Of a stretch of 64,000 nt of DNA, positions 1-64,000 are shown piece by piece. This DNA is from Parelaphostrongylus tenuis. Taxonomy: Eukaryota > Nematoda > Chromadorea > Rhabditida > Metastrongylidae. Positions within the stretch are counted from its first letter, which is position 1. Every line of letters begins with the position of its first letter. The translations under genes and the position numbers were made by a program. The DNA lies in NCBI GenBank assembly GCA_019055375.1, contig JAHQIW010000805.1, forward strand, positions 62,001 to 126,000, given 5' to 3'. The notes below the pieces were generated by a model that was not told where the DNA came from, searched no databases, and saw nothing but the letters and a program-made list of their open reading frames with translations.

Positions 1-37
1 TCATTCGCTTGGTTTCGTGTTCAACTACTAATTTCAG

Positions 38-740
38 GTCGAGGGCGAAGTCGGCACGATTCTTACACTTCCCACGCCGGCATGGCTCATCACAGCCTGC
101 ATCATATTCTGGAAAGGAGTATGAAAGAGGGTATTCTTCTTCACGGTAAATTTCTGTAACAGATTCATTTTATTCAAACCTCGTTTCCTTATTCCAGTGG
201 TGGTCACTCGTTCAGTGGAAGAGGAAACTCATATTTCGGCAATAGCAGAGATGCGTACAGCTCTACTACGAGTTAGTCCTCTTCTGTGAATTTTGGGAAT
301 GTTTATCTGGTGATGGGTCATCTCTTAAGGTCGTATTGGAGGTAATACTGGTTGGGGATCGTCTTCAGGGACAGGTTTTGGTTCATCATCTGCATGGGAA
401 CGAAACGGAGGAACTGCAATGAGTCACTCTGGAGGCGGATCGGCATGGAGTGGAAGAGGAGGAGGTGGTGAGTACAACCTAAGCTCTTTGCGGAAGAGTT
501 ACCAAAAGCAGGAGTTTTGGTAAGAATGATTGATGTCGTATTACGTAGAAGCAACGAATTGGGATTAAAATTTTTTTTTTGCCTGAATTATCGTACATCT
601 GGAAATCTTCGTATGGATTTTCTGCTTTGAATTCAAGTTGTTCTATAGGAAGTGGAGGATGGTCGACATTTGGTAGTAGTGGAGCTTCAGCGAGTGGTGG
701 CATGCGATATGATTACGACAAATATCAGCAACGTTTCTGA
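38..740 (+). CDS. C-terminal four exons of a Gly/Ser-rich protein (possible RNA-binding type)
   Basis: Four exons join with conserved phase: 38-145, 198-271, 330-467 and 649-740 (TGA at 738-740). Donors are GTAAAT, GTTAGT and GTGAGT; acceptors end in TTTCAG, TTCCAG, TTAAG and CTATAG. The reading is low-complexity and rich in Gly, Ser, Arg and aromatics (for example GGHSFSGRGNSYFGNSRDAY) and ends MRYDYDKYQQRF. Tails like this are common in hnRNP-type RNA-binding proteins, but the folded domain lies outside the window, so the family is an inference. The codons continue past position 38, so this is only the 3' part of the gene. An AATAAA follows about 220 bp after the stop. Confidence 0.6.
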
Positions 741-962
741 ATCTGAAATGATACTATCGTGATTATCATAACTTCTAGTGTCTCGTGTTGTTGAGTTTTG
801 AACTCACGTTCTTTGTAATCTTTATGTTTATTTGTGTTGATTTTCCCATCGTTTTGCACCTTTGCAGCTCTAACATTCGTTTAAAAAATTATTTTTGGCG
901 TTTCCTTAATCAGTTTAGTGAGAAGCAACTTTACACCCTGTGTGTGTTATATTTACAGTTAA

Positions 963-968
963 AATAAA
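963..968 (+). terminator. Polyadenylation signal AATAAA
   Basis: Canonical AATAAA 223 bp downstream of the stop codon of the Gly/Ser-rich gene, on the same strand, with no competing gene between them. Confidence 0.5.
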
Positions 969-2129
969 GAGTCAGATCTTTGATGAATACGTAGAGATCC
1001 TTCCATCTACTTTCTAGTCCGTAAGATTTTGTGCAGAAAAAAAAAGCATATGTTGATTAGCCTCTCCATTTCATGGCTAAGAGTGTGTTGCAGGCCACGT
1101 AACTGTGATTTTGATTGAAAGGTAAACGTTCACATTTCCAAATGGTATATTCCAACGGTTGTGTTGCTTCTCTACGGTTAGTAAGCATTGGAATTAGCCT
1201 ACCAGTAATATAGTATAATCCATTGTTGAATGTTGTGTTTGTCGATTGATGGACCGATTCTTCATGACATACCCCGAGGAGGTGTTTCCTTGTTCCACAC
1301 TTGATGTGATCTACGTAGACATTAAGCCATAGCGCTGAAATTCTTCGGCTTCAACATAATTTTAGATCCAATGCGTCAAAAAAGAAAACAGAGATCATAT
1401 CTGCTCTTTAATTCACGCTCTAATGAGTTGGTAGAGTCTTTGGGGCACACTTGGTCGTGTAGGACTTAGGTGGCCACCGTCTTGTCTTGAGATGGGTTTT
1501 GCTTACTTTTGTGCATTATCTTTTTCTTATGACGAAATGTACAATGATGACTCTGATTATCGCTAGAGCACTTAGCCATATGAATGCGCTTCGTCTAAGA
1601 GCTCTATAATTCAGCCTCTCAGCTTAAATCCACTAATATCGGTTACTGCCCTCTGTGGTGAAAGTGGGAGTATCGTAGTAGTAATATATGTGAATATTAC
1701 GACGAAGCGATCCCACCAACATTTACACGTAGACGATAAATTCACATCCATAAAATCCACAGTTTCCGTTGCTTTCTTTGGTGCGGAAAATCCTCCATAG
1801 TGTTTTCAATCAGTTGGTAGTTTGACCCATGCAGATGCTTCCAGAGAGTTTGTTTTGTTTTTTGCAACGCGATTTGATGCAAATAGGAAAGTGACAAGTT
1901 TTTTTTGAGAGGATAATTCAATTGAACCTGTGGGGATTATACATCTACGTTTGCTAAGCTAGCGATTGATTGCAAAACGTCTAGAAAAGAACTTTTCTGC
2001 TCAAATTAAACCATCTGAAAAGTTAAACCCGCGTTCTACCCATACCGGCGCGCGTGATAATACTACACCACCGAGACCACCCCTTTACCACCACACTTCG
2101 ATATATTTCTGTCGTAGCCATCAATTTCT

Positions 2130-2420
2130 ACTTGCCAGTCAACTCACTTGAGTGTTTATGGAGTTCAAAAAAGAATGTTCAAAGCTTAAGCGAGGTTGGT
2201 ACGCCAGGGCCATACACCGGTGTTTCTAAGGTCTCGCCCTCCTCGTCAGTGACCCACGGCCCACATTAAGCCCTGCACTGTAGCGAGGAGGGAGGCGTAA
2301 GTGGTGACGGCACCGTGTACAATGACACTGATCCATCACCACCTCTCAGTCAATGGATCTCGGCTGGTAGAACAAAATTGGTCCATGGCATCGACTGTTT
2401 TCAAAACCTCTTCAATGAAC
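2130..2420 (-). repeat. Hammerhead-bearing repeat unit (same family as 27.0-27.6 kb)
   Basis: Shares an ordered set of segments with the units at 27046-27590: an AAAGCTT-containing block, a GTCGCCC/GACCCACG block with the ribozyme core on the minus strand, and a downstream ATCGACTGTTTTCAAAAC segment. Short open frames across it are incidental. Confidence 0.55.
2207..2255 (-). ncRNA. Predicted hammerhead ribozyme, nearly complete
   Basis: Minus strand reads GGGUCA-CUGACGA-(stem II)-GAAA-CACCGGUGU-A-UGGCCC. Stem I GGGUCA/UGGCCC pairs over six positions (one G-U). The core CUGANGA and GAAA are present, and stem III is a short palindrome that can fold as 3 bp with a CCGG loop. The cleavage-site nucleotide would be A. 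Stem II has one terminal mismatch. No activity is shown by sequence alone. Confidence 0.6.
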
Positions 2421-3036
2421 ATTCGAATAATCTATTTGTATTTGGATTATTATACCACTGCGAAAAAACAGCAAAAACAAAAGGGAATCTTAAGAAATAA
2501 TTATCCACCGAAAAAAGATGGGGCTTTTATGGCAACCGTCTTATCCTTTGAATGTTAACGATACCTATGTGAAAGACATCGTTTCCATGTGCCTGCCGAG
2601 CCCATTAACATATCCTGAACCTAGTGACTGATGGATATAAGCAGCGTAGCGAATGAAAGGCGTGTTGGGATCGGCGCAAAATTCAAGGTTGACTATAAAA
2701 ACTGGTCAATTATTTAGCAAGTAGTAGTGTAGATTTGTGGATATTCAAAGTCACCGCATAACTCTCGGCGAAAAGTTAATAGAAGCTTTGTCATTTCGTC
2801 TCTGAATCTTAGTCATAAATAAGCTGTGGAAAAAAATGGCTGTTGAATGTTTGAGATGTTAAAGAATCACGAGCCGTTGAATACGATATGATGCATTGCT
2901 GCTTTCTCAGGATAGTGATGCTATGCATTTTTCATTATCAAATTTTATTCGATTACTTCGATGAATTGGTAATTTATTTGATGGAAAACGGCTGTAAGCA
3001 GCAACAAGAATGATTAATTCTGTGTTCTATCAATGA

Positions 3037-3312
3037 CGCGCCACACACAATGTTGATGGTTCGATCTGGCGCTCATAGCTCACTAAGCCATTCATCCCTC
3101 CGGGGTCGGTAAACTGGCACCACACTGTTCTCAGACTTGTCGGGGAGGATAAGCAGCACTGACTCGATACAGCGTAAGGCTACCCCGCGAGTCATTGTAA
3201 AGGCCAGGTATGCATCTAATCACCTCAAACGAAGCTAAAAAAAATTGAAGACGGATGCATGACGCATCCCTCAGGCATTGATCAACGCCAAGCTTTATCC
3301 TTTATCCTTCTA
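3037..3312 (+). mobile_element. tRNA-headed SINE, family 1 (head truncated)
   Basis: Retains the B-box-like GGTTCGATC and the family body: CTCATAGCTCAC, GGATAAGCAGCACTGACTCG, CATTGTAAAGGCCAG, and the terminal GAGCTTTATCC-like end. The A-box part of the head is missing. Matches the copies at 7079, 32245 and 63590. Confidence 0.75.
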
Positions 3313-3779
3313 CCATCAATCAGATGTAGTGAGATCTAAAAACGCCACAACTGTTTTCTTTAGTTTTCATTCCTGAGATTCCTTCTCTTCACGTGGATTC
3401 TATAACATATCAACCAACAACCTCCAGTATGATATTCAGCGCAAATGCGTTCTTGACCCAAAAGACTATGTGGACGTTAAAATATACATTTTCAAATCGG
3501 TGGGGTTCCCGACCACATTATGTGTATTCATTCGATAACTAATCATCAAAATAGGAGGATAATAACAGCAAAGCCGTTCTCTTCACAATTTCATAAAGGA
3601 AAAACGTTTCGGACTAGATCGTTGACCGGTAATTTGACTGATAATTGAGTCTTATTTCATTAAATTGCTATGACGAATCTTGATTGTTGCATGAATGTGT
3701 GAGTACCAAGAGATTGGAAATGAACTCATCAATTTTGACAAGCCTTTCCAAATACCGGCATCAGTGTGTTGCACGATTG

Positions 3780-6520
3780 ATGATCACAGTCACCAGTACC
3801 ATCTACCCTCCTGTTGGTTGTCGAATGACTCGATCGGGCGCCAGCACAATTACATTTTTCCCCGTCACGTGCGAGAGTAACCTAGTGGGTCCTCATCCCT
3901 GTAGGTAGTCATTGACCATCATATCTTCCTTCCTTGTGAGCTTCTTGTGAAGAAATCAAACCATCGGGTGAGTGTTTTTCCTGGGTACATTTGACATATC
4001 GAGGAATCCGATCGAAAACAGTTCTCGTCCCTCAATTGACGTTAAAACGTAAGTGTCCTACCCACTTTATTTTCGATAGTCTGGTATACGAAACGCCATT
4101 TTTGATTTTCGATCGCTGACGTAAATAAGAATATCGAATTCTTTCCCATATGTGTGATACGCGACAATACTAGCATCGCCTTTCGAGTGAGCACTCAATA
4201 ACGACAAATGACTAAGCATACCGCTACGTAGCTACCAGGTTTCTGGTGCATATGTTAAACCTTTGACTTTCACAGACCCAATCCCGACTACGAGAGACTC
4301 AACTACGACACAACATTACGTCTCGAATGTAACCTTCCACATAGTTCTTAGTAGTGTTGTCTCTTTTATTTATCTCTAGCGTGAATTCATGTTTTTTGTT
4401 TGTGGTGTTCAACGATCGGGCCTAGAGGCCTCTGAAACTACTGAGAGCAACACCACAAATAAACAGCACCAGTTTGCTCTAGAGATGAATAAATTCGACA
4501 GCACTACTAAGAACTATGTGGAATCTTACATTCTAGATATAAAGTTGAGTGTCGTAGTTGGGTTGGGTCTGTGGAAGTCAAAGAGTTAAAGGCAGAGAAA
4601 ACTGTTAACTACACGGGTCGAGTGTCCTTTGTCACACTACATCTTTGCTGCTCTTAAACGTTTCCAGTCTCAACTTTGAAACTAAGTCGTTCATGATATT
4701 GATTCTCAACATAGATAGACATCGCTGCAGCATGTGGAAATATTCGTTCAGTTGAGCGTGATTGTGGCATTCGAAACCAATTCGTTCCTTGTGAATATCG
4801 ATTTCGTATATTTGATTGAAGACCAATCTTTCCAGGACAGTTATCGATATCGGTCAACATCTGTTGCGCCTGGGTGATGCTTGATGTTATGGGAATGGAC
4901 GTCATCAGCATACGGTGATGATGTAATTGTCGCTTATGGATTTTCACTCCCATGTTGTCTCACTCTATTGTTAGTATGATGCTCTGGAGGGTGGAAGTGA
5001 TTTATTTCGGCGAGGTGGTGTCGCTTAGTCAAACTCTGCTTCTTACGTCGACAGTAAAATCGCTATACAGTCGTGATGTTCTGGATGGAAAATCTTTAAA
5101 TGCCCACGAGGAATTTCCATGAATTTAGAAGAGAGGTGCTGGCTGTCTACAGCTCCTTTGACTGCTTCTGCTCCAACAGAATCAAAAGCTCTCTTGAAAT
5201 CAATGGAAATGAGAAAGATCGGTCTTTTGTAATCTCTTCGCAATTCAACGAGTCTTAATATGGTGTGGTTGCGGTCTTTAGTATTGAATTTTTTTTAGCC
5301 AAACCCCTGCTTATTCCCGCGCCTGTCCCCTTCACTGTTCTCACAGTCTCACAGTCCTGCTCAGGGATAACTCGAGTGAAGAGTCTATAATTACAGACAA
5401 CAAACAGATTATGCGATAGTTTCCGATGTCGTGAATGTCTCCCTTCTGAACAGTAAAACAGTTTTGCTTGTTACCCATTATCTGAGAATTTTGTAATCTG
5501 ACAGATACTGTGTAAAAAGCCAAGCAAGTGATGCTAAGAACAGGAGTAAGAATCTGCAGGTGCTTGAGTCTTATCCTACTTGCTTCTAGTGTTGTTCCAT
5601 TTTTCACCCAACAAATAGCACGTGGGATTTCGTGGCTTTGCGAAAGCTCTTAACTAGCTTTTGCAGAAGTAGTCAGAACTGCTGCACTTCTCCCTTTAAG
5701 ATCGTCTTTTATCACTCCACGGCAGCGTTTAACTGGTTCGGACATGAATGTCAATTTCTTAAGGCTCGCGCAGTTCCACTTTGGCGTAGCAGCTCGAGAT
5801 TTCCGGTGGCAAACGTCTTTTGGTGACTTACAGGCTCTGGGCCTTCATAGTGAAAACGTGAAGATGTCGGATTATTTGGTTTGTTCGTCGTTGTTAGTGA
5901 CGCTATCTTCCTAAGAAGCTACTTCTAATCAACCTTCTAAGATTCGAGTGAACCTCAGTTTATAGCGGTTTTGGGATTTCCTTGTTTAATCATGGTGGCT
6001 TTCACTCCTTTTCGCAAAGAATGGAATGTTGCGCGAAGGAGGCAATGGTCTGATATGGCGTAGAATTTGAAACAGCGGCGACATCGGATAGGCATAGCCT
6101 CCGAATTACTAAGTGTAATCTGTTTCGTTATGCTACTCTTCACTGAGAGAATGCCACGTTCACCGCTCAGAGTGAGTGGGGCTTTTGGAACGATGAGCTA
6201 CCATGGATGTTTCTGGTCGTCGAAATAGATATAGATAGCCTTTCAACCTGTTTGTTCCATTCTAGTCCGTGAATAAATCGATGCTTATGGTCACTCTCGT
6301 TTTGACGAGAATACAAGTGCTGCCGACACGTCTACCATCGCATGTTCCAGAAGACAGTTCTTCTCTGGTGTAACAAACATCATAGAATACATGAGGTCAT
6401 CTCGTCTCATCCAGGCTGATAATGTCGTGCCTTACCCTCCTTGCCCGCATTGTTGAATCCTCCAGAGGATCTGTATGTAAGTGTTTGTGCGTTGTCCATG
6501 GTCCGTTGCGACTTTAGCAT
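3780..6520 (-). mobile_element. Decayed near-full-length RTE-type retrotransposon
   Basis: Runs from an eroded 3' tail near 3780 up to the N-terminal endonuclease near 6500. Recognisable pieces on the minus strand, in order: an endonuclease start resembling the TYNAR motif, EELxxGTCDxR (about 6340), the FYxxSDH endonuclease end (about 6060), RT fragments such as FLISIDFKRAFDSV (about 5210), and MGVKIxxRQLxH (about 4950). Every frame carries stops and shifts. It covers more of the 5' end than any other copy in the window. A MITE interrupts it at 4255-4589. Confidence 0.8.
4255..4589. mobile_element. TTAA-flanked MITE inserted in the decayed RTE copy
   Basis: Arms of about 130-150 bp are inverted copies: left TTTGACTTTCACAGACCC against right (reverse complement) TTTGACTTCCACAGACCC, continuing through CCACATAGTTCTTAGTAGTG. 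TTAA is at both ends (4255-4258 and 4586-4589). Flanking RTE sequence resumes exactly at the TTAA: intact copies read ACGTTAGAGCAG where this one has ATG-TTAA-[element]-AGGCAG. This fits piggyBac-type TTAA targeting. Confidence 0.8.
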
Positions 6521-7078
6521 CCTAGTATGGCCCCCTGAAAATTTAGTAGCCTCTCCGTAGTCGTCATTCACGACGCTACTGTAGAATGAGGCTCTTCTTT
6601 TACTGTGTTTGAATTTTTATACCTAATGTATTACTTGCTGAGCTCTGGACGTGGCTGCTAGCTATTCACTGGCAGATCGCCAGTCTCTCGCGGAGAAATA
6701 AGGAGGAGCATATTTATTGGATGCGATTCCTAATCGCTCCCACTTACTGCGCAAACCGCTTGGTTGTAGGCTATTGGTCAACTTGACTCTTGGAAAGAAG
6801 ATGTGCGTAATTGGCGCTGAAAAAAAAAACTGAATCCCTGAAATCATCTCCGTCCCAGGGAAGCATATGGTCTTCTTTTGGTTCGCGTTTAAACCACTGT
6901 GCACCATCTGAGGACGCGTCACGTGTCTTAGCGACTAATCGAGCAGAGATCACCCTTCATGGAATAATAATTATCGTATAGAATGTTTAGTTGAAAAAAC
7001 AACGAAGTAAAAACATACAAACTCGTTTAAGCGGCATAAGAACGTTTTTCAATAATCCTGTCATATTCAAGAAAAGGT

Positions 7079-7362
7079 AAAGGAGAAAGCTCTCGGCGTT
7101 CATTAATTTCTGAGGGATGCGCTATGCATTCATCATTAATTTTAACCTCGTTTTAAATGATTGATTGCTATATAGCCTTTACAATGATTCGCAGTGGGTC
7201 TCCCGCTGTACTGATTAAGTGCTGCTTATCCTCCCAGACAGATCTGGTACCAATTCATTGATCCCGGAGGGATAGATGGTTTGGTGAGCCATTAGCGAGA
7301 GAGCAAACCATCGACTTTGTGTGCGACACAGAGCACCTCTAACCACTGCGCCTCCTGAGCTT
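7079..7362 (-). mobile_element. tRNA-headed SINE, family 1
   Basis: Minus-strand copy with head (CAGTGGTTAGAGGTGCTC), body and the GCTTTCTCC-like end near 7080. The head overlaps an A-box-like GGCGCAGTGG. Confidence 0.75.
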
Positions 7363-7687
7363 TCAAAACGTTAGAGAAATGTTTTTCTTACCAGAAAACC
7401 AATAATTGGTTAATCGGGTAATTATGGTGTACCGATGAGCAACCATGCATCTTCAATGACTTATGGAACATTCACACAGATAAGATCGTCTCGTACGCCA
7501 TATGCTGACGTCACATACTCTGCTAGCGATGATATTCAACTAATTTCAAATTTATTTATGATCATGACACATTCGTTTTGACTTCAGCCTATGCAATATT
7601 ATCTAAAACTTAAACTATGTTCAAAGTCATTCTTGAAGCAAAACTTGAAAGACGGACTTTCCTTGAACCTCGGCATGTTCCTAGTAT

Positions 7688-7982
7688 GAAACTGGGAAAA
7701 AGACAAGAAAAGCTTAGGAACTAATCTTTATTTTGAAGCTTAGCGAGGTTCGAATTTCTTCTTCGATTGATTGTTTCTTCTTGACTATCGATGGACTTCG
7801 AAGGACTAGTCTCTAGACCAGATAACAGGACTTTGTGGAAGGTGTACGCGCCGAAAAGTCAGCCACCGATACTCAATAACATCCATCGATAGTCCAAGAA
7901 CAGCCGATCGAAGAGATACCTGCCTCACGAAAGCTCAAAATAAGAATTAGTTCCTAAATTATTCTTGTCTTTCTCTCAGTTT
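7688..7982. mobile_element. MITE/foldback element, about 295 bp
   Basis: Outer arms of about 100 bp are inverted copies: left AAACTGGGAAAAAGACAAG and AGGAACTAATCTTTATTTTG against right (reverse complement) AAACTGAGAGAAAGACAAG and AGGAACTAATTCTTATTTTG. GACTATCGATGG also recurs in both arms. No coding capacity is visible. Confidence 0.65.
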
Positions 7983-8535
7983 TATGTCAGCACAATTGAT
8001 TCCATTTTCGGTCCTCAAAATTTTCTGCTTCCAAGTAGGAATTTGCCAGCTCACAACAAATCATCAAAAGCCCATTTTTCTGAAGTTAAGACTTTGTTTG
8101 AGGAAGATATCAGAAATGCTTGTTTGGGTAGACATTCTATTTCTTTTTTTTTTGCACGTGTTGAGTCATGTTCTTTCTGGATGTTTATTCATACAAAAAT
8201 GGGTCACATTCAAACCATTGTCAATGTACACAAAATTATGAGACATAGAAAAAGTTTATTCGCATAATAGATTACGTATAATTGAAATGCCACAATAAAC
8301 ATGAATAACTGTTCGAATAATGAATTGTTAGAGGACTAGACATCTATGGGCAAGCGCATTCTACCAGTCAGACAATTTACCCTACCAAAGGGAACAATGG
8401 AAATATACCGGGAGTACAAACTTTTACTTTTACGTAACAGAAACGCAACAATATACAGTATGTTCGCTGTGAGATCTTAGCTTATTGCTTGCAATTTAGT
8501 GTGAAAGTCACGGGTTATTTAGGAATAGCTGTTCA

Positions 8536-10210
8536 TCACTGAATGAGGAGATTGACGAGCGGCACAATACCGGTGGAGACACTGTCATAACGACGTCGTA
8601 CACGACAGCAGCGAGCAAACGACCCACGTCGCGACAGAATGCGTACACTCTCTCCGCGATAGACGGCCAATTGCCCGGGTTCGCACGAATCCGTGATCAC
8701 TGAAGCCAGTGGCGATTCTTCGATATTCAGTGGCGAATACATCCGATGTTTGATACTCACACGGCTGAAAGCAGCTATTTATTGACAAAAAGAAAATCAG
8801 ACGCGTGAAAGTTGTGGTCCCATCAATTTTTTGTGCCTAAGACTAGACGTGCTCTCGTACTTTCTTGGCACCGTGGCCCTCAACCGTTTTCGAAACGACG
8901 ACTGCGCGTTTAGTGAGACAACATCATGCAGTTAACCTTTTAAGGACCATATGATACGTTTTCGTATCAAGCCGCGCGACGTCAAGGCTCATTCAGCTAC
9001 TGTAATGGCGGCGTCGCATCTCGTAAGAAGGTAGGCACAGCCAGACATGCAGACAGTGCCTGCCTGCGCCTGCCGCATAAGCGACGGCGCGACGCCGCCT
9101 GCCAATCAACAATGGTCCTCAAAGGGTTAAAACTCAAAGAGACACATTTCTCATCCAAATGCCACAATGAGATCAGTGACCAATGTCGTGTTACGCTATG
9201 TCTTTCTATTAATGGCTCACAACTGATCCTTCAAACGCACGTATCGACTTTTGAAGAACACAAAAAAACCGATTCTACCTCTTTGGTAAAGGTATCCGAG
9301 ACCGCTTATGCGTTTGAATTGAGTTAGATAATCTGGCTGGCACTGAAGAGCTCTTCGGAACTCGAGAGTCTGCTGGAAGCCTACATGGTCCACTCCACAA
9401 CATTGACTGCGTCTGCCGAGGTTGAGAGCAGTCACGCACGTCTAACACTGAAAAAAAAATAGGAAAAATTTTGATGAAATGTCTACGGTGGGCCCTATAA
9501 TAAAACATAAGATGCTCAATCCCACGTTTTCATCAAGTATATTCCTTCAAAATGGATTCCGAACCTGGAATAATAGCTAGGGTATCGACCAGCCGCCATA
9601 GTAGAGTTCGATAGGCTGTTGGAGCATCTAGCAGGAAGCTACCCGGTGCATAGAGGCGTCGAAGCACGTTCTCTTTCAGAACCACATAGCAGAACCAGCA
9701 ATCCAACGAGTTTTCCCTGAAAAGACCAACGCATTACATTGGGAAACTTTTACTCGTGAGAGGACTCTTCCGATACTCGTAAACATTTACTTGAAAAGTT
9801 CTTCGAAGAACTTTTCAACACGAGAATTTTCAGACTTCTCGTTCGAATCCAATTTATTCACGATAGAATAGACATCCTTCGTAGCAGGACCTGAAAAAGG
9901 TTTGATAAAGTGATTCCATTTCCGAAGACGGCTTTGAATCAAATAAACCTGGTGCGGTAATTGTGCGTATCATGTTCCAAGAGGAAACTTCATGCTTGAG
10001 TCCATCTGAAATCAACGATGCCAAAGCAACAAACAGTAGTTTTGGTTCTTCGCCTCGGGCGATAGCCGCCACAGCATCCACAACTGCTTCCACCAAACTA
10101 CGCTTAGCGGCGTAGATTGGAAGACCGGCCACCGATAGCTCTCTTGCTCTGATGTGCTGACCATCAGATGACCTTAAATAAGTGAAGCTAGCCGACCAAA
10201 GATTATCCAT
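8536..10210 (-). CDS. RUN and SH3 domain protein (RUSC1/RUSC2-like), five exons
   Basis: Exons in coding order: 9949-10210, 9791-9890, 9565-9716, 9279-9447 and 8536-8764. Phases agree at all four junctions and the sum is 912 nt, 303 aa. The RUN domain spans about residues 40-190: AKRSLVEAVVDAVAAI, then SDGLKHEVSSWNMI, GPATKDVYSIVNKL, and ENSLDCWFCYVVLKEN with YAPGSFLLD. The SH3 is C-terminal: EPGQLAVYRGESVRIL ... TGIVPLVNLLIQ. RUN followed by a C-terminal SH3 is the layout of RUSC1 (NESCA) and RUSC2 (iporin), adaptors in Rab- and AP-4-linked vesicle traffic. A Ser/Pro/Arg-rich linker holds an SRIP motif. The ATG at 10210 directly follows CTATTAG, which could be a trans-splice or an internal splice acceptor, so the N-terminus may be longer. 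Confidence 0.8.
8932..9130. mobile_element. TTAA...CCCTTT-type MITE in the last RUSC-like intron
   Basis: 199 bp bounded by TTAA on both sides, with 19-bp inverted ends TTAACCTTTTAAGGACCAT and (reverse complement) TTAACCCTTTGAGGACCAT. GC-rich interior, no ORF. Terminal TTAA plus CCCTTT is the pattern of piggyBac-derived MITEs. It sits in the 8765-9278 intron. Confidence 0.75.
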
Positions 10211-10260
10211 CTAATAGAGATGAATGCGCTTATTTTGAGATCAAAGCTCCAAAACTCTAC

Positions 10261-10640
10261 CTTCTAGCTCTTGGCATTAGCTCATGCGCAGTAGTTTCTG
10301 GTCCATCCGCTGAGCAGTCACATAGCACATGACGGGATGAATTGGAGTGCGCCCAATTGGGTGGATGTATTCTGAAAACAAGTAGCCGTCAAACTGAAAC
10401 ATCAGAGGTGAAGTTTCGAATCTAACAGCTGTCCACCGACCTTCGACGCACTCGAAAGCACGTCCTGCATGGTTCAGTCCGCTTCCGTTCGATACAATTG
10501 GGATGTGATGACGAATTTAACAGTTGTGTATTCGACTTGAAAAACGAACAAGCTTCCGCAACATGCCTATAACAAGCCGAGCATATTGCTATAATTGGAC
10601 TGAAATGAAATTTAATTTATTCTAACATGATTATTCCACT
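10261..10640 (-). other. Possible further upstream coding segments, frame unresolved
   Basis: Minus strand has TTTCAG-type acceptors before open segments at about 10393 and 10371, and an ATTTCATTTCAG acceptor near 10612 followed by a Cys-rich frame (ICSACYRHVAEAC). Three competing frames are open over parts of it (for example EYIHPIGRTPIHPVMCY). They could be upstream exons of the RUSC-like gene or the end of another gene. No phase-consistent model was found. Confidence 0.3.
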
Positions 10641-12059
10641 AAATCCACTAAAAACTTTGCAAGGGCACGCCTAATTACATCCTATTGAAATAAATATAGA
10701 GCCACACAGGATCCAGTAGAAAACGAAAAGAACGTCCCCCTCCGCCCAAAAGTGGCTCCATTATCACCGCTACATATTTGCGCCCAGAGCTATTGTTTTT
10801 CCGATAACAAGCCAGTCTGTGTTTTTTCAACTCATTGCAACTTTCGCTTAGTTACCATTAGCTATTTCCTAAACATGACGTGAGTGGGGTGGGGGTTGTT
10901 GCACCGATCTCTTGAGCCTACGCCGAAGCCCAAGCGCAAAAAATGGTCTTTCAATTTTTTGTTCAGAAAAATCAGTTTAAAATCACTTTGAAAGTAAAAT
11001 TGATGAAACCACAACTCCCCACAAAGGCCCAACAAATTTACGAGGCAAATACATCGCAATGGTTTGGCATTCCCAATCATGACAAAAGTTGTTGGATCGG
11101 TACCGTGCCTTGGAATAAACATCCCCCCTCCAATTTGGCGAAATGGCAGAACAGATGTTACGGTGAATGAGAACGACGTAGTTACGGTAGAACGGGAATT
11201 CACCTAATCACGTCTACTGTTTACTCTGCAGTCGAATGTGTGGGGTGGGCCGTCACCAAAAGACTATTTAAGACAGAATCCTGCGCTTTTACACTTTACA
11301 GCATTGTTAATTTTGTGGTACTAGTGATGCTCGGCGAAATTATTTCAGCAAAATGGCCTTCAGGAAAACGTTCAGTACTAGTAGATACTGGCTGCCTCTG
11401 GCCGTTTAAAATCCCCATTAGCCACGGTGACATATGATCGCCGTATCCGATTTCTGTGGTGAAAATCCAGGCCAGCCCGATGAACAGCCGTGCCTTCAGA
11501 CGGCGGCTGTCACTTCGTAGCACCACACATTACTCACTCCACCTATTAATGACAGATCTCTTACGTTAGCCAATGTGTGGATTCACTGGCAGAGATGATA
11601 GAAAAACAAAGAGAGGATAATACGTCAACGTTAAAACAAACTTTTACGATTGGAAGGAAGTCTTATTCTAATTAAATATGCTCATAGTGGTCATAGGATT
11701 ATAGTGTCAAAGACGTGATTACTGATTTCTGCTCTGGTAGATGAGCAATTGCAACAGTAACCAACTTATGGGTAGAAAAAGTTCTGTCGTATGGTCTGAG
11801 AAAGTTATTTTTACACACGTATTTTGTCTGGATTTGAGCCAATCAAGAAGCTCGTTTTTTTGCGCTTCGAAGGATATATCATTTGTCTACAAAGCCTTTA
11901 GAGAAAAAACTTTCCACGAAAAAATCGTCTGTTGCTCAACTTCCATTATAAATTAGGTGTCGGCGCTTCTGAGGCTCATTGAGAAATCTTTGATGTGTAT
12001 GGTGACAAATTTCCGACGTTCCTATAGCTCAACGTTGATTAAAGTTATTCAGTGAATAA

Positions 12060-12420
12060 GGAGACCGAGTGGCCGACAAGCCAAGAGAAGGAAGTCCACG
12101 AGAAGTCGATCGCAATGCAGTCGCCAATCGAACTGAAGAAAATTCATCGATGAGTTGTTATTTTTGGCTGACAAGCAAACGCGACAAAGTATCATTTCGA
12201 AGACTTTGAATGGGAGGTTTCCGAGCATCCGTAGCACAACCCGGACTTGGCGCCGAGTGACTACCTTTTATTCTGTTCGATGGAGCACTTTCTGAGAGTC
12301 AAGAAGTTCCAAAATGTCCTCAAAATAAAGCAAAATCTTTAAATAAACTCGAATCGAAGGATCGTGAGCTTAGTGCCGCGAAATCTTTACGCTGCCGAAT
12401 ATGTGGCTGAATGGTTTTGT
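12060..12420 (+). pseudogene. Mariner-family transposase remnant
   Basis: Plus strand reads a SxPREVDRNAV/EENSSM segment like the N-terminal DNA-binding region of mariner transposases. After an internal deletion it continues at about 12238 as NPDLAPSDYLLF, the motif carrying the third catalytic Asp of mariner, then HFLRVKKFQ. A stop follows at about 12341, with the rest of the C-terminal domain (VPRNLYAAEYVAEW) still readable. Deletion, stop and frame changes make it inactive. The inverted terminal repeats were not found. Confidence 0.65.
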
Positions 12421-12500
12421 TGTGGATGGAGACCACTTCGACTACTGATCTGCCTTTTGTTTGAGCTTTACAGGCATACGAATAGATTTTTTCGATAGAG

Positions 12501-12660
12501 GATATAAAAAGGATAAAGCTCTCGGCGTTCATCTGTAACTGAGAGATACACCGTGCATTTGTCTTCAATTTTTATCTTTGTTTGAGGTGATCTAATCCAT
12601 ATCTGGCTCTTAGAATGACTCATGGTAGCCGCGGATCGAACCATCGACCTTTGCGCTCTT
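12501..12660 (-). mobile_element. tRNA-headed SINE, family 1 (internally deleted)
   Basis: Tail end GGATAAAGCTCTCGGCGTTC at 12508-12527 and a B-box-like GGTTCGATCC near 12630 (minus strand), with much of the body missing. Confidence 0.65.
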
Positions 12661-13097
12661 TTTTCTATACATTCTGAGAATGCGACAGAACCTTTTCTAC
12701 AACCTATTGGATTTGTGTAGATTTCTATCACTAACCATAAGAGCTGAAGCGGTTTTATAGCACAAAATTTGTTGAGTTTTAAAAGTTTCCAGCTTTATTC
12801 TAGCTAAAGTTAATAACCATTTAAACTATCAAAAGGCCCAAAATACTGACTAAAGCAACTATAGAAGATCGATCATCGCTAAACTCCCGTTTTTTTTTTT
12901 CAGGTGAGGAATAAGTGCTCAATATCATAGAACAGATATTGAATGCGTACGTATGAAGAATCTTCAGGTAGATAAAGTCCTCTATTTCAAAGCTTTAACT
13001 TCAGCAACGATCAAGAGAGAATCAGTATTTTTATGGAAAAAGAACATCGCGAGACAGTTTTCATTCTTCACGCCAAGCTTTAGCCAAAGTCGGTCTT

Positions 13098-13261
13098 TTG
13101 ACTCTCACTGAGGTTAGAGTCTCGGTAGGAGAGTCCATATCTGTGGGAACCTCTCATCTTTATGCTATCAGTGGTTCTTGTGATTTGAGTCCTTTATCCA
13201 CCTACGACCGACGACCAAACTCTCCAGCTTTACGAGAGTACGAAGAAATCAAAATGAGACA

Positions 13262-13318
<57 letters not shown>

Positions 13319-13502
13319 AGAGAAAGAAGAAGAAGATGAAGAAGAAGATGAAGAAGAAGAAGAAGCTTAGCGGCTATAAGTGAAGATCAGCAGTGTCTCC
13401 GAGTTAAGCAATGAAGTTAATCTCACTTTGGCAACAGGATCGATAACGACGCCCAGTCTTCAATATGGGACGGTCCGCTGCAGCCCAGTCCAGAATCTGG
13501 TG
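13098..13502 (+). CDS. Possible plus-strand exon(s) around an (AG)n tract, unknown product
   Basis: An open frame (STYDRRPNSPALREYEEIKMRQ) runs into Arg-Glu repeats encoded by (AG)n and then Glu/Asp repeats, ending at TAG 13368-13370. In the same frame a second open stretch (SSVSELSNEVNLTLATGSIT) reaches a good donor, CTG|GTGAGT, at 13501-13507. Two in-frame stops lie between. Length change in the (AG)n tract could have broken the frame. It is equally possible that nothing here is translated. Confidence 0.25.
13266..13366 (+). repeat. (AG)n microsatellite passing into a GAA/GAT tract
   Basis: About 24 uninterrupted AG units from 13266, then AGAGAGAAAG and repeats of GAAGAAGAT type up to 13366. 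Confidence 0.95.
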
Positions 13503-13555
13503 AGTCTTCCTAAAACGCAAATAGAAATTCCAACTACAACTTTACACAAGTTTTT

Positions 13556-13935
13556 TCAGTTCTTTCTCATTATGAAGAAACAAATGAAAAACCGATCTCA
13601 TTCGCTGAAGAGGACTTTTCATAGGAGTGTTAGCAACCGTTCGAAAGCTGAGACTTCATGCTACAGCCCCACGTCTCCGCTTTTCGAAAAACCCCTAATA
13701 GCCCAAAAAAAAGCTCTGTCTGGCAAAAAATATGCGCGTCTGAAACATAGTTTTTGTGTGGATTTAACAGCGTTACAAGAGTGTATTTTGGAAGTGTTTG
13801 GTTGTTCAGCGATGTGGGGCTGCAGCCTAAAGTCTCAGCTTTCGAATGATTACTAACAATCCCATGAAAACTTCTTCCTCAGCGCATGAGATCGGGAATT
13901 CATTTCTTCCCTTACAATCAGAAAGAACCGTTTTT
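13556..13935. mobile_element. Foldback element, short form (family of 36.2 and 52.4 kb)
   Basis: Arms of about 130 bp in inverted orientation: left GATCTCATTCGCTGAAGAGG, GTTCGAAAGCTGAGACTTCA and TACAGCCCCACGT; right arm the reverse complement of the same with about 15% difference. Outer ends read GTTCTTTCT. Open frames across it are incidental. Confidence 0.75.
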
Positions 13936-14317
13936 TTTTCTTTCAAAAACACAAAAAGGAAATCCGTATCGAGCCCAAAAACCAATAACTACAAGAAACT
14001 GGTGGCAACTGTTAATTTGTGGATTAACTACCTGTAGCAGAGAAGGTAGTGGCAATTCTAGATCGGAAGTGAGGGGTGGTAGCCCTTCTCGTTGAACTTT
14101 AAGCATCACGTCGCTCAATGACATCGTCGAAGACTCACATAGTGTCGGTATCTGTAGATACGTACATTTTTCAGTACATAAAACAATTTGAAAAGAAAAA
14201 CTCAAAGGAAAAGGAGGAAGCGGACAGCTGGGAGATCGTTGGTTTACACAACTTAACGTGATGTTCCTCTTACGTCATCGTAACTATAAGTATACTTGTC
14301 CTCCAGCAAGAACCCCA

Positions 14318-14402
14318 GCGATGCAGTGGTTAGCATGTGCTCCCGGAAAAGTTGAAACGCGGGTTCAAATCCCAGCCGAGGTTCAAAGCTTTGCATATCA
14401 CT
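14318..14402 (+). mobile_element. tRNA-headed SINE, family 2
   Basis: GCGATGCAGTGGTTAGCATG (A-box region) and GGTTCAAATCC (B box) are spaced as in a tRNA, followed by the family's GCAAAGCTTTGCATATCACTC-like stretch. No acceptor stem, so not a tRNA gene. Confidence 0.65.
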
Positions 14403-14584
14403 CAACACTATTGGATATGTCATCCAATTTTCATCTCTTTTGGAGAATGAGGAGTTTGCCTTCAAAAATGCTACACGAGAATAACGAAGAGCTTCAGATA
14501 GGAGACACCTGTCAAAGGGGATTTCGGAAAGATTCCTTTGCATAACTAGGATCCATCTCTATATGTCACTGGCGGCGGGTCAGA

Positions 14585-16065
14585 GCTGTGGTTAATGAGG
14601 TGACGGACGTGTCGGAAAGAGAGGTGTTAGGAAATGCGACGGTTCAATCCCCTCCTCCAGTACTCCCCTGTAATCAATCAAAGAACGACGGCTTAAGAAA
14701 CGTCTTAGCTCGGCTACTTCCGAAAAAAACCGCAAGGGGATCGTCTCGACCAGCGTTTCAGCGCCTTTACATAAACATGACGAAATCTCCAATTGTAGTT
14801 GAAGCTAAGAAATAACTCGAGATCTTCGTGGATGGCAGATGCGAAGAAACGAATCGAATGCAAGTCGTGCCTGGGATCCGTCCAACAGACGTAAGGATAA
14901 TTGATTGATAGGTCTGTGCAAAAGTAATTGCGGCGGTTCACGTATTACTGAAACTTGCCATCTGACAATGCAATATATTTTTATAGACAAGCCGAAAAGC
15001 CTGCAACCGCAGTTGCTTCTGCATCAATCTGGTAGATCAATAATGTCAATCATAATGTGATAATCATGGTAATTATGACGACGTAGTGCAATGTATCAGG
15101 ATGAGATGAGATACGTTTGGCGCTGGTTCAATCCCTTCCCCAGCACTCTCTTGCAATTAATCACCTGCACGCCTTAGGGTACGCCTCAGCTGGGCATCCT
15201 TCAAGATTGCGAAGAAAATCGTCTCGATCAGCTTTTCACGAAGAGGAGATCCTCAAGCAGTCGAAGCAACATGTGAGACTCTCAAAGACCTCTTTGAAAG
15301 ATGAATACGAAGGAACGAACTGATTATGAGCGGGATCACCACGGCAGACTGCGATGACGAGTCGAGCATGATACAGCTTTAAAAAACCATTTCTTTAGTC
15401 AACTGGACAAATATGATGGCGGAACTGTGTATGCCATCACGTTTGAGCTCATATACCTTTTGCAGTTTTTATAATTCAAAAGCCCGTCCACTGGTAGTCG
15501 GCCGAGGATTAGCGCTATGGGCGCGCGCTACCGGAAGCCAATCTCTTATACGGCTCTCTTTCCCACGCTCTCTCTCGCAAGTTCACATTGGGGATGCTCT
15601 ACTCGGCCATTGCCAAGGTCGTAAAGAATCGTCTGGACTAGCATTTCACGACAGATATGCAAAAGAGCAGCCTAAAGCTGCAGCTGAAGCTACATGTGAA
15701 ACATTCGCAGGCCTTTGTAAAAACGACGACGACGACGTGGAGATGAATCAATTGCAAGAGAGCTAGCATACGTGTAGGAGACGCAAGGTTGAGTCATCAC
15801 TGATGCTTTACAATGACAATTAATCATAATAAAAATAGTAATAATAGTGATAACAATGTAATGCGGTCTATCGGAAAGCAATCTGGCAAGTCTGGCACTG
15901 GCTCGATCCCCTCCCTCAGCACGGCTACCTCGAAGACTGCGAGGAGAATCGCGTCTTGACCAACACTTTATGACATTCCTAAGGAAGACGAGCAGCCTAG
16001 GCAGCAGTCGAAGCTACGTGTGAAATGTACGAAGCCCTCTGCAGAGGAACGAGTCGTGGAAAAGA
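14585..16065 (+). mobile_element. Cluster of four SINE family 3 copies in the same orientation
   Basis: Copies at about 14585-14830, 15095-15330, 15490-15750 and 15875-16060. Each keeps parts of GGTTCAATCCCCTCC (B-box-like), AATCGTCTCGACCAGC, and an AGGAAGACGAGCAGCC / CAGTCGAAGCTACGTGTGAAA tail. They differ from each other by roughly a quarter of positions, so they are old, independent insertions or an old tandem array. Apparent ORFs are repeat sequence. Confidence 0.65.
14911..15032. mobile_element. Mariner-type MITE (MADE1-like ends)
   Basis: 122 bp flanked by TA (14909-14910, 15033-15034). Ends are GGTCTGTGCAAAAGTAATTG and the inverted CAGTTGCTTCTGCATCAATC, the GGTTGGTGCAAAAGTAATTGCGG-type termini of mariner MITEs. 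It lies between SINE family 3 copies 1 and 2. Confidence 0.75.
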
Positions 16066-16068
16066 AAA

Positions 16069-16140
16069 GGATGAAGCTCCCGACGTTGATCGATCTCTAA
16101 GGGATGTGCCCTGCATTCGTCAATTTTAGCCTTGTGGACT
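16069..16140 (-). mobile_element. SINE family 1, tail fragment
   Basis: Only the 3' end is present: GGATGAAGCTCCCGACGTTG and GGGATGTGCCCTGCATTCG match the tail of the complete copies on the minus strand. Confidence 0.55.
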
Positions 16141-16308
16141 TGATGCAAGAAGTGTTGGAATGCGTCCAATAAATTGTGATGACGGATCGTGGAAGATCAA
16201 ATGAACAAATACGTTTTTATAACTTTCGCTTAGAGTGTTTTCTTAAGACCACGCTCAAATTTCAATATGCCTGATAATCATTGTTTGAGCCACGCATGTC
16301 AGGGGTCT

Positions 16309-16362
16309 GTCAATGAGGGCTGACTTATAAAGCCCGAGCTCTATGAGTCAGCCCTTATTGAC
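16309..16362. repeat. 17-bp hairpin within a dispersed repeat
   Basis: GTCAATGAGGGCTGACT and AGTCAGCCCTTATTGAC pair with one mismatch across a 20-nt loop. The surrounding segment (about 16225-16345, GTTTTCTTAAGACCACGCTC to GACTTATA) recurs at 28050-28160 and in part at 35340-35400. Confidence 0.6.
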
Positions 16363-16554
16363 AAATACGTCCTTATTTTTTAAATATGACTCGAGCGAAG
16401 TGAGTATTTCTCTCTTAAAGTCGATGGCTAACGTTTCCGCAATTGCCTTCCTCACAGCCTTTCATAAATAAATTGCTGGACAATGATGGGTGCTCTGTGA
16501 TTGGTGAATATCTGAATTGATTTCTTCCCTGAACTGTTTCTGAACATTAGGGGA

Positions 16555-17123
16555 TTAACCCTTTCGAGACGGCGTGTACCCAAATGAATACACAACTTCG
16601 TGGGGACTTTTTTCACTAGAAGAGAAAACTTTCCCTAAACGTTTAAGAACAAGTGGAAAGCTTAAATTTCTACGATTCCGAAAATGTGTTTGATTTCCAT
16701 AAACGCTTTTACAATGTGTCGCAGCAGCGGAAACCAAATTATGTTTCATACTCTATTTGCTTGTTTACCTCGCTGAGGCCTAGGATGTTTTTTTATTTCG
16801 CTGAAATTTCCGGTAGGTATTTAACAACTCAAATTTTGACGATTCTGAAGCTAAAATTGCTTTCCAAAAAGTCTCCATAAGAGCTCCGAAAAGCGGGAAA
16901 AAATAACGTCTTACACTGGAAAAAAAAAACTTTTACATATGAGAGTGCACGAGAAACATTTGAGCGTGTTGAGAAAATCACAGAGCATCAAATTAGTAGA
17001 GAAACTTTCGAGACTTTTTTTCCAAAATGACGAAAAAAACTCTACTTAAATATCGAAAATCGCGCGTCGCTTGCGGATCGCGCTACGCGGTGGATCGATC
17101 ATCTGCCGTTCCCAAAGGGTTAG
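16555..17123. mobile_element. TTAACCCTTT-ended element, about 570 bp
   Basis: Left end TTAACCCTTTCGAGACGGCG at 16555; right end (reverse complement) CTAACCCTTTGGGAACGGCA at 17123. Same end type as 8932-9130. The interior is AT-rich and non-coding. Confidence 0.6.
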
Positions 17124-17142
17124 CCGGATAAGCGGATGTAGT

Positions 17143-17180
17143 CTGGGCCCTGATGAAGGTGAAAACGCCGAAACTCCCAA
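17143..17180 (+). ncRNA. Hammerhead-like core, no stem I found
   Basis: CUGAUGA (17150-17156), a stem II GGUG-AAAA-CGCC, then GAAA. I could not pair flanking sequence as stem I or find a clear cleavage triplet, so it may be a decayed copy. Confidence 0.3.
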
Positions 17181-17414
17181 AAGCCGCCGAATTTGGTATG
17201 AAATTACTGACCCAGCGGAAGTTTTGATTTGGAGAAAAGACAGTTCTCAAGATATTTTGACATGCACATCACGAAACTAAGTAAAATTTGGCCTTTTCAA
17301 CTGTTAGAAAAATGGGTTATCGCTTGCCCTCCCCCTTTCCCTCTCCCTCCCTCCTTTCCCTCCTTTTCCCACAGCTTAGCGATACACCCGAAATCGATAA
17401 AACGACGACCGTAC

Positions 17415-18285
17415 CTGATGTGGGAGGGCTAGAAACTGCAATTCGGGTGCGATCGACTTATGAAGATCGGCGAATGTCCGTCGAGGTTTCGCAAGCGCTC
17501 GCGCCCTTAACGACACTGGTGGCCGGCCGAGCGGCTCGCCAACGATCCTGCTCGTGGATGGCGCGCGACGACGACGAGTCGTTGTTAATCTCCAACTGGA
17601 TCTCATTGTCGTTGACGTCCACATATCGGCCACCACCACCACCCGCGACGACATCTTGGGAGGAATCGCGTCCGACGAAATTCGCCAGAAGACTCGTCGG
17701 TCGCTGGGCGTTCGTCGACGACGACGTCGTTCGTGGACGAGTCACCACGTTCGGTGCACTGAAATCAGCACAGTTGTCTCTTACGACACAAGATTTACCG
17801 TGGCCGAAAAACAGTCAAAAAAGTCTCCTTTTTATGTTTTTATGCGCGACAATAAGTGCAACAAATTCCCTACACTGAGAATAAAATGGCCCAGAAAGTC
17901 GAGTTTAATTCGAGCTTTCTGTTTTCGCTTTGATCTAAGTTGCTAATGACTTTTGATCTCCAGGCTAACAATGATAAAGGACTAAATTCACAAGGGCTTC
18001 CTACCTAGCAGTGGTTTCGTCCGGGGGTTCAGTGGATCGAATACGACCCCAAGTGGTTAGCTGGCCACTTTGCCAATTACCCGAATCGGCGAATATGAGC
18101 TGGAAGTCTTCGGTTCGATGCCGACATCGTTCGCGTAGCTGCTCCGAATCCAACGAATCGGTGCTGACCGAGCTGGAGGCGAACAGCGCCGAATCACCTC
18201 CAAAATCGAGCTGGGCGACCTTCGTGTCGATATCTGAAGGCCAGACGTCATCTTCAGGATATAGATGCAGTTCGCAGAGCTCCAT
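17415..18285 (-). CDS. Two GC-rich exons, possible 5' part of the RUSC-like gene
   Basis: Exon 18005-18285 starts at ATG (MELCELHLYPEDDVWPSDID) and ends at AG|GTAGGA in phase 2. Exon 17758 downward starts after GATTTCAG in the matching phase (VTRPRTTSSSTN ... YVDVNDNEIQLEINN). That frame stops at 17458, but another open frame in the same exon (KPRRTFADLHKSIAPELQFL) reaches donor CAG|GTACGG at 17415. GC content is far above the surroundings. The strand matches the RUSC-like gene 7 kb downstream, and RUSC proteins have long Ser-rich N-terminal regions, so linkage is an inference; the frame change inside exon 2 is unresolved. Confidence 0.45.
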
Positions 18286-18915
18286 CCGGGAGAGGGAGGC
18301 TGCCGACTACGATCGGGAATACGACGAGGGCGACCGAGGCGTAAGCCACGGGGCGCTGCGCCGTCTGATCGATGCCGACCGCCCTGCGTCTCTGCCCGGC
18401 CCACCCTGGCGGGTGACGCTCTCGCCGCCTGCCGCTCTGCCCACCTCGCTCGTCAGCTGACTGATATATCCGTCAACCCCTCCCGTCCCCTCCAGGTCCC
18501 GCCGGGGTCCACGCTGCCGCACGCCCTCATCTCACCCCTCAGGGGCTTATAGGGGACCGTAAGGGAGCCACTTACCTTAGTTTCATTCCTGAGGGGCCCA
18601 CGGGTGATCCACGAGGGGACCAATTATTTTAGTTTCAACGATCCTCTGCTTACTAATCACATCGCGGCCTCCCAACATTCAGATCACGTCCTTTAACCCT
18701 ATCAGGAGGGTTTTGAATTTCGCCCTCCAGAAACTTCCTTTTCCTGCGCTTCTGTATCTTCTTTCCGATCTTTCTTTTCCAGGAATTAATTTATGGGAGG
18801 ACTCCCAAAAGAAACCCACTGGACTCCACCTTTCTCGTGTTCCACGGGAGAAATAGACTGATAGACGCTCTTCAAATACGGCAATGAAAGGGTTAAATGT
18901 CGCCTCAAATGAGCA

Positions 18916-19028
18916 TTAACCCTTTGCGGACGGCGGCCATTTTCTACTGGCGGCGGACAGCTCGGGGGCTAGCTTTCTAGTGAAATGCAGGTCTTTATGC
19001 CATGAAAAAGGACATAGTCGAGGGTTAA
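18916..19028. mobile_element. TTAA-bounded short element with CCCTTT end
   Basis: TTAACCCTTTGCGGACGGCG at 18916 and TTAACCCTCGACTATG (reverse complement) ending 19028. A further CATTTAACCCTTTCATTGC end (reverse complement) lies at 18880-18898. Confidence 0.45.
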
Positions 19029-19470
19029 AAAATAATTAGGAGAGGTTTTAATAGGATGATTTTTGGTTGAAGCATGTCAAAAAATTGCAAAATATGAATG
19101 TGCTAGAATTTTCTGGGACCTTTTAAAGATCTAATATGGCATCTCGAGTGCTTGACAGGCTGGCTCCTCATCGATAGCAAACAATAAATTTTTGATTATT
19201 TACATTAGGAGTGAGAACCCCTATGGAAATTCATAGGGAACTTTTTCCTATTGTTCCATGAGCGCTAGCTTTTGTCTATTGACTTATACTTTACGATGAA
19301 CAACATAATTCGTTGAAGGCTTTGCCAGTAATCATGCGCACTAATTCGAAACTTAGTCGGTATTCTGTTCGTACGACGTACTATGAAGGTATCTTCAGAA
19401 ACGAAGCACAGTAATAATGTGATATCATGATAACATGTTTTGAGCCGATTGTCGTGTCTGATATGGGGCA

Positions 19471-19518
19471 CTTATAAGACAGGCGCCTATTTCGTCCTTC
19501 CGGACTCATCAGTAGCAC
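19471..19518 (-). ncRNA. Predicted hammerhead ribozyme with canonical core
   Basis: Minus strand: GUGCUA-CUGAUGA-GUCC-GGAA-GGAC-GAAA, then AUAG-GCGC-CUGU and C. Stem II (GUCC/GGAC) is perfect and stem III has four pairs with a GCGC loop, giving a GUC cleavage triplet. Stem I is weak here because about 10 nt present in the partner arm seem to be deleted after the cleavage site. Confidence 0.55.
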
Positions 19519-19669
19519 AATTTCCCCTCGGTTTAGGCGATCCTTTTAGAAATAAATCCCTATGTGAAGGAACTGACGCCGCATGATAAACCACAATCGA
19601 GTGTCTGTCGGCGTCGATTCCTTCATGTAGGGATATGTTCTTAAGGGAGCGGCTATTCCGAGGGAGACT

Positions 19670-19716
19670 GTGCTACTGAGGAACCCGGAAGTCGAAACAG
19701 ACACCTGTCTAGGCAC
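19670..19716 (+). ncRNA. Predicted hammerhead ribozyme with complete stem I
   Basis: GUGCUA-CUGAGGA-(ACCCGGAAGUC)-GAA, then ACAG-ACAC-CUGU-C and UAGGCAC. Stem I GUGCUA/UAGGCAC pairs with a single bulge, stem III has four pairs, and the cleavage triplet is GUC. Stem II is the weak part. Confidence 0.6.
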
Positions 19717-20584
19717 TTTGTAAGTGCCCATATCAGACATAACAATCGGCTCAAAACGCGTTATGATGTCATCACATTATTATTGCTTTGAGTGGGGTCT
19801 ATACAAATGGTTTTAGAGTAGGGTATGATTCATTCTACCAAGCACAGTATTGAGATTTTCACTTCCCAGACTATCGAATGATTACTTATAGTCCAGTGAA
19901 AAAACTCTTCCCCGGAAAATAAATCCTAGGAATTACGAACATAATCAGCAGAAGGCCTTTACATTAATCAAAATTCGTTCTGAAAAAAACAAAGATTTTC
20001 TTTTGACGACTGGGCTTTTTTTCTATTCAGAAGATTTTCACAGAAGTCTCCTTAGGAATACTCAATTTTTTTTGCAGCAACAAAGTTTGCTTTAGATAAA
20101 AATTTTACTACATAAGCCAAAAAAAAAATCCGTTGTGAAGTTGAAAACTGAATTGCGATTACTAAACATCACTTTTTTCGTCAGTTTAAAAGTAATATGA
20201 AAAGCGATCTTACAAATCAAGCATAGTAGCAAAATCCGAATTTCAAGGTATTGTTTGACCTACCAAGCATAAAAATGAGAAAAAAATGTTCGGTTAATAG
20301 CTGAAATATGTTCTTTTCGCAACCATCTTCTTGATAGATTCATGCGCAATTTCAAGAGGCTCGTAACGATTTTTACTCAGATTATCCTTAGAGAAGTCTC
20401 TTCTGTGATAATCTATCATTTAGTGAAGGCAATGTTTTCCTTGGGACCTTTAATCAACCGGATTTCTATCGGAGGGGCGCTCCAGTCTTAGTAGCCGTCC
20501 AAACAGGGTGGACAACTTGAAAGGTCTTTCGACCTCTCATCATCGGTAAAAGGTGAAAGTCAGCATTTGTTTGAATATCTTGAA

Positions 20585-20690
20585 CGTTGAGGAGGTGTGC
20601 AAACATTCGGCACCAGGCGGGAGTCGAACCTGCGTTTCATCCATGCCAGGTGCGCACGCTACCAGACCTCGGTGCTGTAGAAACGAAAGG
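20585..20690 (-). mobile_element. tRNA-headed SINE, family 2
   Basis: Minus strand CCGAGGTCTGGTAGCGTGCG (A-box region) and GCAGGTTCGACTCCCGCCTGG (B box), followed by the family's TGTTTGCACACCTCC. Confidence 0.65.
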
Positions 20691-22005
20691 AAAATAACAT
20701 AACGGTGGCTTCGTGGTTGTATAGGTAAAAGGCGGGTTCAACGCGAACGAATGTTCTCCATTCCACTCAGAATTCTTAGATGCACATTTAGAACATCATA
20801 ACAATGTTGAAAAGCAGTGAAAACAAAGAAGCGTCAAGGAGTATTCATTTTGTAGCCAGTAACAAGCGGAGGGTGCTGCCGAGCTGGCTTTTCGAGGTCA
20901 CCATTCAATTAGTCGATCGCTTTTTCATTCTGTTTCTTTTAGGTCAGAAAAAAAGGCAGACTTTGGAGAGCGCAATTTTCCACTAATTCACTGGCTAACG
21001 CATTTGAAATGTGGACATATGATCGTGAAAGATCTAGAGAGTTTAGACACAAGGGTATACATATGGTACAATGAGTTGATGGTCCGATAGCTATGACATA
21101 ACCACTTACTAGTCATTCCACATAACATTATAAGCACCAGCAGTGCGATGATGATGGGCTCGTTCCATGTGTCATGATCACCTTAACGTTGTGAATAGAG
21201 CAGATAGGCCTTCATCTCTTCCTCACCATAATATCATCAATTTATCTAAGAACTATCAAAGTGCACTTGGTTTATATTTATAGGCCTAAGGTGATCGTTG
21301 TGAACAATTTAAGAAGAGAGAATTGAGGAGTCTTTCCAGAACACTTCGCCTCAAAAATACGACAATATGCATGCATAAAGAAGTTGTTGATGATGAGGAT
21401 TATGGACAACGAAACGACGATCATATGATCCAGAGTGGACATATCAAAGGACCTGTTGATGTCGCTTGAGTTTCATCTATTAAGACATAGTTCAACGACT
21501 CGTTAACTTTCAAGATCATTATGAGCGAACGCGGATTTCATCGCCGTTCAACAAGGATGTGGGAAGAAAAGTGGAGATCGAATAGGTACTTGAGGAATGC
21601 TGGCAGATACTTATTTTACTGGAAATCTGCCCCATATTGCAGGATTTCCTTTGTAATAGATGTTCGCGAATGGTGAGACTTGTATATGTATGTTTGAAAC
21701 ACCAAGTTCTCATAGTTTCTTAATAAATCGTTCCAAAAAAAAAAAGATTCAGGTTAATATATCGATTAGATTCAGTTAGATTGTTGTCCAGAATCAAAGT
21801 CAGATTCTATAAACATCCACGTGGATGAGTGTCAGTACATAATTTAGAGGAGATATGTGTCCTCAAGGTGTTCAAGGATTCTCGTAAATCATTGACGGGA
21901 TAATGCATTCGTGAAAATGGTCGTTCTAGAATGTGACAGCGACTATCAGTTACAGTATATAAACTGGAAGAATGAGGGGATCTGTGACGAAAGGAACCCG
22001 ATAAC

Positions 22006-22130
22006 GGTTCAGCTGAGTGGAAATTACTAGGGCTGGGACGTTGAAGATGACCGCGATATAAAACGACTCGGTTCAGCTGAGCGGAAACGACTGGGACTGG
22101 AACGTTGAAGGTGATTGCGATAGAATCAAT
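22006..22130 (+). repeat. Two tandem copies of a 64-bp unit
   Basis: Both start GGTTCAGCTGAG at 22006 and 22070 and carry GGAACGTTGAAG/GGGACGTTGAAG and GCGATA. About 80% identical. Confidence 0.8.
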
Positions 22131-23134
22131 TTACACAGCAAGCATTGAATAGAGATCTTTAGCCCAAGACGTCTGAAGCTTCTTTGTTGTCGAATCCAAA
22201 CACATGAGTGACAAACAAATGTTGGACGAGCGTTATATTGTCGATCGATGCCGTTTGATCGAGAAATTTCGATGGAAGTTCTGCGATAACGTATTCGATC
22301 AATAGTTATTGGCTGTATCACTTAAGTGTAAATTTGGCCGGTGAGTTTCGTTCCAATGAACGGAAAATTTATTACCATCTAGATGTGCTCGTGGCAACGC
22401 CTAGTACATCGCCGCACGCGCTGTGAATTGAAATCAATTCACGTCTGTTGAATTTACTCCGTAGCAGAAGACCTTGCTATTTTAATCGCATTGTTCGCTA
22501 TAAAATTTGCTTTTTTCATGTCCTGTTGACAATCGCTGCGATTTCTTGTCTCATACATTCTCTAAGCCTTCACGTAATCCTGTGTAATGGAATATTCGTT
22601 CATCGTACAATCATTAGTCATTGGAATATCCATGGAATGTAGCCGGTGTTATTTTTTCAATAATCGTCTATCACATGTGGCAAATCATTGTCACGATTTC
22701 GAATGAAGTAGTAATCACTTGCTGGTATCTGAATTTTATACGTTTAGTACATGAATGACGATGTCTTTATTAGAAAAATGCAGTTACATTTCGATGATTT
22801 GCATACTTAATGAATGTAGAATTCACATATTAGCAGGAAAGGCTTCTTTCTGTTGATTTAATAGTAACGTCACTCTTACTTCTATGAATCCTAGTTGTCA
22901 AATAGAAGTTAAAACAAAAGTTCACATTCAAGCTCTCAAATGCGGATACTTTCGAAAATACCATTGTGTATTGGTAGACGAAACTTCGCTCGAAAGATAA
23001 TGTTTGAGATGCATTATGTGCCATGAATGCGAAAGGACAAAGCAAATGAAGTGTATTTCACACAATGCGTTTGAATTATAATTACAATTATCACAATGCA
23101 ATGCAGATTATTTAGCCTCAGGGGACTGGCTGAA

Positions 23135-23275
23135 TTAAGGAAGGGTGCCACTGATGAGTTCCGATAGCACCAAGCAGGCTTCTGAATACCACTAGACCGA
23201 ACGGCTCAAACTATGTTATATCCTTATCAGATTATATTGTTTTGAGCGAGTCCATAAAAAAGCGGTCGGAAGAAG
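23135..23275 (+). repeat. Decayed copy of the 19.4-kb hammerhead element
   Basis: GTGCCACTGATGAGTTCCG matches the ribozyme arm of 19.5 kb, but the GAAA is lost. Then GAACGGCTCAAACTATGTTA and TTGTTTTGAGCGAGTC follow as in the family. Confidence 0.45.
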
Positions 23276-24224
23276 ATGAAACCTTTATTTTTTGTGCATT
23301 ATTTTGCTACTCAAGACTTTTTGAACCGCACTTTTGTAGCGGAGGAGTTCATCAACCGCCAATTTGACTGATGATACACTACTAGCGCATTCTTAGTCCT
23401 ATAATAAATCATGGTTCGTTCTCTAATGCAGTAGACGGAAAGAATACTGAAATAGGAATAAAATAAGTTGGAAGAAAAACACGTGCTTTCTTCAATGTGA
23501 GTCAATGATGGGCCTAGTAACATGTAGGAAATAGTAGATAGAAAATACATTGTCATACTTATGGATTGATAAAGGAAGCTTTACTCTACATTTCTATTAA
23601 ACTCCTAGTTTATCAACTCATCGGATTATCGAGATATTGTCATCTGTCGTTGAATAACCAGAAACCATAGCCGATAAAATTGAGCGTTTTGGAATCGTAA
23701 GTCATGTAGATTTGAGCGTCTATAGTGTGGACGCTATATGTGAAATTACTTTGCACTTCGAAAATTATGAGCTCTGAAGAAAAGAAAAATGTTTTTTGGG
23801 CTGAAGGAGATGCGGTACTTGACTTGAAAGCAAGAAAGGGTTTTCATTTGATTGGCATAGATGTGAAGACCCTAATGGCTTCTATTTAAAGTCGTTTAAG
23901 CTCACTACGCGCTGAGATACTTCGCTCAAAGTTGAAAGGGTGGATTATTTTTGTGAATGCAGACACATTCTTCAGACCGATTATGTGATCAGCCGTTATG
24001 AAGATAACTAATGCTGGCGATTTATTTGGATGTACAGGAGTAAGACATTTTTATGAGTCACTTATGACTGATATTTGGTTTGTAAAGGTTAAAACACTAA
24101 GCGTTAATTATCATAAAGGATGTGTTATACTTTAGATCTCGCAAAACGCCGTTAGAGGTGATTTTATTCATGTTTGGCCTATACACTGGCCTATAATGAT
24201 CTCCCTATATAACGAATCTGTGAT

Positions 24225-24362
24225 GCTGTCCTCCCGGGCAGATGATAGCAATCTGCCAACTCCAGTGAGATGGAGGGTGAGATGACAGATTGTGAAGTGT
24301 TGAGCCAGTGACTACATGTGTAATGAAAGGGAGCTTCAACCACTGCGCCACACGCGCTTCAG
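24225..24362 (-). mobile_element. tRNA-headed SINE, family 1 (decayed)
   Basis: Minus-strand head GCGTGTGGCGCAGTGGTTG (A box) is well preserved at 24335-24360; the B box is eroded and the body is truncated near CCTCCCGGGCAGA. Confidence 0.55.
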
Positions 24363-25329
24363 GCATGTTTACATAAAAGAAAAGCCCTCGAAAAAATAAG
24401 GTAGGTAGTTAGTTCGAGTTTATTCATTTAAGTATGTGAAGGAACCGATATACACCCAAATAATCGCGTTACGACGGTGGTATTCAAGGTACTCTGCAAC
24501 AGTAACCTGGTCTGTGGCTCCATTTCGCCTTTGGGCCTATCAAGCCCTCCTTTCCTAAGGATCAGCAAAATGGTATCGGACTTGAGTTGGATGGTAGTAA
24601 TACTGACCTGATATACCAGGAATTCGGTCATCTTCAAATATGTTTCATAAAATCGAATGCACAGCACATTTCCCACGGATTGATCGACACTGAGCTTATC
24701 GTTTATCCTTCATTTGAAGCCTGATGGTTAACAAGAACATTATGTGAATGACAAAGGGATCAGTAGTAGGGAACACTTTGATGAAGAAATGAAAAGTTGA
24801 AGTGACCTGTGTTTGCACTTGAAAACAATCAAATTCTTCTGTTGAGTGATTAGTAGAGTTCAGATCAAATCTAGGCAAGTTGTTAAAATCAAACCACTTG
24901 ATAAATTTGTTAATAGCTATCTCAGTAATTTCTAATAATTGATATGAGAGGATTCTCTCTCATAGAAAGGAAGCAACCTGGCCGATACATGTAAGAAGAA
25001 CGGGAAAGTATTCATTGCAGAATATATATCAGGAACTGATGACAGTACATGCATATTGAGGGGCAACAGAATGAGAGTGCGTTGGTGCTGAAATGGAAAA
25101 GTAAGAGACGTTGTTGTGATATCCACGACACATGACACCATCTTTTCGCCAGCTAACCAGGACTGCAAGCTGCCATACGCTGGAGGAAAAAAAAGGCTGT
25201 AGTGGCTTCAAGCGATGAGATACCACCGTAGTCTCCAAACATCATGTAAACTGCCAAGTAGTACTCCAAACTTTCATTCTCTCTGACGTAGGTAGACAGG
25301 AAATTCCACTGTGCGGATCCCAGTACTTC

Positions 25330-25490
25330 TAGCATTGAATCGTTTCTTTCTCGTCATTTCGTTGACTGTTGTAGAACACTGGTCGAAACGCCTTCTTGCA
25401 ATTTCGAGGGTAGCTCTGCTGTGACGCTCCTTAGATCCCTTGTTCAGCCCTTGATCCAAGCGAGCATCACAACCACTCGGCCACTCATCC
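25330..25490 (-). mobile_element. SINE family 3 copy
   Basis: Minus-strand head GATGAGTGGCCGAGTGGTTG is Leu/Ser-tRNA-like, followed by CTACCCTCGAAATTGCAAGA and the CGTTTCGACCAG motif shared with the 14.6-16.1 kb copies. A protein-like reading here is the repeat. Confidence 0.6.
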
Positions 25491-25589
25491 TCCCCCTTAT
25501 ACGATACTTACTTTATAATCAGAATACTTATGCCTCTATTATATTCAATCATTTGGACTGATTTGTTAGATGAAAAAAATGGGATAAGG

Positions 25590-25930
25590 ATGTAACATGT
25601 TTTGAGCCTATAAAGTCTAAGTGTTAGAAGGCGCCTGTTTAGGAAAAAGCGGTCGAATGGAGAGGTATGATCCATTCTAGCACCCACAAGTTTGACTGCT
25701 GGTCTCTGCAATGTCAGGGGCTTCCGTCACCTGACTTGCAGTTATTTATTACTCGGCGTCGATTCCTTCATAGAGTATAGCCCCAAGGGATCGGTTGGAC
25801 CGAGGAACTGTACTGCTGGGAGTCTCGCTAGGATGGAACACGAGCCTGTCCAGCACTTAAGCCTTAACGGTTCAAAATACGTTAAATCTTAATCAGATTG
25901 CTATTGTTTTCAACGAGTTATATAAAAAAG
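25590..25930. repeat. Copy of the 19.4-kb inverted-repeat element, ribozymes lost
   Basis: ACATGTTTTGAGCC at 25597 on one arm; GGCGTCGATTCCTTCAT at 25757 and ACGGTTCAAAATACGTTAAATC on the other, in the order of 19430-19770. No intact hammerhead core remains. Confidence 0.5.
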
Positions 25931-26059
25931 CGACTGAATGAAGCGAAAAAATGGGTATCGCCTCACTGACCCCATAGAAGTCTCCAATATGAGTTTTATG
26001 GGCTTAACGGGTATGAAAAGACGGTTGAGGTAAGGAAAAGGCTTTGAATCAATTGGATC

Positions 26060-26330
26060 TGGACGGATCGATTGAAAATTTCCACTTATAACGCACGCTC
26101 AGTAGCATCCAATGTTTCTGCTGAGGGCCTGAATGAGACACCTGAACAAATGCGACGTCGACGTGACATCGCCAAGATTCTCTCTCTATCTTCCTCTCAG
26201 CCGTTTTTTACCTATTTGGCGGGCTAGCAGAAATCAACCGTCTCGCGATTTGGAAGAGTGAAAATTGTGATCTCAAACACGCCCTCAGCTTGAGTGGGGC
26301 ATAATGCGAGTGACTGCTGAGAACCATTGA
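26060..26330 (+). mobile_element. RTE-type endonuclease N-terminal fragment
   Basis: Plus strand reads LKISTYNARSVAS at about 26071, matching the start of the AP-endonuclease domain of RTE-like elements (TYNAR carries the Asn of the active site). Downstream is too decayed to follow beyond about 26330. Confidence 0.5.
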
Positions 26331-27080
26331 ATAGGCTGAACAGGGCTAAGAAAAAGGCGGAGTGAGGGTCTTCATGAATGGCGTGTTAGCGCGCTGCCGC
26401 GGAAACTAATAGAGGCGGTTGCAATCCATAACACAAAACATCAGCTTATACGTTTGCCTCGTACTCACTCTATGGTTATAATTCACATTGTTTGTGCAGT
26501 TAAAAATTTTTTTCAGGGCGTCATTGGACTAGCTGAGACGAGGAAGCGCCATTCACTGAGGATAATTGTGATGTCACAAAACTGTCCCTCGTAACATACA
26601 ATAATTGGAAACTTTTTCGTGTTGATTTCCTCATTATAACGAGTCTTTTTCTGAACGTTATATGATCAACTAGCGATGCGAGTCGGGTTTTTACGGTTAG
26701 AAAGGCCTGAACCAGTAACAGCTTCGACAATTCTCTTCTAAAAATCTCAGCATCAAGCTTTGACGTGCAACGTTGCGGAATCGTTCCATATGGACTTGTA
26801 TAGTTTCTTCAGAGAGTAAATCCAGTGATACATCTGAAAAAACTTTCTACTCGAGATTTTTGGATTGTAAAGCAATGCACAGGATGAGGAGCTTTTTCAA
26901 ACCTGTCATGATGACCGTGACTTTATTTCGAAGTCAAAATCCAAAGAAAATCAATCCCTATTTGGACGTGAAAGTCTCTTAAAGTAGAGCATCAGAACGA
27001 AGTAGAGAATATCATAATAAGTTGGAGATTTGTCTGTTGTCTGTGAGTATGTTCAAAGCTTTACCGGGCTAATACGTCAG

Positions 27081-27126
27081 AGCTATACGTACGTTTCGAC
27101 GGTGTCGCCCGCTTCATTAGTGACCC
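27081..27126 (-). ncRNA. Hammerhead-like, core mutated
   Basis: Minus strand has CUAAUGA (G5 changed) and GAAA with a GGCGACACCGUC stem II; stem III is the palindrome ACGUACGU. Confidence 0.4.
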
Positions 27127-27491
27127 ACGCCCCACACTGAACCTTTCTTTATGGCAAGTATGGGGAGACATTGTTCAGAGTGATAGTAAATGTTATATAC
27201 ATTTTTTTATTTTGATGTATTATAACTGACAGTGAAAATGTAGAACTCCATCTCATCGACTGTTTTCAAAACTCGATATAAACATTCAATATAGTCTGTG
27301 AGAATGCTTAAAGCTTTACCAGGGTTGAAACCTCAGAGCAGTACATACGTTTCGGAGGTGTCGCCCTCTTTATAAGGTGAATATGATCAATCGCAGTAAC
27401 CCATCGACTGGAAAAAAATGGTAATAACTCAGTGCTTTCACCATAAACAATGCCTCGGCATTCCTCCTCAAAGTAAGGTTCAGTGTGGTCA

Positions 27492-27538
27492 TGGTCCCCT
27501 GATGAAACGAATGACACCGCCGAAACGTACGTATGGTT
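27492..27538 (+). ncRNA. Hammerhead-like, stem II damaged
   Basis: CUGAUGA at 27499-27505 and GAAACGUACGU are intact; stem II reads AACGAAUGACACCGCC where relatives have GGGCGACACCGCC. Confidence 0.4.
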
Positions 27539-27999
27539 CTTACGCATCGACTTCGGTGAGGCCTTAAACATACTATACTCACACTTATACTCGCAAACTA
27601 TACTGAAGGTTTATGGCGAGGTTTCAAGGCAGTCGATGAGATGGATTTGTCTATGGTCCCGAGATTTTGCGCTGAGCTGAACTATTACCTCTGAGAAAGT
27701 GACTATTCTTTGGCTGTAAGCATAGAGAGAATTCAACAAGCGAAATCCTATTGTCATCACAAAATGGGGTTTCTTCAAGTCACTAGCTGATTCATGGTAA
27801 GATGCCTTTCTTCGCCCTCTTCAACCTTGTTGAAGCATACAGCCTGTTAGTTGACATCTCAAAGGTAGTACTATGATATCTGAAGGTTGTAAAGTTTTGA
27901 AACGTTTTTGATCAACCATATTGAGACTTCGCTCAGAAATTCAGTATAGTCTGAAAGGATGTCTCAATCTTTTCAAGAGTCTAGTATATGGCATCTCTA

Positions 28000-28046
28000 G
28001 TGACAGACCTACCTTTCGGCACTCTTGCACGCCTCATCAGTATCAC
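28000..28046 (-). ncRNA. Predicted hammerhead ribozyme with six-pair stem I
   Basis: Minus strand: GUGAUA-CUGAUGA-GGCGUGCAAGAGUGCC-GAAA...GUC-UGUCAC. Stem I GUGAUA/UGUCAC pairs at six positions (one G-U), stem II GGC/GCC pairs, and the cleavage triplet is GUC. Stem III is weak. Confidence 0.5.
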
Positions 28047-28569
28047 ATACCTTTCGTTTTGAGTGCTTGCTTAAGACCACAGCTCAAATTTCAACATGTC
28101 AAATAATCATTTTTGAACCACGCATGTCATGTGGTCCGTTAAGATGGGCTGACTTATGGAGCCCGATGCACAGTATCACATACCTTTCAGTTCACCTCTA
28201 CAACTAACGGTAGCGGCACCAAAGATGTACTAGCCTATGTCACGTGGGTGACGATCATAAGAAAAGGAAAGCAAAACAAGCTAAGATTTGTCAGTCTCTT
28301 AAAAATGAATCGCCAAATTATTGAAGGGTTTTTGTAATTCAGTGACGGGTATTAATTCAGAGAATATGCTGGTCTTTGGGAGGGGATAATAGGTCGATAG
28401 GACAATTATGATGATACGGTGAATTTCTCGGCAGACTGCTGAGTCTCTATACGAAATAGGCGTTCTCTAGGTTGTGAAAATGATCTATTCTAGTACAAAC
28501 GAAAGCACTGCACCGTGATCACAAAAGCTAATATAAAAACAGCTATGATATAAGATCAGAAATGATATA

Positions 28570-28708
28570 TTAGACTGGTGCAAAATCAAATGCAATCTAT
28601 GCACTAATGGAATTTGCCGCTCGATATGGGAATATATCACTACATGAATGTGTAGGTTATAAGCTATTTTGGTTCCTTCCAGTCGTGATTACTTTTGCAC
28701 CAACCTGG
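28570..28708. mobile_element. Mariner-type MITE shared with copy B
   Basis: TA-flanked; ends TTAGACTGGTGCAAAATCAA and (reverse complement) CCAGGTTGGTGCAAAAGTAA. The counterpart lies at about 39883-40035, so it inserted before the duplication. Confidence 0.75.
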
Positions 28709-28820
28709 TATTTAACGAGATACAGTTCATATTATACTGTACAAAGTCGCGATACTTAAACAAACTATACTTCAACATGATTTTGATAGAAACTGTATTG
28801 CTGCAACGTATAACAACTAT

Positions 28821-29260
28821 CACCTGTATGACCTGTCGTCCCGTTGATCGTCGAGTGACTTGAGCGGGTACCAGCAACTCTTCCATTTTTCCCTATCACG
28901 TGCAAGAGTAGCCCAGTGGGTCCTCCTCGCTCTAGGGATTCGCTGAGCATCATATCTTTCTTCCATCGCTTTCGTGAAGAAATCGGACCAACGGGTCAGT
29001 GGTCTTCCTTTAGAGCGCTTGACGTCCCGAGGAATCCAGTGGGTAACGGCTCTCGTCCATCGGTTGTCGTTGAAGCGTATCACGTGTCCCGCCCACCTCA
29101 TTTTCGATATCCTGGCGTGTAGAACGGCGTCTCTGATTTACGATCGTTGACGTAGGTCGGAACTTCGGATCCTTTCTCTCATTTGCGAAATACGGGATAC
29201 TCCTAGCATCGACCTTTCGACTGCGCGTTCGATAACTCCAAGTGATCTTTCATCCTGCTT
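28821..29260 (-). mobile_element. 5'-truncated RTE insertion with 15-bp target duplication
   Basis: Target duplication ACGTATAACAACTAT at 28806-28820 and 29261-29275. The duplicated locus in copy B (about 40120-40150) lacks the insertion. Begins with the tail CACCTGTATGACCTG and covers the C-terminal RT extension (WAGHVIRFNDNRWTRAV). A few differences from the 42-kb copy. Confidence 0.9.
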
Positions 29261-30086
29261 ACGTATAACAACTATAGTTGAAACAGAATGAATAAAACAC
29301 ACGCAAAAAAGTGGCCATTCAGAAGAGAAGCCTCGTACTAAATAAATTATGCCACACAATAAAGGATAAAAATGGAATGCTTACCTATTAGAATTCAAAG
29401 AACAAATTAGTCCAAAACGTAATCTTTTCAAGGTTATAATAATAGAAGGCAAACTTGAAGCACTAAAGGCATTCCATTTTAGAAAGATCAAATGCTTCTG
29501 GATAAAATAATCCGGAATGCACACTTCACTTCCACCGAGGTACGTCAGCCTTACTTTAGACCTGTCCTTTTCATCATAAGTCTAAAAAAACAAATTTCCA
29601 TTACCGCTTGGAAAATCTGCTATAAAATGTGTATACGATATTTATTCCGTTTGTCTAATCAAGAAACTTTTCCAATCTAGTGGATATGAACTTTTAACAT
29701 ATTGCGACCAGTCTTGAGAATACTCCAAAAAATTGGCTCATTTTCTCTCTTAAAACTGCTTTTCTACTTCCTTTTTTTCCCAAAACTGAATAATAGAACG
29801 ACTGTCTCGAGAGTACACGATGAATTTCATCTTTTTTTGAGCTACACGGGAGATGACGGTGATTTCGCTGCGCATAGATATCGCTCTCTAATAGTGCTCC
29901 TTTTGGCTTCTGCGGAGTATGATAGTTTTAATATTGTAGGGAAATCAAGTCCCCGTATCTCAAAGTCCAGCTATCTTTAAACCTCGGCATGATTGAAGAA
30001 ATGCAAAATTTCTTACGAACTGCCCTTTTCTTTATTTAAAACTTGCACCAGGTTGGTACTTTCTTTGTTTTCCTCTAAAACTCGAT

Positions 30087-30119
30087 AGCTAACGTTTCGG
30101 CGGCGCCTTCGTCAGAGCC
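30087..30119 (-). ncRNA. Predicted hammerhead ribozyme, Penelope 3'-end type
   Basis: Minus strand GGCU-CUGACGA-AGGCGCCGCC-GAAACGU-U-AGCU: core intact, stem I four pairs (one G-U), stem III only the palindrome ACGU. The flank ends in the same AAACCTCGGCAT terminus as the 45-kb and 63.5-kb Penelope 3' ends. Confidence 0.6.
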
Positions 30120-30709
30120 TTAAACGTATAAATCATACCATATCTGATTACTCGGCTAATACTTCGCATGCATCAAATCTAGTTCCCATAATCACTTTCG
30201 AATTGTTTCCTTACCTTAAATAAATTATACTCAAGCACTGCTAACCTTATGGAGAACTTCCACTTCGAGTGCGTCCATATCTGCTTCCATAAAAACTCAA
30301 CTAATTTGTTGGACTTTTGCATAAACTCGAGGTATTTCTAAATATGACTACACTAATATATAACCCGAAAATTCCAAAACATTCTTCAAAGATAAGTCGT
30401 TCCTCGTTGTTCTCAAAATTTCTAAAATTAAATGTTGTTATGCTCAAGAATATAATATCGAACCAGATGATGTTAGACTTGAACCTCAGTATTTCTAAAA
30501 CAGCCAAGTTGTCAAGTCAAAGATAGCTTTTGAGTTATTCTTTGGACAATTGATCATTAGTAAAGAGCACGGAATTCGCCACACTGTTTACAGTATAGCG
30601 AATCCCCTCTCTACGTCAACTTTAAATACTCAAAGTTATTGAAGATAGACATATTAGCTCGAAGTGTGTCACAGAGGACCGGTGATCTTTCACGTATAAC
30701 TGAAAATAA

Positions 30710-30745
30710 GGCTCTGACGAAGGCATCGTCTCTGAAACGTTTGCC
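30710..30745 (+). ncRNA. Hammerhead-like, Penelope 3'-end type
   Basis: GGCU-CUGACGA-AGGCAUCGUCUCU-GAAACGU-U-UGCC. The core is intact; stem I has three pairs after one mismatch and stem II is damaged. About 100 bp downstream of the core pairs as an inverted repeat with 30000-30090. Confidence 0.45.
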
Positions 30746-32244
30746 ACAAAATTTAGAGGAAAAAAAGTATCAACCTCATGCAAGTTTCAAATAAAGAAAA
30801 AAGCATTAGCTTCCAAAATAGTGAGCTATAAATCGTCGTTATCACCAAGAAATTAATACAAGAAATTCATCCGAGTTCATGAACAGTAGGTTAGATACTA
30901 CTTTCTCAAGCTCCCTCCTGGTCAGATGGTCACTGTTGTGTGAGGTAAATGCTGTTCATCTCATAACTTATGTGAAGACCATAGAATGGATACAACAAAG
31001 TACTTCAACATTAATTTCTCTTATATTTGCGAGAGTACGCAAGACGTACGAAATAAGACCACATACTTACCTCCTAATTATTCTATTCATTTACTGCCCT
31101 ATTCCTCTAACTCTATCATTCCCCTTGCAGTAGTCTTAGACTTGAGAGAAAATTCAGGAAATCTGCCATCTCACACAAAACATTGCAAGGATGAGGGGCG
31201 GAAAGTAGGGGCTGCTCTAAAGTTGCCTACAGAAGGAAACAATTCATGTGCTTAAGAAAGCCCAGTAAGAGGTTTCCATAGATGGCTCTTCGATGAAAAG
31301 TGTGAAAAATTCATCACTGCTCTGATCTACAGAATAGCTATGGATATGGTAATGTGTAGGAACCGAAAAACACTAGTCGTTAACAATGACGTTTTGGACT
31401 TTAAAACTTGGAAAAAATTACGGTCACAACCTATTACGGTACAAGCATAAAACGAGTTCATTCGTCAGTAACTCTCGAAATAACATACCAGCGCGAAGTC
31501 GAATGTGTCACAGTAAACTACCACCTTACACTTGAGCTCTCGAACGTGAAGAATAAGAGACTGTACAGTAGTCAAACGCGACTTTATGTTACACTAAGAT
31601 GCAGACGGGTTTTGCGAAGGAGCCTTCGTTTATGCCGTGCCAATTCGGGGAATAGTTGTTCGTGTTTACGTAGGCCCATTCATCATATGTGTATGATATT
31701 CTCGTTTTAAAAACGCATCCTAGAGATTATTTAGCGTAAAAGCTTGTAGTCAAGTGGGAAGGAACGTAATGCCGAGTAATTAGGAATCACTCCAAAAAAA
31801 AATCTCCATATGAAAGAAAAACACTCTGGAAAAGGATAGTAAACTTATGCATGACAATACTACATCGCTATCCTGAGAGTTTTAAGCGACACATGAATAT
31901 AAATATTCGAACATGCTGAGATAACTGGTCATGATTCACCTCACCTCGAAAGGTATTCTATAAGAAAGAGATACTTAGAACTGATGATGTGGTAAAACTA
32001 CACCGAAGAAGAACTGTTCATCGAACCATGCGATCACAGGAGGCGAAATGACTCTGAAGACTTCGTAAACACAAGGTTGAACTAAGAGGACATGATGAAC
32101 TCTTAACAAGGATCACTTCTTAAAAATAACAACGGAAGAGGACGACATGATGAACACCTAGACGCACGATAGAATTTTAAACTTCCCCTCAGAACAAGCA
32201 GATGCACCAGGGTGCTTATATGTATGATAAGTGATAAAAGAAAA

Positions 32245-32537
32245 AAGGATAAAGCTCTCGGTGCTGATCAATCCCTGAGGGGTGCGCCATGCATTGGTCT
32301 TCAATTTCTAACTTCGTTGAGATGATTAAATGCATGTCTGGCCTTCACAATGACTCGGTGACCTCCCGCTGAACCGAGTCACTGCTGCTTATCCTCCCAG
32401 ACAAATCTGACACTAGTCTGATACCAATTTATCGATCACGAAGGGATGGATGGCATGGTGAGCTATGAGCGCGAAATCGAACCATTGACCTCGTGTGCGC
32501 CGCAGAGCACCTCTGACCACTGCGCCACATGCGCTCT
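32245..32537 (-). mobile_element. tRNA-headed SINE, family 1 (best copy)
   Basis: About 290 bp on the minus strand. Head GCGCATGTGGCGCAGTGG (A box) with GGTTCGATTTC (B box) 40 nt on; body GCTCACCATGCCATCCATCC, GGATAAGCAGCAGTGACTCG, GAAGGCCAGACATGCA; end GAGCTTTATCCTTTTTTC. Transcription would need RNA polymerase III; mobilisation would depend on a LINE, partner unknown. Confidence 0.8.
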
Positions 32538-33062
32538 CATGAGAAGTGATAGGCAGCAAATGACTTTGTATATGAGAGGAGGGCAAAGCACTGGTAGTGA
32601 TGTTGCATTAATCATACGCAGCAAGGTGAACTCCAGCTGGTGGCTCCTTCTTGTTGTTGATCTTGTGGTTATCAACCTTCAAAGTTAATCCATTGAATCG
32701 ACTGTTTTTAGGCTAAAACCATTCTTCTTTTTTTTGGATTTGATTTTGAACCTTCAAAGTTGTCCACGCCGACGAACACAAGTCGTGAGAAGACTCAAAT
32801 GTCCTAATATGCGATGGGAAAAAGGTAGAAAGATTACTAAGAAAGTATAAAAATACTGTTTAGTTCCTAAATGAGGGTTTTTGAAGCTTCTATCTGCCTA
32901 TAACGCAGACAAGTACTCAGTCAGGACTAGAGAAATTTTCTAAAAACTCAGTGAATGGATTTTGTGCAAAATATAAGGGCTCTCAAGGCAACTCTACATT
33001 CACATATTGACAGATAAGAGGAAATGATAAAAATAAGTCATCAAAAGGTGTATAAACCTAAC

Positions 33063-33435
33063 CCCATAATAAGTATCATATTCACCAAATGTACAAAAGA
33101 TTGCTAATGGAGGTATTTCGTGGTAGTAATCAGAAGGTGGCACCAATTGAGCATTGGAAACAGGTGCTGTTTTTCCTTCGTAGAGCAGAAAACGTTTAGA
33201 GAAGAGGAGCCCTGCTGATACATAACTGCATTAGTCTAAGCCGTTTGCATGAAAGAAGAAGGCACAAGATTAAATACGAGTTTGAATGAAGATTGGGATT
33301 TAGATTCATACGCAGTTTGTCACTGAGGTTGAGACCACACAACGCTGCCATTTTTGATTACGCCAGATCGCAGCTCCAACTCTTTTCGTCCAGAACTGAC
33401 ACTCACGATCCTCCATGGCGTCCTTGTAGTCGTCA
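33063..33435 (-). pseudogene. Tudor-domain exon pair, copy A (frameshifted)
   Basis: Exon 33312-33435 keeps its frame (DYKDAMEDRECQFW ... NQKWQRCVVST) and the GTATGA donor seen in copy B. Exon 33063-33214 follows a TATCAG acceptor, but a 1-bp loss relative to copy B shifts the frame before the conserved LLYEGKTAPVSNAQ / PPSDYYHEIPPLAIFC part. Both exons align with 46421-46792. Likely a dead duplicate of the Tudor exons, or evolving under a different splice pattern. Confidence 0.6.
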
Positions 33436-34468
33436 CTGTTTAACACGTGATGTACAACTAATATAATCTCAAAGTAAATTTTTTACACTTAAAAAATAAA
33501 CCGACAAAGTCATTGATAAATCACAAATTGTAGTATTTTGACAGTTGTATGCTGAGCTTCTGCTCAAACAAAAGTCCCGTTTTTAGAAAAGTGACCGTGC
33601 AGTAGAAGCTACGAAACTTCGCCCTTAAAGCCAACTGTTAGATTCGAGGCGTCTGACTCTTTCACAACCGCAGCTACTTCAGGATTGCGAAATAACAGAA
33701 TTTCAAAAGAGACTTTACGAATCACTTTGGTTATCAAGCAGGGAACGAAGGCACAACTCCTTTCGCTGGAGAAAGACTTTCCATTTCACTTTTAGTAATC
33801 ATTCGAAAGCTGAAATCACGTGGAGGAGCTGTAAGTGCGCGTTTTTCAAAAAAAGCCTTTCTACAGAGCTGTTTGAAAATCATTTTTCAGCGCGCCGTTC
33901 GTTTTTATTATTGTCGCGCTTATACTCACTGAAACCACGAAAAGCATAAGCACGTGAGAGAAAATCTTGTGGTATAAAAATCCATATGATTTATTTATAT
34001 CTCTTATAAAGCGGAGAAAATTTCTGCAGTTAATAACAAAAATCGTATTATACGTGTGAGCCGCCCCTGCGCGATCGACGGGTCGCAAATCTATCCACGG
34101 CCACGCGCACACCCTAACCGATAAGCATATGCGCGGTGTTTGTGTAACTCAGTCTTGTTATCTCTATAACTCTAGAGTGAAACGTTCTTTTGACGACATA
34201 AGCACAAAGTTGGAATTGTCGATACTTACGCTATCAAATGCTCTTTCCTGTGACAGATATGCACACCACTCTACATCGTTGGGTTTATTGAAACATCATA
34301 ACACCGCAATAGGCGGTCAAATAGAATGATTTCCGATCAATTATGGAAACCCAATATCTGTTAATAAAAGTGGGTTCAATGTCGATAATGACTGCACCGC
34401 CACACCGTAGACGGTTGGCTGTTGACAGATAACGCGTTGCAGCGTAGAAAGAGTGGAGTGCAAAACGA

Positions 34469-34565
34469 GCGTCGGTGGTGCAACGGTTTAGCACATGCAC
34501 TCCTGGAACGAGTAAGGTCTGGGTTCGAATACCGGCTGACGCAAACGTTTTTGCACACCGCTCAC
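34469..34565 (+). mobile_element. tRNA-headed SINE, family 2
   Basis: GCGTCGGTGGTGCAACGGTTTAG (A-box region) and GGTTCGAATACCGGC (B box), then GCAAACGTTTTTGCACACCGCTCAC. Upstream sequence from about 34315 also matches the copy at 38.45-38.70 kb in inverse orientation. Confidence 0.65.
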
Positions 34566-35339
34566 TTATACGTCATCGCCGATTTGACTATCGCTCAGCT
34601 AAGTATGCATATTTGGCCAATGCAATGATATGTTCTAGAGGTCCTCATCATAATTGATAGGGAATTCCTGTTAATAGAAGCCTTTGCACCTCAATGTGAT
34701 ACAAAATATTCACAACTTGACTTTGAAAGTTCGACATGGGTTAAGATGAGTCGGATACACCTTTTATGCAGCTCGTGCCCAAGGATGCAAAGTAAATACT
34801 TGAATGAAATGCATTTTTGCTGATGTATGTTCTTTTCATTAGTGTGTTTTCCCACACGTTTTTTTATTGCAGGTCTGGTACCCGGTATATCTTTTCAACA
34901 CAGATATTTTCCCACTGATTCGTCATAAGCTACTCCCTACATTTAAAAAAATAAGAAAAAACTATTTTTGGAAGAGTTCATTGTGCGGTGAAAAATCGTG
35001 GTTTCAAATACAACACTGCACCTGTGCAGTTTCTACTGAGCAGTTATTATTGCTGGATTTGATGCTTCACAACTTGTCACATCAGTTAAATATTAACCTG
35101 CCAACATAATAGTGTGTGTTTATCATGCTTTCAGATCTCACGCAGAGGTACAGCAGACATCTGATTCCAATAAATCCTCAACTGCAGCCGTTTAAAATGG
35201 TCATTAGAAGACAAGGACGCCTTTATCTCATCAACAGTCGTCAGCTGTTATGATGCATATTCTTGTAATGTGCACCTATTCCTGCCGTTTATAGACGGTT
35301 CCGAAAATGTCTTCCATGCAAATCTCTTAGTTGTCTACA

Positions 35340-35765
35340 CCCAACATGTCATGTGATCTGTAATGGGCTCTTGTAGAACTCGATACCCGTGTTTCGGCCT
35401 TGCAGCCTCGTCAATCGGGAAGACCCATCATCATTAGCCATTCCTTTCTATGGCTCCTACATTAGACATAAATCTTAGTTATGAGATTTGAGCGTGGCCT
35501 TTATAAAACACTCGAAGTAAACGGTATAAGAGTTCAAGCATACCATTCAAGAGCAATCATCTGTCGAAAATTGCCAACGTTGGATTTTTCACTTGGCTGC
35601 GATTGTGTCAATCGTTCGTCGTCGCCTACCTCTTTACAGGGGATGTAGGAGCCCACGAGAGGATTGGTTAAAGACGAAGGGCCGGAGGACTGACGAAGTT
35701 GCAATGCCGAAACACGTGTATCGAGCTGTATAAGAGCCCATAACAGAGTACCTGACATGTTGGCT
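35340..35765. repeat. Inverted-repeat element with hammerhead-like arms
   Basis: Left arm CAACATGTCATGTGATCTGT...ATGGGCTCTTGTAGAACTCG and right arm (reverse complement) CAACATGTCAGGTACTCTGT...ATGGGCTCTTATACAGCTCG. Each arm has a ribozyme-like core: 35378-35418 (-) with C3 changed to U, and 35684-35725 (+) with CUGACGA, GAAA and the palindromic ACACGUGU. Confidence 0.6.
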
Positions 35766-36244
35766 CAAATAAAATGGGACATATTGAAATTTGAGCGCAG
35801 TCTTAATAAAATACTCGAAATAAGCGGTAAAACATTATTTATATGAATCTATCATAATCTCCTCCACAGTAAAAATTATTTATGAATAATAGACCGAATT
35901 TCATCGAAAATCCAGCGTTAGGTAGTCTCCTGTTAATTTCCCTTTGCTAAACATTGTGGGGGTATACTGTGGAATACAATGTGAGTATACAGTAGTGTGT
36001 GGGTATACAATAGCTGTGGAAGATTGTTTGAGAATTCCTTGTACTGTTTATCATTCCTTTCTTCTGTTTATTCTTGCATCTTCCATTCACAAAAGCGGGG
36101 TTTCAAAATTTCAATGCACCTTTACCTGGCTGCGCCAACAAATCCCTCTTCTAATCACTCGACATAGAACACGACATACCCACTATATTCATGAAATAAC
36201 GTATCCCAAGCTTTATTCAAATAACACTTAAATTTCCATTGCAG

Positions 36245-37150
36245 AAGAATTTCAGTTTCTTTCTGATTAGGGGGAACAAACGAAAAGTCGACCTCACTCC
36301 CTGAATAAGAAATTTATATAAGAGTGTTAGCAACCATTTGAAAGCTGAAACTGAAGGTACAGCCTCACATCACCGGTTTTTCAAAACACCCTTTAATAAT
36401 GTTGTAACATTCGAATTAAAAGCATGTTTCATAAAACCGCGTGTTTTTCTCTTATCTTTCGTATATCTCGCTGGACAAAATTACTTCCTCAGAGTGCTAC
36501 TACTCAAACTATATCACAAGCTTCAAAGAACTCAGAAATGTGTTTGCTTCATAAGAAGCCCTTTCGATCTTCTGATCTCCTCTGGTCTTTTGGTTTGTGC
36601 TTCAAACCTCTCCGGATAAAGTTCTTTCTTCAAACTATTAATAATTTGATAGCGCAATGTCTTCTGATGCTAGCTATAAACTTATTTTCCGAAAATATTG
36701 TTTAGCAGGGAAATAAGATCGAGTTTTACATTTCTGATAACGTTTTTTGCATGCTATTCGCCAATGCGAAGGCCGTGGCAGGTGCGTGGTCGGAACGGGG
36801 CGAGGAGGGACGATCGATATATCGTTATTCAATTAGGAATATTTTCTCCGCTTCGAAAGAACTCTAAAGAAAACGATTGACTAAGATATTGCAAAAACTT
36901 CTGCACACATTGCTATGCTTGTCAGTTTTCAGAGAATTAGACGCGTGATGAAAATGAAGGCAAAAGGCGAGTATAAAAGATGATTTTGATCTGAGTGCCA
37001 CAAGGTTTTAGAAGGATGTTCTAAAAAACAGACTGTGTGGGCTTGTAGCCTCAAGTTTTGGCTTTTTAATGGTTACAAAAACTTTTATGAAAAATTCCTT
37101 TCCAGCTATTGACATCGGTTCATCTTTTGTTCCTTCCTAATCAGTATGAA
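36245..37150. mobile_element. Foldback element, long form (about 900 bp)
   Basis: Inverted arms share GTGTTAGCAACCATTTGAAAGCTGAAACT and the CCTTTTCAAAA-type segment with 13556 and 52355. The interior (36420-36900) is co-linear with 52530-52990, including the GATCGATAT...GTTATTCAATTAGGAAT segment. No transposase frame. Confidence 0.7.
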
Positions 37151-37446
37151 CCGAGTTTCTTGCCACACACATGTAAGCATCAAAAAGCAATTTCAGCGGC
37201 ATCTAACGCTGTGTGATAAGTAAACAACAACAATAAACAAAGATTTTTCAAAAGTTTTATTTGATGAAATATTACATTCCTTAAAGTTCGTTACCATTAT
37301 TAAGGCATGGAACCAGTTTTGGGAACAAGTCTACAACACAATTTCATTAGACATCAGAAAGTAAGCTGAGTCAGGTGGATTTATCACTGACACGTGAAAT
37401 GCGTAAATCGTCGTAAGTCCAACGACAAAAGTACAAGGCTGTGATT

Positions 37447-38146
37447 TACCTGTATCACCTGTCGTCCCGTTGATCGCCGAGTGACTCGAGCGGGTACCAG
37501 CAACTCTTCCATTTTTCTCTAACACGTGCAAGAGTAGCCCAGTGGGTCCTCCTCGCTCATGTGATTCGCTGAGCATCATATCTTTCTTCTAACGCTTTCG
37601 TGAAGAAATCGGACCAACGGATAGGTGGTTTTGCTGTAGAGCGCTTGATGTCCCGAGGAATCCAGTCGGTAACGGCTCTCGTCCATCGGTTGTCGTTAAA
37701 GCGTATCACGTGCCCGTCCCACCTTATTTTCAATATCGTGGCGTGTAGAAGGGCGTCTCTAATTTTCGATCGTTGACGTAGGTCAGAACTTTGGATCCTT
37801 TCTCTCAATTGCGAGATACCGGATACTCCTAGCATCGACCTTTCGACTGCGCGTTCGATAACGCCAAGTGATCATCCGTCCTGCTTACGTAGCGACCAGG
37901 TTTCTGCTGCATACGTTAGGGCAGGGATAATCGCCGAGCACGGAGTTGGGTGCTCTTTGTCCTCTTCAGTACATCTTCGATGCTCTTAAACGTTCTCCAA
38001 GCCGCTCGTTTCCTCTTGCTCATCTCTGGAACTAGGTCGTTCATCATGTTGTAACACTATTTAGAGAGACATAACTGGAGCATTCGGAGATTGTCGTTCC
38101 GTTGAGCGTGAATGGGATTCAAAACCTAACCGTTCCTTATGAACGT
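37447..38146 (-). mobile_element. 5'-truncated RTE insertion with 11-bp target duplication
   Basis: AGGCTGTGATT at 37436-37446 and 38147-38157. Tail CCTGTATCACCTG, then the C-terminal domain and the end of the RT (to MFMRNG region). Several frame breaks. Confidence 0.85.
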
Positions 38147-38446
38147 AGGCTGTGATTGACACATATAAATAGTGTAAAAAATAACCGTATCGAGCATCAG
38201 TAGGATCATAATATTACTAATATCGCTCTTCCGGTGATGCTTCAACACTGATCAGAACTTTCTTCAAAATCTGACGTAAAGATGATGAAGTATGGCAGTT
38301 AACAAGAAGATTACGAACAAGGAAGAGTTTCATAACTCGGAAAATAGTCTGTATCATAACATAAACAAAAACTGCTAGAACACGATAATTTTGTTACAGC
38401 ATTATAATTACCAACTCATGTAACCAACGATTCTAGGGGAAGTAAT

Positions 38447-38690
38447 GTTCAAAACATTTGCGTCAGGCGGTTTTTCAATCCGCAAATTACCTAATCCGGG
38501 GGTGCGTGCTCTATTCCTTGCGCGAACAACTCCTGTTTTCCCCTGTCATTCTATGCTACGATGCATCTGTCTGCCAGCAACCAGCCGTCAACGGTCTTGG
38601 CATGGGTAGTCGAATCGACATTAAACCCAGTCACGTTGATAGATACTGAGTATTGGATGCTAAACAGAATTTGTTTTCTAGCGGGTATGG
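38447..38690 (-). mobile_element. SINE family 2, decayed
   Basis: CATTTGCGTCAGGCGGTTTTTC on the plus strand corresponds to the reverse complement of the B-box region of the 34.5-kb copy; ACCCAGTCACGTTGATAGATACTG matches the segment upstream of it. Confidence 0.5.
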
Positions 38691-39716
38691 GTATACTACC
38701 GCTGAAAGCGGTTGAATAAAAAAAAATTCTGTTTGATGCTTCTAAGGTTGACCAGCGAGAGCATGCTCTGATTTGCTTAAGCATGACACGTAACAGAGTT
38801 CAAAATCCGAATCTAATGAGCTCAAGATTTCCATACAGAAGTACGGACCATAGGCTAAAGGTATCACAGGTGATATCGACTATGTCGGAAAAACTAGTCG
38901 CAGGGTAAAATCTCAGTCTCGTTCAAAATGGCTGTCGCTTGCACGTAGCAATAACGACGATGTGGAAACTCATAAGCAAGTTTACATCGCAGTTCTTGTA
39001 AAAAGAAAAATTAGCTAATCAGATTTTCATCACCCGCATCAATCCGCGAATGGAACACTTATCACATCCGCGTGCAGCTGAATTCCAACTATAAGTCTCT
39101 ATCATTAGTATCACACTAATTGCGCAGCAGCGAAGAGAGTAGAGTATAAGCTTGTTGTTCACGTGATGGATCCATTTTGCAGAGGAACTCTCTGACTAGT
39201 AGAAACTTCATCAGACCCAAAGGTGTGCACGCTCGACCTTGATCAAATCGATGGTTTTGAGAGGCGTATGGACGAAACTTCAGAATGGAATCGGTAGGTA
39301 CAACATCAAACAGCAAATGACATTTTAAACCTTTCAGGAACCTCTGAGAGATAAAGAGAAATAGAGCAACTTAATGCTTGTGGGGAAATGAAATGAGCAG
39401 GGTAATCAACAACAGGTAAATGCAAACATAGAAGCTTTAACAAATTGACCATCTGAACGAATGTCTATCGCTTGCCATTTTAAAAGCCTGTCGCTTCCGC
39501 TAGTGAGGATGTGAGAAAAGGAAAGGAGAACAGGTTAGGTCCTGTCAGTTTGTTTAAGCTAAATCATCCAAATTGAAGATTTTTATGAATCAGTGATGTA
39601 TATCAGTTGAGAAAACGTGTTTATCTTTCATAGTTCAACTCCTGTAGGGTTGAAAGTAGGTTGATATAGCAGTCGTGACGATACGGTGAGTATTTCGACA
39701 GGCTGCTAAGTTATTA

Positions 39717-39832
39717 TACAAGATAGGATATTCTAAGATTCATTATAGTAACAACCAAAGTACGGCAAGATAGGATATTCTAAATTGTGAGAATGATTCG
39801 TTATAGTAACAACCAAAGTACGGCATCATAAC
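39717..39832 (+). repeat. Short tandem duplication inside copy B
   Basis: AAGATAGGATATTCTAA...GTAACAACCAAAGTACGGC occurs twice, at 39720 and 39767, the second with about 11 extra bases. Copy A has one unit (about 28447), so it arose after the duplication. Confidence 0.8.
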
Positions 39833-39882
39833 CATAAATGCTTATATAGAAGCAGCTGCGACACAAGATCAAAAATGAAATA

Positions 39883-40035
39883 ACAGGTTGTCACAAAGGC
39901 AATACGATCTTATGCACTGTTCAAAATTTGACAATTGATGCTGGAAAATTTGGAACATCTGTTCTTCAATACATGTGATTATATTATATATCGTTTTGAT
40001 TTTTTCGAATCCAAGTTGCTTTCGCACCAACCCAA
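39883..40035. mobile_element. Mariner-type MITE, copy B counterpart
   Basis: Ends ACAGGTTGTCACAAAGGCAA and (reverse complement) TGTTGGGTTGGTGCGAAAGC, preceded by TA; orthologous to 28570-28708 and more decayed. Confidence 0.6.
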
Positions 40036-41790
40036 CATTCCGCGAGGTACAGTGCGTATTAAACACTACAATGCCGAGATGCCAAAACAAGCTGAACTGA
40101 GAGACAATTTAATTGGAATTATATTGCTATAAAGTAAAAGAATTATAGTTGAAAAAGAATGAACAAAACATCTCTTAAAAAACAGTGACAGATCAGCAGA
40201 GGAACGAAAGTGTTGAACTAAACGGATTATTGCTAGGCAACAAATAATGGTACATTGAAAACCAACGCACTAGAATCTAAATCGTGATTCAGCGGAAACC
40301 TTACAATTTCCAAGGTCATACCAATAAAAGGCAAACTTGAATTCCTAAGCACGAAAAGAGTTTTATTGCATAGAGATTAAGTGTTTCTGTACGAAGTAAT
40401 CCGGAATGCATAGTTCCCTTCCCTTGGAGTGGGTTAGCCTCACCTTCACCTTGTCTTTTCCGTCATAAATCTATAAAAAATAGCTTTTACTACCCTTGAA
40501 AATTTGACGTAGAACGAATATACGATACTTCTATTTTGTTTGCCTTATCCACAAACGTCCGCGATCTATTTATTTTCTCATCAACAACATGATGAGGGCA
40601 GTAAAAGCACCATAGTGACAATATGTTTCGGTACAGTCTTTGAGATACACCAAATAATTGACTGCTTTTCTCTCTTGTAGCTTATTTCTTTCCGTTCTTT
40701 TTCTCCCAGGAACTGAATCATAGAACGGCTATTTCAGAAGAACCTGAAGGATTTCATCTTTTCCGGACTCCACGGTAGATACACACTGGTTTTGCTGTCC
40801 CTGGAGAGCACACTTCAATTGTAGGATACCCTCGGTTTTTGTGAAATGTGGTAATATTTAGAGTAGGGAAAGATCAGATTTTCACTATCATCTTTGAGTT
40901 GTCATTACCCTACAACATGATGTACTAAAGAATTACCAACCTTATCAAGAACTTCCATTTCGAGCCCGTCGATATCTGCTTTCATGAAGTATTCAACTAT
41001 TTGCTTGCATCTCAGCATGAAATCAAGGCGTTTCTAAATATGAATACAGTATTATGTATACAAAAACTCCAAAACGGTCTGCTATGATGGGCTTTCCACT
41101 GCTCCCAAAATTTTTGAAAATAAATGTTGCTATGATTACACAGTTATATTGGACTAGATAATGTTGGAACTGATCCTTAGTGTTGCTAAAATAGCTAAGT
41201 TGTTGAGTCGAAGCTAGTCTCCGAACTAATCTCCACATAACTGGTTGTTAGTCACGAGTATGAAACTTGCCCAAGCATCTACACACATCAAAAAAATCCT
41301 CTTTGTCTCAACTTTCGACACTTGAATTCATTGAGGATAAGCATGAGTTTTTACAAGACTAAGCTATCAAATCACCGTTATTGCCAAGAAAAAATTATTC
41401 AAGAAATTCATCACAATTCAAGAAGAGTAAGTCAATTACACAGAAACTGGTATTGTTCAAAAATGATGCAACAACATAAACCGCTCGTTATATCTGAAAT
41501 GCTTCTTCACTTTCTCACGCTTTCTTCAGGTGAGATAGTCTCTAAAGTGTGGGGCAAATGTTATCCATCTCTATAACATATGTGAACCCATATGTTGGAT
41601 CTGATAAACCACGACTGCAACCACGAATCTCTCCTATATGGGAAAACGGATTTCAACCGACCCTTTGCGACACTACAGGAGATTTTCACTGAAGAGAGAT
41701 AGATAAATTACCGCGTACGAATTACGGCCACATACTTGCCTCCTATTGATCTTATTCATCTACTAGCCTATCCCTCTAACTCTATCACTT

Positions 41791-42137
41791 CTGGTTCACT
41801 ATCTCTCATCTCATCCCTCACATACGAAAAAGGCGCTAGTAAAAAACATGTTTCGAACAGCAGCCAATGTATGTACCGGGGAGGAGCAGAAAGTAGAATC
41901 CGTGAAACTGGCTCGGGAAATAGCCATTTATAATGGATACGAATTTGTAACCCCTCGGCTTAGGTTTAGAGGAAATAATGCGCCTTCGAACGAAAACTTG
42001 AATGAAATGAAAGTCCCGTTTATTTATCCGTTATATTCAAATGAGATTAGTACAGCTATTGAACGATGTTTGAAAAGAGTGGGCTTAGAGCAATCGGTGG
42101 CCATTATAGAAATAGCACCGAATACTCTAAAACGCCA
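41791..42137 (+). pseudogene. Penelope polyprotein, linker segment before the break
   Basis: Open frame (LVHYLSSHPSHTKKALVKN ... LEQSVAIIEIAPNTLKR) typical of the stretch between the RT thumb and the GIY-YIG domain of Penelope-like elements. It ends at the RTE insertion point; the next codons (RQLVRNRLYDRLC) are found intact 2.4 kb downstream at 44560. Without the RT and the join it is not functional. Confidence 0.75.
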
Positions 42138-44549
42138 CTACTCTAACCACTCTAAAACGAATACTGAAGAACGTCACATAGGGACCCACGGACTAGAATG
42201 GAATGAACAGGGTGAGAGGCTATCCGAGTTTATCACGACGACCCAAATCATCCATGGTAACTCGCAATTCCAAAAGCCTCTCTCTCTGCGATGGACGTGG
42301 GAGTCTCCCAATGGAGAGTACCATAACGAAATAGATCACATCATAATAAATCGAAGGTTTTGCCTGACCGACGTCGCTGTTGTTCCCAAGTTCTACACGG
42401 GATGACCATCGCCTCCTTCGCGCAGCGTTCCGATTTTCGAGGAGAGGAGAGAAAGCCGCTAAATTTGAACAACGAAGTCCCAGAATTACCATAAACTGGG
42501 ATGTATTCAAATCATTAGTCGGCTCTTGGGAAGATACCGTTGTCGACAACATCGACGAAGAATACGATCGACTCGTTGAATATCTTCACGTTGGCGCTAA
42601 AAAAGCCGAAAGTCCTAAGGTCACGAAGAGACGCTTGTCTCCGCAGACACTCGAGCTGATACGTCAACGTGGAATCGCACGAGCCGCAGGTAACCGAAAC
42701 CTTACGTCCGAACTTGCGAAACGATGCAGAGAAGCGATAAAAGAAGACCTTAAAGAGAGAAGAGCAGCAGTTATGGCAGAAGCTGCAGAAGCTGGGAAGA
42801 GCATTCGCAAAGCCCAGCGAGGCTTCGCCAACTATAAGACCAAGATGATTGCACTCCGATACCCTGACGGGACACTTACAGCTTCCAGAAGGGCTATGGA
42901 GAAAATCATCCACCAGTACTACTCGGATCTCTTCGCTAGCCATGTTCTCTTACCGTCATATAAATTGAAAGAGGACGAATATGTCGTTCCACCGGTCCTT
43001 CCTTCCGAAATCCGACATGCTATATCGTCGGTGAAAAACAGAACAACACCCGGTCCAGACAGGATTAGACCCGAACACCTGAAGAACCTGCCGCCAGTTC
43101 TCATCAACACCCTGGCTCGGCTCTTCACTCGCTACCTGTCAGAATGCAAGATCCCTAATCAATGGAAGACCAGCAAGACCGTATTGTTGTTCAAAAAGGG
43201 AGACCTTCACGACATAGGCAATTATCGCCCAATCTGCTTGCTGTCCATTGTCTATAAACTCTTTACTCGAGTCATCCTGAACAGGATTGACAGAACACTG
43301 GACGAAGGACTGCCATGCGAACAAGCAGGGTTCAGAAAAGGATTTAGTACCATGGACCACATCCACACGATCACAAGACTCATTGAAGTTTCGCGAGAGT
43401 ACAAACAACCACTCTGTCTCACTTTTATCGATCTGAAAAAAGCCTTTGATTCAGTGGAAACAGAAGCGGTTATAGAGGCTCTGGATAACCAGGGCGTCCC
43501 TACTCGGTACATAATGATCCTTCGTAAGCTTTATAAAGATTTCACGACCAGAATATCTCCATTCTACAACAATATCACCATTGACGTAAGAAGAGGGGTT
43601 CGACAAGGCGATACAATATCGCCAAAACTATTCACTGCCACCCTCCAAAACGTCATGCGAACATTAGAATGGGACGAAATGGGAGTGAAAATTGACGGTC
43701 GACAATTAAACCATCTTCGCTTTGCTGACGATATCGTTCTCATGACACCAAACATCAGCCAAGCGGAACGAATGTTGACTGATTTCGATAACGCCTGTGG
43801 AAAGATCGGTCTTCAACTGAATCTAACGAAAACAATGTTCATGAGGAACGGATGGGTTTCTAATGCCCCATTCACGCTCAACGGAACGACAATTTCCGAA
43901 TGCTCCAGTTACATCTATCTAGGTCGTGAAATCAACATGATGAACGACCTAGCCCAGAGTTGAGCAGGAGGAAACGAGCGGCTTGGGGAACGTTTAAGAG
44001 CATCGAAGATGTAGTGAAGAGGACAAAGAACATCCGACTCCGTGCCCACCTTTTCGAGTCGACAATTATCCCTGCTCTAACGTATGCAGCAGAAACCTGG
44101 TCGCTACGTATGCAGGATGAAAGATCACTTGCCGTTATCGAACGCGCAGTCGAAAGGTCGATGCTAGGAGTATCTCGTATTTCGCAAATGAGACAAAGGA
44201 TCCGAACTTCCGACCTACGTCAACGATCGAAAATCAGAGACGCCGTTCTACACGCCAGGATATCGAAAATAAGGTGGGCCGGACACGTGATGCGCTTCAA
44301 CGACAACCGATGGACGAGAGCCGTTACCGACTGGATTCCTCGGGACGTCAAGCGCTCTAAAGGAAGACCACTGACCCGTTGGTCCGATTTCTTCACGAAA
44401 GCGATGGAAGAAAGATATGATGCTCAGCGAATTCCTAGAGCAAGGAGGACCCACTGGGCTACTCTTGCACGCGATAGGGAAAAATGGAAGAGTTGCTGGT
44501 ACCCGCTCGAGTCACTCGACGATCAACGGAAGGACAGGTGATACAGGTG
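42138..44549 (+). mobile_element. RTE-type retrotransposon, best copy, 16-bp target duplication
   Basis: Target duplication ATACTCTAAAACGCCA at 42122-42137 and 44550-44565. The copy is 5'-truncated inside the AP-endonuclease domain and ends in a short tandem tail (ACAGGTGAT repeated), which is typical of RTE-clade elements. 2412 bp. All other copies in the window end in the same tail. Confidence 0.9.
42144..44541 (+). pseudogene. RTE endonuclease-reverse transcriptase, two frame breaks
   Basis: Part 1 (to TGA 42403-42405): end of the AP endonuclease (IGTHGLEWNEQGERLSEF, NEIDHIIINRRFCL). After a small indel, part 2 (42380-43963) resumes in the endonuclease DHRLLR motif and carries the RT: QAGFRKGFSTMDHI (about residue 315), FIDLKKAFDSVE (motif A, about 348), GVRQGDTISPKLF (motif B), LRFADDIVLMT (motif C, about 447). 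At about 43950 a one-base loss in a C run ends it. Part 3 (43960-44541) holds the C-terminal domain (RWAGHVMRFNDNRWTRAV). Only two lesions, so this is a recent insertion. The 5' half of the endonuclease is missing. Confidence 0.85.
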
Positions 44550-44565
44550 ATACTCTAAAACGCCA

Positions 44566-44983
44566 ATTAGTTCGAAACCGCTTATATGACCGTCTCTGCA
44601 TAACGAAAGATTGTAAAATATGTCCTAACGGCAGAGGTGGTGATTGCATGAGCGTAGGTACAGTCTACCTAATCTCTTGCAAAGCGTGTAGTGATAAATA
44701 TATAGGCGAAACGGGTAGGCCGCTCTATGCACGCATAGAAGAACACCTAGCTGACAAGCGTCTTAATGGACGAAACACCCCGCTAGGGACGCATAGAGCA
44801 CAGAAGCACGACGGAGTTGATTTTGAAATCGAAGTCACCATCCTCGCGCAGGAGCAAAAAACATCAGCGCGAAAGATCTTGGAAGCATTTTGGATTAATA
44901 CGACCAATCCAACCATGAACCGCAGGGAGGAATGCCTTGTAAACACTCGTGATATGAGCCAGTATATAAGACTGTTGCTTTGA
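44566..44983 (+). CDS. GIY-YIG endonuclease domain of the Penelope-like element
   Basis: About 138 residues open to TGA 44981-44983. CKICPNGRGGDC gives a Cys pair before the domain; GTVYLISCKACSDKYIGET contains the GIY- and YIG-equivalent motifs; GRPLYARIEEH has the catalytic Arg; KILEAFWINTTNP has the catalytic Glu and an Asn. This Cys-plus-GIY-YIG layout is specific to Penelope-like elements, where the enzyme nicks target DNA. The reading frame continues upstream through the RTE tail as far as 44417, a chance fusion. No start codon of its own; expression is doubtful. Confidence 0.75.
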
Positions 44984-45186
44984 TGGGTAGGGTGCATTAC
45001 GAGCCTATGTGTCTCTCTTGCCGGTGATTTCCACTTGGATCATCCAGTGGAACACATATAAAAAGCGGTGAGTATGTTGAGTGTTGATTTTTGTTTGATG
45101 CCATTGAAATCTAGGTCTGGTGATTTTCTCTAAAGAAATAATGGAGGTGTTTGACTGATTGTATTGCAAACATTTTGTCCTTTCCA

Positions 45187-45221
45187 GGCTCTGAAGAAGG
45201 CGAACTGCCAAAACGTCAGCT
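45187..45221 (+). ncRNA. Hammerhead motif in the Penelope 3' UTR, G12 changed to A
   Basis: GGCU-CUGAAGA-AGGCGAACUGCC-AAAACGU-C-AGCU. Stem I pairs (GGCU/AGCU), CUGANGA is intact, but GAAA is AAAA. Position 200 bp after the GIY-YIG stop fits the known 3' placement of hammerheads in Penelope-like elements. Confidence 0.55.
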
Positions 45222-46187
45222 ATCGAGTAAAGTTTAATGTAACACCTCGTGTTCTGCTCAAAGAAGAAAATCAAGAATCATACTGAAGCATGCCGAGGTT
45301 AATAGACAGATACGCGAAATATTTCAGTTAAGCCAGAACATTTCGAGGATAAAGCCCGGAAAGAAAAGGTCGCTCCAGAATCGCCTACAGAAGAAAAAAT
45401 TCTTGTGTCTGAAAATACCCAGCCAGGGCTTCAAGTGGCTCTTCGACAGAAAGCGTTTGCAAAAATTTTACTGCTGGCTTAATTTACGGAATAACTATGG
45501 ATATGGGAATGTACGTGGAAATCGAAAATTAGAAGTTGCTGACATTTTACGTTTCAGAATTTATAACTCAGGAAGAATTACAGTCACAGTTTGTATTACG
45601 ATAAAAGCATGAAACAAGTTCAGTTCCTCAAAAACTTTCAAGATAACATATTACCGCGAAGCCGAATGTGTCACAGTATACTACAGTCTTATATTAGAGC
45701 ACCCAAATATCTAGAATAAGATACTGTACAGTAATGAAATACCATTTTGTTTCATTGAGATGCAGGTGTATGCAGGAAACGGAGTCTTTGTTTATGCTGC
45801 GTCAACTTGGTGCATACTTTTCCGTGCATACGTAAGCATGTTAATCATGTTTGCATGGTGTTCTCGCTCATGCAAATGCATTCTAGAGGTAAATTCACGC
45901 AAAACGGAAGAGAACCGTATACCGAGTGACTAGAAATCCACCAAACAAAGAAGCTCCATATGCGCTCCAAGAGAAACCAGAAAATTATGTGTAATCATAT
46001 TGCACCGCTCATCTGAGAGCTCGAAGAGACGCGTAGATATGAATACTCAAACACATCAAAATAAATTGCCCTCACTCACTTCACCTCGAAAAAGTTTTCG
46101 ACAAGCCAGAGTCGCTTAAAACAGCCAATGCAGGCCGAATTTGCGCCGAAAAGTACTTCTTTTTTGAAACACGTAGCTAAAGAAAGC

Positions 46188-46341
46188 GGCTGTTCATCCT
46201 CCCAAACATATCTGAGATCAGTCTCGCACTAATTTACGACACGTAGGGATGGATGCTCAGTGAATTATGAGTGCGAGGTCGGACCACTGACCCTGTGGGC
46301 GGTGCAGAGCAACTCTCATCACTGTTCCACATGCGCTCTTT
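46188..46341 (-). mobile_element. SINE family 1, head half
   Basis: Minus-strand head GAGCGCATGTGGAACAGTGA with a degenerate B box, and body to GGATGAACAGCC. Confidence 0.55.
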
Positions 46342-46420
46342 TAAGGCAGCTCTACTTACACATATTGCCAACTACGAAGAAGTGATGAAAAAAAAAGCTT
46401 ACAAAAGATGTTAAACTCAC

Positions 46421-46792
46421 CTCATAAAAGGTATCATAATCACCAACTGTGCAACAAATCGCAAATGGAGGTATTTCGTGGTAGTAATCAGAAAGTGGCT
46501 TCAATTGAGCATTGGATACCGAGACGGTTTTCCCCTCGTCAATTAGGAGAACGTTAATAGAAGAGTTCTGCTGAAACATAACTGTATTCATCTATGTCTT
46601 TTGCATGAAAAAAAAGGCACAAGAAAAACTACGAGTGCAAATGAAGAATGGATTATAGAGATTCATACGGAGTTTTGCACGGGAGTAGATACCACGCAAC
46701 GCTGCCATGTTCGATCATAAAAGACGGCAGCTCCATCTCCCTTTATCCACATTGGCCAGTTAGAATCCTCCATAGCGCCTTTGTAGTCGTTG
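46421..46792 (-). CDS. Tudor-domain exons (likely 3' part of the LOTUS/Tudor gene)
   Basis: Exon 46669-46792 (DYKGAMEDSNWPMW ... GDGAAVFYDRTWQRCVVST) ends at a GTATGA donor in phase 0. Exon 46421-46570 follows TTTCAG and reads QNSSINVLLIDEGKTVSVSN then AQLKPLSDYYHEIPPFAICC, ending at GAG|GTGAGT in phase 0. Together they give the Tudor pattern W-x-R-x-x-V ... V-x-L-I-D-x-G ... L-x-x-L ... I-P-P-x-A. Tudor domains bind methyl-arginine; in this family they recruit PIWI or Vasa partners to germ granules. Further exons must lie on both sides. Connection to the LOTUS exons upstream is inferred from strand and domain pairing. Confidence 0.65.
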
Positions 46793-47079
46793 CTGTTTGA
46801 TATGTTATGTAGAACTAATGTTTTCTCAGGTTAGATTAATTGAACTCAAAAAGAAGCCGACATATTCATTGAAAGATTACAAATACCAGTAATTCAAAAG
46901 CTGTAAACTGTGCTCATACTCAAACATAAGTCTTGATTTGAGAAAAACGATTGCGCAGTAGAAGCCACGGAACCACGTCGTCAAAGCTCAACTGTGAAGT
47001 TAAACCATTCAACCAGCATTCTATTTAGCAATTGAAAGTACTAAGAGATTGCGAAAATCAGAGTTTTAAAAAAGTTTCA

Positions 47080-48170
47080 CGAATACTTTCGGTTATCAGG
47101 TACGGAATAAAGGAAAGTTCCCTTTTGCTGTACAAAGATTTTCCATTGCAATTTTAGTAATCATTCGAGAGCCCAAATCTCGAGGGAGTGTTTAAGGTGG
47201 CTCACTTTTCAGAAAGGCCTTTTCATAGCGGTGTAGCATTCAGAACAAGTCACGCTTCACACGCGCCGCGTGTCATTATTATCGCGGTTATACTCGCTGG
47301 AAGCACGAAAAGCATGCGAACGTACAGAGCAAATTTCGTAGTTAACGCTATGTTTTATCTATATTTCTTGCAAAGCAAAGAAAATCCTATATTCAAGAAG
47401 AAAATTGCACTACACATGTGAATCGCGCTTGCACGATCGATTGACCGCGTATCGATGGACGGCCATACTCGCGTCCCAGCCAGCAAGCAAACGTGCAGCC
47501 TTTGTGAAAATCAATCAATTTCCGCTATTGCGCCGATTGAAACGGTCTTCAGAGAAAACCAACACAGAGCTGAAATAGTCGAAACCTACGCTATGGAATG
47601 CTTTTACTTATCATTCAAGGGAATAGCTATGTCCCGCGAGAAATGCGTGTGTGTGAAACATGAAACCTTTTTTGCTACAGCTGTGTCAAAAAGCTTTTTC
47701 AATATGAGAGTCAAACGTTTAATCCGGATTAGCTTCTGCATCGTAGCAGATATTTCATCAAACAAGAAAAATCTCACTCCATATAGGCTCCACCGATCAA
47801 TAGGCAACCCCCTTGCTCCCATAGGCCGCACCTCGCGAACTGGCCAAAGAACACATTCTTAACATATGTGACTCTATCTGAGTTCCCTCCTTACACTGCA
47901 CAGAAACAGTCTTTGCACAAAATAAGGGCAGCGCTTAAACCGCTGTTTCTCATGCGACTGAATGATTACTATTAGTGTAAATAAAGAGCTCTGCACTGCG
48001 AGAAAGACATGCGTGTGAAACACAAATGTTTTCCTTTCGCTGAAGCGATTTAAATTGGTATTTTTTAAATAAGTACAAGCAGCGCTAGTCAGTAATCCAT
48101 GATTTTGAATGATTACTAACAATCTTTAAGGGGAATTTCTGTTCAGCGAAAGGGATAAGCTTAGAAAACT
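47080..48170. mobile_element. Foldback element, diverged long form
   Basis: Left arm TTTTAGTAATCATTCGAGAGCCCAAATCTC at 47153 and right arm (inverted) TTTTGAATGATTACTAACAATC at 48104, with CCTTTCGCTGAAGCG near the outer end. The left half has a counterpart in copy A at 33720-34130. Confidence 0.5.
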
Positions 48171-49430
48171 GTGCTTCCAAAAGGAAAAATACCTTTGTTT
48201 TAAATGCTACTGCGCAACAAAAAGACCTTTTCAAGAATCGATTATGAAAAGTTGTTGTCCAGCAAAGAAGTGTCGTTTTTCCATTCCCTGTTGCACAACC
48301 GAATTATATCACCTTATTATATCGCTCCATGGGTAAGAACAGCATGCATGATGCTACTTACTATACTTTACTATCGCTCATCCTACAAGAGCATTATTGG
48401 AACACTTGATAACGTTTCGCAACTTTATGTTCAATATCAATAGATTCTACACTCCCACAACTGTGATCAACTACGGTTTTCATTAGAATTTTCATGACTG
48501 TAAACAACTCAGATCTTTTGCATATTCCCAAGTTCAAAACAGAAATTTTGTGAATAGTGCCCATCTTAACATCTTTATTCTACAAGCTATCGACTGAAAT
48601 AAACCTTGAGAGGGGCGTGTGTTCAAATCAGTACTTCCGATCCGAAGTGAGCAGCTTAATATGCATTGAAATCAATACTTATGCTGGCAAAACGTTTGAA
48701 ACTATGTGGCTTCTATCTATTTTGCCCTATCAGAAAATAGGCTCAAAGCAGCGTATAGGGTTTCAACAGCGGACTAGAATGGACTATTCACCTAATCGTA
48801 GAGTGTTCGTGTCGGTACCTGATGGTCAAGATCAATAAGGGCTTACTCTGATTCTCTCTATCAATACTTTTATGAATTAAATCTACTCCTAATATCAATA
48901 GAACGTGAAAAGAAATAGGTCGAATTTGACTCATACCTCAAATCCTCAAGCATGCTTCTGTATGCGCTGTCGTCATAACATGACCTTACATAGAACTCTT
49001 GCAATGTGATAAAATGTGTCAACCTCACCTGAAATACTCGATGTAATTGGCTAATATCGTATATGTATAAACAATTTGAGAGGTGTGCGTAATATGCGAA
49101 ACTTCACTGTTCACTAGTGGTACTGCTAAAAATAATTATTGATATCCCAGATTAATAATCTTGAAGAACTTTTATGTTCCCAGATGTTGTTAAAAACATG
49201 GTAAAGGACTTATTAGAGAACTAAGACAGTATGTGTATATGAGAATCTGTGGCGTAAGAACTGTCTCCGAGCCCATAATTTGATGTAGACTTCAAGGCTC
49301 TTATTTATACCGCTATTACCGCCAATATTCCTATTAGTAGTGATATTGGTGCAATAATTTCCCTATTTCGCATCAATTTTCCTTAAAGATTTCCTAGCAA
49401 ACGAGCGGAGTTGGTAACATTTCTTATTCT

Positions 49431-49465
49431 GCCAATGTTTTGATGTCTTCGTCTTCCTCAGAGCC
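49431..49465 (-). ncRNA. Decayed hammerhead-like motif
   Basis: Minus strand GGCU-CUGAGGA-AGACGAAGACAUC-AAAACAU-UGGC: core half intact, GAAA changed to AAAA, stem I partly pairable. Confidence 0.35.
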
Positions 49466-49907
49466 TACTGATACAAGTCAATGGTCCATGGTCGATCGTA
49501 CTTTGAGTTGCTCTTCGTAGTCGTGCTATGTCGCATCTTCTTCCGTGAAGCAGCGCTCAAATGGAAATCTCACTCTGTAACGCAACCGCACAAAAATTAA
49601 ATAGAATAGTGCTTGATATCTTGCTGATAATAAGCTCGCCTGCTTTGATGGATAAGATGTGAAATATCCAATAAATGTGGAGGTTGGCAGACTGTCTATT
49701 TTGAAAAATATCACTATACACTCTATTGTCGATGGCCGAGAAAAAATACATGCTATATAGCACTCTGTGACTTGTGGGAAAAAAAACCAGAAATAATTCG
49801 GTTACTCATGCAAACGAAGCCATGCAGAAAAGCAAATTTAACTATCACGCAGTTGATTTTATGTCAATAAATCATAATACTGTGAAATCAAAACATTCAA
49901 AACATAC

Positions 49908-50026
49908 CCTCTCACGACTTGGCAGGGAGAGAAATTTTGCTTGGAACTTCCTCGGCTCATAAGGAGCTCTGCTCAGCCTTCGACGGTATTTATTAAGCAG
50001 AGGCCCTGGAGAACTGCGACAATCTT
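49908..50026 (-). CDS. LOTUS/Tudor gene: exon completing a LOTUS-like domain
   Basis: Follows TTTTTCAAG, opens in phase 1 (DCRSSPGPLLNKYRRRLSRA, PYEPRKFQAKF) and ends at AGG|GTATGT in phase 0. Joined to the preceding exon (51291-51372, ending GTT C|GTAGCT) it gives the L-x-x-L-V ... P-x-x-L-x-x-x-Y pattern of LOTUS/OST-HTH domains. The intervening intron (50027-51290) contains an RTE insertion. Confidence 0.55.
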
Positions 50027-50488
50027 CTTGAAAAAAAAACTTCTGAAACGAGTCTATCACCAAAGTCTAATGTCTCTAATACTATTTCGTCTTGCTTTAT
50101 TATTCCTTCACTTCATTCTGTTTCTATTGCTCTAATATCAGCCATTCTTCCTTGCAAATACTCAGCATTAGGAAGAATATCCAAGTCATATTGAAATGAG
50201 CGCATACACCGCACGTCAGTGTTATCAAAAGATGTGTGCCAGTGAACAATGCCGCAGATAAAGTGGAGAATGCTTGCTATAGAACCGTACGGCTTCCGTT
50301 CCTACCACAAACAGTACAACTAGCATCGCCATGTCATACGGTGAACAGCAATCAAACGATGAAAGACAAAAATAACAATGAGATAGAACATTCTTGTTAC
50401 TGCAGCCAGAAAATACAAAGTCGAAAAACTACTTTCTCAACAAAGTCGAAGAACAATTCCCAGAAGAACATCATTTTTTCGCAGAATT

Positions 50489-51083
50489 CACCTGTATCAC
50501 CTGTTGTCCCGTTGATCGTCGAGTGACTCGAGCGGGTACCAGCAACTCTTCAATTTTTCCCTATCGTGTGCAAGAGTAGCCCAGTGGGTCCTCCTCGCTC
50601 TAGGGATTCGATGAGCATCGCATCTTTCTTCTATCGCTTTCGTGAAGAAATCGGACCAACGGTGGACCAGTGGTCTTCCTTTAGGGCGCTTGACGTCCCG
50701 AGGAATCCAGTCGGTAACGGCTCTCGTCCATCGATTGTCGTTGAAGCGCATCACGTGTCCGGCCCACCTTATTTTCGATATCCTGACGTCTAGAACGGCG
50801 TCTCTGATTTTCGATCGTTGACGTAGGTCGGAACTTCGGATCCTTTCTCTCATTTGCGAGATGCGGGATACTCCTAGCATCGACCTTTCGACTGCGCGTT
50901 CGATAACGGCAAGTGATCTTTCATCCTGCTTACGTAGCGACCAGGTTTCTGCTGCATACGTCAGGGCAGGGATAATTGTCGAGTCGAAAAGGTGGGCACG
51001 GAGTTGGATGTTCTTTGTCCTCTTCACTACATCTTCGATGCTCTTAAACGTTCCCCAAGCCGCTCGTTTCCTCCTGCTAATGG
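50489..51083 (-). mobile_element. 5'-truncated RTE insertion with 12-bp target duplication, in an intron
   Basis: TTTCGCAGAATT at 50477-50488 and 51084-51095. Tail CACCTGTATCACCTG, then the C-terminal RT extension in one long open frame (TYAAETWSLRKQDERSLAV ... RWAGHVMRFNDNRW). Close to the 42-kb copy and therefore young. Opposite-strand ORFs are shadows. Confidence 0.9.
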
Positions 51084-51290
51084 TTTCGCAGAATTATGAG
51101 AGACCAAAGGTTTTTACTCCGTCTCATAGGTGGCGGAGAGATTGCTCCCTCTTGATTCGTAGTTTTTACGGAAACCATTAGAGAAGTGTAAACTTTATCG
51201 TCTTGCTCTGCTTCCTCTAGCAGATGTCAAGTCTTTCTCTTTCCAATTTCGACCACTGAAATTTTCGTACAGATAGTTTTGTACAGCTAC

Positions 51291-52052
51291 GAACGAGATT
51301 ATCCAACAGGTATACTGGCACATCTTCTGGCGCATAAGTATGGATTTCTAACAAGTCCATGTCGTATCCTACCTGAGGATGGAGAGTTAGCGTGCGTGAG
51401 TGTATTTCGCCCAAGTGCGTCAAAGTAGGAATCGTCTGAATTATCTAGAACTCGTAAAACATTGAATTCAATATTTACGACATACTTACATTGAAGAAGG
51501 AACAAAAAACAAGGTAACATACTAGTCTTGATGGGCTTTGGCCACTTGCTACTGCCGTCCTCTTTACCACGCATGCAATTACTAGCCTTAAAATGGAACA
51601 TTCGGAAAGTACATCAAAGAAGAGTAGGAGTTTAGGGTATGTTCTAACTTGAAAATTTTTCTGGTGAGGTACACATAACACCGATTTGCAGACAGCCAAA
51701 GCTTATACAGACCAGCCGTGATAGAGAAACTTTCACAATGAACTACTTCTTTGAGGAAACTCACATCACTACCGCTAGGTCTCACAGCACCATTGCGCAG
51801 CTTCACGATCCCGTCTTAAAACCAGTTTTATGTTCTCTAATAATGGATACTGAACGAGTCGGTTATATACGTGTTAAAGCAGAACAACCCACCTGCACTA
51901 CTAGTAGTCAGCGAGAATGTGCTCGAAATTTTTTTTACAACCGCACCCACTTGCGCATTAGGAGTTAGGCCATCTGTCTCACGTATGCCAAGCCGTACAG
52001 CGATTTCGCGCACAGAAAGTCCCTCAGGAAAGTTCGAGAGCAGGTATTCTAT
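51291..52052 (-). CDS. LOTUS/Tudor gene: four exons with a winged-helix/LOTUS-like domain
   Basis: Exons 51899-52052, 51765-51814, 51490-51660 and 51291-51372 join in phase at every junction; introns are 84, 104 and 117 bp with TTTCAG, TTTTAAG, CACCAG and CCTCAG acceptors and GTGAGT/GTAAGT donors. The first exon reads IEYLLSNFPEGLSVREIAVR, then LGIRETDGLTPNAQVGAVVK and KISSTFSLTTS-NGIVKLRNG, a helix-rich fold closed by a beta wing as in LOTUS (OST-HTH) domains. LOTUS domains bind Vasa-type helicases or RNA. The last exon either uses donor C|GTAGCT (modelled) or reads on to TAG 51217-51219. No start codon here; it is the middle of a longer gene. Confidence 0.65.
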
Positions 52053-52354
52053 CTGAAATATTTAAAAAGATAGCGAGAAGTGAATCCTGAAAATTGCTAG
52101 AAATATGGCACTCGAAATTGAAAATGTCGAACACTTTGTTAATCAAATGGTTTGTGGGAAATCGTGCACCACTTCCATATTCATATTTTCGATCTCGATT
52201 CAAGAATACTTAATTTAGCGCTATGCTGATTAGTCGCTTGAGCATCAAACCCACGTTAAGACAGGATGCCTTTTTTCAGGAACACTTATCCGCTCAATAG
52301 CACAGAAGTTTCAGTTTTTGGCAGACGAAAATGGAGGATCTACGCTGCCATAAG

Positions 52355-53275
52355 AATTTTGGTTCTTTCCGATTAGGAGAGATCAAATGAAAAAGCGATC
52401 ACACTCGCTGGAAAAGAACTTTTCGTAGGAGCGTTAGTAATCATTCCAAAGCTGAGACTTGAGGCTACAGCCCCGTGTCGCTGGTTTTTCAAAGCACTCC
52501 TTTAACACGCTGCACCTTCAAAATAAAATCATGTTTCACAAAACCACGTCTTTTTCTTTCTCTTATCTCACTTGTATTACATTAGACAAAACTTCATCTT
52601 CAGAGTGCTAATACACGTACTGTAGCACAAGATTCAAAGAACTCAAAAATGTGTTTTCTTTCTAAAAAGCTCTTCTGATCATTAATTTCCTCTTGCCTTT
52701 GATTTGTGCTTTAAACCCACCGAACAGAGCTCATTCATTAGACTATAAGTAATCATCCGATAGCGTAATTTTTCTTGATTCTAGCGATATGCTTTTTTCT
52801 GGAAATACGGTTTGGCAGGGAAAATAAGATTGAGTTTTATATCTTCGATAATGTTGTTTACAGGCTCTTCGACAAGGACAGGGTCATGGCATGGGAGTGG
52901 CAGATACGGGGTGAGCGGGAAGATCGATATTCTGTTATCCAATTAAGAATTTTTCCTCCGCTTTAGAAGAAACTTTACATAGAACGATTGATTAAGATAT
53001 CACGAAAATTCCTCTACACAATAATAAGCTTTTTGGCTTCCAGCGAATTATAGGCGTGATAAAAATGAAGGCAATGGGTGAGTGTGAAATGTAATTTTTA
53101 ATCTAGATGTTAGATTTTTATAAAGGAGTCTTTTAAAATACTGGGGACGCGAGGTCGTGGAATCAAGTCCCAGCTTTCGAACAGTTACTAACACTCCTAT
53201 GAAAAGTTCATCTCTAGCGAATGAGATCGGTTTTTCATTTGTTCCCTCCTAGTCACAAAGAACCAAATTTTTGGT
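52355..53275. mobile_element. Foldback element, long form
   Basis: Outer ends GGTTCTTTCCGATTAGGAG and (reverse complement) GGTTCTTTGTGACTAGGAG; arms of about 170 bp include GTTAGTAATCATTCCAAAGC and CTACAGCCCCGTGTCG. Interior matches 36420-36990. It lies in an intron of the LOTUS/Tudor gene. No transposase. Confidence 0.75.
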
Positions 53276-53694
53276 AGTCTGGAAAAGGACGAGACGTGAA
53301 GGTGAAACATGTGGCATATGTGCAAGGACTAAAATTGCTTTCGGTTGAGTTTTTCCACTATGACGCAGCATAACAATTGTTATAGTGGAAATTATAGACT
53401 TCAACTAATCGGACTTCTTCTGCAGATGTTCACACCAAAGCATTTGTTATCCGTCAACCTCCACAATTATGCAGCACCCATATAACCAGCAGCCCACAAT
53501 GTGGCTGCATAAATTCGGCTTTTGGAGTGGTGACTCTCGTTGGGGTTGCAACAGGCGTAAGGAGTAGAGCGTCTCAGTGTGATAACATATTTTCTAACAA
53601 CTCTATCTTGGTGTTCATCTTATATCTCTCTAACCATCTAACAGCCTGACCAACTCTCCCCTCTACACAAATAGGGACAGCATAGCAACTCAAC

Positions 53695-53782
53695 TCCGAA
53701 ATGCTCGGTCCGCACCTTTTGTTGCAATTCATATAAATGCCGTATTGGAAAAGCCGGGTGCTCATGTACAACGAATTTAATG
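53695..53782 (-). CDS. LOTUS/Tudor gene: probable exon before the winged helix
   Basis: Acceptor ATTACCAG, then (C)IKFVVHEHPAFPIRHLYELQ and QKVRTEHFG to donor GGA|GTTGAG in phase 0, which fits the phase-0 start of the 52052 exon. The frame stays open to a stop at about 53640, so the donor is a choice. Unlike flanking sequence it has a balanced amino-acid mix. Confidence 0.4.
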
Positions 53783-55187
53783 CTGGTAATGTGCTTCCCT
53801 ATACTCAAACATTACGATAATCGTATTCTGTAAGGATGTCGCACCGCTAGGCTATGGTTAAAGGAATCATAGGCCCGAAACCCGCGATTTTCGAGAGTCA
53901 TAACCCATGGTAAGCAAAGTGATAGGTCTACGTGCAGCCAATCTGAAGTGGAGCATTACGTCGGTTACGCAATTGAGCAGAACTCGTCAGCTTCCCATTA
54001 AAATGTCGACGAGTACCTGCCGCCACTGTGATTATGTACAGCGTAGTTTTCAAACTGTTGCATTTTGTGTAGGACTGCAAATTAAACTACGACAGGGTGC
54101 GTAAGTTCTTAAATGCACGGAAAGCCGGATCTTACTCTCATTCGTCTTATCACAATCTACTTTCGATCAGATATTGAATGGATATGCATACAGAAGTTGA
54201 GAAATCTTTTGAACTTAGTAAATCCGATATGGACACTAAAGTAACCAAAGGAGGCGTTGTTGGTTGATGTTGGAAATAACGCGTGTGTTGTTAATTTGTT
54301 CGCAGTAAATTACCTCTCGGATTTAATATGTGCTCATATGTTGTTATTCCCCTAGTTAATTCTACTCGGTTGTTACCGGGAACCTTCAAGGCTGTTTGTT
54401 GACGCATCTGAGAATAGTGTCTAAGATCTAATTGGAGCAAGGACAAAAAAAAATTAAATAGTTCCAATGAGACGCATTAGTTTTGCAACAATTTTACGGC
54501 ACATCATTTTTAATTGCTTTTTTTGTACTCGGATTGATGCAGTGCATTTGAATATCAACTTTAACGGACTCAAAATAACCGAAGTTCACGAAAAATACCG
54601 ATAGATCTAATGAAACGCACCTTCTGTGCTAAATGATAATCCACCTCCGATAGCTTTTCTCTTTTCTTCTCAACCGTCTGAAACTGCTGAGTGCATGTTT
54701 TAACACAGACTAAATAATTCATATGCTTCATTTTTGTTTGAAGAAACAAATACTCTCGAGTGCCAGAACTGTATATTTGACGGCTTACAAGGCACAGAAA
54801 ATTACCGAATAAAATGAGGAAAAAAGCACGGCCTCGTGGCCCATGTTTTGAAGAATTTTCCTCAACATAAAAATCAAGGACCTAAATTTTTACTATATAG
54901 AACCCAAATGTCATATACTATAAAGAAATTTAATTTCTGAGTCATGACGAGGACCAAGTACTAGAGATCTTTCCAAGATGTCGAAAAACAGATAGATCTA
55001 ACGCATAATGCGTTGGATACATACAGCGCACGAAATTTCACCAGTCAATGGCTGTAAATTCATTGCGAAAACAGCCAATCAATGTCACCCCGTACTTTTT
55101 TCTGAGAGGCTAAACGACAAAATGGATACGCTGTGCGGTTGGAGAACAGTTCAAACATCACACTGCCTTGATTAATAGAGTGAATAC

Positions 55188-56570
55188 GATCGAAAGTCGC
55201 CTTAATAAAGTAGGTAAGGAGTGTCCACGTGATTGACTTTGAGGAGCACTAATGGTGATATCAGGAGGGTATAACGGAGAAGAAGCACCACACAATACTA
55301 CATCACGAAACGACTTGTATTTAGTCTGTACAAAAAAAGAGCACATACAAATAAGTCATAAAAATGAGTTTTAAACATAAAAAGAACCTCTGCCTTAGGT
55401 GTAAGTCTAGATCTGTTTTCCAACAATAGCTGTTGATTTTCGAACCCAGGAGGAGCTTCCGATATCAAAACTGAAAGAGAAACTAAAATTTTAAAACTTT
55501 ATATAAGTTTAAAACATTCGTAAGAAAATCTATTTGTTACTCGCGACCACGCTGAACAACATTTCCCTGCCTGCAAAATACCTAACTCATTACGGTTGAA
55601 CTGCCTCGACATGTGAAGACTCTTTTCTCTTGATGTATTTTAGTTCTGTGACCTGATTTTCTGACCTAACCTTCTGGAACAACATACAGATTTTTATTTT
55701 GTACGTACTCCGCCCTGTATTTTGAACCCTTCTGCAGTACGAGCAACCCTTCGAGGACCGTCGTCTCGAAGCGGAGTTGCGCTAGCGTTGGCAGTCGCGG
55801 GAAGGCAATATCTGCAGCTCGATCGCACCTGCAGATGCTGCCTTGTCCTTAGACGCGACATCGTCATTACAGTAACTGAGCGAGGTGTAACGTCGTGCGG
55901 CATGCTACGTTTCGTGGCACGTGGTTCCCAAAGGGGTAATTGTTGACAGTGTATGGTGGAAAAAAAACCATAGCCCTCGCAGAATTCTGAAGCTGACTTC
56001 ACCATTGATGTAAATCTCGGTATTTCAATATTTTAATAGTCCCCCATTCTAAACAACAACCACGCTTAATATAGCTGATTGGAAAGAATAATGACCATGA
56101 AATTTGGGGATTCAAAAAGAGAAATGCAAGTATACATTGCTAGCTATCTGATGCAAGAACCTAGCAAAATGTTATGGTTTCAATTTTACTATAATACGCG
56201 AAAAGCGGTCGAGAAATGAGTTAAAACAGTTAGCATTTACAAAGATACTGCAAAAGCTATTTGCGGAACAAGAGAAACAACCGAAAAAAATGAGAAGGCT
56301 ACTGTGAGGAGGCCAAAGTGCCTCATGTTCCAATGAGTGTGTATACCAGGGAAAACGGAAACCATCGAAATTACGTGAAGTGACATGATAATGGATGGTC
56401 ACTAATTTTAAAACGTAGTATTTCGCTTTTTCTTCTGCGGCATGAAGTATGCTACTGTATTTATTCAGTTCAATCAGCGATTTCTTCGTAACAGATTTTG
56501 CGTCGTATGGTAGCAAAAAAAGAGCTTTTTCGGCACAATTTGCGGGAAATTTTTCAGACGAGTGTTTCCC
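55188..56570 (-). CDS. LOTUS/Tudor gene: middle exons
   Basis: Exon about 56375-56570 (EKALFLLPYDAKSVTKKSLI, ELNKYSSILHAAEEKAKYY) ends TCA C|GTAATT in phase 1. Exon 55705-55986 (optional, Arg-rich, GC-rich; TTCAG acceptor, ends GTA C|GTACAA) enters and leaves in phase 1. Exon 55388-55470 (LISEAPPGFENQQLLLENRS, RLTPKAE) starts in phase 1 after CTTTCAG and ends in phase 0 at GAG|GTTCTT. Exon 55188-55325 (TKYKSFRDVVLCGASSPLYP ... LPTLLRRLSI) starts in phase 0 after TTGTACAG. Phases agree throughout. No domain recognised; Pro/Ser-rich linker. The first exon's acceptor is uncertain. Confidence 0.5.
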
Positions 56571-57184
56571 TCATTGAATCCTACTAGACAGCTCCTATAT
56601 GAGATGTCTAAATTGCGCAAACAAAACTAGAATGTGCGGTGATATCCTACATATTGCACGTATAAATTGATCTGCTGATCACAAGAATACTTCCTTAACG
56701 TGTTATGGGGATCTTTTGATCATCGAACTTTCTTTTTATTGTATACAATGAGTGAAAGAAATTTAGGAGTTACCATGAATATTGAAATATGTATAGGACG
56801 ATATCACATATACAGGTGTCTAACGACGCAAGATTAATGACTGTTTTCAGACTAATATATTTTGACTTAAGAAAATGTTAGTTGTTTTTGTAAAAACTAT
56901 TAGATTCTAAATATTAAGTGAGGATATGTATGCTTCTCCAAAGTGAAATTGTGATCTTCAGGGGCTCGTAGTGCATCTACCTTCTTTTTATAACTTGAAG
57001 GGTCATATTTTGAGTAAAAAAGAAGCAGAGGAAGCGATAGTTCACCCACCATGACAGTGTGGTTTTCCCCGACATAGTGTTTACATTTTTAACTACCGTT
57101 TTTCCATCAAAAACTGTTTTACACAAACTTTCATCTTGCGGATGTCGGCACTTCTTCATTCGCACCGGTTCCTCTCTTTCACCC

Positions 57185-57425
57185 TCTACTTAGGTCTTCG
57201 AATTTTCCACATCTTGCTCAGGCTGCTTGAAAATTTCGTCTTCCTTATAACATTCGCAGACGATTTTTCTTGGGATCTTGAAGATAACCGCTCTAAGGCA
57301 CTCCTATGCACTCTTTCACGATGATTCCAATAGAGTGTTGAAAAAGGAAATAAACCAGCGCCTTTCTCATCATCTCGTTTGGTGATAGACCGCACCATTA
57401 ACTACTCCGCCACTCCGCCCTTGAT
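57185..57425 (-). mobile_element. SINE family 3 copy
   Basis: Head GGAGTGGCGGAGTAGTTAAT (minus strand), body with CTTCAAGATCCCAAGAAAA, ATCGTCTGCGAATG and AAGGAAGACGAAATTTTCAA. It gives a convincing but false protein reading with one stop. Confidence 0.6.
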
Positions 57426-58213
57426 CATGCATTGGAAATGAGAAGAAATTTTTTTACCAAGTTTTACAAGAAATTAATTTCTAAACTCATTAAAACTTGA
57501 AAATACACTAGATAACATAACGATGGGTTCAGTGTCTAGAGCAATACCTCCATAATGTATTAAGAATTGAACATTTGAAATTCAGGTGGTCAAAAAATAG
57601 TTGTCATTTACAAAAAACAAATTCATCAGAATTGGTGACAGACACATCGTTTTATCAAACCTCCAAGCAAACTTGCCTTTTGTGTAAACACTTTGATCAG
57701 GTAAGTTCCCATCTGCTGAAGAAAATGGAAGCACTCGACTTATCGACGGCTCCCTGCTTAATATATAACTGTATGATTTATTACTAAGAGAAGATTAAGA
57801 TAAAGCAAAGCAATAAATTTCTCTGAAAATAACCTAAAGTATATATACGATGTAATGAAAATTACGCACTCAAATTGAGTTGGGGCTTCTCTATCTTCAA
57901 TGCCACGCTCACTGCCCATCTCTGGGAATAGTCGCTTTTTCTGAACTCCGATCCTACTATCCGCATCAGAGTGACGTTGCTCGCGCCTGAAAGCGTCAAA
58001 ATCAACTATACGATAACTTGTGGGTGCACTGAATGGTGAAAGATGAGTTGAGCAGAACAGAAGATTTTTGAAGCGAAAAGTAAATCGTATAAGACATTTA
58101 ACAATAATTTCCATGATTCGCTGTGTGTGCAACCAGCTGTTGAGAGACGAAGGCGATAACAAAAAACACAGAACAAAAAAGAGATTGGAAATAGATATAC
58201 CTAATGATGTAGA

Positions 58214-58312
58214 GTGATATGGAAAACTTTCGCGTCAGGTGGGACATGGACCCGCATCACTTTATCTCGAGCGCGTGCTCTAACTCGTTGCACTACCGAT
58301 GCTTGTTTTGTC
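58214..58312 (-). mobile_element. SINE family 2
   Basis: Minus strand CATCGGTAGTGCAACGAGTTAGAGC (A-box region), GCGGGTCCATGTCCCACC (B-box region), then GCGAAAGTTTTCCATATCACTC. Confidence 0.6.
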
Positions 58313-58381
58313 ACCATTCCTTTGGAACTGGAGATAGTGGTCCAAAGAAAAACTGCATCTTTCACTGACTGTATAGCCTCG

Positions 58382-58399
58382 CCCCCCCCCCCCCCCCCC
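58382..58399 (+). repeat. Homopolymer of 18 C
   Basis: Uninterrupted C run at 58382-58399; length may be unreliable in assembly. Confidence 0.9.
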
Positions 58400-58840
58400 T
58401 CCACAGATTTTACCGTTTGCTCGTGATCAAGCTTGCACTCAGGTAGAGTGTGATTTGCAGCAGGCTTCATCCACAGGCAGCGTTTGGTAAGCTGAGGAGT
58501 TGAAACATTCCGGAAAACCCGGCTTAGAGCAGCTCAGCAACAGGAAACAAGTAGTTGCAATGTAGCGGGATCCACTGAGAATCACAACAGCGATGATGAT
58601 TATTCCTGGTGACGACCGAAGAAAATCCAAAATATGAAGATGTGCAAAATCCAGAGATTATTATTAGCCAGTCAGCAGTGCACCAACATCAATACTTCGC
58701 ATAATGGGCTCCTCGTCCACAGTGTCAGGCGTTGGAACAACTAGTGAAAACAGAAGAATTCTCAGTTCTATAGGGAATCACTGGCACCGGACGAAACGAA
58801 CACGCCCATGACACGCTGATTATTTCGTCCTTTGTTCTAC

Positions 58841-59693
58841 ATAGAAACGCTCAAGTATGGTTATCTCGGCACTGAAGATCAAATCGACTGGACCAGCATT
58901 CAATGACACTTGTGGCGAGGACGAGAAAATACTCAAAGAGCAGCTAAACCCACACGCAGAAAATCTTTGCGGTTGGTGAACGCGCGGATGACAGTCAAGT
59001 GCCAGAAGTGCTGGGATTTGCAAAGTGTTCCATACAATACAGGTCATATGAGAATTTCAACAATCAGTTGATGAAGTATAAACAGACATATAGGCTACAC
59101 ATTACAAAAAAAAACTAACGTGCATCGTTCAGCCGTTTCACGAGCCCGTTTAGAGTTTATGCCTTTCAGTGGATTCCATCCTGGAAAAATAGCTTCAATC
59201 AAAATGGGTGAACAACCACTGTTCCATTAAGAAGCATTTCATTTATTTCGACATGTTCTCACCTTTTCTTTTCGACTTTTCTGTGACCATAGATCGAACG
59301 ACATCCTCACTCGCTTCCGTGACTTGGCCATACCATAAACCGTCCTTAACTAATCAATTCACGGGAGACAAATTGAATGATTCGCTATCACAAAGTTAAA
59401 CTTTATAACATTTATAACGTAAAGCCTACCTGAGAGTAAAAATAATCGGGAAATGCCTTAAACAGCGTTTCAACGTTGGGGAAGCCAAACTTAGTGACGT
59501 TACATTTTCTCCCATTAAGCTCCCTAGAATTGAACATTTCGCCAACCGAATTATGAAATCAGAATATTATTTCCTACTCATATGTCTTCAGTATAGCTCC
59601 GACTGTTGCTCCTCCTTTCATTGCAAGCATGACGGAATTTAAGCACTTCACGTAATCTTCTAACTCCGAATTTGACATTATGAACCTGATGGT
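58841..59693 (-). CDS. LOTUS/Tudor gene: 5' end with N-terminal LOTUS domain
   Basis: Exons 59578-59693 (ATG at 59678), 59430-59523, 59263-59344, 59120-59180 and 58841-58871 join in phase with introns of 54, 85, 82 and 248 bp. Residues 1-65 form a LOTUS (OST-HTH) domain: MSNSELEDYVKCLNSVMLAM, KGGATVGAILKTYE, then GRKCNVTKFGFPNVETLFKA and FPDYFYSQ. The G-F-x-x-x-x-x-L-F/L motif is diagnostic. Then a charged linker (VTEKSKRKG, KRARETAERC). The 15-nt stretch between a CACTTCAG acceptor and the ATG suggests trans-splicing at 59694, usual in nematodes. LOTUS with Tudor occurs in TDRD5, TDRD7 and nematode LOTR-1, germ-granule proteins of the small-RNA pathways. The last small exon is less certain. 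Confidence 0.65.
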
Positions 59694-59982
59694 CTGAAGT
59701 GTTAAAATAGTACAGACTACATAGTTAACGGTCGAGATATACACGAGTTGAAAGAACTCTTCTTCTAGAAGAAAGAACGCTGGGAAGAATTTACTCGTAT
59801 TGAACCACAAATCAACAAAAAAACCAATATTAGGAAACCAGATAAGATCAAGTCATGTCACAAACAATAAAACAAACATAAGAAATGACGCTCCTCAAAA
59901 ATGTCGACATAAATAGATTGAAACATGGAAACATCTCATTATGAGATTGAATTTGGTATCTTATTCCACTCTAGTAGAATTT

Positions 59983-60445
59983 TCAATGGTTTGAGCAGCC
60001 GCTCGTTTCGAATCCACTGTTGAAGGAGAAGTCCAATGCCGGAAGGTATTTGCTTGTTAATAACATTAATACCTAAAAATAAGCAACCTTAATTGGCTAA
60101 ATGAATCTTTATTTTCAAAAGCGCGCTTGGCGCTGTGGTTAGAGGTACAGTGTGACACACAGTGGTCGATTGTTCGGCATCGCAGCCGGGTTTCACCAAG
60201 CCTTTGCGACTCACTGTGAAAGCCACATAGGCATTCATTGACCTCAAATGATGCTTGGTGTAGCTGAATGCATGGCGCACCTTTTAGGATCGATCACAAC
60301 TCAAAATCATTATCCTTTTATTGTCCTTACTTCTGCAATTACTAAGCACAACAAAACAAACCTCTTCGTCAACATCAAACAGACATATATCCTTCAGCAT
60401 CGGCTGGTCTAAGAACAGGTAATACATTTTAAGCGATTGTGCTAC
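59983..60445 (-). CDS. Probable 3' exons of a gene upstream of the LOTUS gene
   Basis: Exon 60362-60445: CTTTCAG acceptor, VAQSLKMYYLFLDQPMLKDI and CLFDVDEE, ending GAG|GTTTGT, phase 0 on both sides. Exon 59983-60072 follows TTTTTAG in phase 0 (VLMLLTSKYLPALDFSFNSG) and stops at TGA 59983-59985; a second frame over the same place (GIGLLLQQWIRNERLLKPLK) is also open. The end of this gene is only about 290 bp before the LOTUS gene's trans-splice site, on the same strand, so an operon is possible. Family not recognised. A SINE lies in the intron. Confidence 0.4.
60119..60320 (+). mobile_element. SINE family 1, short body
   Basis: Head GCGCGCTTGGCGCTGTGGTTAG, body with CGACTCACTGTGAAAGCCAC and GAATGCATGGCGCACC, end ATTATCCTTTTA. 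Central part deleted. Confidence 0.65.
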
Positions 60446-60639
60446 CTGAAAGGAAAGAATTTTTTTGATAGAATATTCCGATCATCGCTTCGCAGAAAAA
60501 AAGGACTTTTTTAAACGTATCTCATCTAACAGAATTCAATACGCTTCTTTCTTCTTCAAGCTTCTTCCTCTCTAACTTCATTATAATTCTCACAACCGAC
60601 TTCCATTATCTATGGCATCGACTGAGTATTTCAGTATTT

Positions 60640-61075
60640 GTTCCTAGATGAGCAGATGCGAGGTTGTTAGTCGTAGTAGCATATACTGAATACGCTAAAA
60701 CAGTGCAACGATAATAACACAATTACATATGTTTCGGCGGTTTGGTCCTTCTCAGATTCCGGAGAATTCAAATTGGCAATCAATCAATTCAGCCAAGCAT
60801 TTTCATAACCAAAGCACACGATACTTAGTACATAAACATTTAGTCGCGCAGAGAACAGCTTCGATCAGACACTCAGCGCTCTGTTGATTTATGGCCTATT
60901 GTCCAGCACCTATGAACACCAGCATCAACGAGTCTTCTTTCTACGGCGAGCACTGCGCTCTGGCATGATCAAAAATTCGGTTTGAAGATATGGCTCAAGT
61001 CACGAGTGATAACGAGGCACTCATCCTTGCTGTTCATTTTTGGATTTTTGGTGCTTCCAGACTTTTATGCACCAC
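60640..61075 (+). repeat. Dispersed repeat, copy 1 (copy 2 at 62440-62850)
   Basis: Shared anchors: GCAGATGCGAGGTTG, AACATTTAGTCGC, CAACGAGTCTTCTT, GAGCACTG, GTTCATTTT. About 70% identical. Hammerhead-like motifs lie in (60726-60764, minus, core G8 changed) and just after (61143) copy 1. Confidence 0.6.
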
Positions 61076-61142
61076 TCTACTTGGCTCGAATAGGACAAAT
61101 ACATGGAAGATTTTGAAGCATAAATAACCATCATCGAGTACA

Positions 61143-61178
61143 GGCTCTGAAGAAGGTGAATTCGCTGAGATGTCAGCC
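61143..61178 (+). ncRNA. Hammerhead-like, Penelope type, mutated
   Basis: GGCU-CUGAAGA-AGGUGAAUUCGCU-GAGAUGU-C-AGCC: stem I (GGCU/AGCC) perfect, CUGANGA intact, GAAA changed to GAGA. Confidence 0.4.
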
Positions 61179-61756
61179 AGCAAACTGTGTTGCTTAATCG
61201 GCTGATAATGCTGAACAATTACCGACTCCGCGAAGGCTAAATGCCTTTATTATTCACATATATCAATCTTGATTATTAAAAGGCGGTCTATTGGCTCACA
61301 ACTATTGTCACACAAAAACATTAGACCTAACGTGTAAAACTCTTGGAGCGTTCCAGATTGTTGCGTGAAGGTGAGCGTCTGTAAATCGACAATTGCTCTA
61401 TGAATGCCTCTTTTCTGTATGAACGTGCCTTTAAAGGACCCACATCACTAGCACCTACAGGAAGAAAAACGAGTCCATGAACAGAAAGTGATCACTTAGT
61501 GACAAGGCGCTTGTGAAGATTAACTTGATACATGCAAAGAGATGATTTAACAGCTATTATCCCGAATAACTGCTACTTTCTTATTTCATACTTTCATATA
61601 TTCCTGAGAGGGGAAGGGGCAGGAGTGTTCGAGTGGCCGGTAAATAATCGGTAGGCCACACTAGCCTGGCTATCCGCGAGAATGCAAAGAGATTCGCCCG
61701 ACCAGTATTCTCCAACCTTCGTGGGAATTTGGAAAAGTGATAGCAGAACAGAAGTC

Positions 61757-61850
61757 GCAATGGTGCAACAGGTTAGTATGCGCTCCCGTAAAGGAGGTGA
61801 AATATGAGCTCGATTTCCGTCCGTGCTTTAAAGTTTCGCCTACCACTCAG
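61757..61850 (+). mobile_element. SINE family 2, decayed
   Basis: GTCGCAATGGTGCAACAGGTTAG resembles the family's A-box region; the B box is barely recognisable (GAGCTCGATTTCC). Confidence 0.4.
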
Positions 61851-62439
61851 TGTTACGGTAGATGACATCCCCAAGCAAATAATGAATGCAATGAGGCGAA
61901 TCGAACGCCAGAAGTACGAACCGCAAAGAACTGTGATACAAAAAAGTGATGAAGTATAAGATATAATCATGACTACTGACCAATCCCGTTGTAGACATCA
62001 CAGCGCCAAACGAATCTATGATTATCGCGCTTCCAAGGCACTCTGCAGCATCGCAAATTGCCGTGAAGCGTCTCAGGAAGGGATCGAACCAGCAACTCTC
62101 TTTCCAATGGACGGCATCTCCGAGCCCTCGCCGCAAAGGAGTGGTCGCCGCGCGCGTGGTGAGTCTGGGCCAGAGCCGTGACCTTGCCGTCGCCAAAGTG
62201 TCAACCCATTCTCGACTATCTCGAGCTGCATACGGAGTAGGCTTTGGCATGTTTTATGTTGGCCCATTCAATACGATAACCGTGGTTCACCATACGATTG
62301 GAATTGAAATAACAATTAATTACGAGAATATGAAATTACACGCTCAACATATGACAGCACTTGTCCTATAAGTGATTACTTTTGATAATTCCCAGAACCA
62401 GCTTGTTACTATCCACACCGTAGATTGAACATTTCAATA

Positions 62440-62850
62440 CTGTTCTTTACATCAGCAGATGCGAGGTTGCTAGTACAGTATTTTCTGAATACGATAAACA
62501 GCGCAATCTTAATAACAGAGTCTAGAAGATTCAGATTGACAAGCAGTCAACTTAGTCAAACATTTTCATAACAAAGAACATAAAATCTAGTAAATCAACA
62601 TTTAGTCGCATGGTAAACAGCTTCTTTCAGATACTCACTGCTCTGTTTATCTATGGTCGATGGTCCACCAGTTATGTAGACCAGCCGCAACGAGTCTTCT
62701 TACATTGGCGAGCACTGTAACAGGGCAAATTAAAAACTGGATTCGAGAATGGTGTGAAGTCAAGCGTGGAAAACGAGACACTCAACTTTACGGTTCATTT
62801 TGAATTTTAGGCGCTTAGAGAGTTTTGCGCGCCACTCTTGTACAGAAATA
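62440..62850 (+). repeat. Dispersed repeat, copy 2
   Basis: See 60640-61075. Confidence 0.6.
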
Positions 62851-62874
62851 TAAGAATTCAGCGCGCAAAACTCT
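62819..62874. repeat. Perfect 14-bp hairpin
   Basis: AGAGTTTTGCGCGC and GCGCGCAAAACTCT pair perfectly across 28 nt. It may be the end of the 62.4-kb repeat. Confidence 0.7.
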
Positions 62875-63064
62875 TGCGGCGCTGTAGATTCAAAGCAAAA
62901 ATCCATAACTCTTAGTATGGCTGGTCTACATCATAACTGATGAAGCATAGAACAACAAAACCATGAGAGTTCGACAGAAGGTGACTAGAATTCTTTTTAA
63001 CTGACCACTTTTTAGCTGTGGCATGCTGTTATAGATACATCCATTGATGTAGAGTGAGTGATGC

Positions 63065-63165
63065 GCAATACTTTTGCGCAGGGCGGGACTCGAACCTGCA
63101 TCTCACTCTATCCAAGTGTGCGTGATCTAACACAGTGCACTACTAACTCCCGTTTTGCCATCTTC
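63065..63165 (-). mobile_element. SINE family 2
   Basis: Minus strand GGAGTTAGTAGTGCACTGTG (A-box region), GCAGGTTCGAGTCCCGCC (B box), then CTGCGCAAAAGTATTGCGCATC. Confidence 0.7.
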
Positions 63166-63286
63166 TTTCTACGATAGAAGATGATTGCTGTGCTAACTGC
63201 TTAGCATCAAATTATGACTGCTATGATAGTGAAAGTGTTTGCCTGAGTAGACTGCATGTAAAATCGAATCATCCACATTCTGAAGA

Positions 63287-63310
63287 AGGCAAAACCGCCA
63301 AAACGTCAAT
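63287..63310 (+). ncRNA. Hammerhead-like, Penelope type, G12 changed to A
   Basis: AUU-CUGAAGA-AGGCAAAACCGCC-AAAACGU-C-AAU: stem I three pairs, stem II GGC/GCC, GAAA changed to AAAA as at 45187. Confidence 0.4.
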
Positions 63311-63396
63311 CCTTGTGATATTCGTCCTCGTCCATGTAAGACAAGACACAGTGCGGCTGGTGTACAATCATAGTGGACACCATAACAAAACGGTCA

Positions 63397-63432
63397 GGCT
63401 CTGAGGAAGGCAAGACTGCCGAAACGTTAGCC
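63397..63432 (+). ncRNA. Predicted hammerhead ribozyme, complete core, Penelope type
   Basis: GGCU-CUGAGGA-A-GGCA-AGAC-UGCC-GAAA-CGU-U-AGCC. Stem I (GGCU/AGCC) and stem II (GGCA/UGCC) are perfect and every core residue is present; stem III is just the self-complementary ACGU, which suggests activity as a dimer. Followed by a Penelope 3' terminus (AAGCCGAGGTTAATC) near 63540. Confidence 0.65.
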
Positions 63433-63589
63433 ACGGATACGATCTCTATTGTACTACTTTGTACAAAATAAACTTGTATTAAAAACCTTGTGTGTGCTGA
63501 AGCAAGGAAAATTTCGGAATATTTCACTCAAGCCGAGGTTAATCAATAGTCGGTTTTGGGAAGTCCTTGTGATAATATTATTGAAGTCG

Positions 63590-63882
63590 AATAAAGCTAT
63601 CGGTGTTGATCTATACAAGAGGGATGCGCTATGCATTCAAGTTCATGAAGCTTTGTTTGGAGTGACTGTATGCAGATCTGGTCCTCACGATGGCTCGTGC
63701 TGGCCTATCGACGTCTGAACTCAGTGCTGACATCCTCCTAGAAAACAAGTCTGCCTGTCAAGTCACTGACCCCGGGCATTTGGAACGCTTGGTAAGCCTT
63801 GAGTGCAGGAACGAGTCACCGATTGATTGATCCTACGTGCCGCGGTAGCACTTCTGACCACTGCACCACACGCACCCTTGTA
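63590..63882 (-). mobile_element. tRNA-headed SINE, family 1
   Basis: Head TGCGTGTGGTGCAGTGGTC (minus strand) at 63855-63880, body and GAATAAAGCTATCGGTG end near 63590. Confidence 0.7.
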
Positions 63883-63909
63883 TAATTATTATCACCGTTG
63901 TACTGTGTT

Positions 63910-64000
63910 ATTCCTGCTCTAACGCATACAGCAGAAACCTGGTCGCAATGTAAGCAGGACGAAAGATCACTTGACGTTATCAAACGCGCAGTCAAACACG
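63910..64000 (+). mobile_element. RTE fragment running off the window
   Basis: ATTCCTGCTCTAACGCATACAG onward matches the 42-kb copy from about 44069 (PALTYAAETWS region) with about 10% differences; cut by the window end. Confidence 0.8.

Follow-up and report, generated by a model that had tools for sequence, protein, structure and literature searches.

Candidate type-I hammerhead ribozymes in Penelope-like elements and related inverted repeats of the nematode Parelaphostrongylus tenuis

The window analysed here is a 64,000-nucleotide stretch of the Parelaphostrongylus tenuis genome (contig JAHQIW010000805.1, positions 62,001–126,000). It contains about 20 hammerhead motifs, most of them decayed, which look real by sequence and lie within copies of Penelope-like elements (PLEs) and related mobile elements. 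One PLE open reading frame (ORF) is represented by an upstream part (41785–42138, plus strand) and a GIY-YIG part (44489–44983, plus strand), separated by an RTE-type insertion with matches at 42139–44552. The ORF at 44375–44983 matches PF01541 with an E-value of 3.7e-8 and has 96 homologues. The GIY-YIG piece shares 66% identity with a P. tenuis protein and has further GIY-YIG homologues in nematodes, and the closest relatives of the nested reverse transcriptase are hookworm proteins. The GIY-YIG domain is present in this PLE copy and the reverse transcriptase part is truncated. A C-terminal remnant of another PLE lies at 60972–61055 (minus strand).

Both PLE ends are followed by a hammerhead motif at a similar distance from the stop codon. 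The first (45187–45221, plus; G12 → A) lies 204 nt past the stop; the second (60724–60760, minus; PLE60727), with stem III ACAUAUGU, lies about 209 nt past it and is decayed and weak when taken alone. Homology grouping by repeat-family searches gives 19 modules, comprising ten of family A, four of family B, two each of families B' and C and the singleton D, with the motif near 60724–60760 as a weak twentieth; several of the 19 carry core changes. The first-pass annotation had claimed about eighteen hammerhead-like sequences at a nematode locus, placing them in inverted-repeat elements and at Penelope 3' ends, and both the number and the sequence context agree with our analysis.

Family A is a minimal hammerhead, exemplified by the copy at 63397–63432 (plus), which has an intact core, stem I GGCU/AGCC, stem II and a loopless stem III ACGU. 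The neighbouring copy at 63276–63311 (plus) has G12 → A and stem I AUU/AAU in place of GCU/AGC. The copy at 61143–61178 (plus) has one core change and forms the right-hand member of an inverted pair adjoining the PLE remnant. Cores are intact at 30087–30119 (minus) and in the family A-like copy at 17146–17181 (plus), which has lost stem I; C3 is changed to G at 16426–16459 (minus), and decayed copies are found at 7829–7864 (plus; core decayed) and, by the family A scan, at 49430–49465 (minus). The 30087 copy and another at 30710–30745 (plus) lie in insertions (~29945–30195 and a short one at ~30656–30800, respectively) that are missing from a paralogous segment, which thus preserves the empty site of each. 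These two copies are not arms of one inverted-repeat element, because comparison with the paralogous segment resolves them into two distinct insertions.

PLE protein was found in 25 of 30 sampled family A loci, and at 18 of the 20 loci with a PLE end upstream (30 loci given) the stop codon precedes the ribozyme by 22–200 nt. Within the element, the family A ribozyme lies downstream of the PLE stop codon and before the 3' end, which is the pseudo-LTR position.

The family B copy at 2207–2255 (minus) has a perfect core, a 6-bp stem I and the stem III palindrome ACACCGGUGU. Two further copies, at 27074–27126 (minus; G5 → A) and 27325–27376 (minus; decayed core), form a direct repeat with a period of 256 bp and 38.7% GC. 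A fourth, at 27492–27541 (plus), has intact CTGATGA and GAAA with weak stems and is inverted relative to them. The circular fold of the 256-nt unit is not clearly more stable than shuffles (-53.5 versus -48.2, sd 4.8). A tail motif, ACCAACCTCGC, matches at 11 of 11 letters in the 2207 module, at 10 in PLE60727 and at 9 in the family A modules 30087 and 49430; four further modules reach 8, a score attained by 5.7% of random stretches, and the other 12 of the 20 score 7 or less. The link between family B and PLEs therefore rests on few copies. A common 3' tail of family C and A elements, which seemed likely on visual inspection, was dropped, because 45 to 1534 of 2000 random 50-mers scored equally in 28 comparisons.

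Families B' and C each form an inverted-repeat element with tails pointing outward. The B' element (35341–35763) contains one hammerhead at 35381–35416 (minus; C3 → U, stem II GGCU GCAA GGCC) and another at 35684–35725 (plus) with intact core letters, a weak stem II and stem III ACACGUGU. The C element (19405–19790) consists of arms at 19405–19581 and 19609–19790; its hammerhead at 19470–19518 (minus) retains core and stem II and has lost the 3' strand of stem I, and that at 19670–19716 (plus) retains the core, a bulged stem I and stem III, with stem II broken. Singleton D (28000–28046, minus) has the core and stems I and II, an unpaired stem III region and no relative in the window by nhmmer. 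Five copies had been singled out earlier for a pairable stem I: those at 2207, 30087 and 63397 are sound, combining a perfect core with stems I and II that can pair, and those at 19670 and 28000 have the defects just described. The tandem units then proposed exist as direct neighbours only in family B and at 63276/63397, the B', C and one B pair being inverted, and the supposed mix of families reduces to Penelope 3' ends (A and, more tentatively, B) plus one further inverted-repeat group (B' and C).

Single cores mean little, since CTGANGA on its own occurs 56 times in the window, and singleton D may be such a chance occurrence. A type-I descriptor requiring a perfect core with stems I and II finds four structures in the window. 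Dinucleotide shuffling (200 shuffles) gave a mean of 0.115 (maximum 1), and 179 permutations of the core, searched for in the unshuffled sequence, gave 0.106 (maximum 2); four window copies combine all the type-I features (CUGANGA … GAAA, U16.1, H17, stems I and II). One-base core variants are by themselves weak evidence, because permitting one core mismatch yields eight structures against 2.4 expected (maximum 7). The family A pattern, at 21 or more of 29 letters, is found in ten places versus 0.16 per shuffle (100 shuffles).

The Rfam models that the first-pass annotation proposed as a check score at background level for the window copies, an outcome that by its own rule counts against the hammerhead reading. 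The whole-window scan returned nothing at gathering score and no hammerhead at E ≤ 10. Four sub-stretches of the window likewise gave no hammerhead above the cut-off, two of them none at all, with RF00008 reaching 17.5 bits at 19484–19517 and a misplaced 12.3 bits at 2226–2269. Across the genome, RF00008 gave one match, at 36.9 bits and below its cut-off (68 of 129360 candidates scored). When 17 genomic loci were searched with RF00163 (gathering score 34 bits), two relatives that are B'-like by eye exceeded it (L075, 38.8; L001, 34.9), and none of the family A copies within these loci was listed at E ≤ 1. Ribozymes of this kind can escape annotation, as Rfam at gathering cut-offs missed every copy in the window.

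Variation within the families was compared with that expected of hammerheads. In the ten family A copies, all four letters occur at N7, the commonest in 4 of 10, and five copies have T at H17. At the 11 fixed core positions 102 of 110 letters are conserved, a figure inflated by the selecting scan, in which every core letter but N7 was scored. All ten copies have an additional A, again a letter scored by the scan, between A9 and stem II. The flanks are about as unlike one another as random 50-mers (0.456 and 0.448 versus 0.438). Standard pairs make up 84.3%, against at most 56.5% in slid controls, the observed value being reached by 18 of 500 shuffles, and the overall pattern of variation resembles that of hammerheads. 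Family B shows 79.6% standard pairs against at most 40.7% in slid controls, and 18 of 500 shuffles again reach the observed value; its covariation is not above shuffles on every measure, the number of doubly changed pairs being reached by 60 of 500. For family C, whole-structure covariation does not exceed shuffles (doubly changed cells reached by 101 of 1000, paired cells by 52 of 1000) and stem II alone is notable (11 of 1000). The covariance model R1, built for family A, recovers all ten of its own members; because its next match is only partial, within a family B copy (27347–27365, 13.4 bits, E 0.13), and is followed by noise that includes the place at 60718–60765 (12.1 bits, E 0.33), it does not join families A and B.

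The genomic set extends this comparison. In the 481-Mb genome, the strict family A pattern (core and stem II) has 3749 exact copies and the reversed pattern none; no match to the strict pattern was found in viral and prokaryote sequence collections. This corresponds to about 0.5 per 64 kb, with two in the window (63397 and 30087), so the unusual density originally suggested for this locus is not borne out for family A, the sole class fully counted genome-wide. At stem II pair 2, a 5' A is partnered by T in 20 of 84 copies (100 listed of 277) and a 5' G in at most 244 of 3993 (Fisher P 2e-7), a difference that at sequence level shows compensatory change. We consider it very improbable that the modules arose as chance cores within AT-rich repeats or represent some other conserved hairpin that lacks ribozyme function. 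The abundance of bare CTGANGA and the Rfam background scores would suit such an origin, but the shuffle and core-permutation controls are exceeded, the same fold recurs in several families with unrelated flanks, N7 varies, the thousands of genomic copies include the compensatory change, and two genomic relatives pass the RF00163 cut-off.

Stem III is a perfect palindrome in 11 of the 19 modules listed (17146 not among them), six of these being the 4-base ACGU that the family A scan itself favours; three further modules pair fully via G-U and five do not. In family B the palindromes are loopless and 8–10 nt long. A loopless palindrome in so many modules points to cleavage as dimers, and the cofolding energies of the 2207 homodimer (-64.7 versus 2 x -24.1 kcal/mol) fit such cleavage, although these modelled values are only suggestive. 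Family A would most likely cleave when two copies pair, either in one tandem transcript or between two RNAs; the predicted cut, after H17 at the junction of stems III and I, would split the PLE RNA into units. Small PLE hammerheads are described in the available text of PMC6155905 and PMC7761336 as type I, with a minimal or absent stem III, located in pseudo-LTRs and proposed to cleave as dimers, and palindromic stem III sequences suited to dimers are noted in part of PMC3088659. These small variants have been attributed to Cervera and de la Pena (2014) and to Lunse, Weinberg and Breaker (2017). The available sections on the Anolis PLE (PMC11167929) report that its RNA inserts in vitro without requiring hammerhead cleavage and that no reads start or end at the hammerhead site; insertion may therefore not need the ribozyme.

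Most neighbouring copies are arranged head-to-head with the ribozymes outward, and some form near-perfect palindromes. Among 19 pairs of C arms lying within 1 kb of each other, 14 are (-,+), three (+,+), one (-,-) and one (+,-). Five of 14 examined (-,+) regions are palindromic through the centre at 93–99.6% identity, and the arms at locus L065 reach about 2.1 kb at 99%. Such palindromes might be expected if the inverted pairs were assembly artefacts, for instance from reads with a missed adapter, an origin that we judge improbable: in 13 regions with inverted arms the match stops near the element tail, 52–132 nt beyond the left-hand ribozyme (by subtraction), and not in flanking DNA, several ends carry an extra tail, and the old C pair in the window, with arms only 74% identical, has the identical layout. 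No consistent target-site duplication was seen at 13 elements by longest common substrings. All three PLE-type traits (5' truncation, head-to-head inverted copies and an optional tail) are present. New copies insert with a truncated 5' end, either as single elements or in inverted head-to-head pairs whose ribozyme ends face outward. Short loops at the centres of some palindromes suggest that the first cDNA strand may fold back and prime its own second strand. The motifs are best read as copies, mostly decayed, of type-I hammerheads borne by PLEs and related repeats of a strongylid nematode and propagated in this manner, a reading to which we assign a probability of roughly 0.86 from sequence evidence.

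Families B' and C could instead be non-autonomous, retrozyme-like repeats that carry a canonical type-I hammerhead, use PLE machinery in trans and are deposited as head-to-head inverted pairs, rather than PLE pseudo-LTRs. This is a serious possibility, though we hold it somewhat below even odds. PLE protein occurs in 3 of 29 C-family loci versus 25 of 30 for family A (some places among the 29 are counted repeatedly, and two of the three positives are near-identical contigs); only about 3 kb per locus was read, however, and a PLE ORF farther away could have gone unnoticed. Taking the commonest letter at each position of 38 C arms yields a complete type-I hammerhead with a 6-bp stem I, a GGAA loop II and a palindromic stem III, the B'-like copies at L075 and L001 exceed the RF00163 cut-off, and other animals have both retrozymes and PLEs according to the available text of PMC7229834. 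That text describes metazoan non-LTR retrozymes as short repeats with canonical type-I hammerheads, as in B' and C, organized in direct tandems of ~150–450 bp; the 256-bp direct repeat of family B resembles these, but family C does not, with 14 of 19 neighbours head-to-head and four of 19 on the same strand. A more specific version, which we think unlikely, is that B' and C are palindromic retrozymes, non-autonomous elements with an outward type-I hammerhead on each arm, arising by fold-back of PLE-made cDNA of hammerhead-cleaved RNA.

Motifs of this kind are already known from other animals, and the present ones fit published Penelope hammerheads and inverted pseudo-LTRs. Family A shares with small PLE hammerheads the type-I fold, the minimal self-complementary stem III and the pseudo-LTR/3' end location; the nematode host, the extra A of family A and the 8–10-nt loopless palindromes of family B set the present motifs apart from the descriptions in PMC6155905 and PMC7761336, as far as their available text extends. 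The Adineta vaga Penelope elements, as portrayed in the accessible part of PMC3846280, likewise form head-to-head inverted copies that meet at palindromic junctions, are truncated at the 5' side and have an additional tail on one end, whereas here the arms reach the length and identity seen at L065 and hammerheads lie at both ends; the word hammerhead is absent from that paper. The Anolis Poseidon element PAc, in the available portion of PMC11167929, is also a GIY-YIG PLE with a hammerhead at its pLTR/ORF junction, but its ORF starts inside the ribozyme and the copy measured here is the one downstream of the stop codon. Among the titles returned by literature searches, none concerned nematode PLE hammerheads.

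If B' and C are indeed palindromic retrozymes, PLE palindromes would be built by the same fold-back, and the genome would preserve, on a large scale, a natural record of how PLEs synthesize their second strand. One nematode genome combines 3749 strict family A hammerheads, young palindromes with arms up to 99% identical and old inverted pairs. It makes testable both the role of the hammerhead for PLEs and the way in which these elements make their second DNA strand.

By sequence, the hammerheads of the window are real, mostly decayed there and ordinary in kind; any activity or function is putative. A descriptor for type I (stem I, CUGANGA, stem II, with one additional A tolerated after A9, GAAA, the stem III region, UH and stem I) matches four perfect-core structures, at 63391 on the plus strand and at 2207, 28000 and 30085 on the minus strand, compared with a mean of 0.115 (maximum 1) in 200 dinucleotide shuffles and 0.106 (maximum 2) with 179 permuted cores. 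An extra nucleotide after A9 occurs in a viroid hammerhead. With one core mismatch permitted, the window contains eight matches against a shuffle mean of 2.4 and maximum of 7, and such matches alone are therefore weak evidence. A scan for the minimal family A (at least 21 of 29 letters) finds 10 places, against 0.16 per shuffle, bearing out the first-pass annotation of many hammerhead-like modules. The remaining modules were sorted by nhmmer into B (n = 4), B' (n = 2), C (n = 2) and the singleton D.

Fixed core positions of the ten family A copies retain 102 of 110 letters, a value inflated by the scan, which scored all core letters except N7. The variability of N7, where all four letters occur, and the divergence of the flanks, about as unlike one another as random DNA, are unaffected by this scoring. 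Five of the ten copies have T at H17. The share of cells occupied by standard pairs is 84.3% in family A and 79.6% in family B, compared with at most 56.5% and 40.7% with slid partners; in each family 18 of 500 shuffles reach the observed value. Two-sided changes occur in stems I, II and III of family B, their number being equalled in 60 of 500 shuffles of these four sequences.

In 11 of the 19 modules listed, the bases A15.1 through U16.1 form a perfect palindrome; three more pair fully once G-U is allowed, and five do neither. The palindromes are ACGU in family A, where the scan favoured these letters, and ACACCGGUGU, ACGUACGU, ACAUAUGU and ACACGUGU elsewhere. The shortest leave no room for a hairpin loop, so a complete stem III requires two ribozymes. 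The computed energy of the 2207 homodimer is −64.7 kcal/mol, versus 2 × −24.1 for the monomers. At its start, singleton D has 18 bases, GAAAGGTATGTGATACTG, that are repeated in direct orientation ~130 bp upstream (28186 and 28056 minus).

The Rfam check attached to the first-pass annotation went against it: across the whole window no hammerhead passed the cut-offs or appeared at E ≤ 10, and searches of sub-stretches gave at best 17.5 bits (RF00008, 19484–19517), plus one misplaced 12.3-bit match. Genome-wide, RF00008 has one match, below its cut-off, with 68 of 129360 candidates scored. A tRNA-like match (RF00005, 34469–34543 plus, 37.8 bits) is above cut-off, yet listed only in the permissive scan.

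In the 481.5 Mb of genome searched, a strict family A pattern has 3749 exact matches and its reversed control none. This is ~0.5 per 64 kb against two in the window, so for that class the count lends no support to an unusual density. Family C has at least 113 matches (40 of 745 candidates scored), with places counted twice since its arms match on both strands, and B' at least 43 (40 of 3555 scored). At the second pair of stem II, T is the partner of a 5' A in 20 of 84 cases (first 100 listed of 277 matches) and of a 5' G in at most 244 of 3993; taking all 244 as T gives P = 2e-7, which is no strict probability because the copies share ancestry.

Family A is carried by Penelope-like elements (PLEs): PLE protein is present in 25 of 30 loci fetched, and a stop codon lies 22–200 nt before the ribozyme in 18 of the 20 of these with an upstream PLE end. 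In the window, a PLE ORF with a GIY-YIG domain (44375–44983) is separated from its upstream part (41785–42138) by an insertion of RTE type whose reverse transcriptase resembles hookworm proteins. The PLE part has 96 matches, many nameless; the named relatives are proteins of strongylid nematodes, the best from Parelaphostrongylus tenuis (66%). A family A hammerhead starts 204 nt past the stop codon. A second remnant (60972–61055 minus) is followed, ~209 nt beyond its stop, by a decayed hammerhead that scores weakly by itself (12.1 bits, E 0.33). Of the related PLE 3' regions 60583–61078 and 62385–62838, the latter lacks the ~34 bp where the decayed hammerhead sits. RTE-type non-LTR retrotransposon pieces lie at 3802–6483, 28818–29311, 37350–38155 and 50447–51081 (all minus), 42139–44552 plus (inside the PLE ORF) and 63904–63999 plus, with a weaker match at 26475–26984 plus. 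Segments 28466–34245 and 39779–47605 form an old direct segmental duplication (pieces ~65–84% identical outside shared insertions) and show which insertions came later: the PLE block is missing from one copy, and the short insertions around the hammerheads at 30087 and 30710 are missing from the other, both giving empty sites.

Neighbouring family A copies are mostly inverted. Among the first 100 listed places, neighbours within 5 kb form 14 head-to-head pairs with ribozymes outward (−,+), one (+,−) and two on the same strand (17 pairs counted by hand; binomial 1.1e-6). Sixteen of these regions were fetched, 14 of them (−,+). The seven (−,+) regions with ribozymes >2 kb apart contain PLE pieces on both strands, head-to-head and ribozymes outward. 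Inverted arms occur in 13 of the 14, L076 being the sole region without them; five (L062, L070, L071, L073 and L074) are palindromic through the centre, L062 being a 2.59-kb palindrome at 99.6%, and the others have spacers of 126–150 bp (n = 4) or 222 bp (n = 1) or a longer inner gap (n = 3). Adapter artefacts could produce such inversions; that the inverted matches stop near the element tail argues against this origin. Within 1.5 kb, 22 of the 30 loci lack an inverted partner; the other eight, which represent 5 distinct elements, have one, always with tails outward. At L063 (1–3138), two outward-facing B'-like hammerheads enclose a PLE pair arranged head-to-head, as if it had been inserted in the middle of an older inverted pair.

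Complete type-I hammerheads are seen among genomic copies of B' and C. Of 17 loci given to RF00163, L075 (38.8) and L001 (34.9) pass its cut-off; a second place in L001, L018 and L005 (31.0–31.8), L009 (27.7) and L015 (21.9) fall below. The family C copies are old: 373 of 408 letters are retained in the core and 82% in the flanks, and the structure as a whole covaries no more than shuffles do. Their neighbouring arms are (−,+) in 14 cases, (+,+) in three, (−,−) in one and (+,−) in one (n = 19, from 21 of 29 fetched loci; eight were excluded because they repeated a place or came from near-identical contigs). PLE protein lies near 3 of the 29 C loci, and B' and C may be PLE ends or else non-autonomous passengers. 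One C element (L028) holds a 262-bp palindrome (96% identity) in the spacer between its arms.

Minimal hammerheads of PLE pseudo-LTRs were reportedly described by Cervera 2014 and Lunse 2017. PLE pseudo-LTRs carry minimal hammerheads proposed to act as dimers (PMC6155905, PMC7761336), Adineta has inverted head-to-head pseudo-LTRs with a one-end tail and palindromic junctions (PMC3846280), and metazoan retrozymes are short direct tandems with canonical type-I hammerheads (PMC7229834). To these known systems P. tenuis adds a nematode host, a very large scale and young palindromes bearing hammerheads at both ends.
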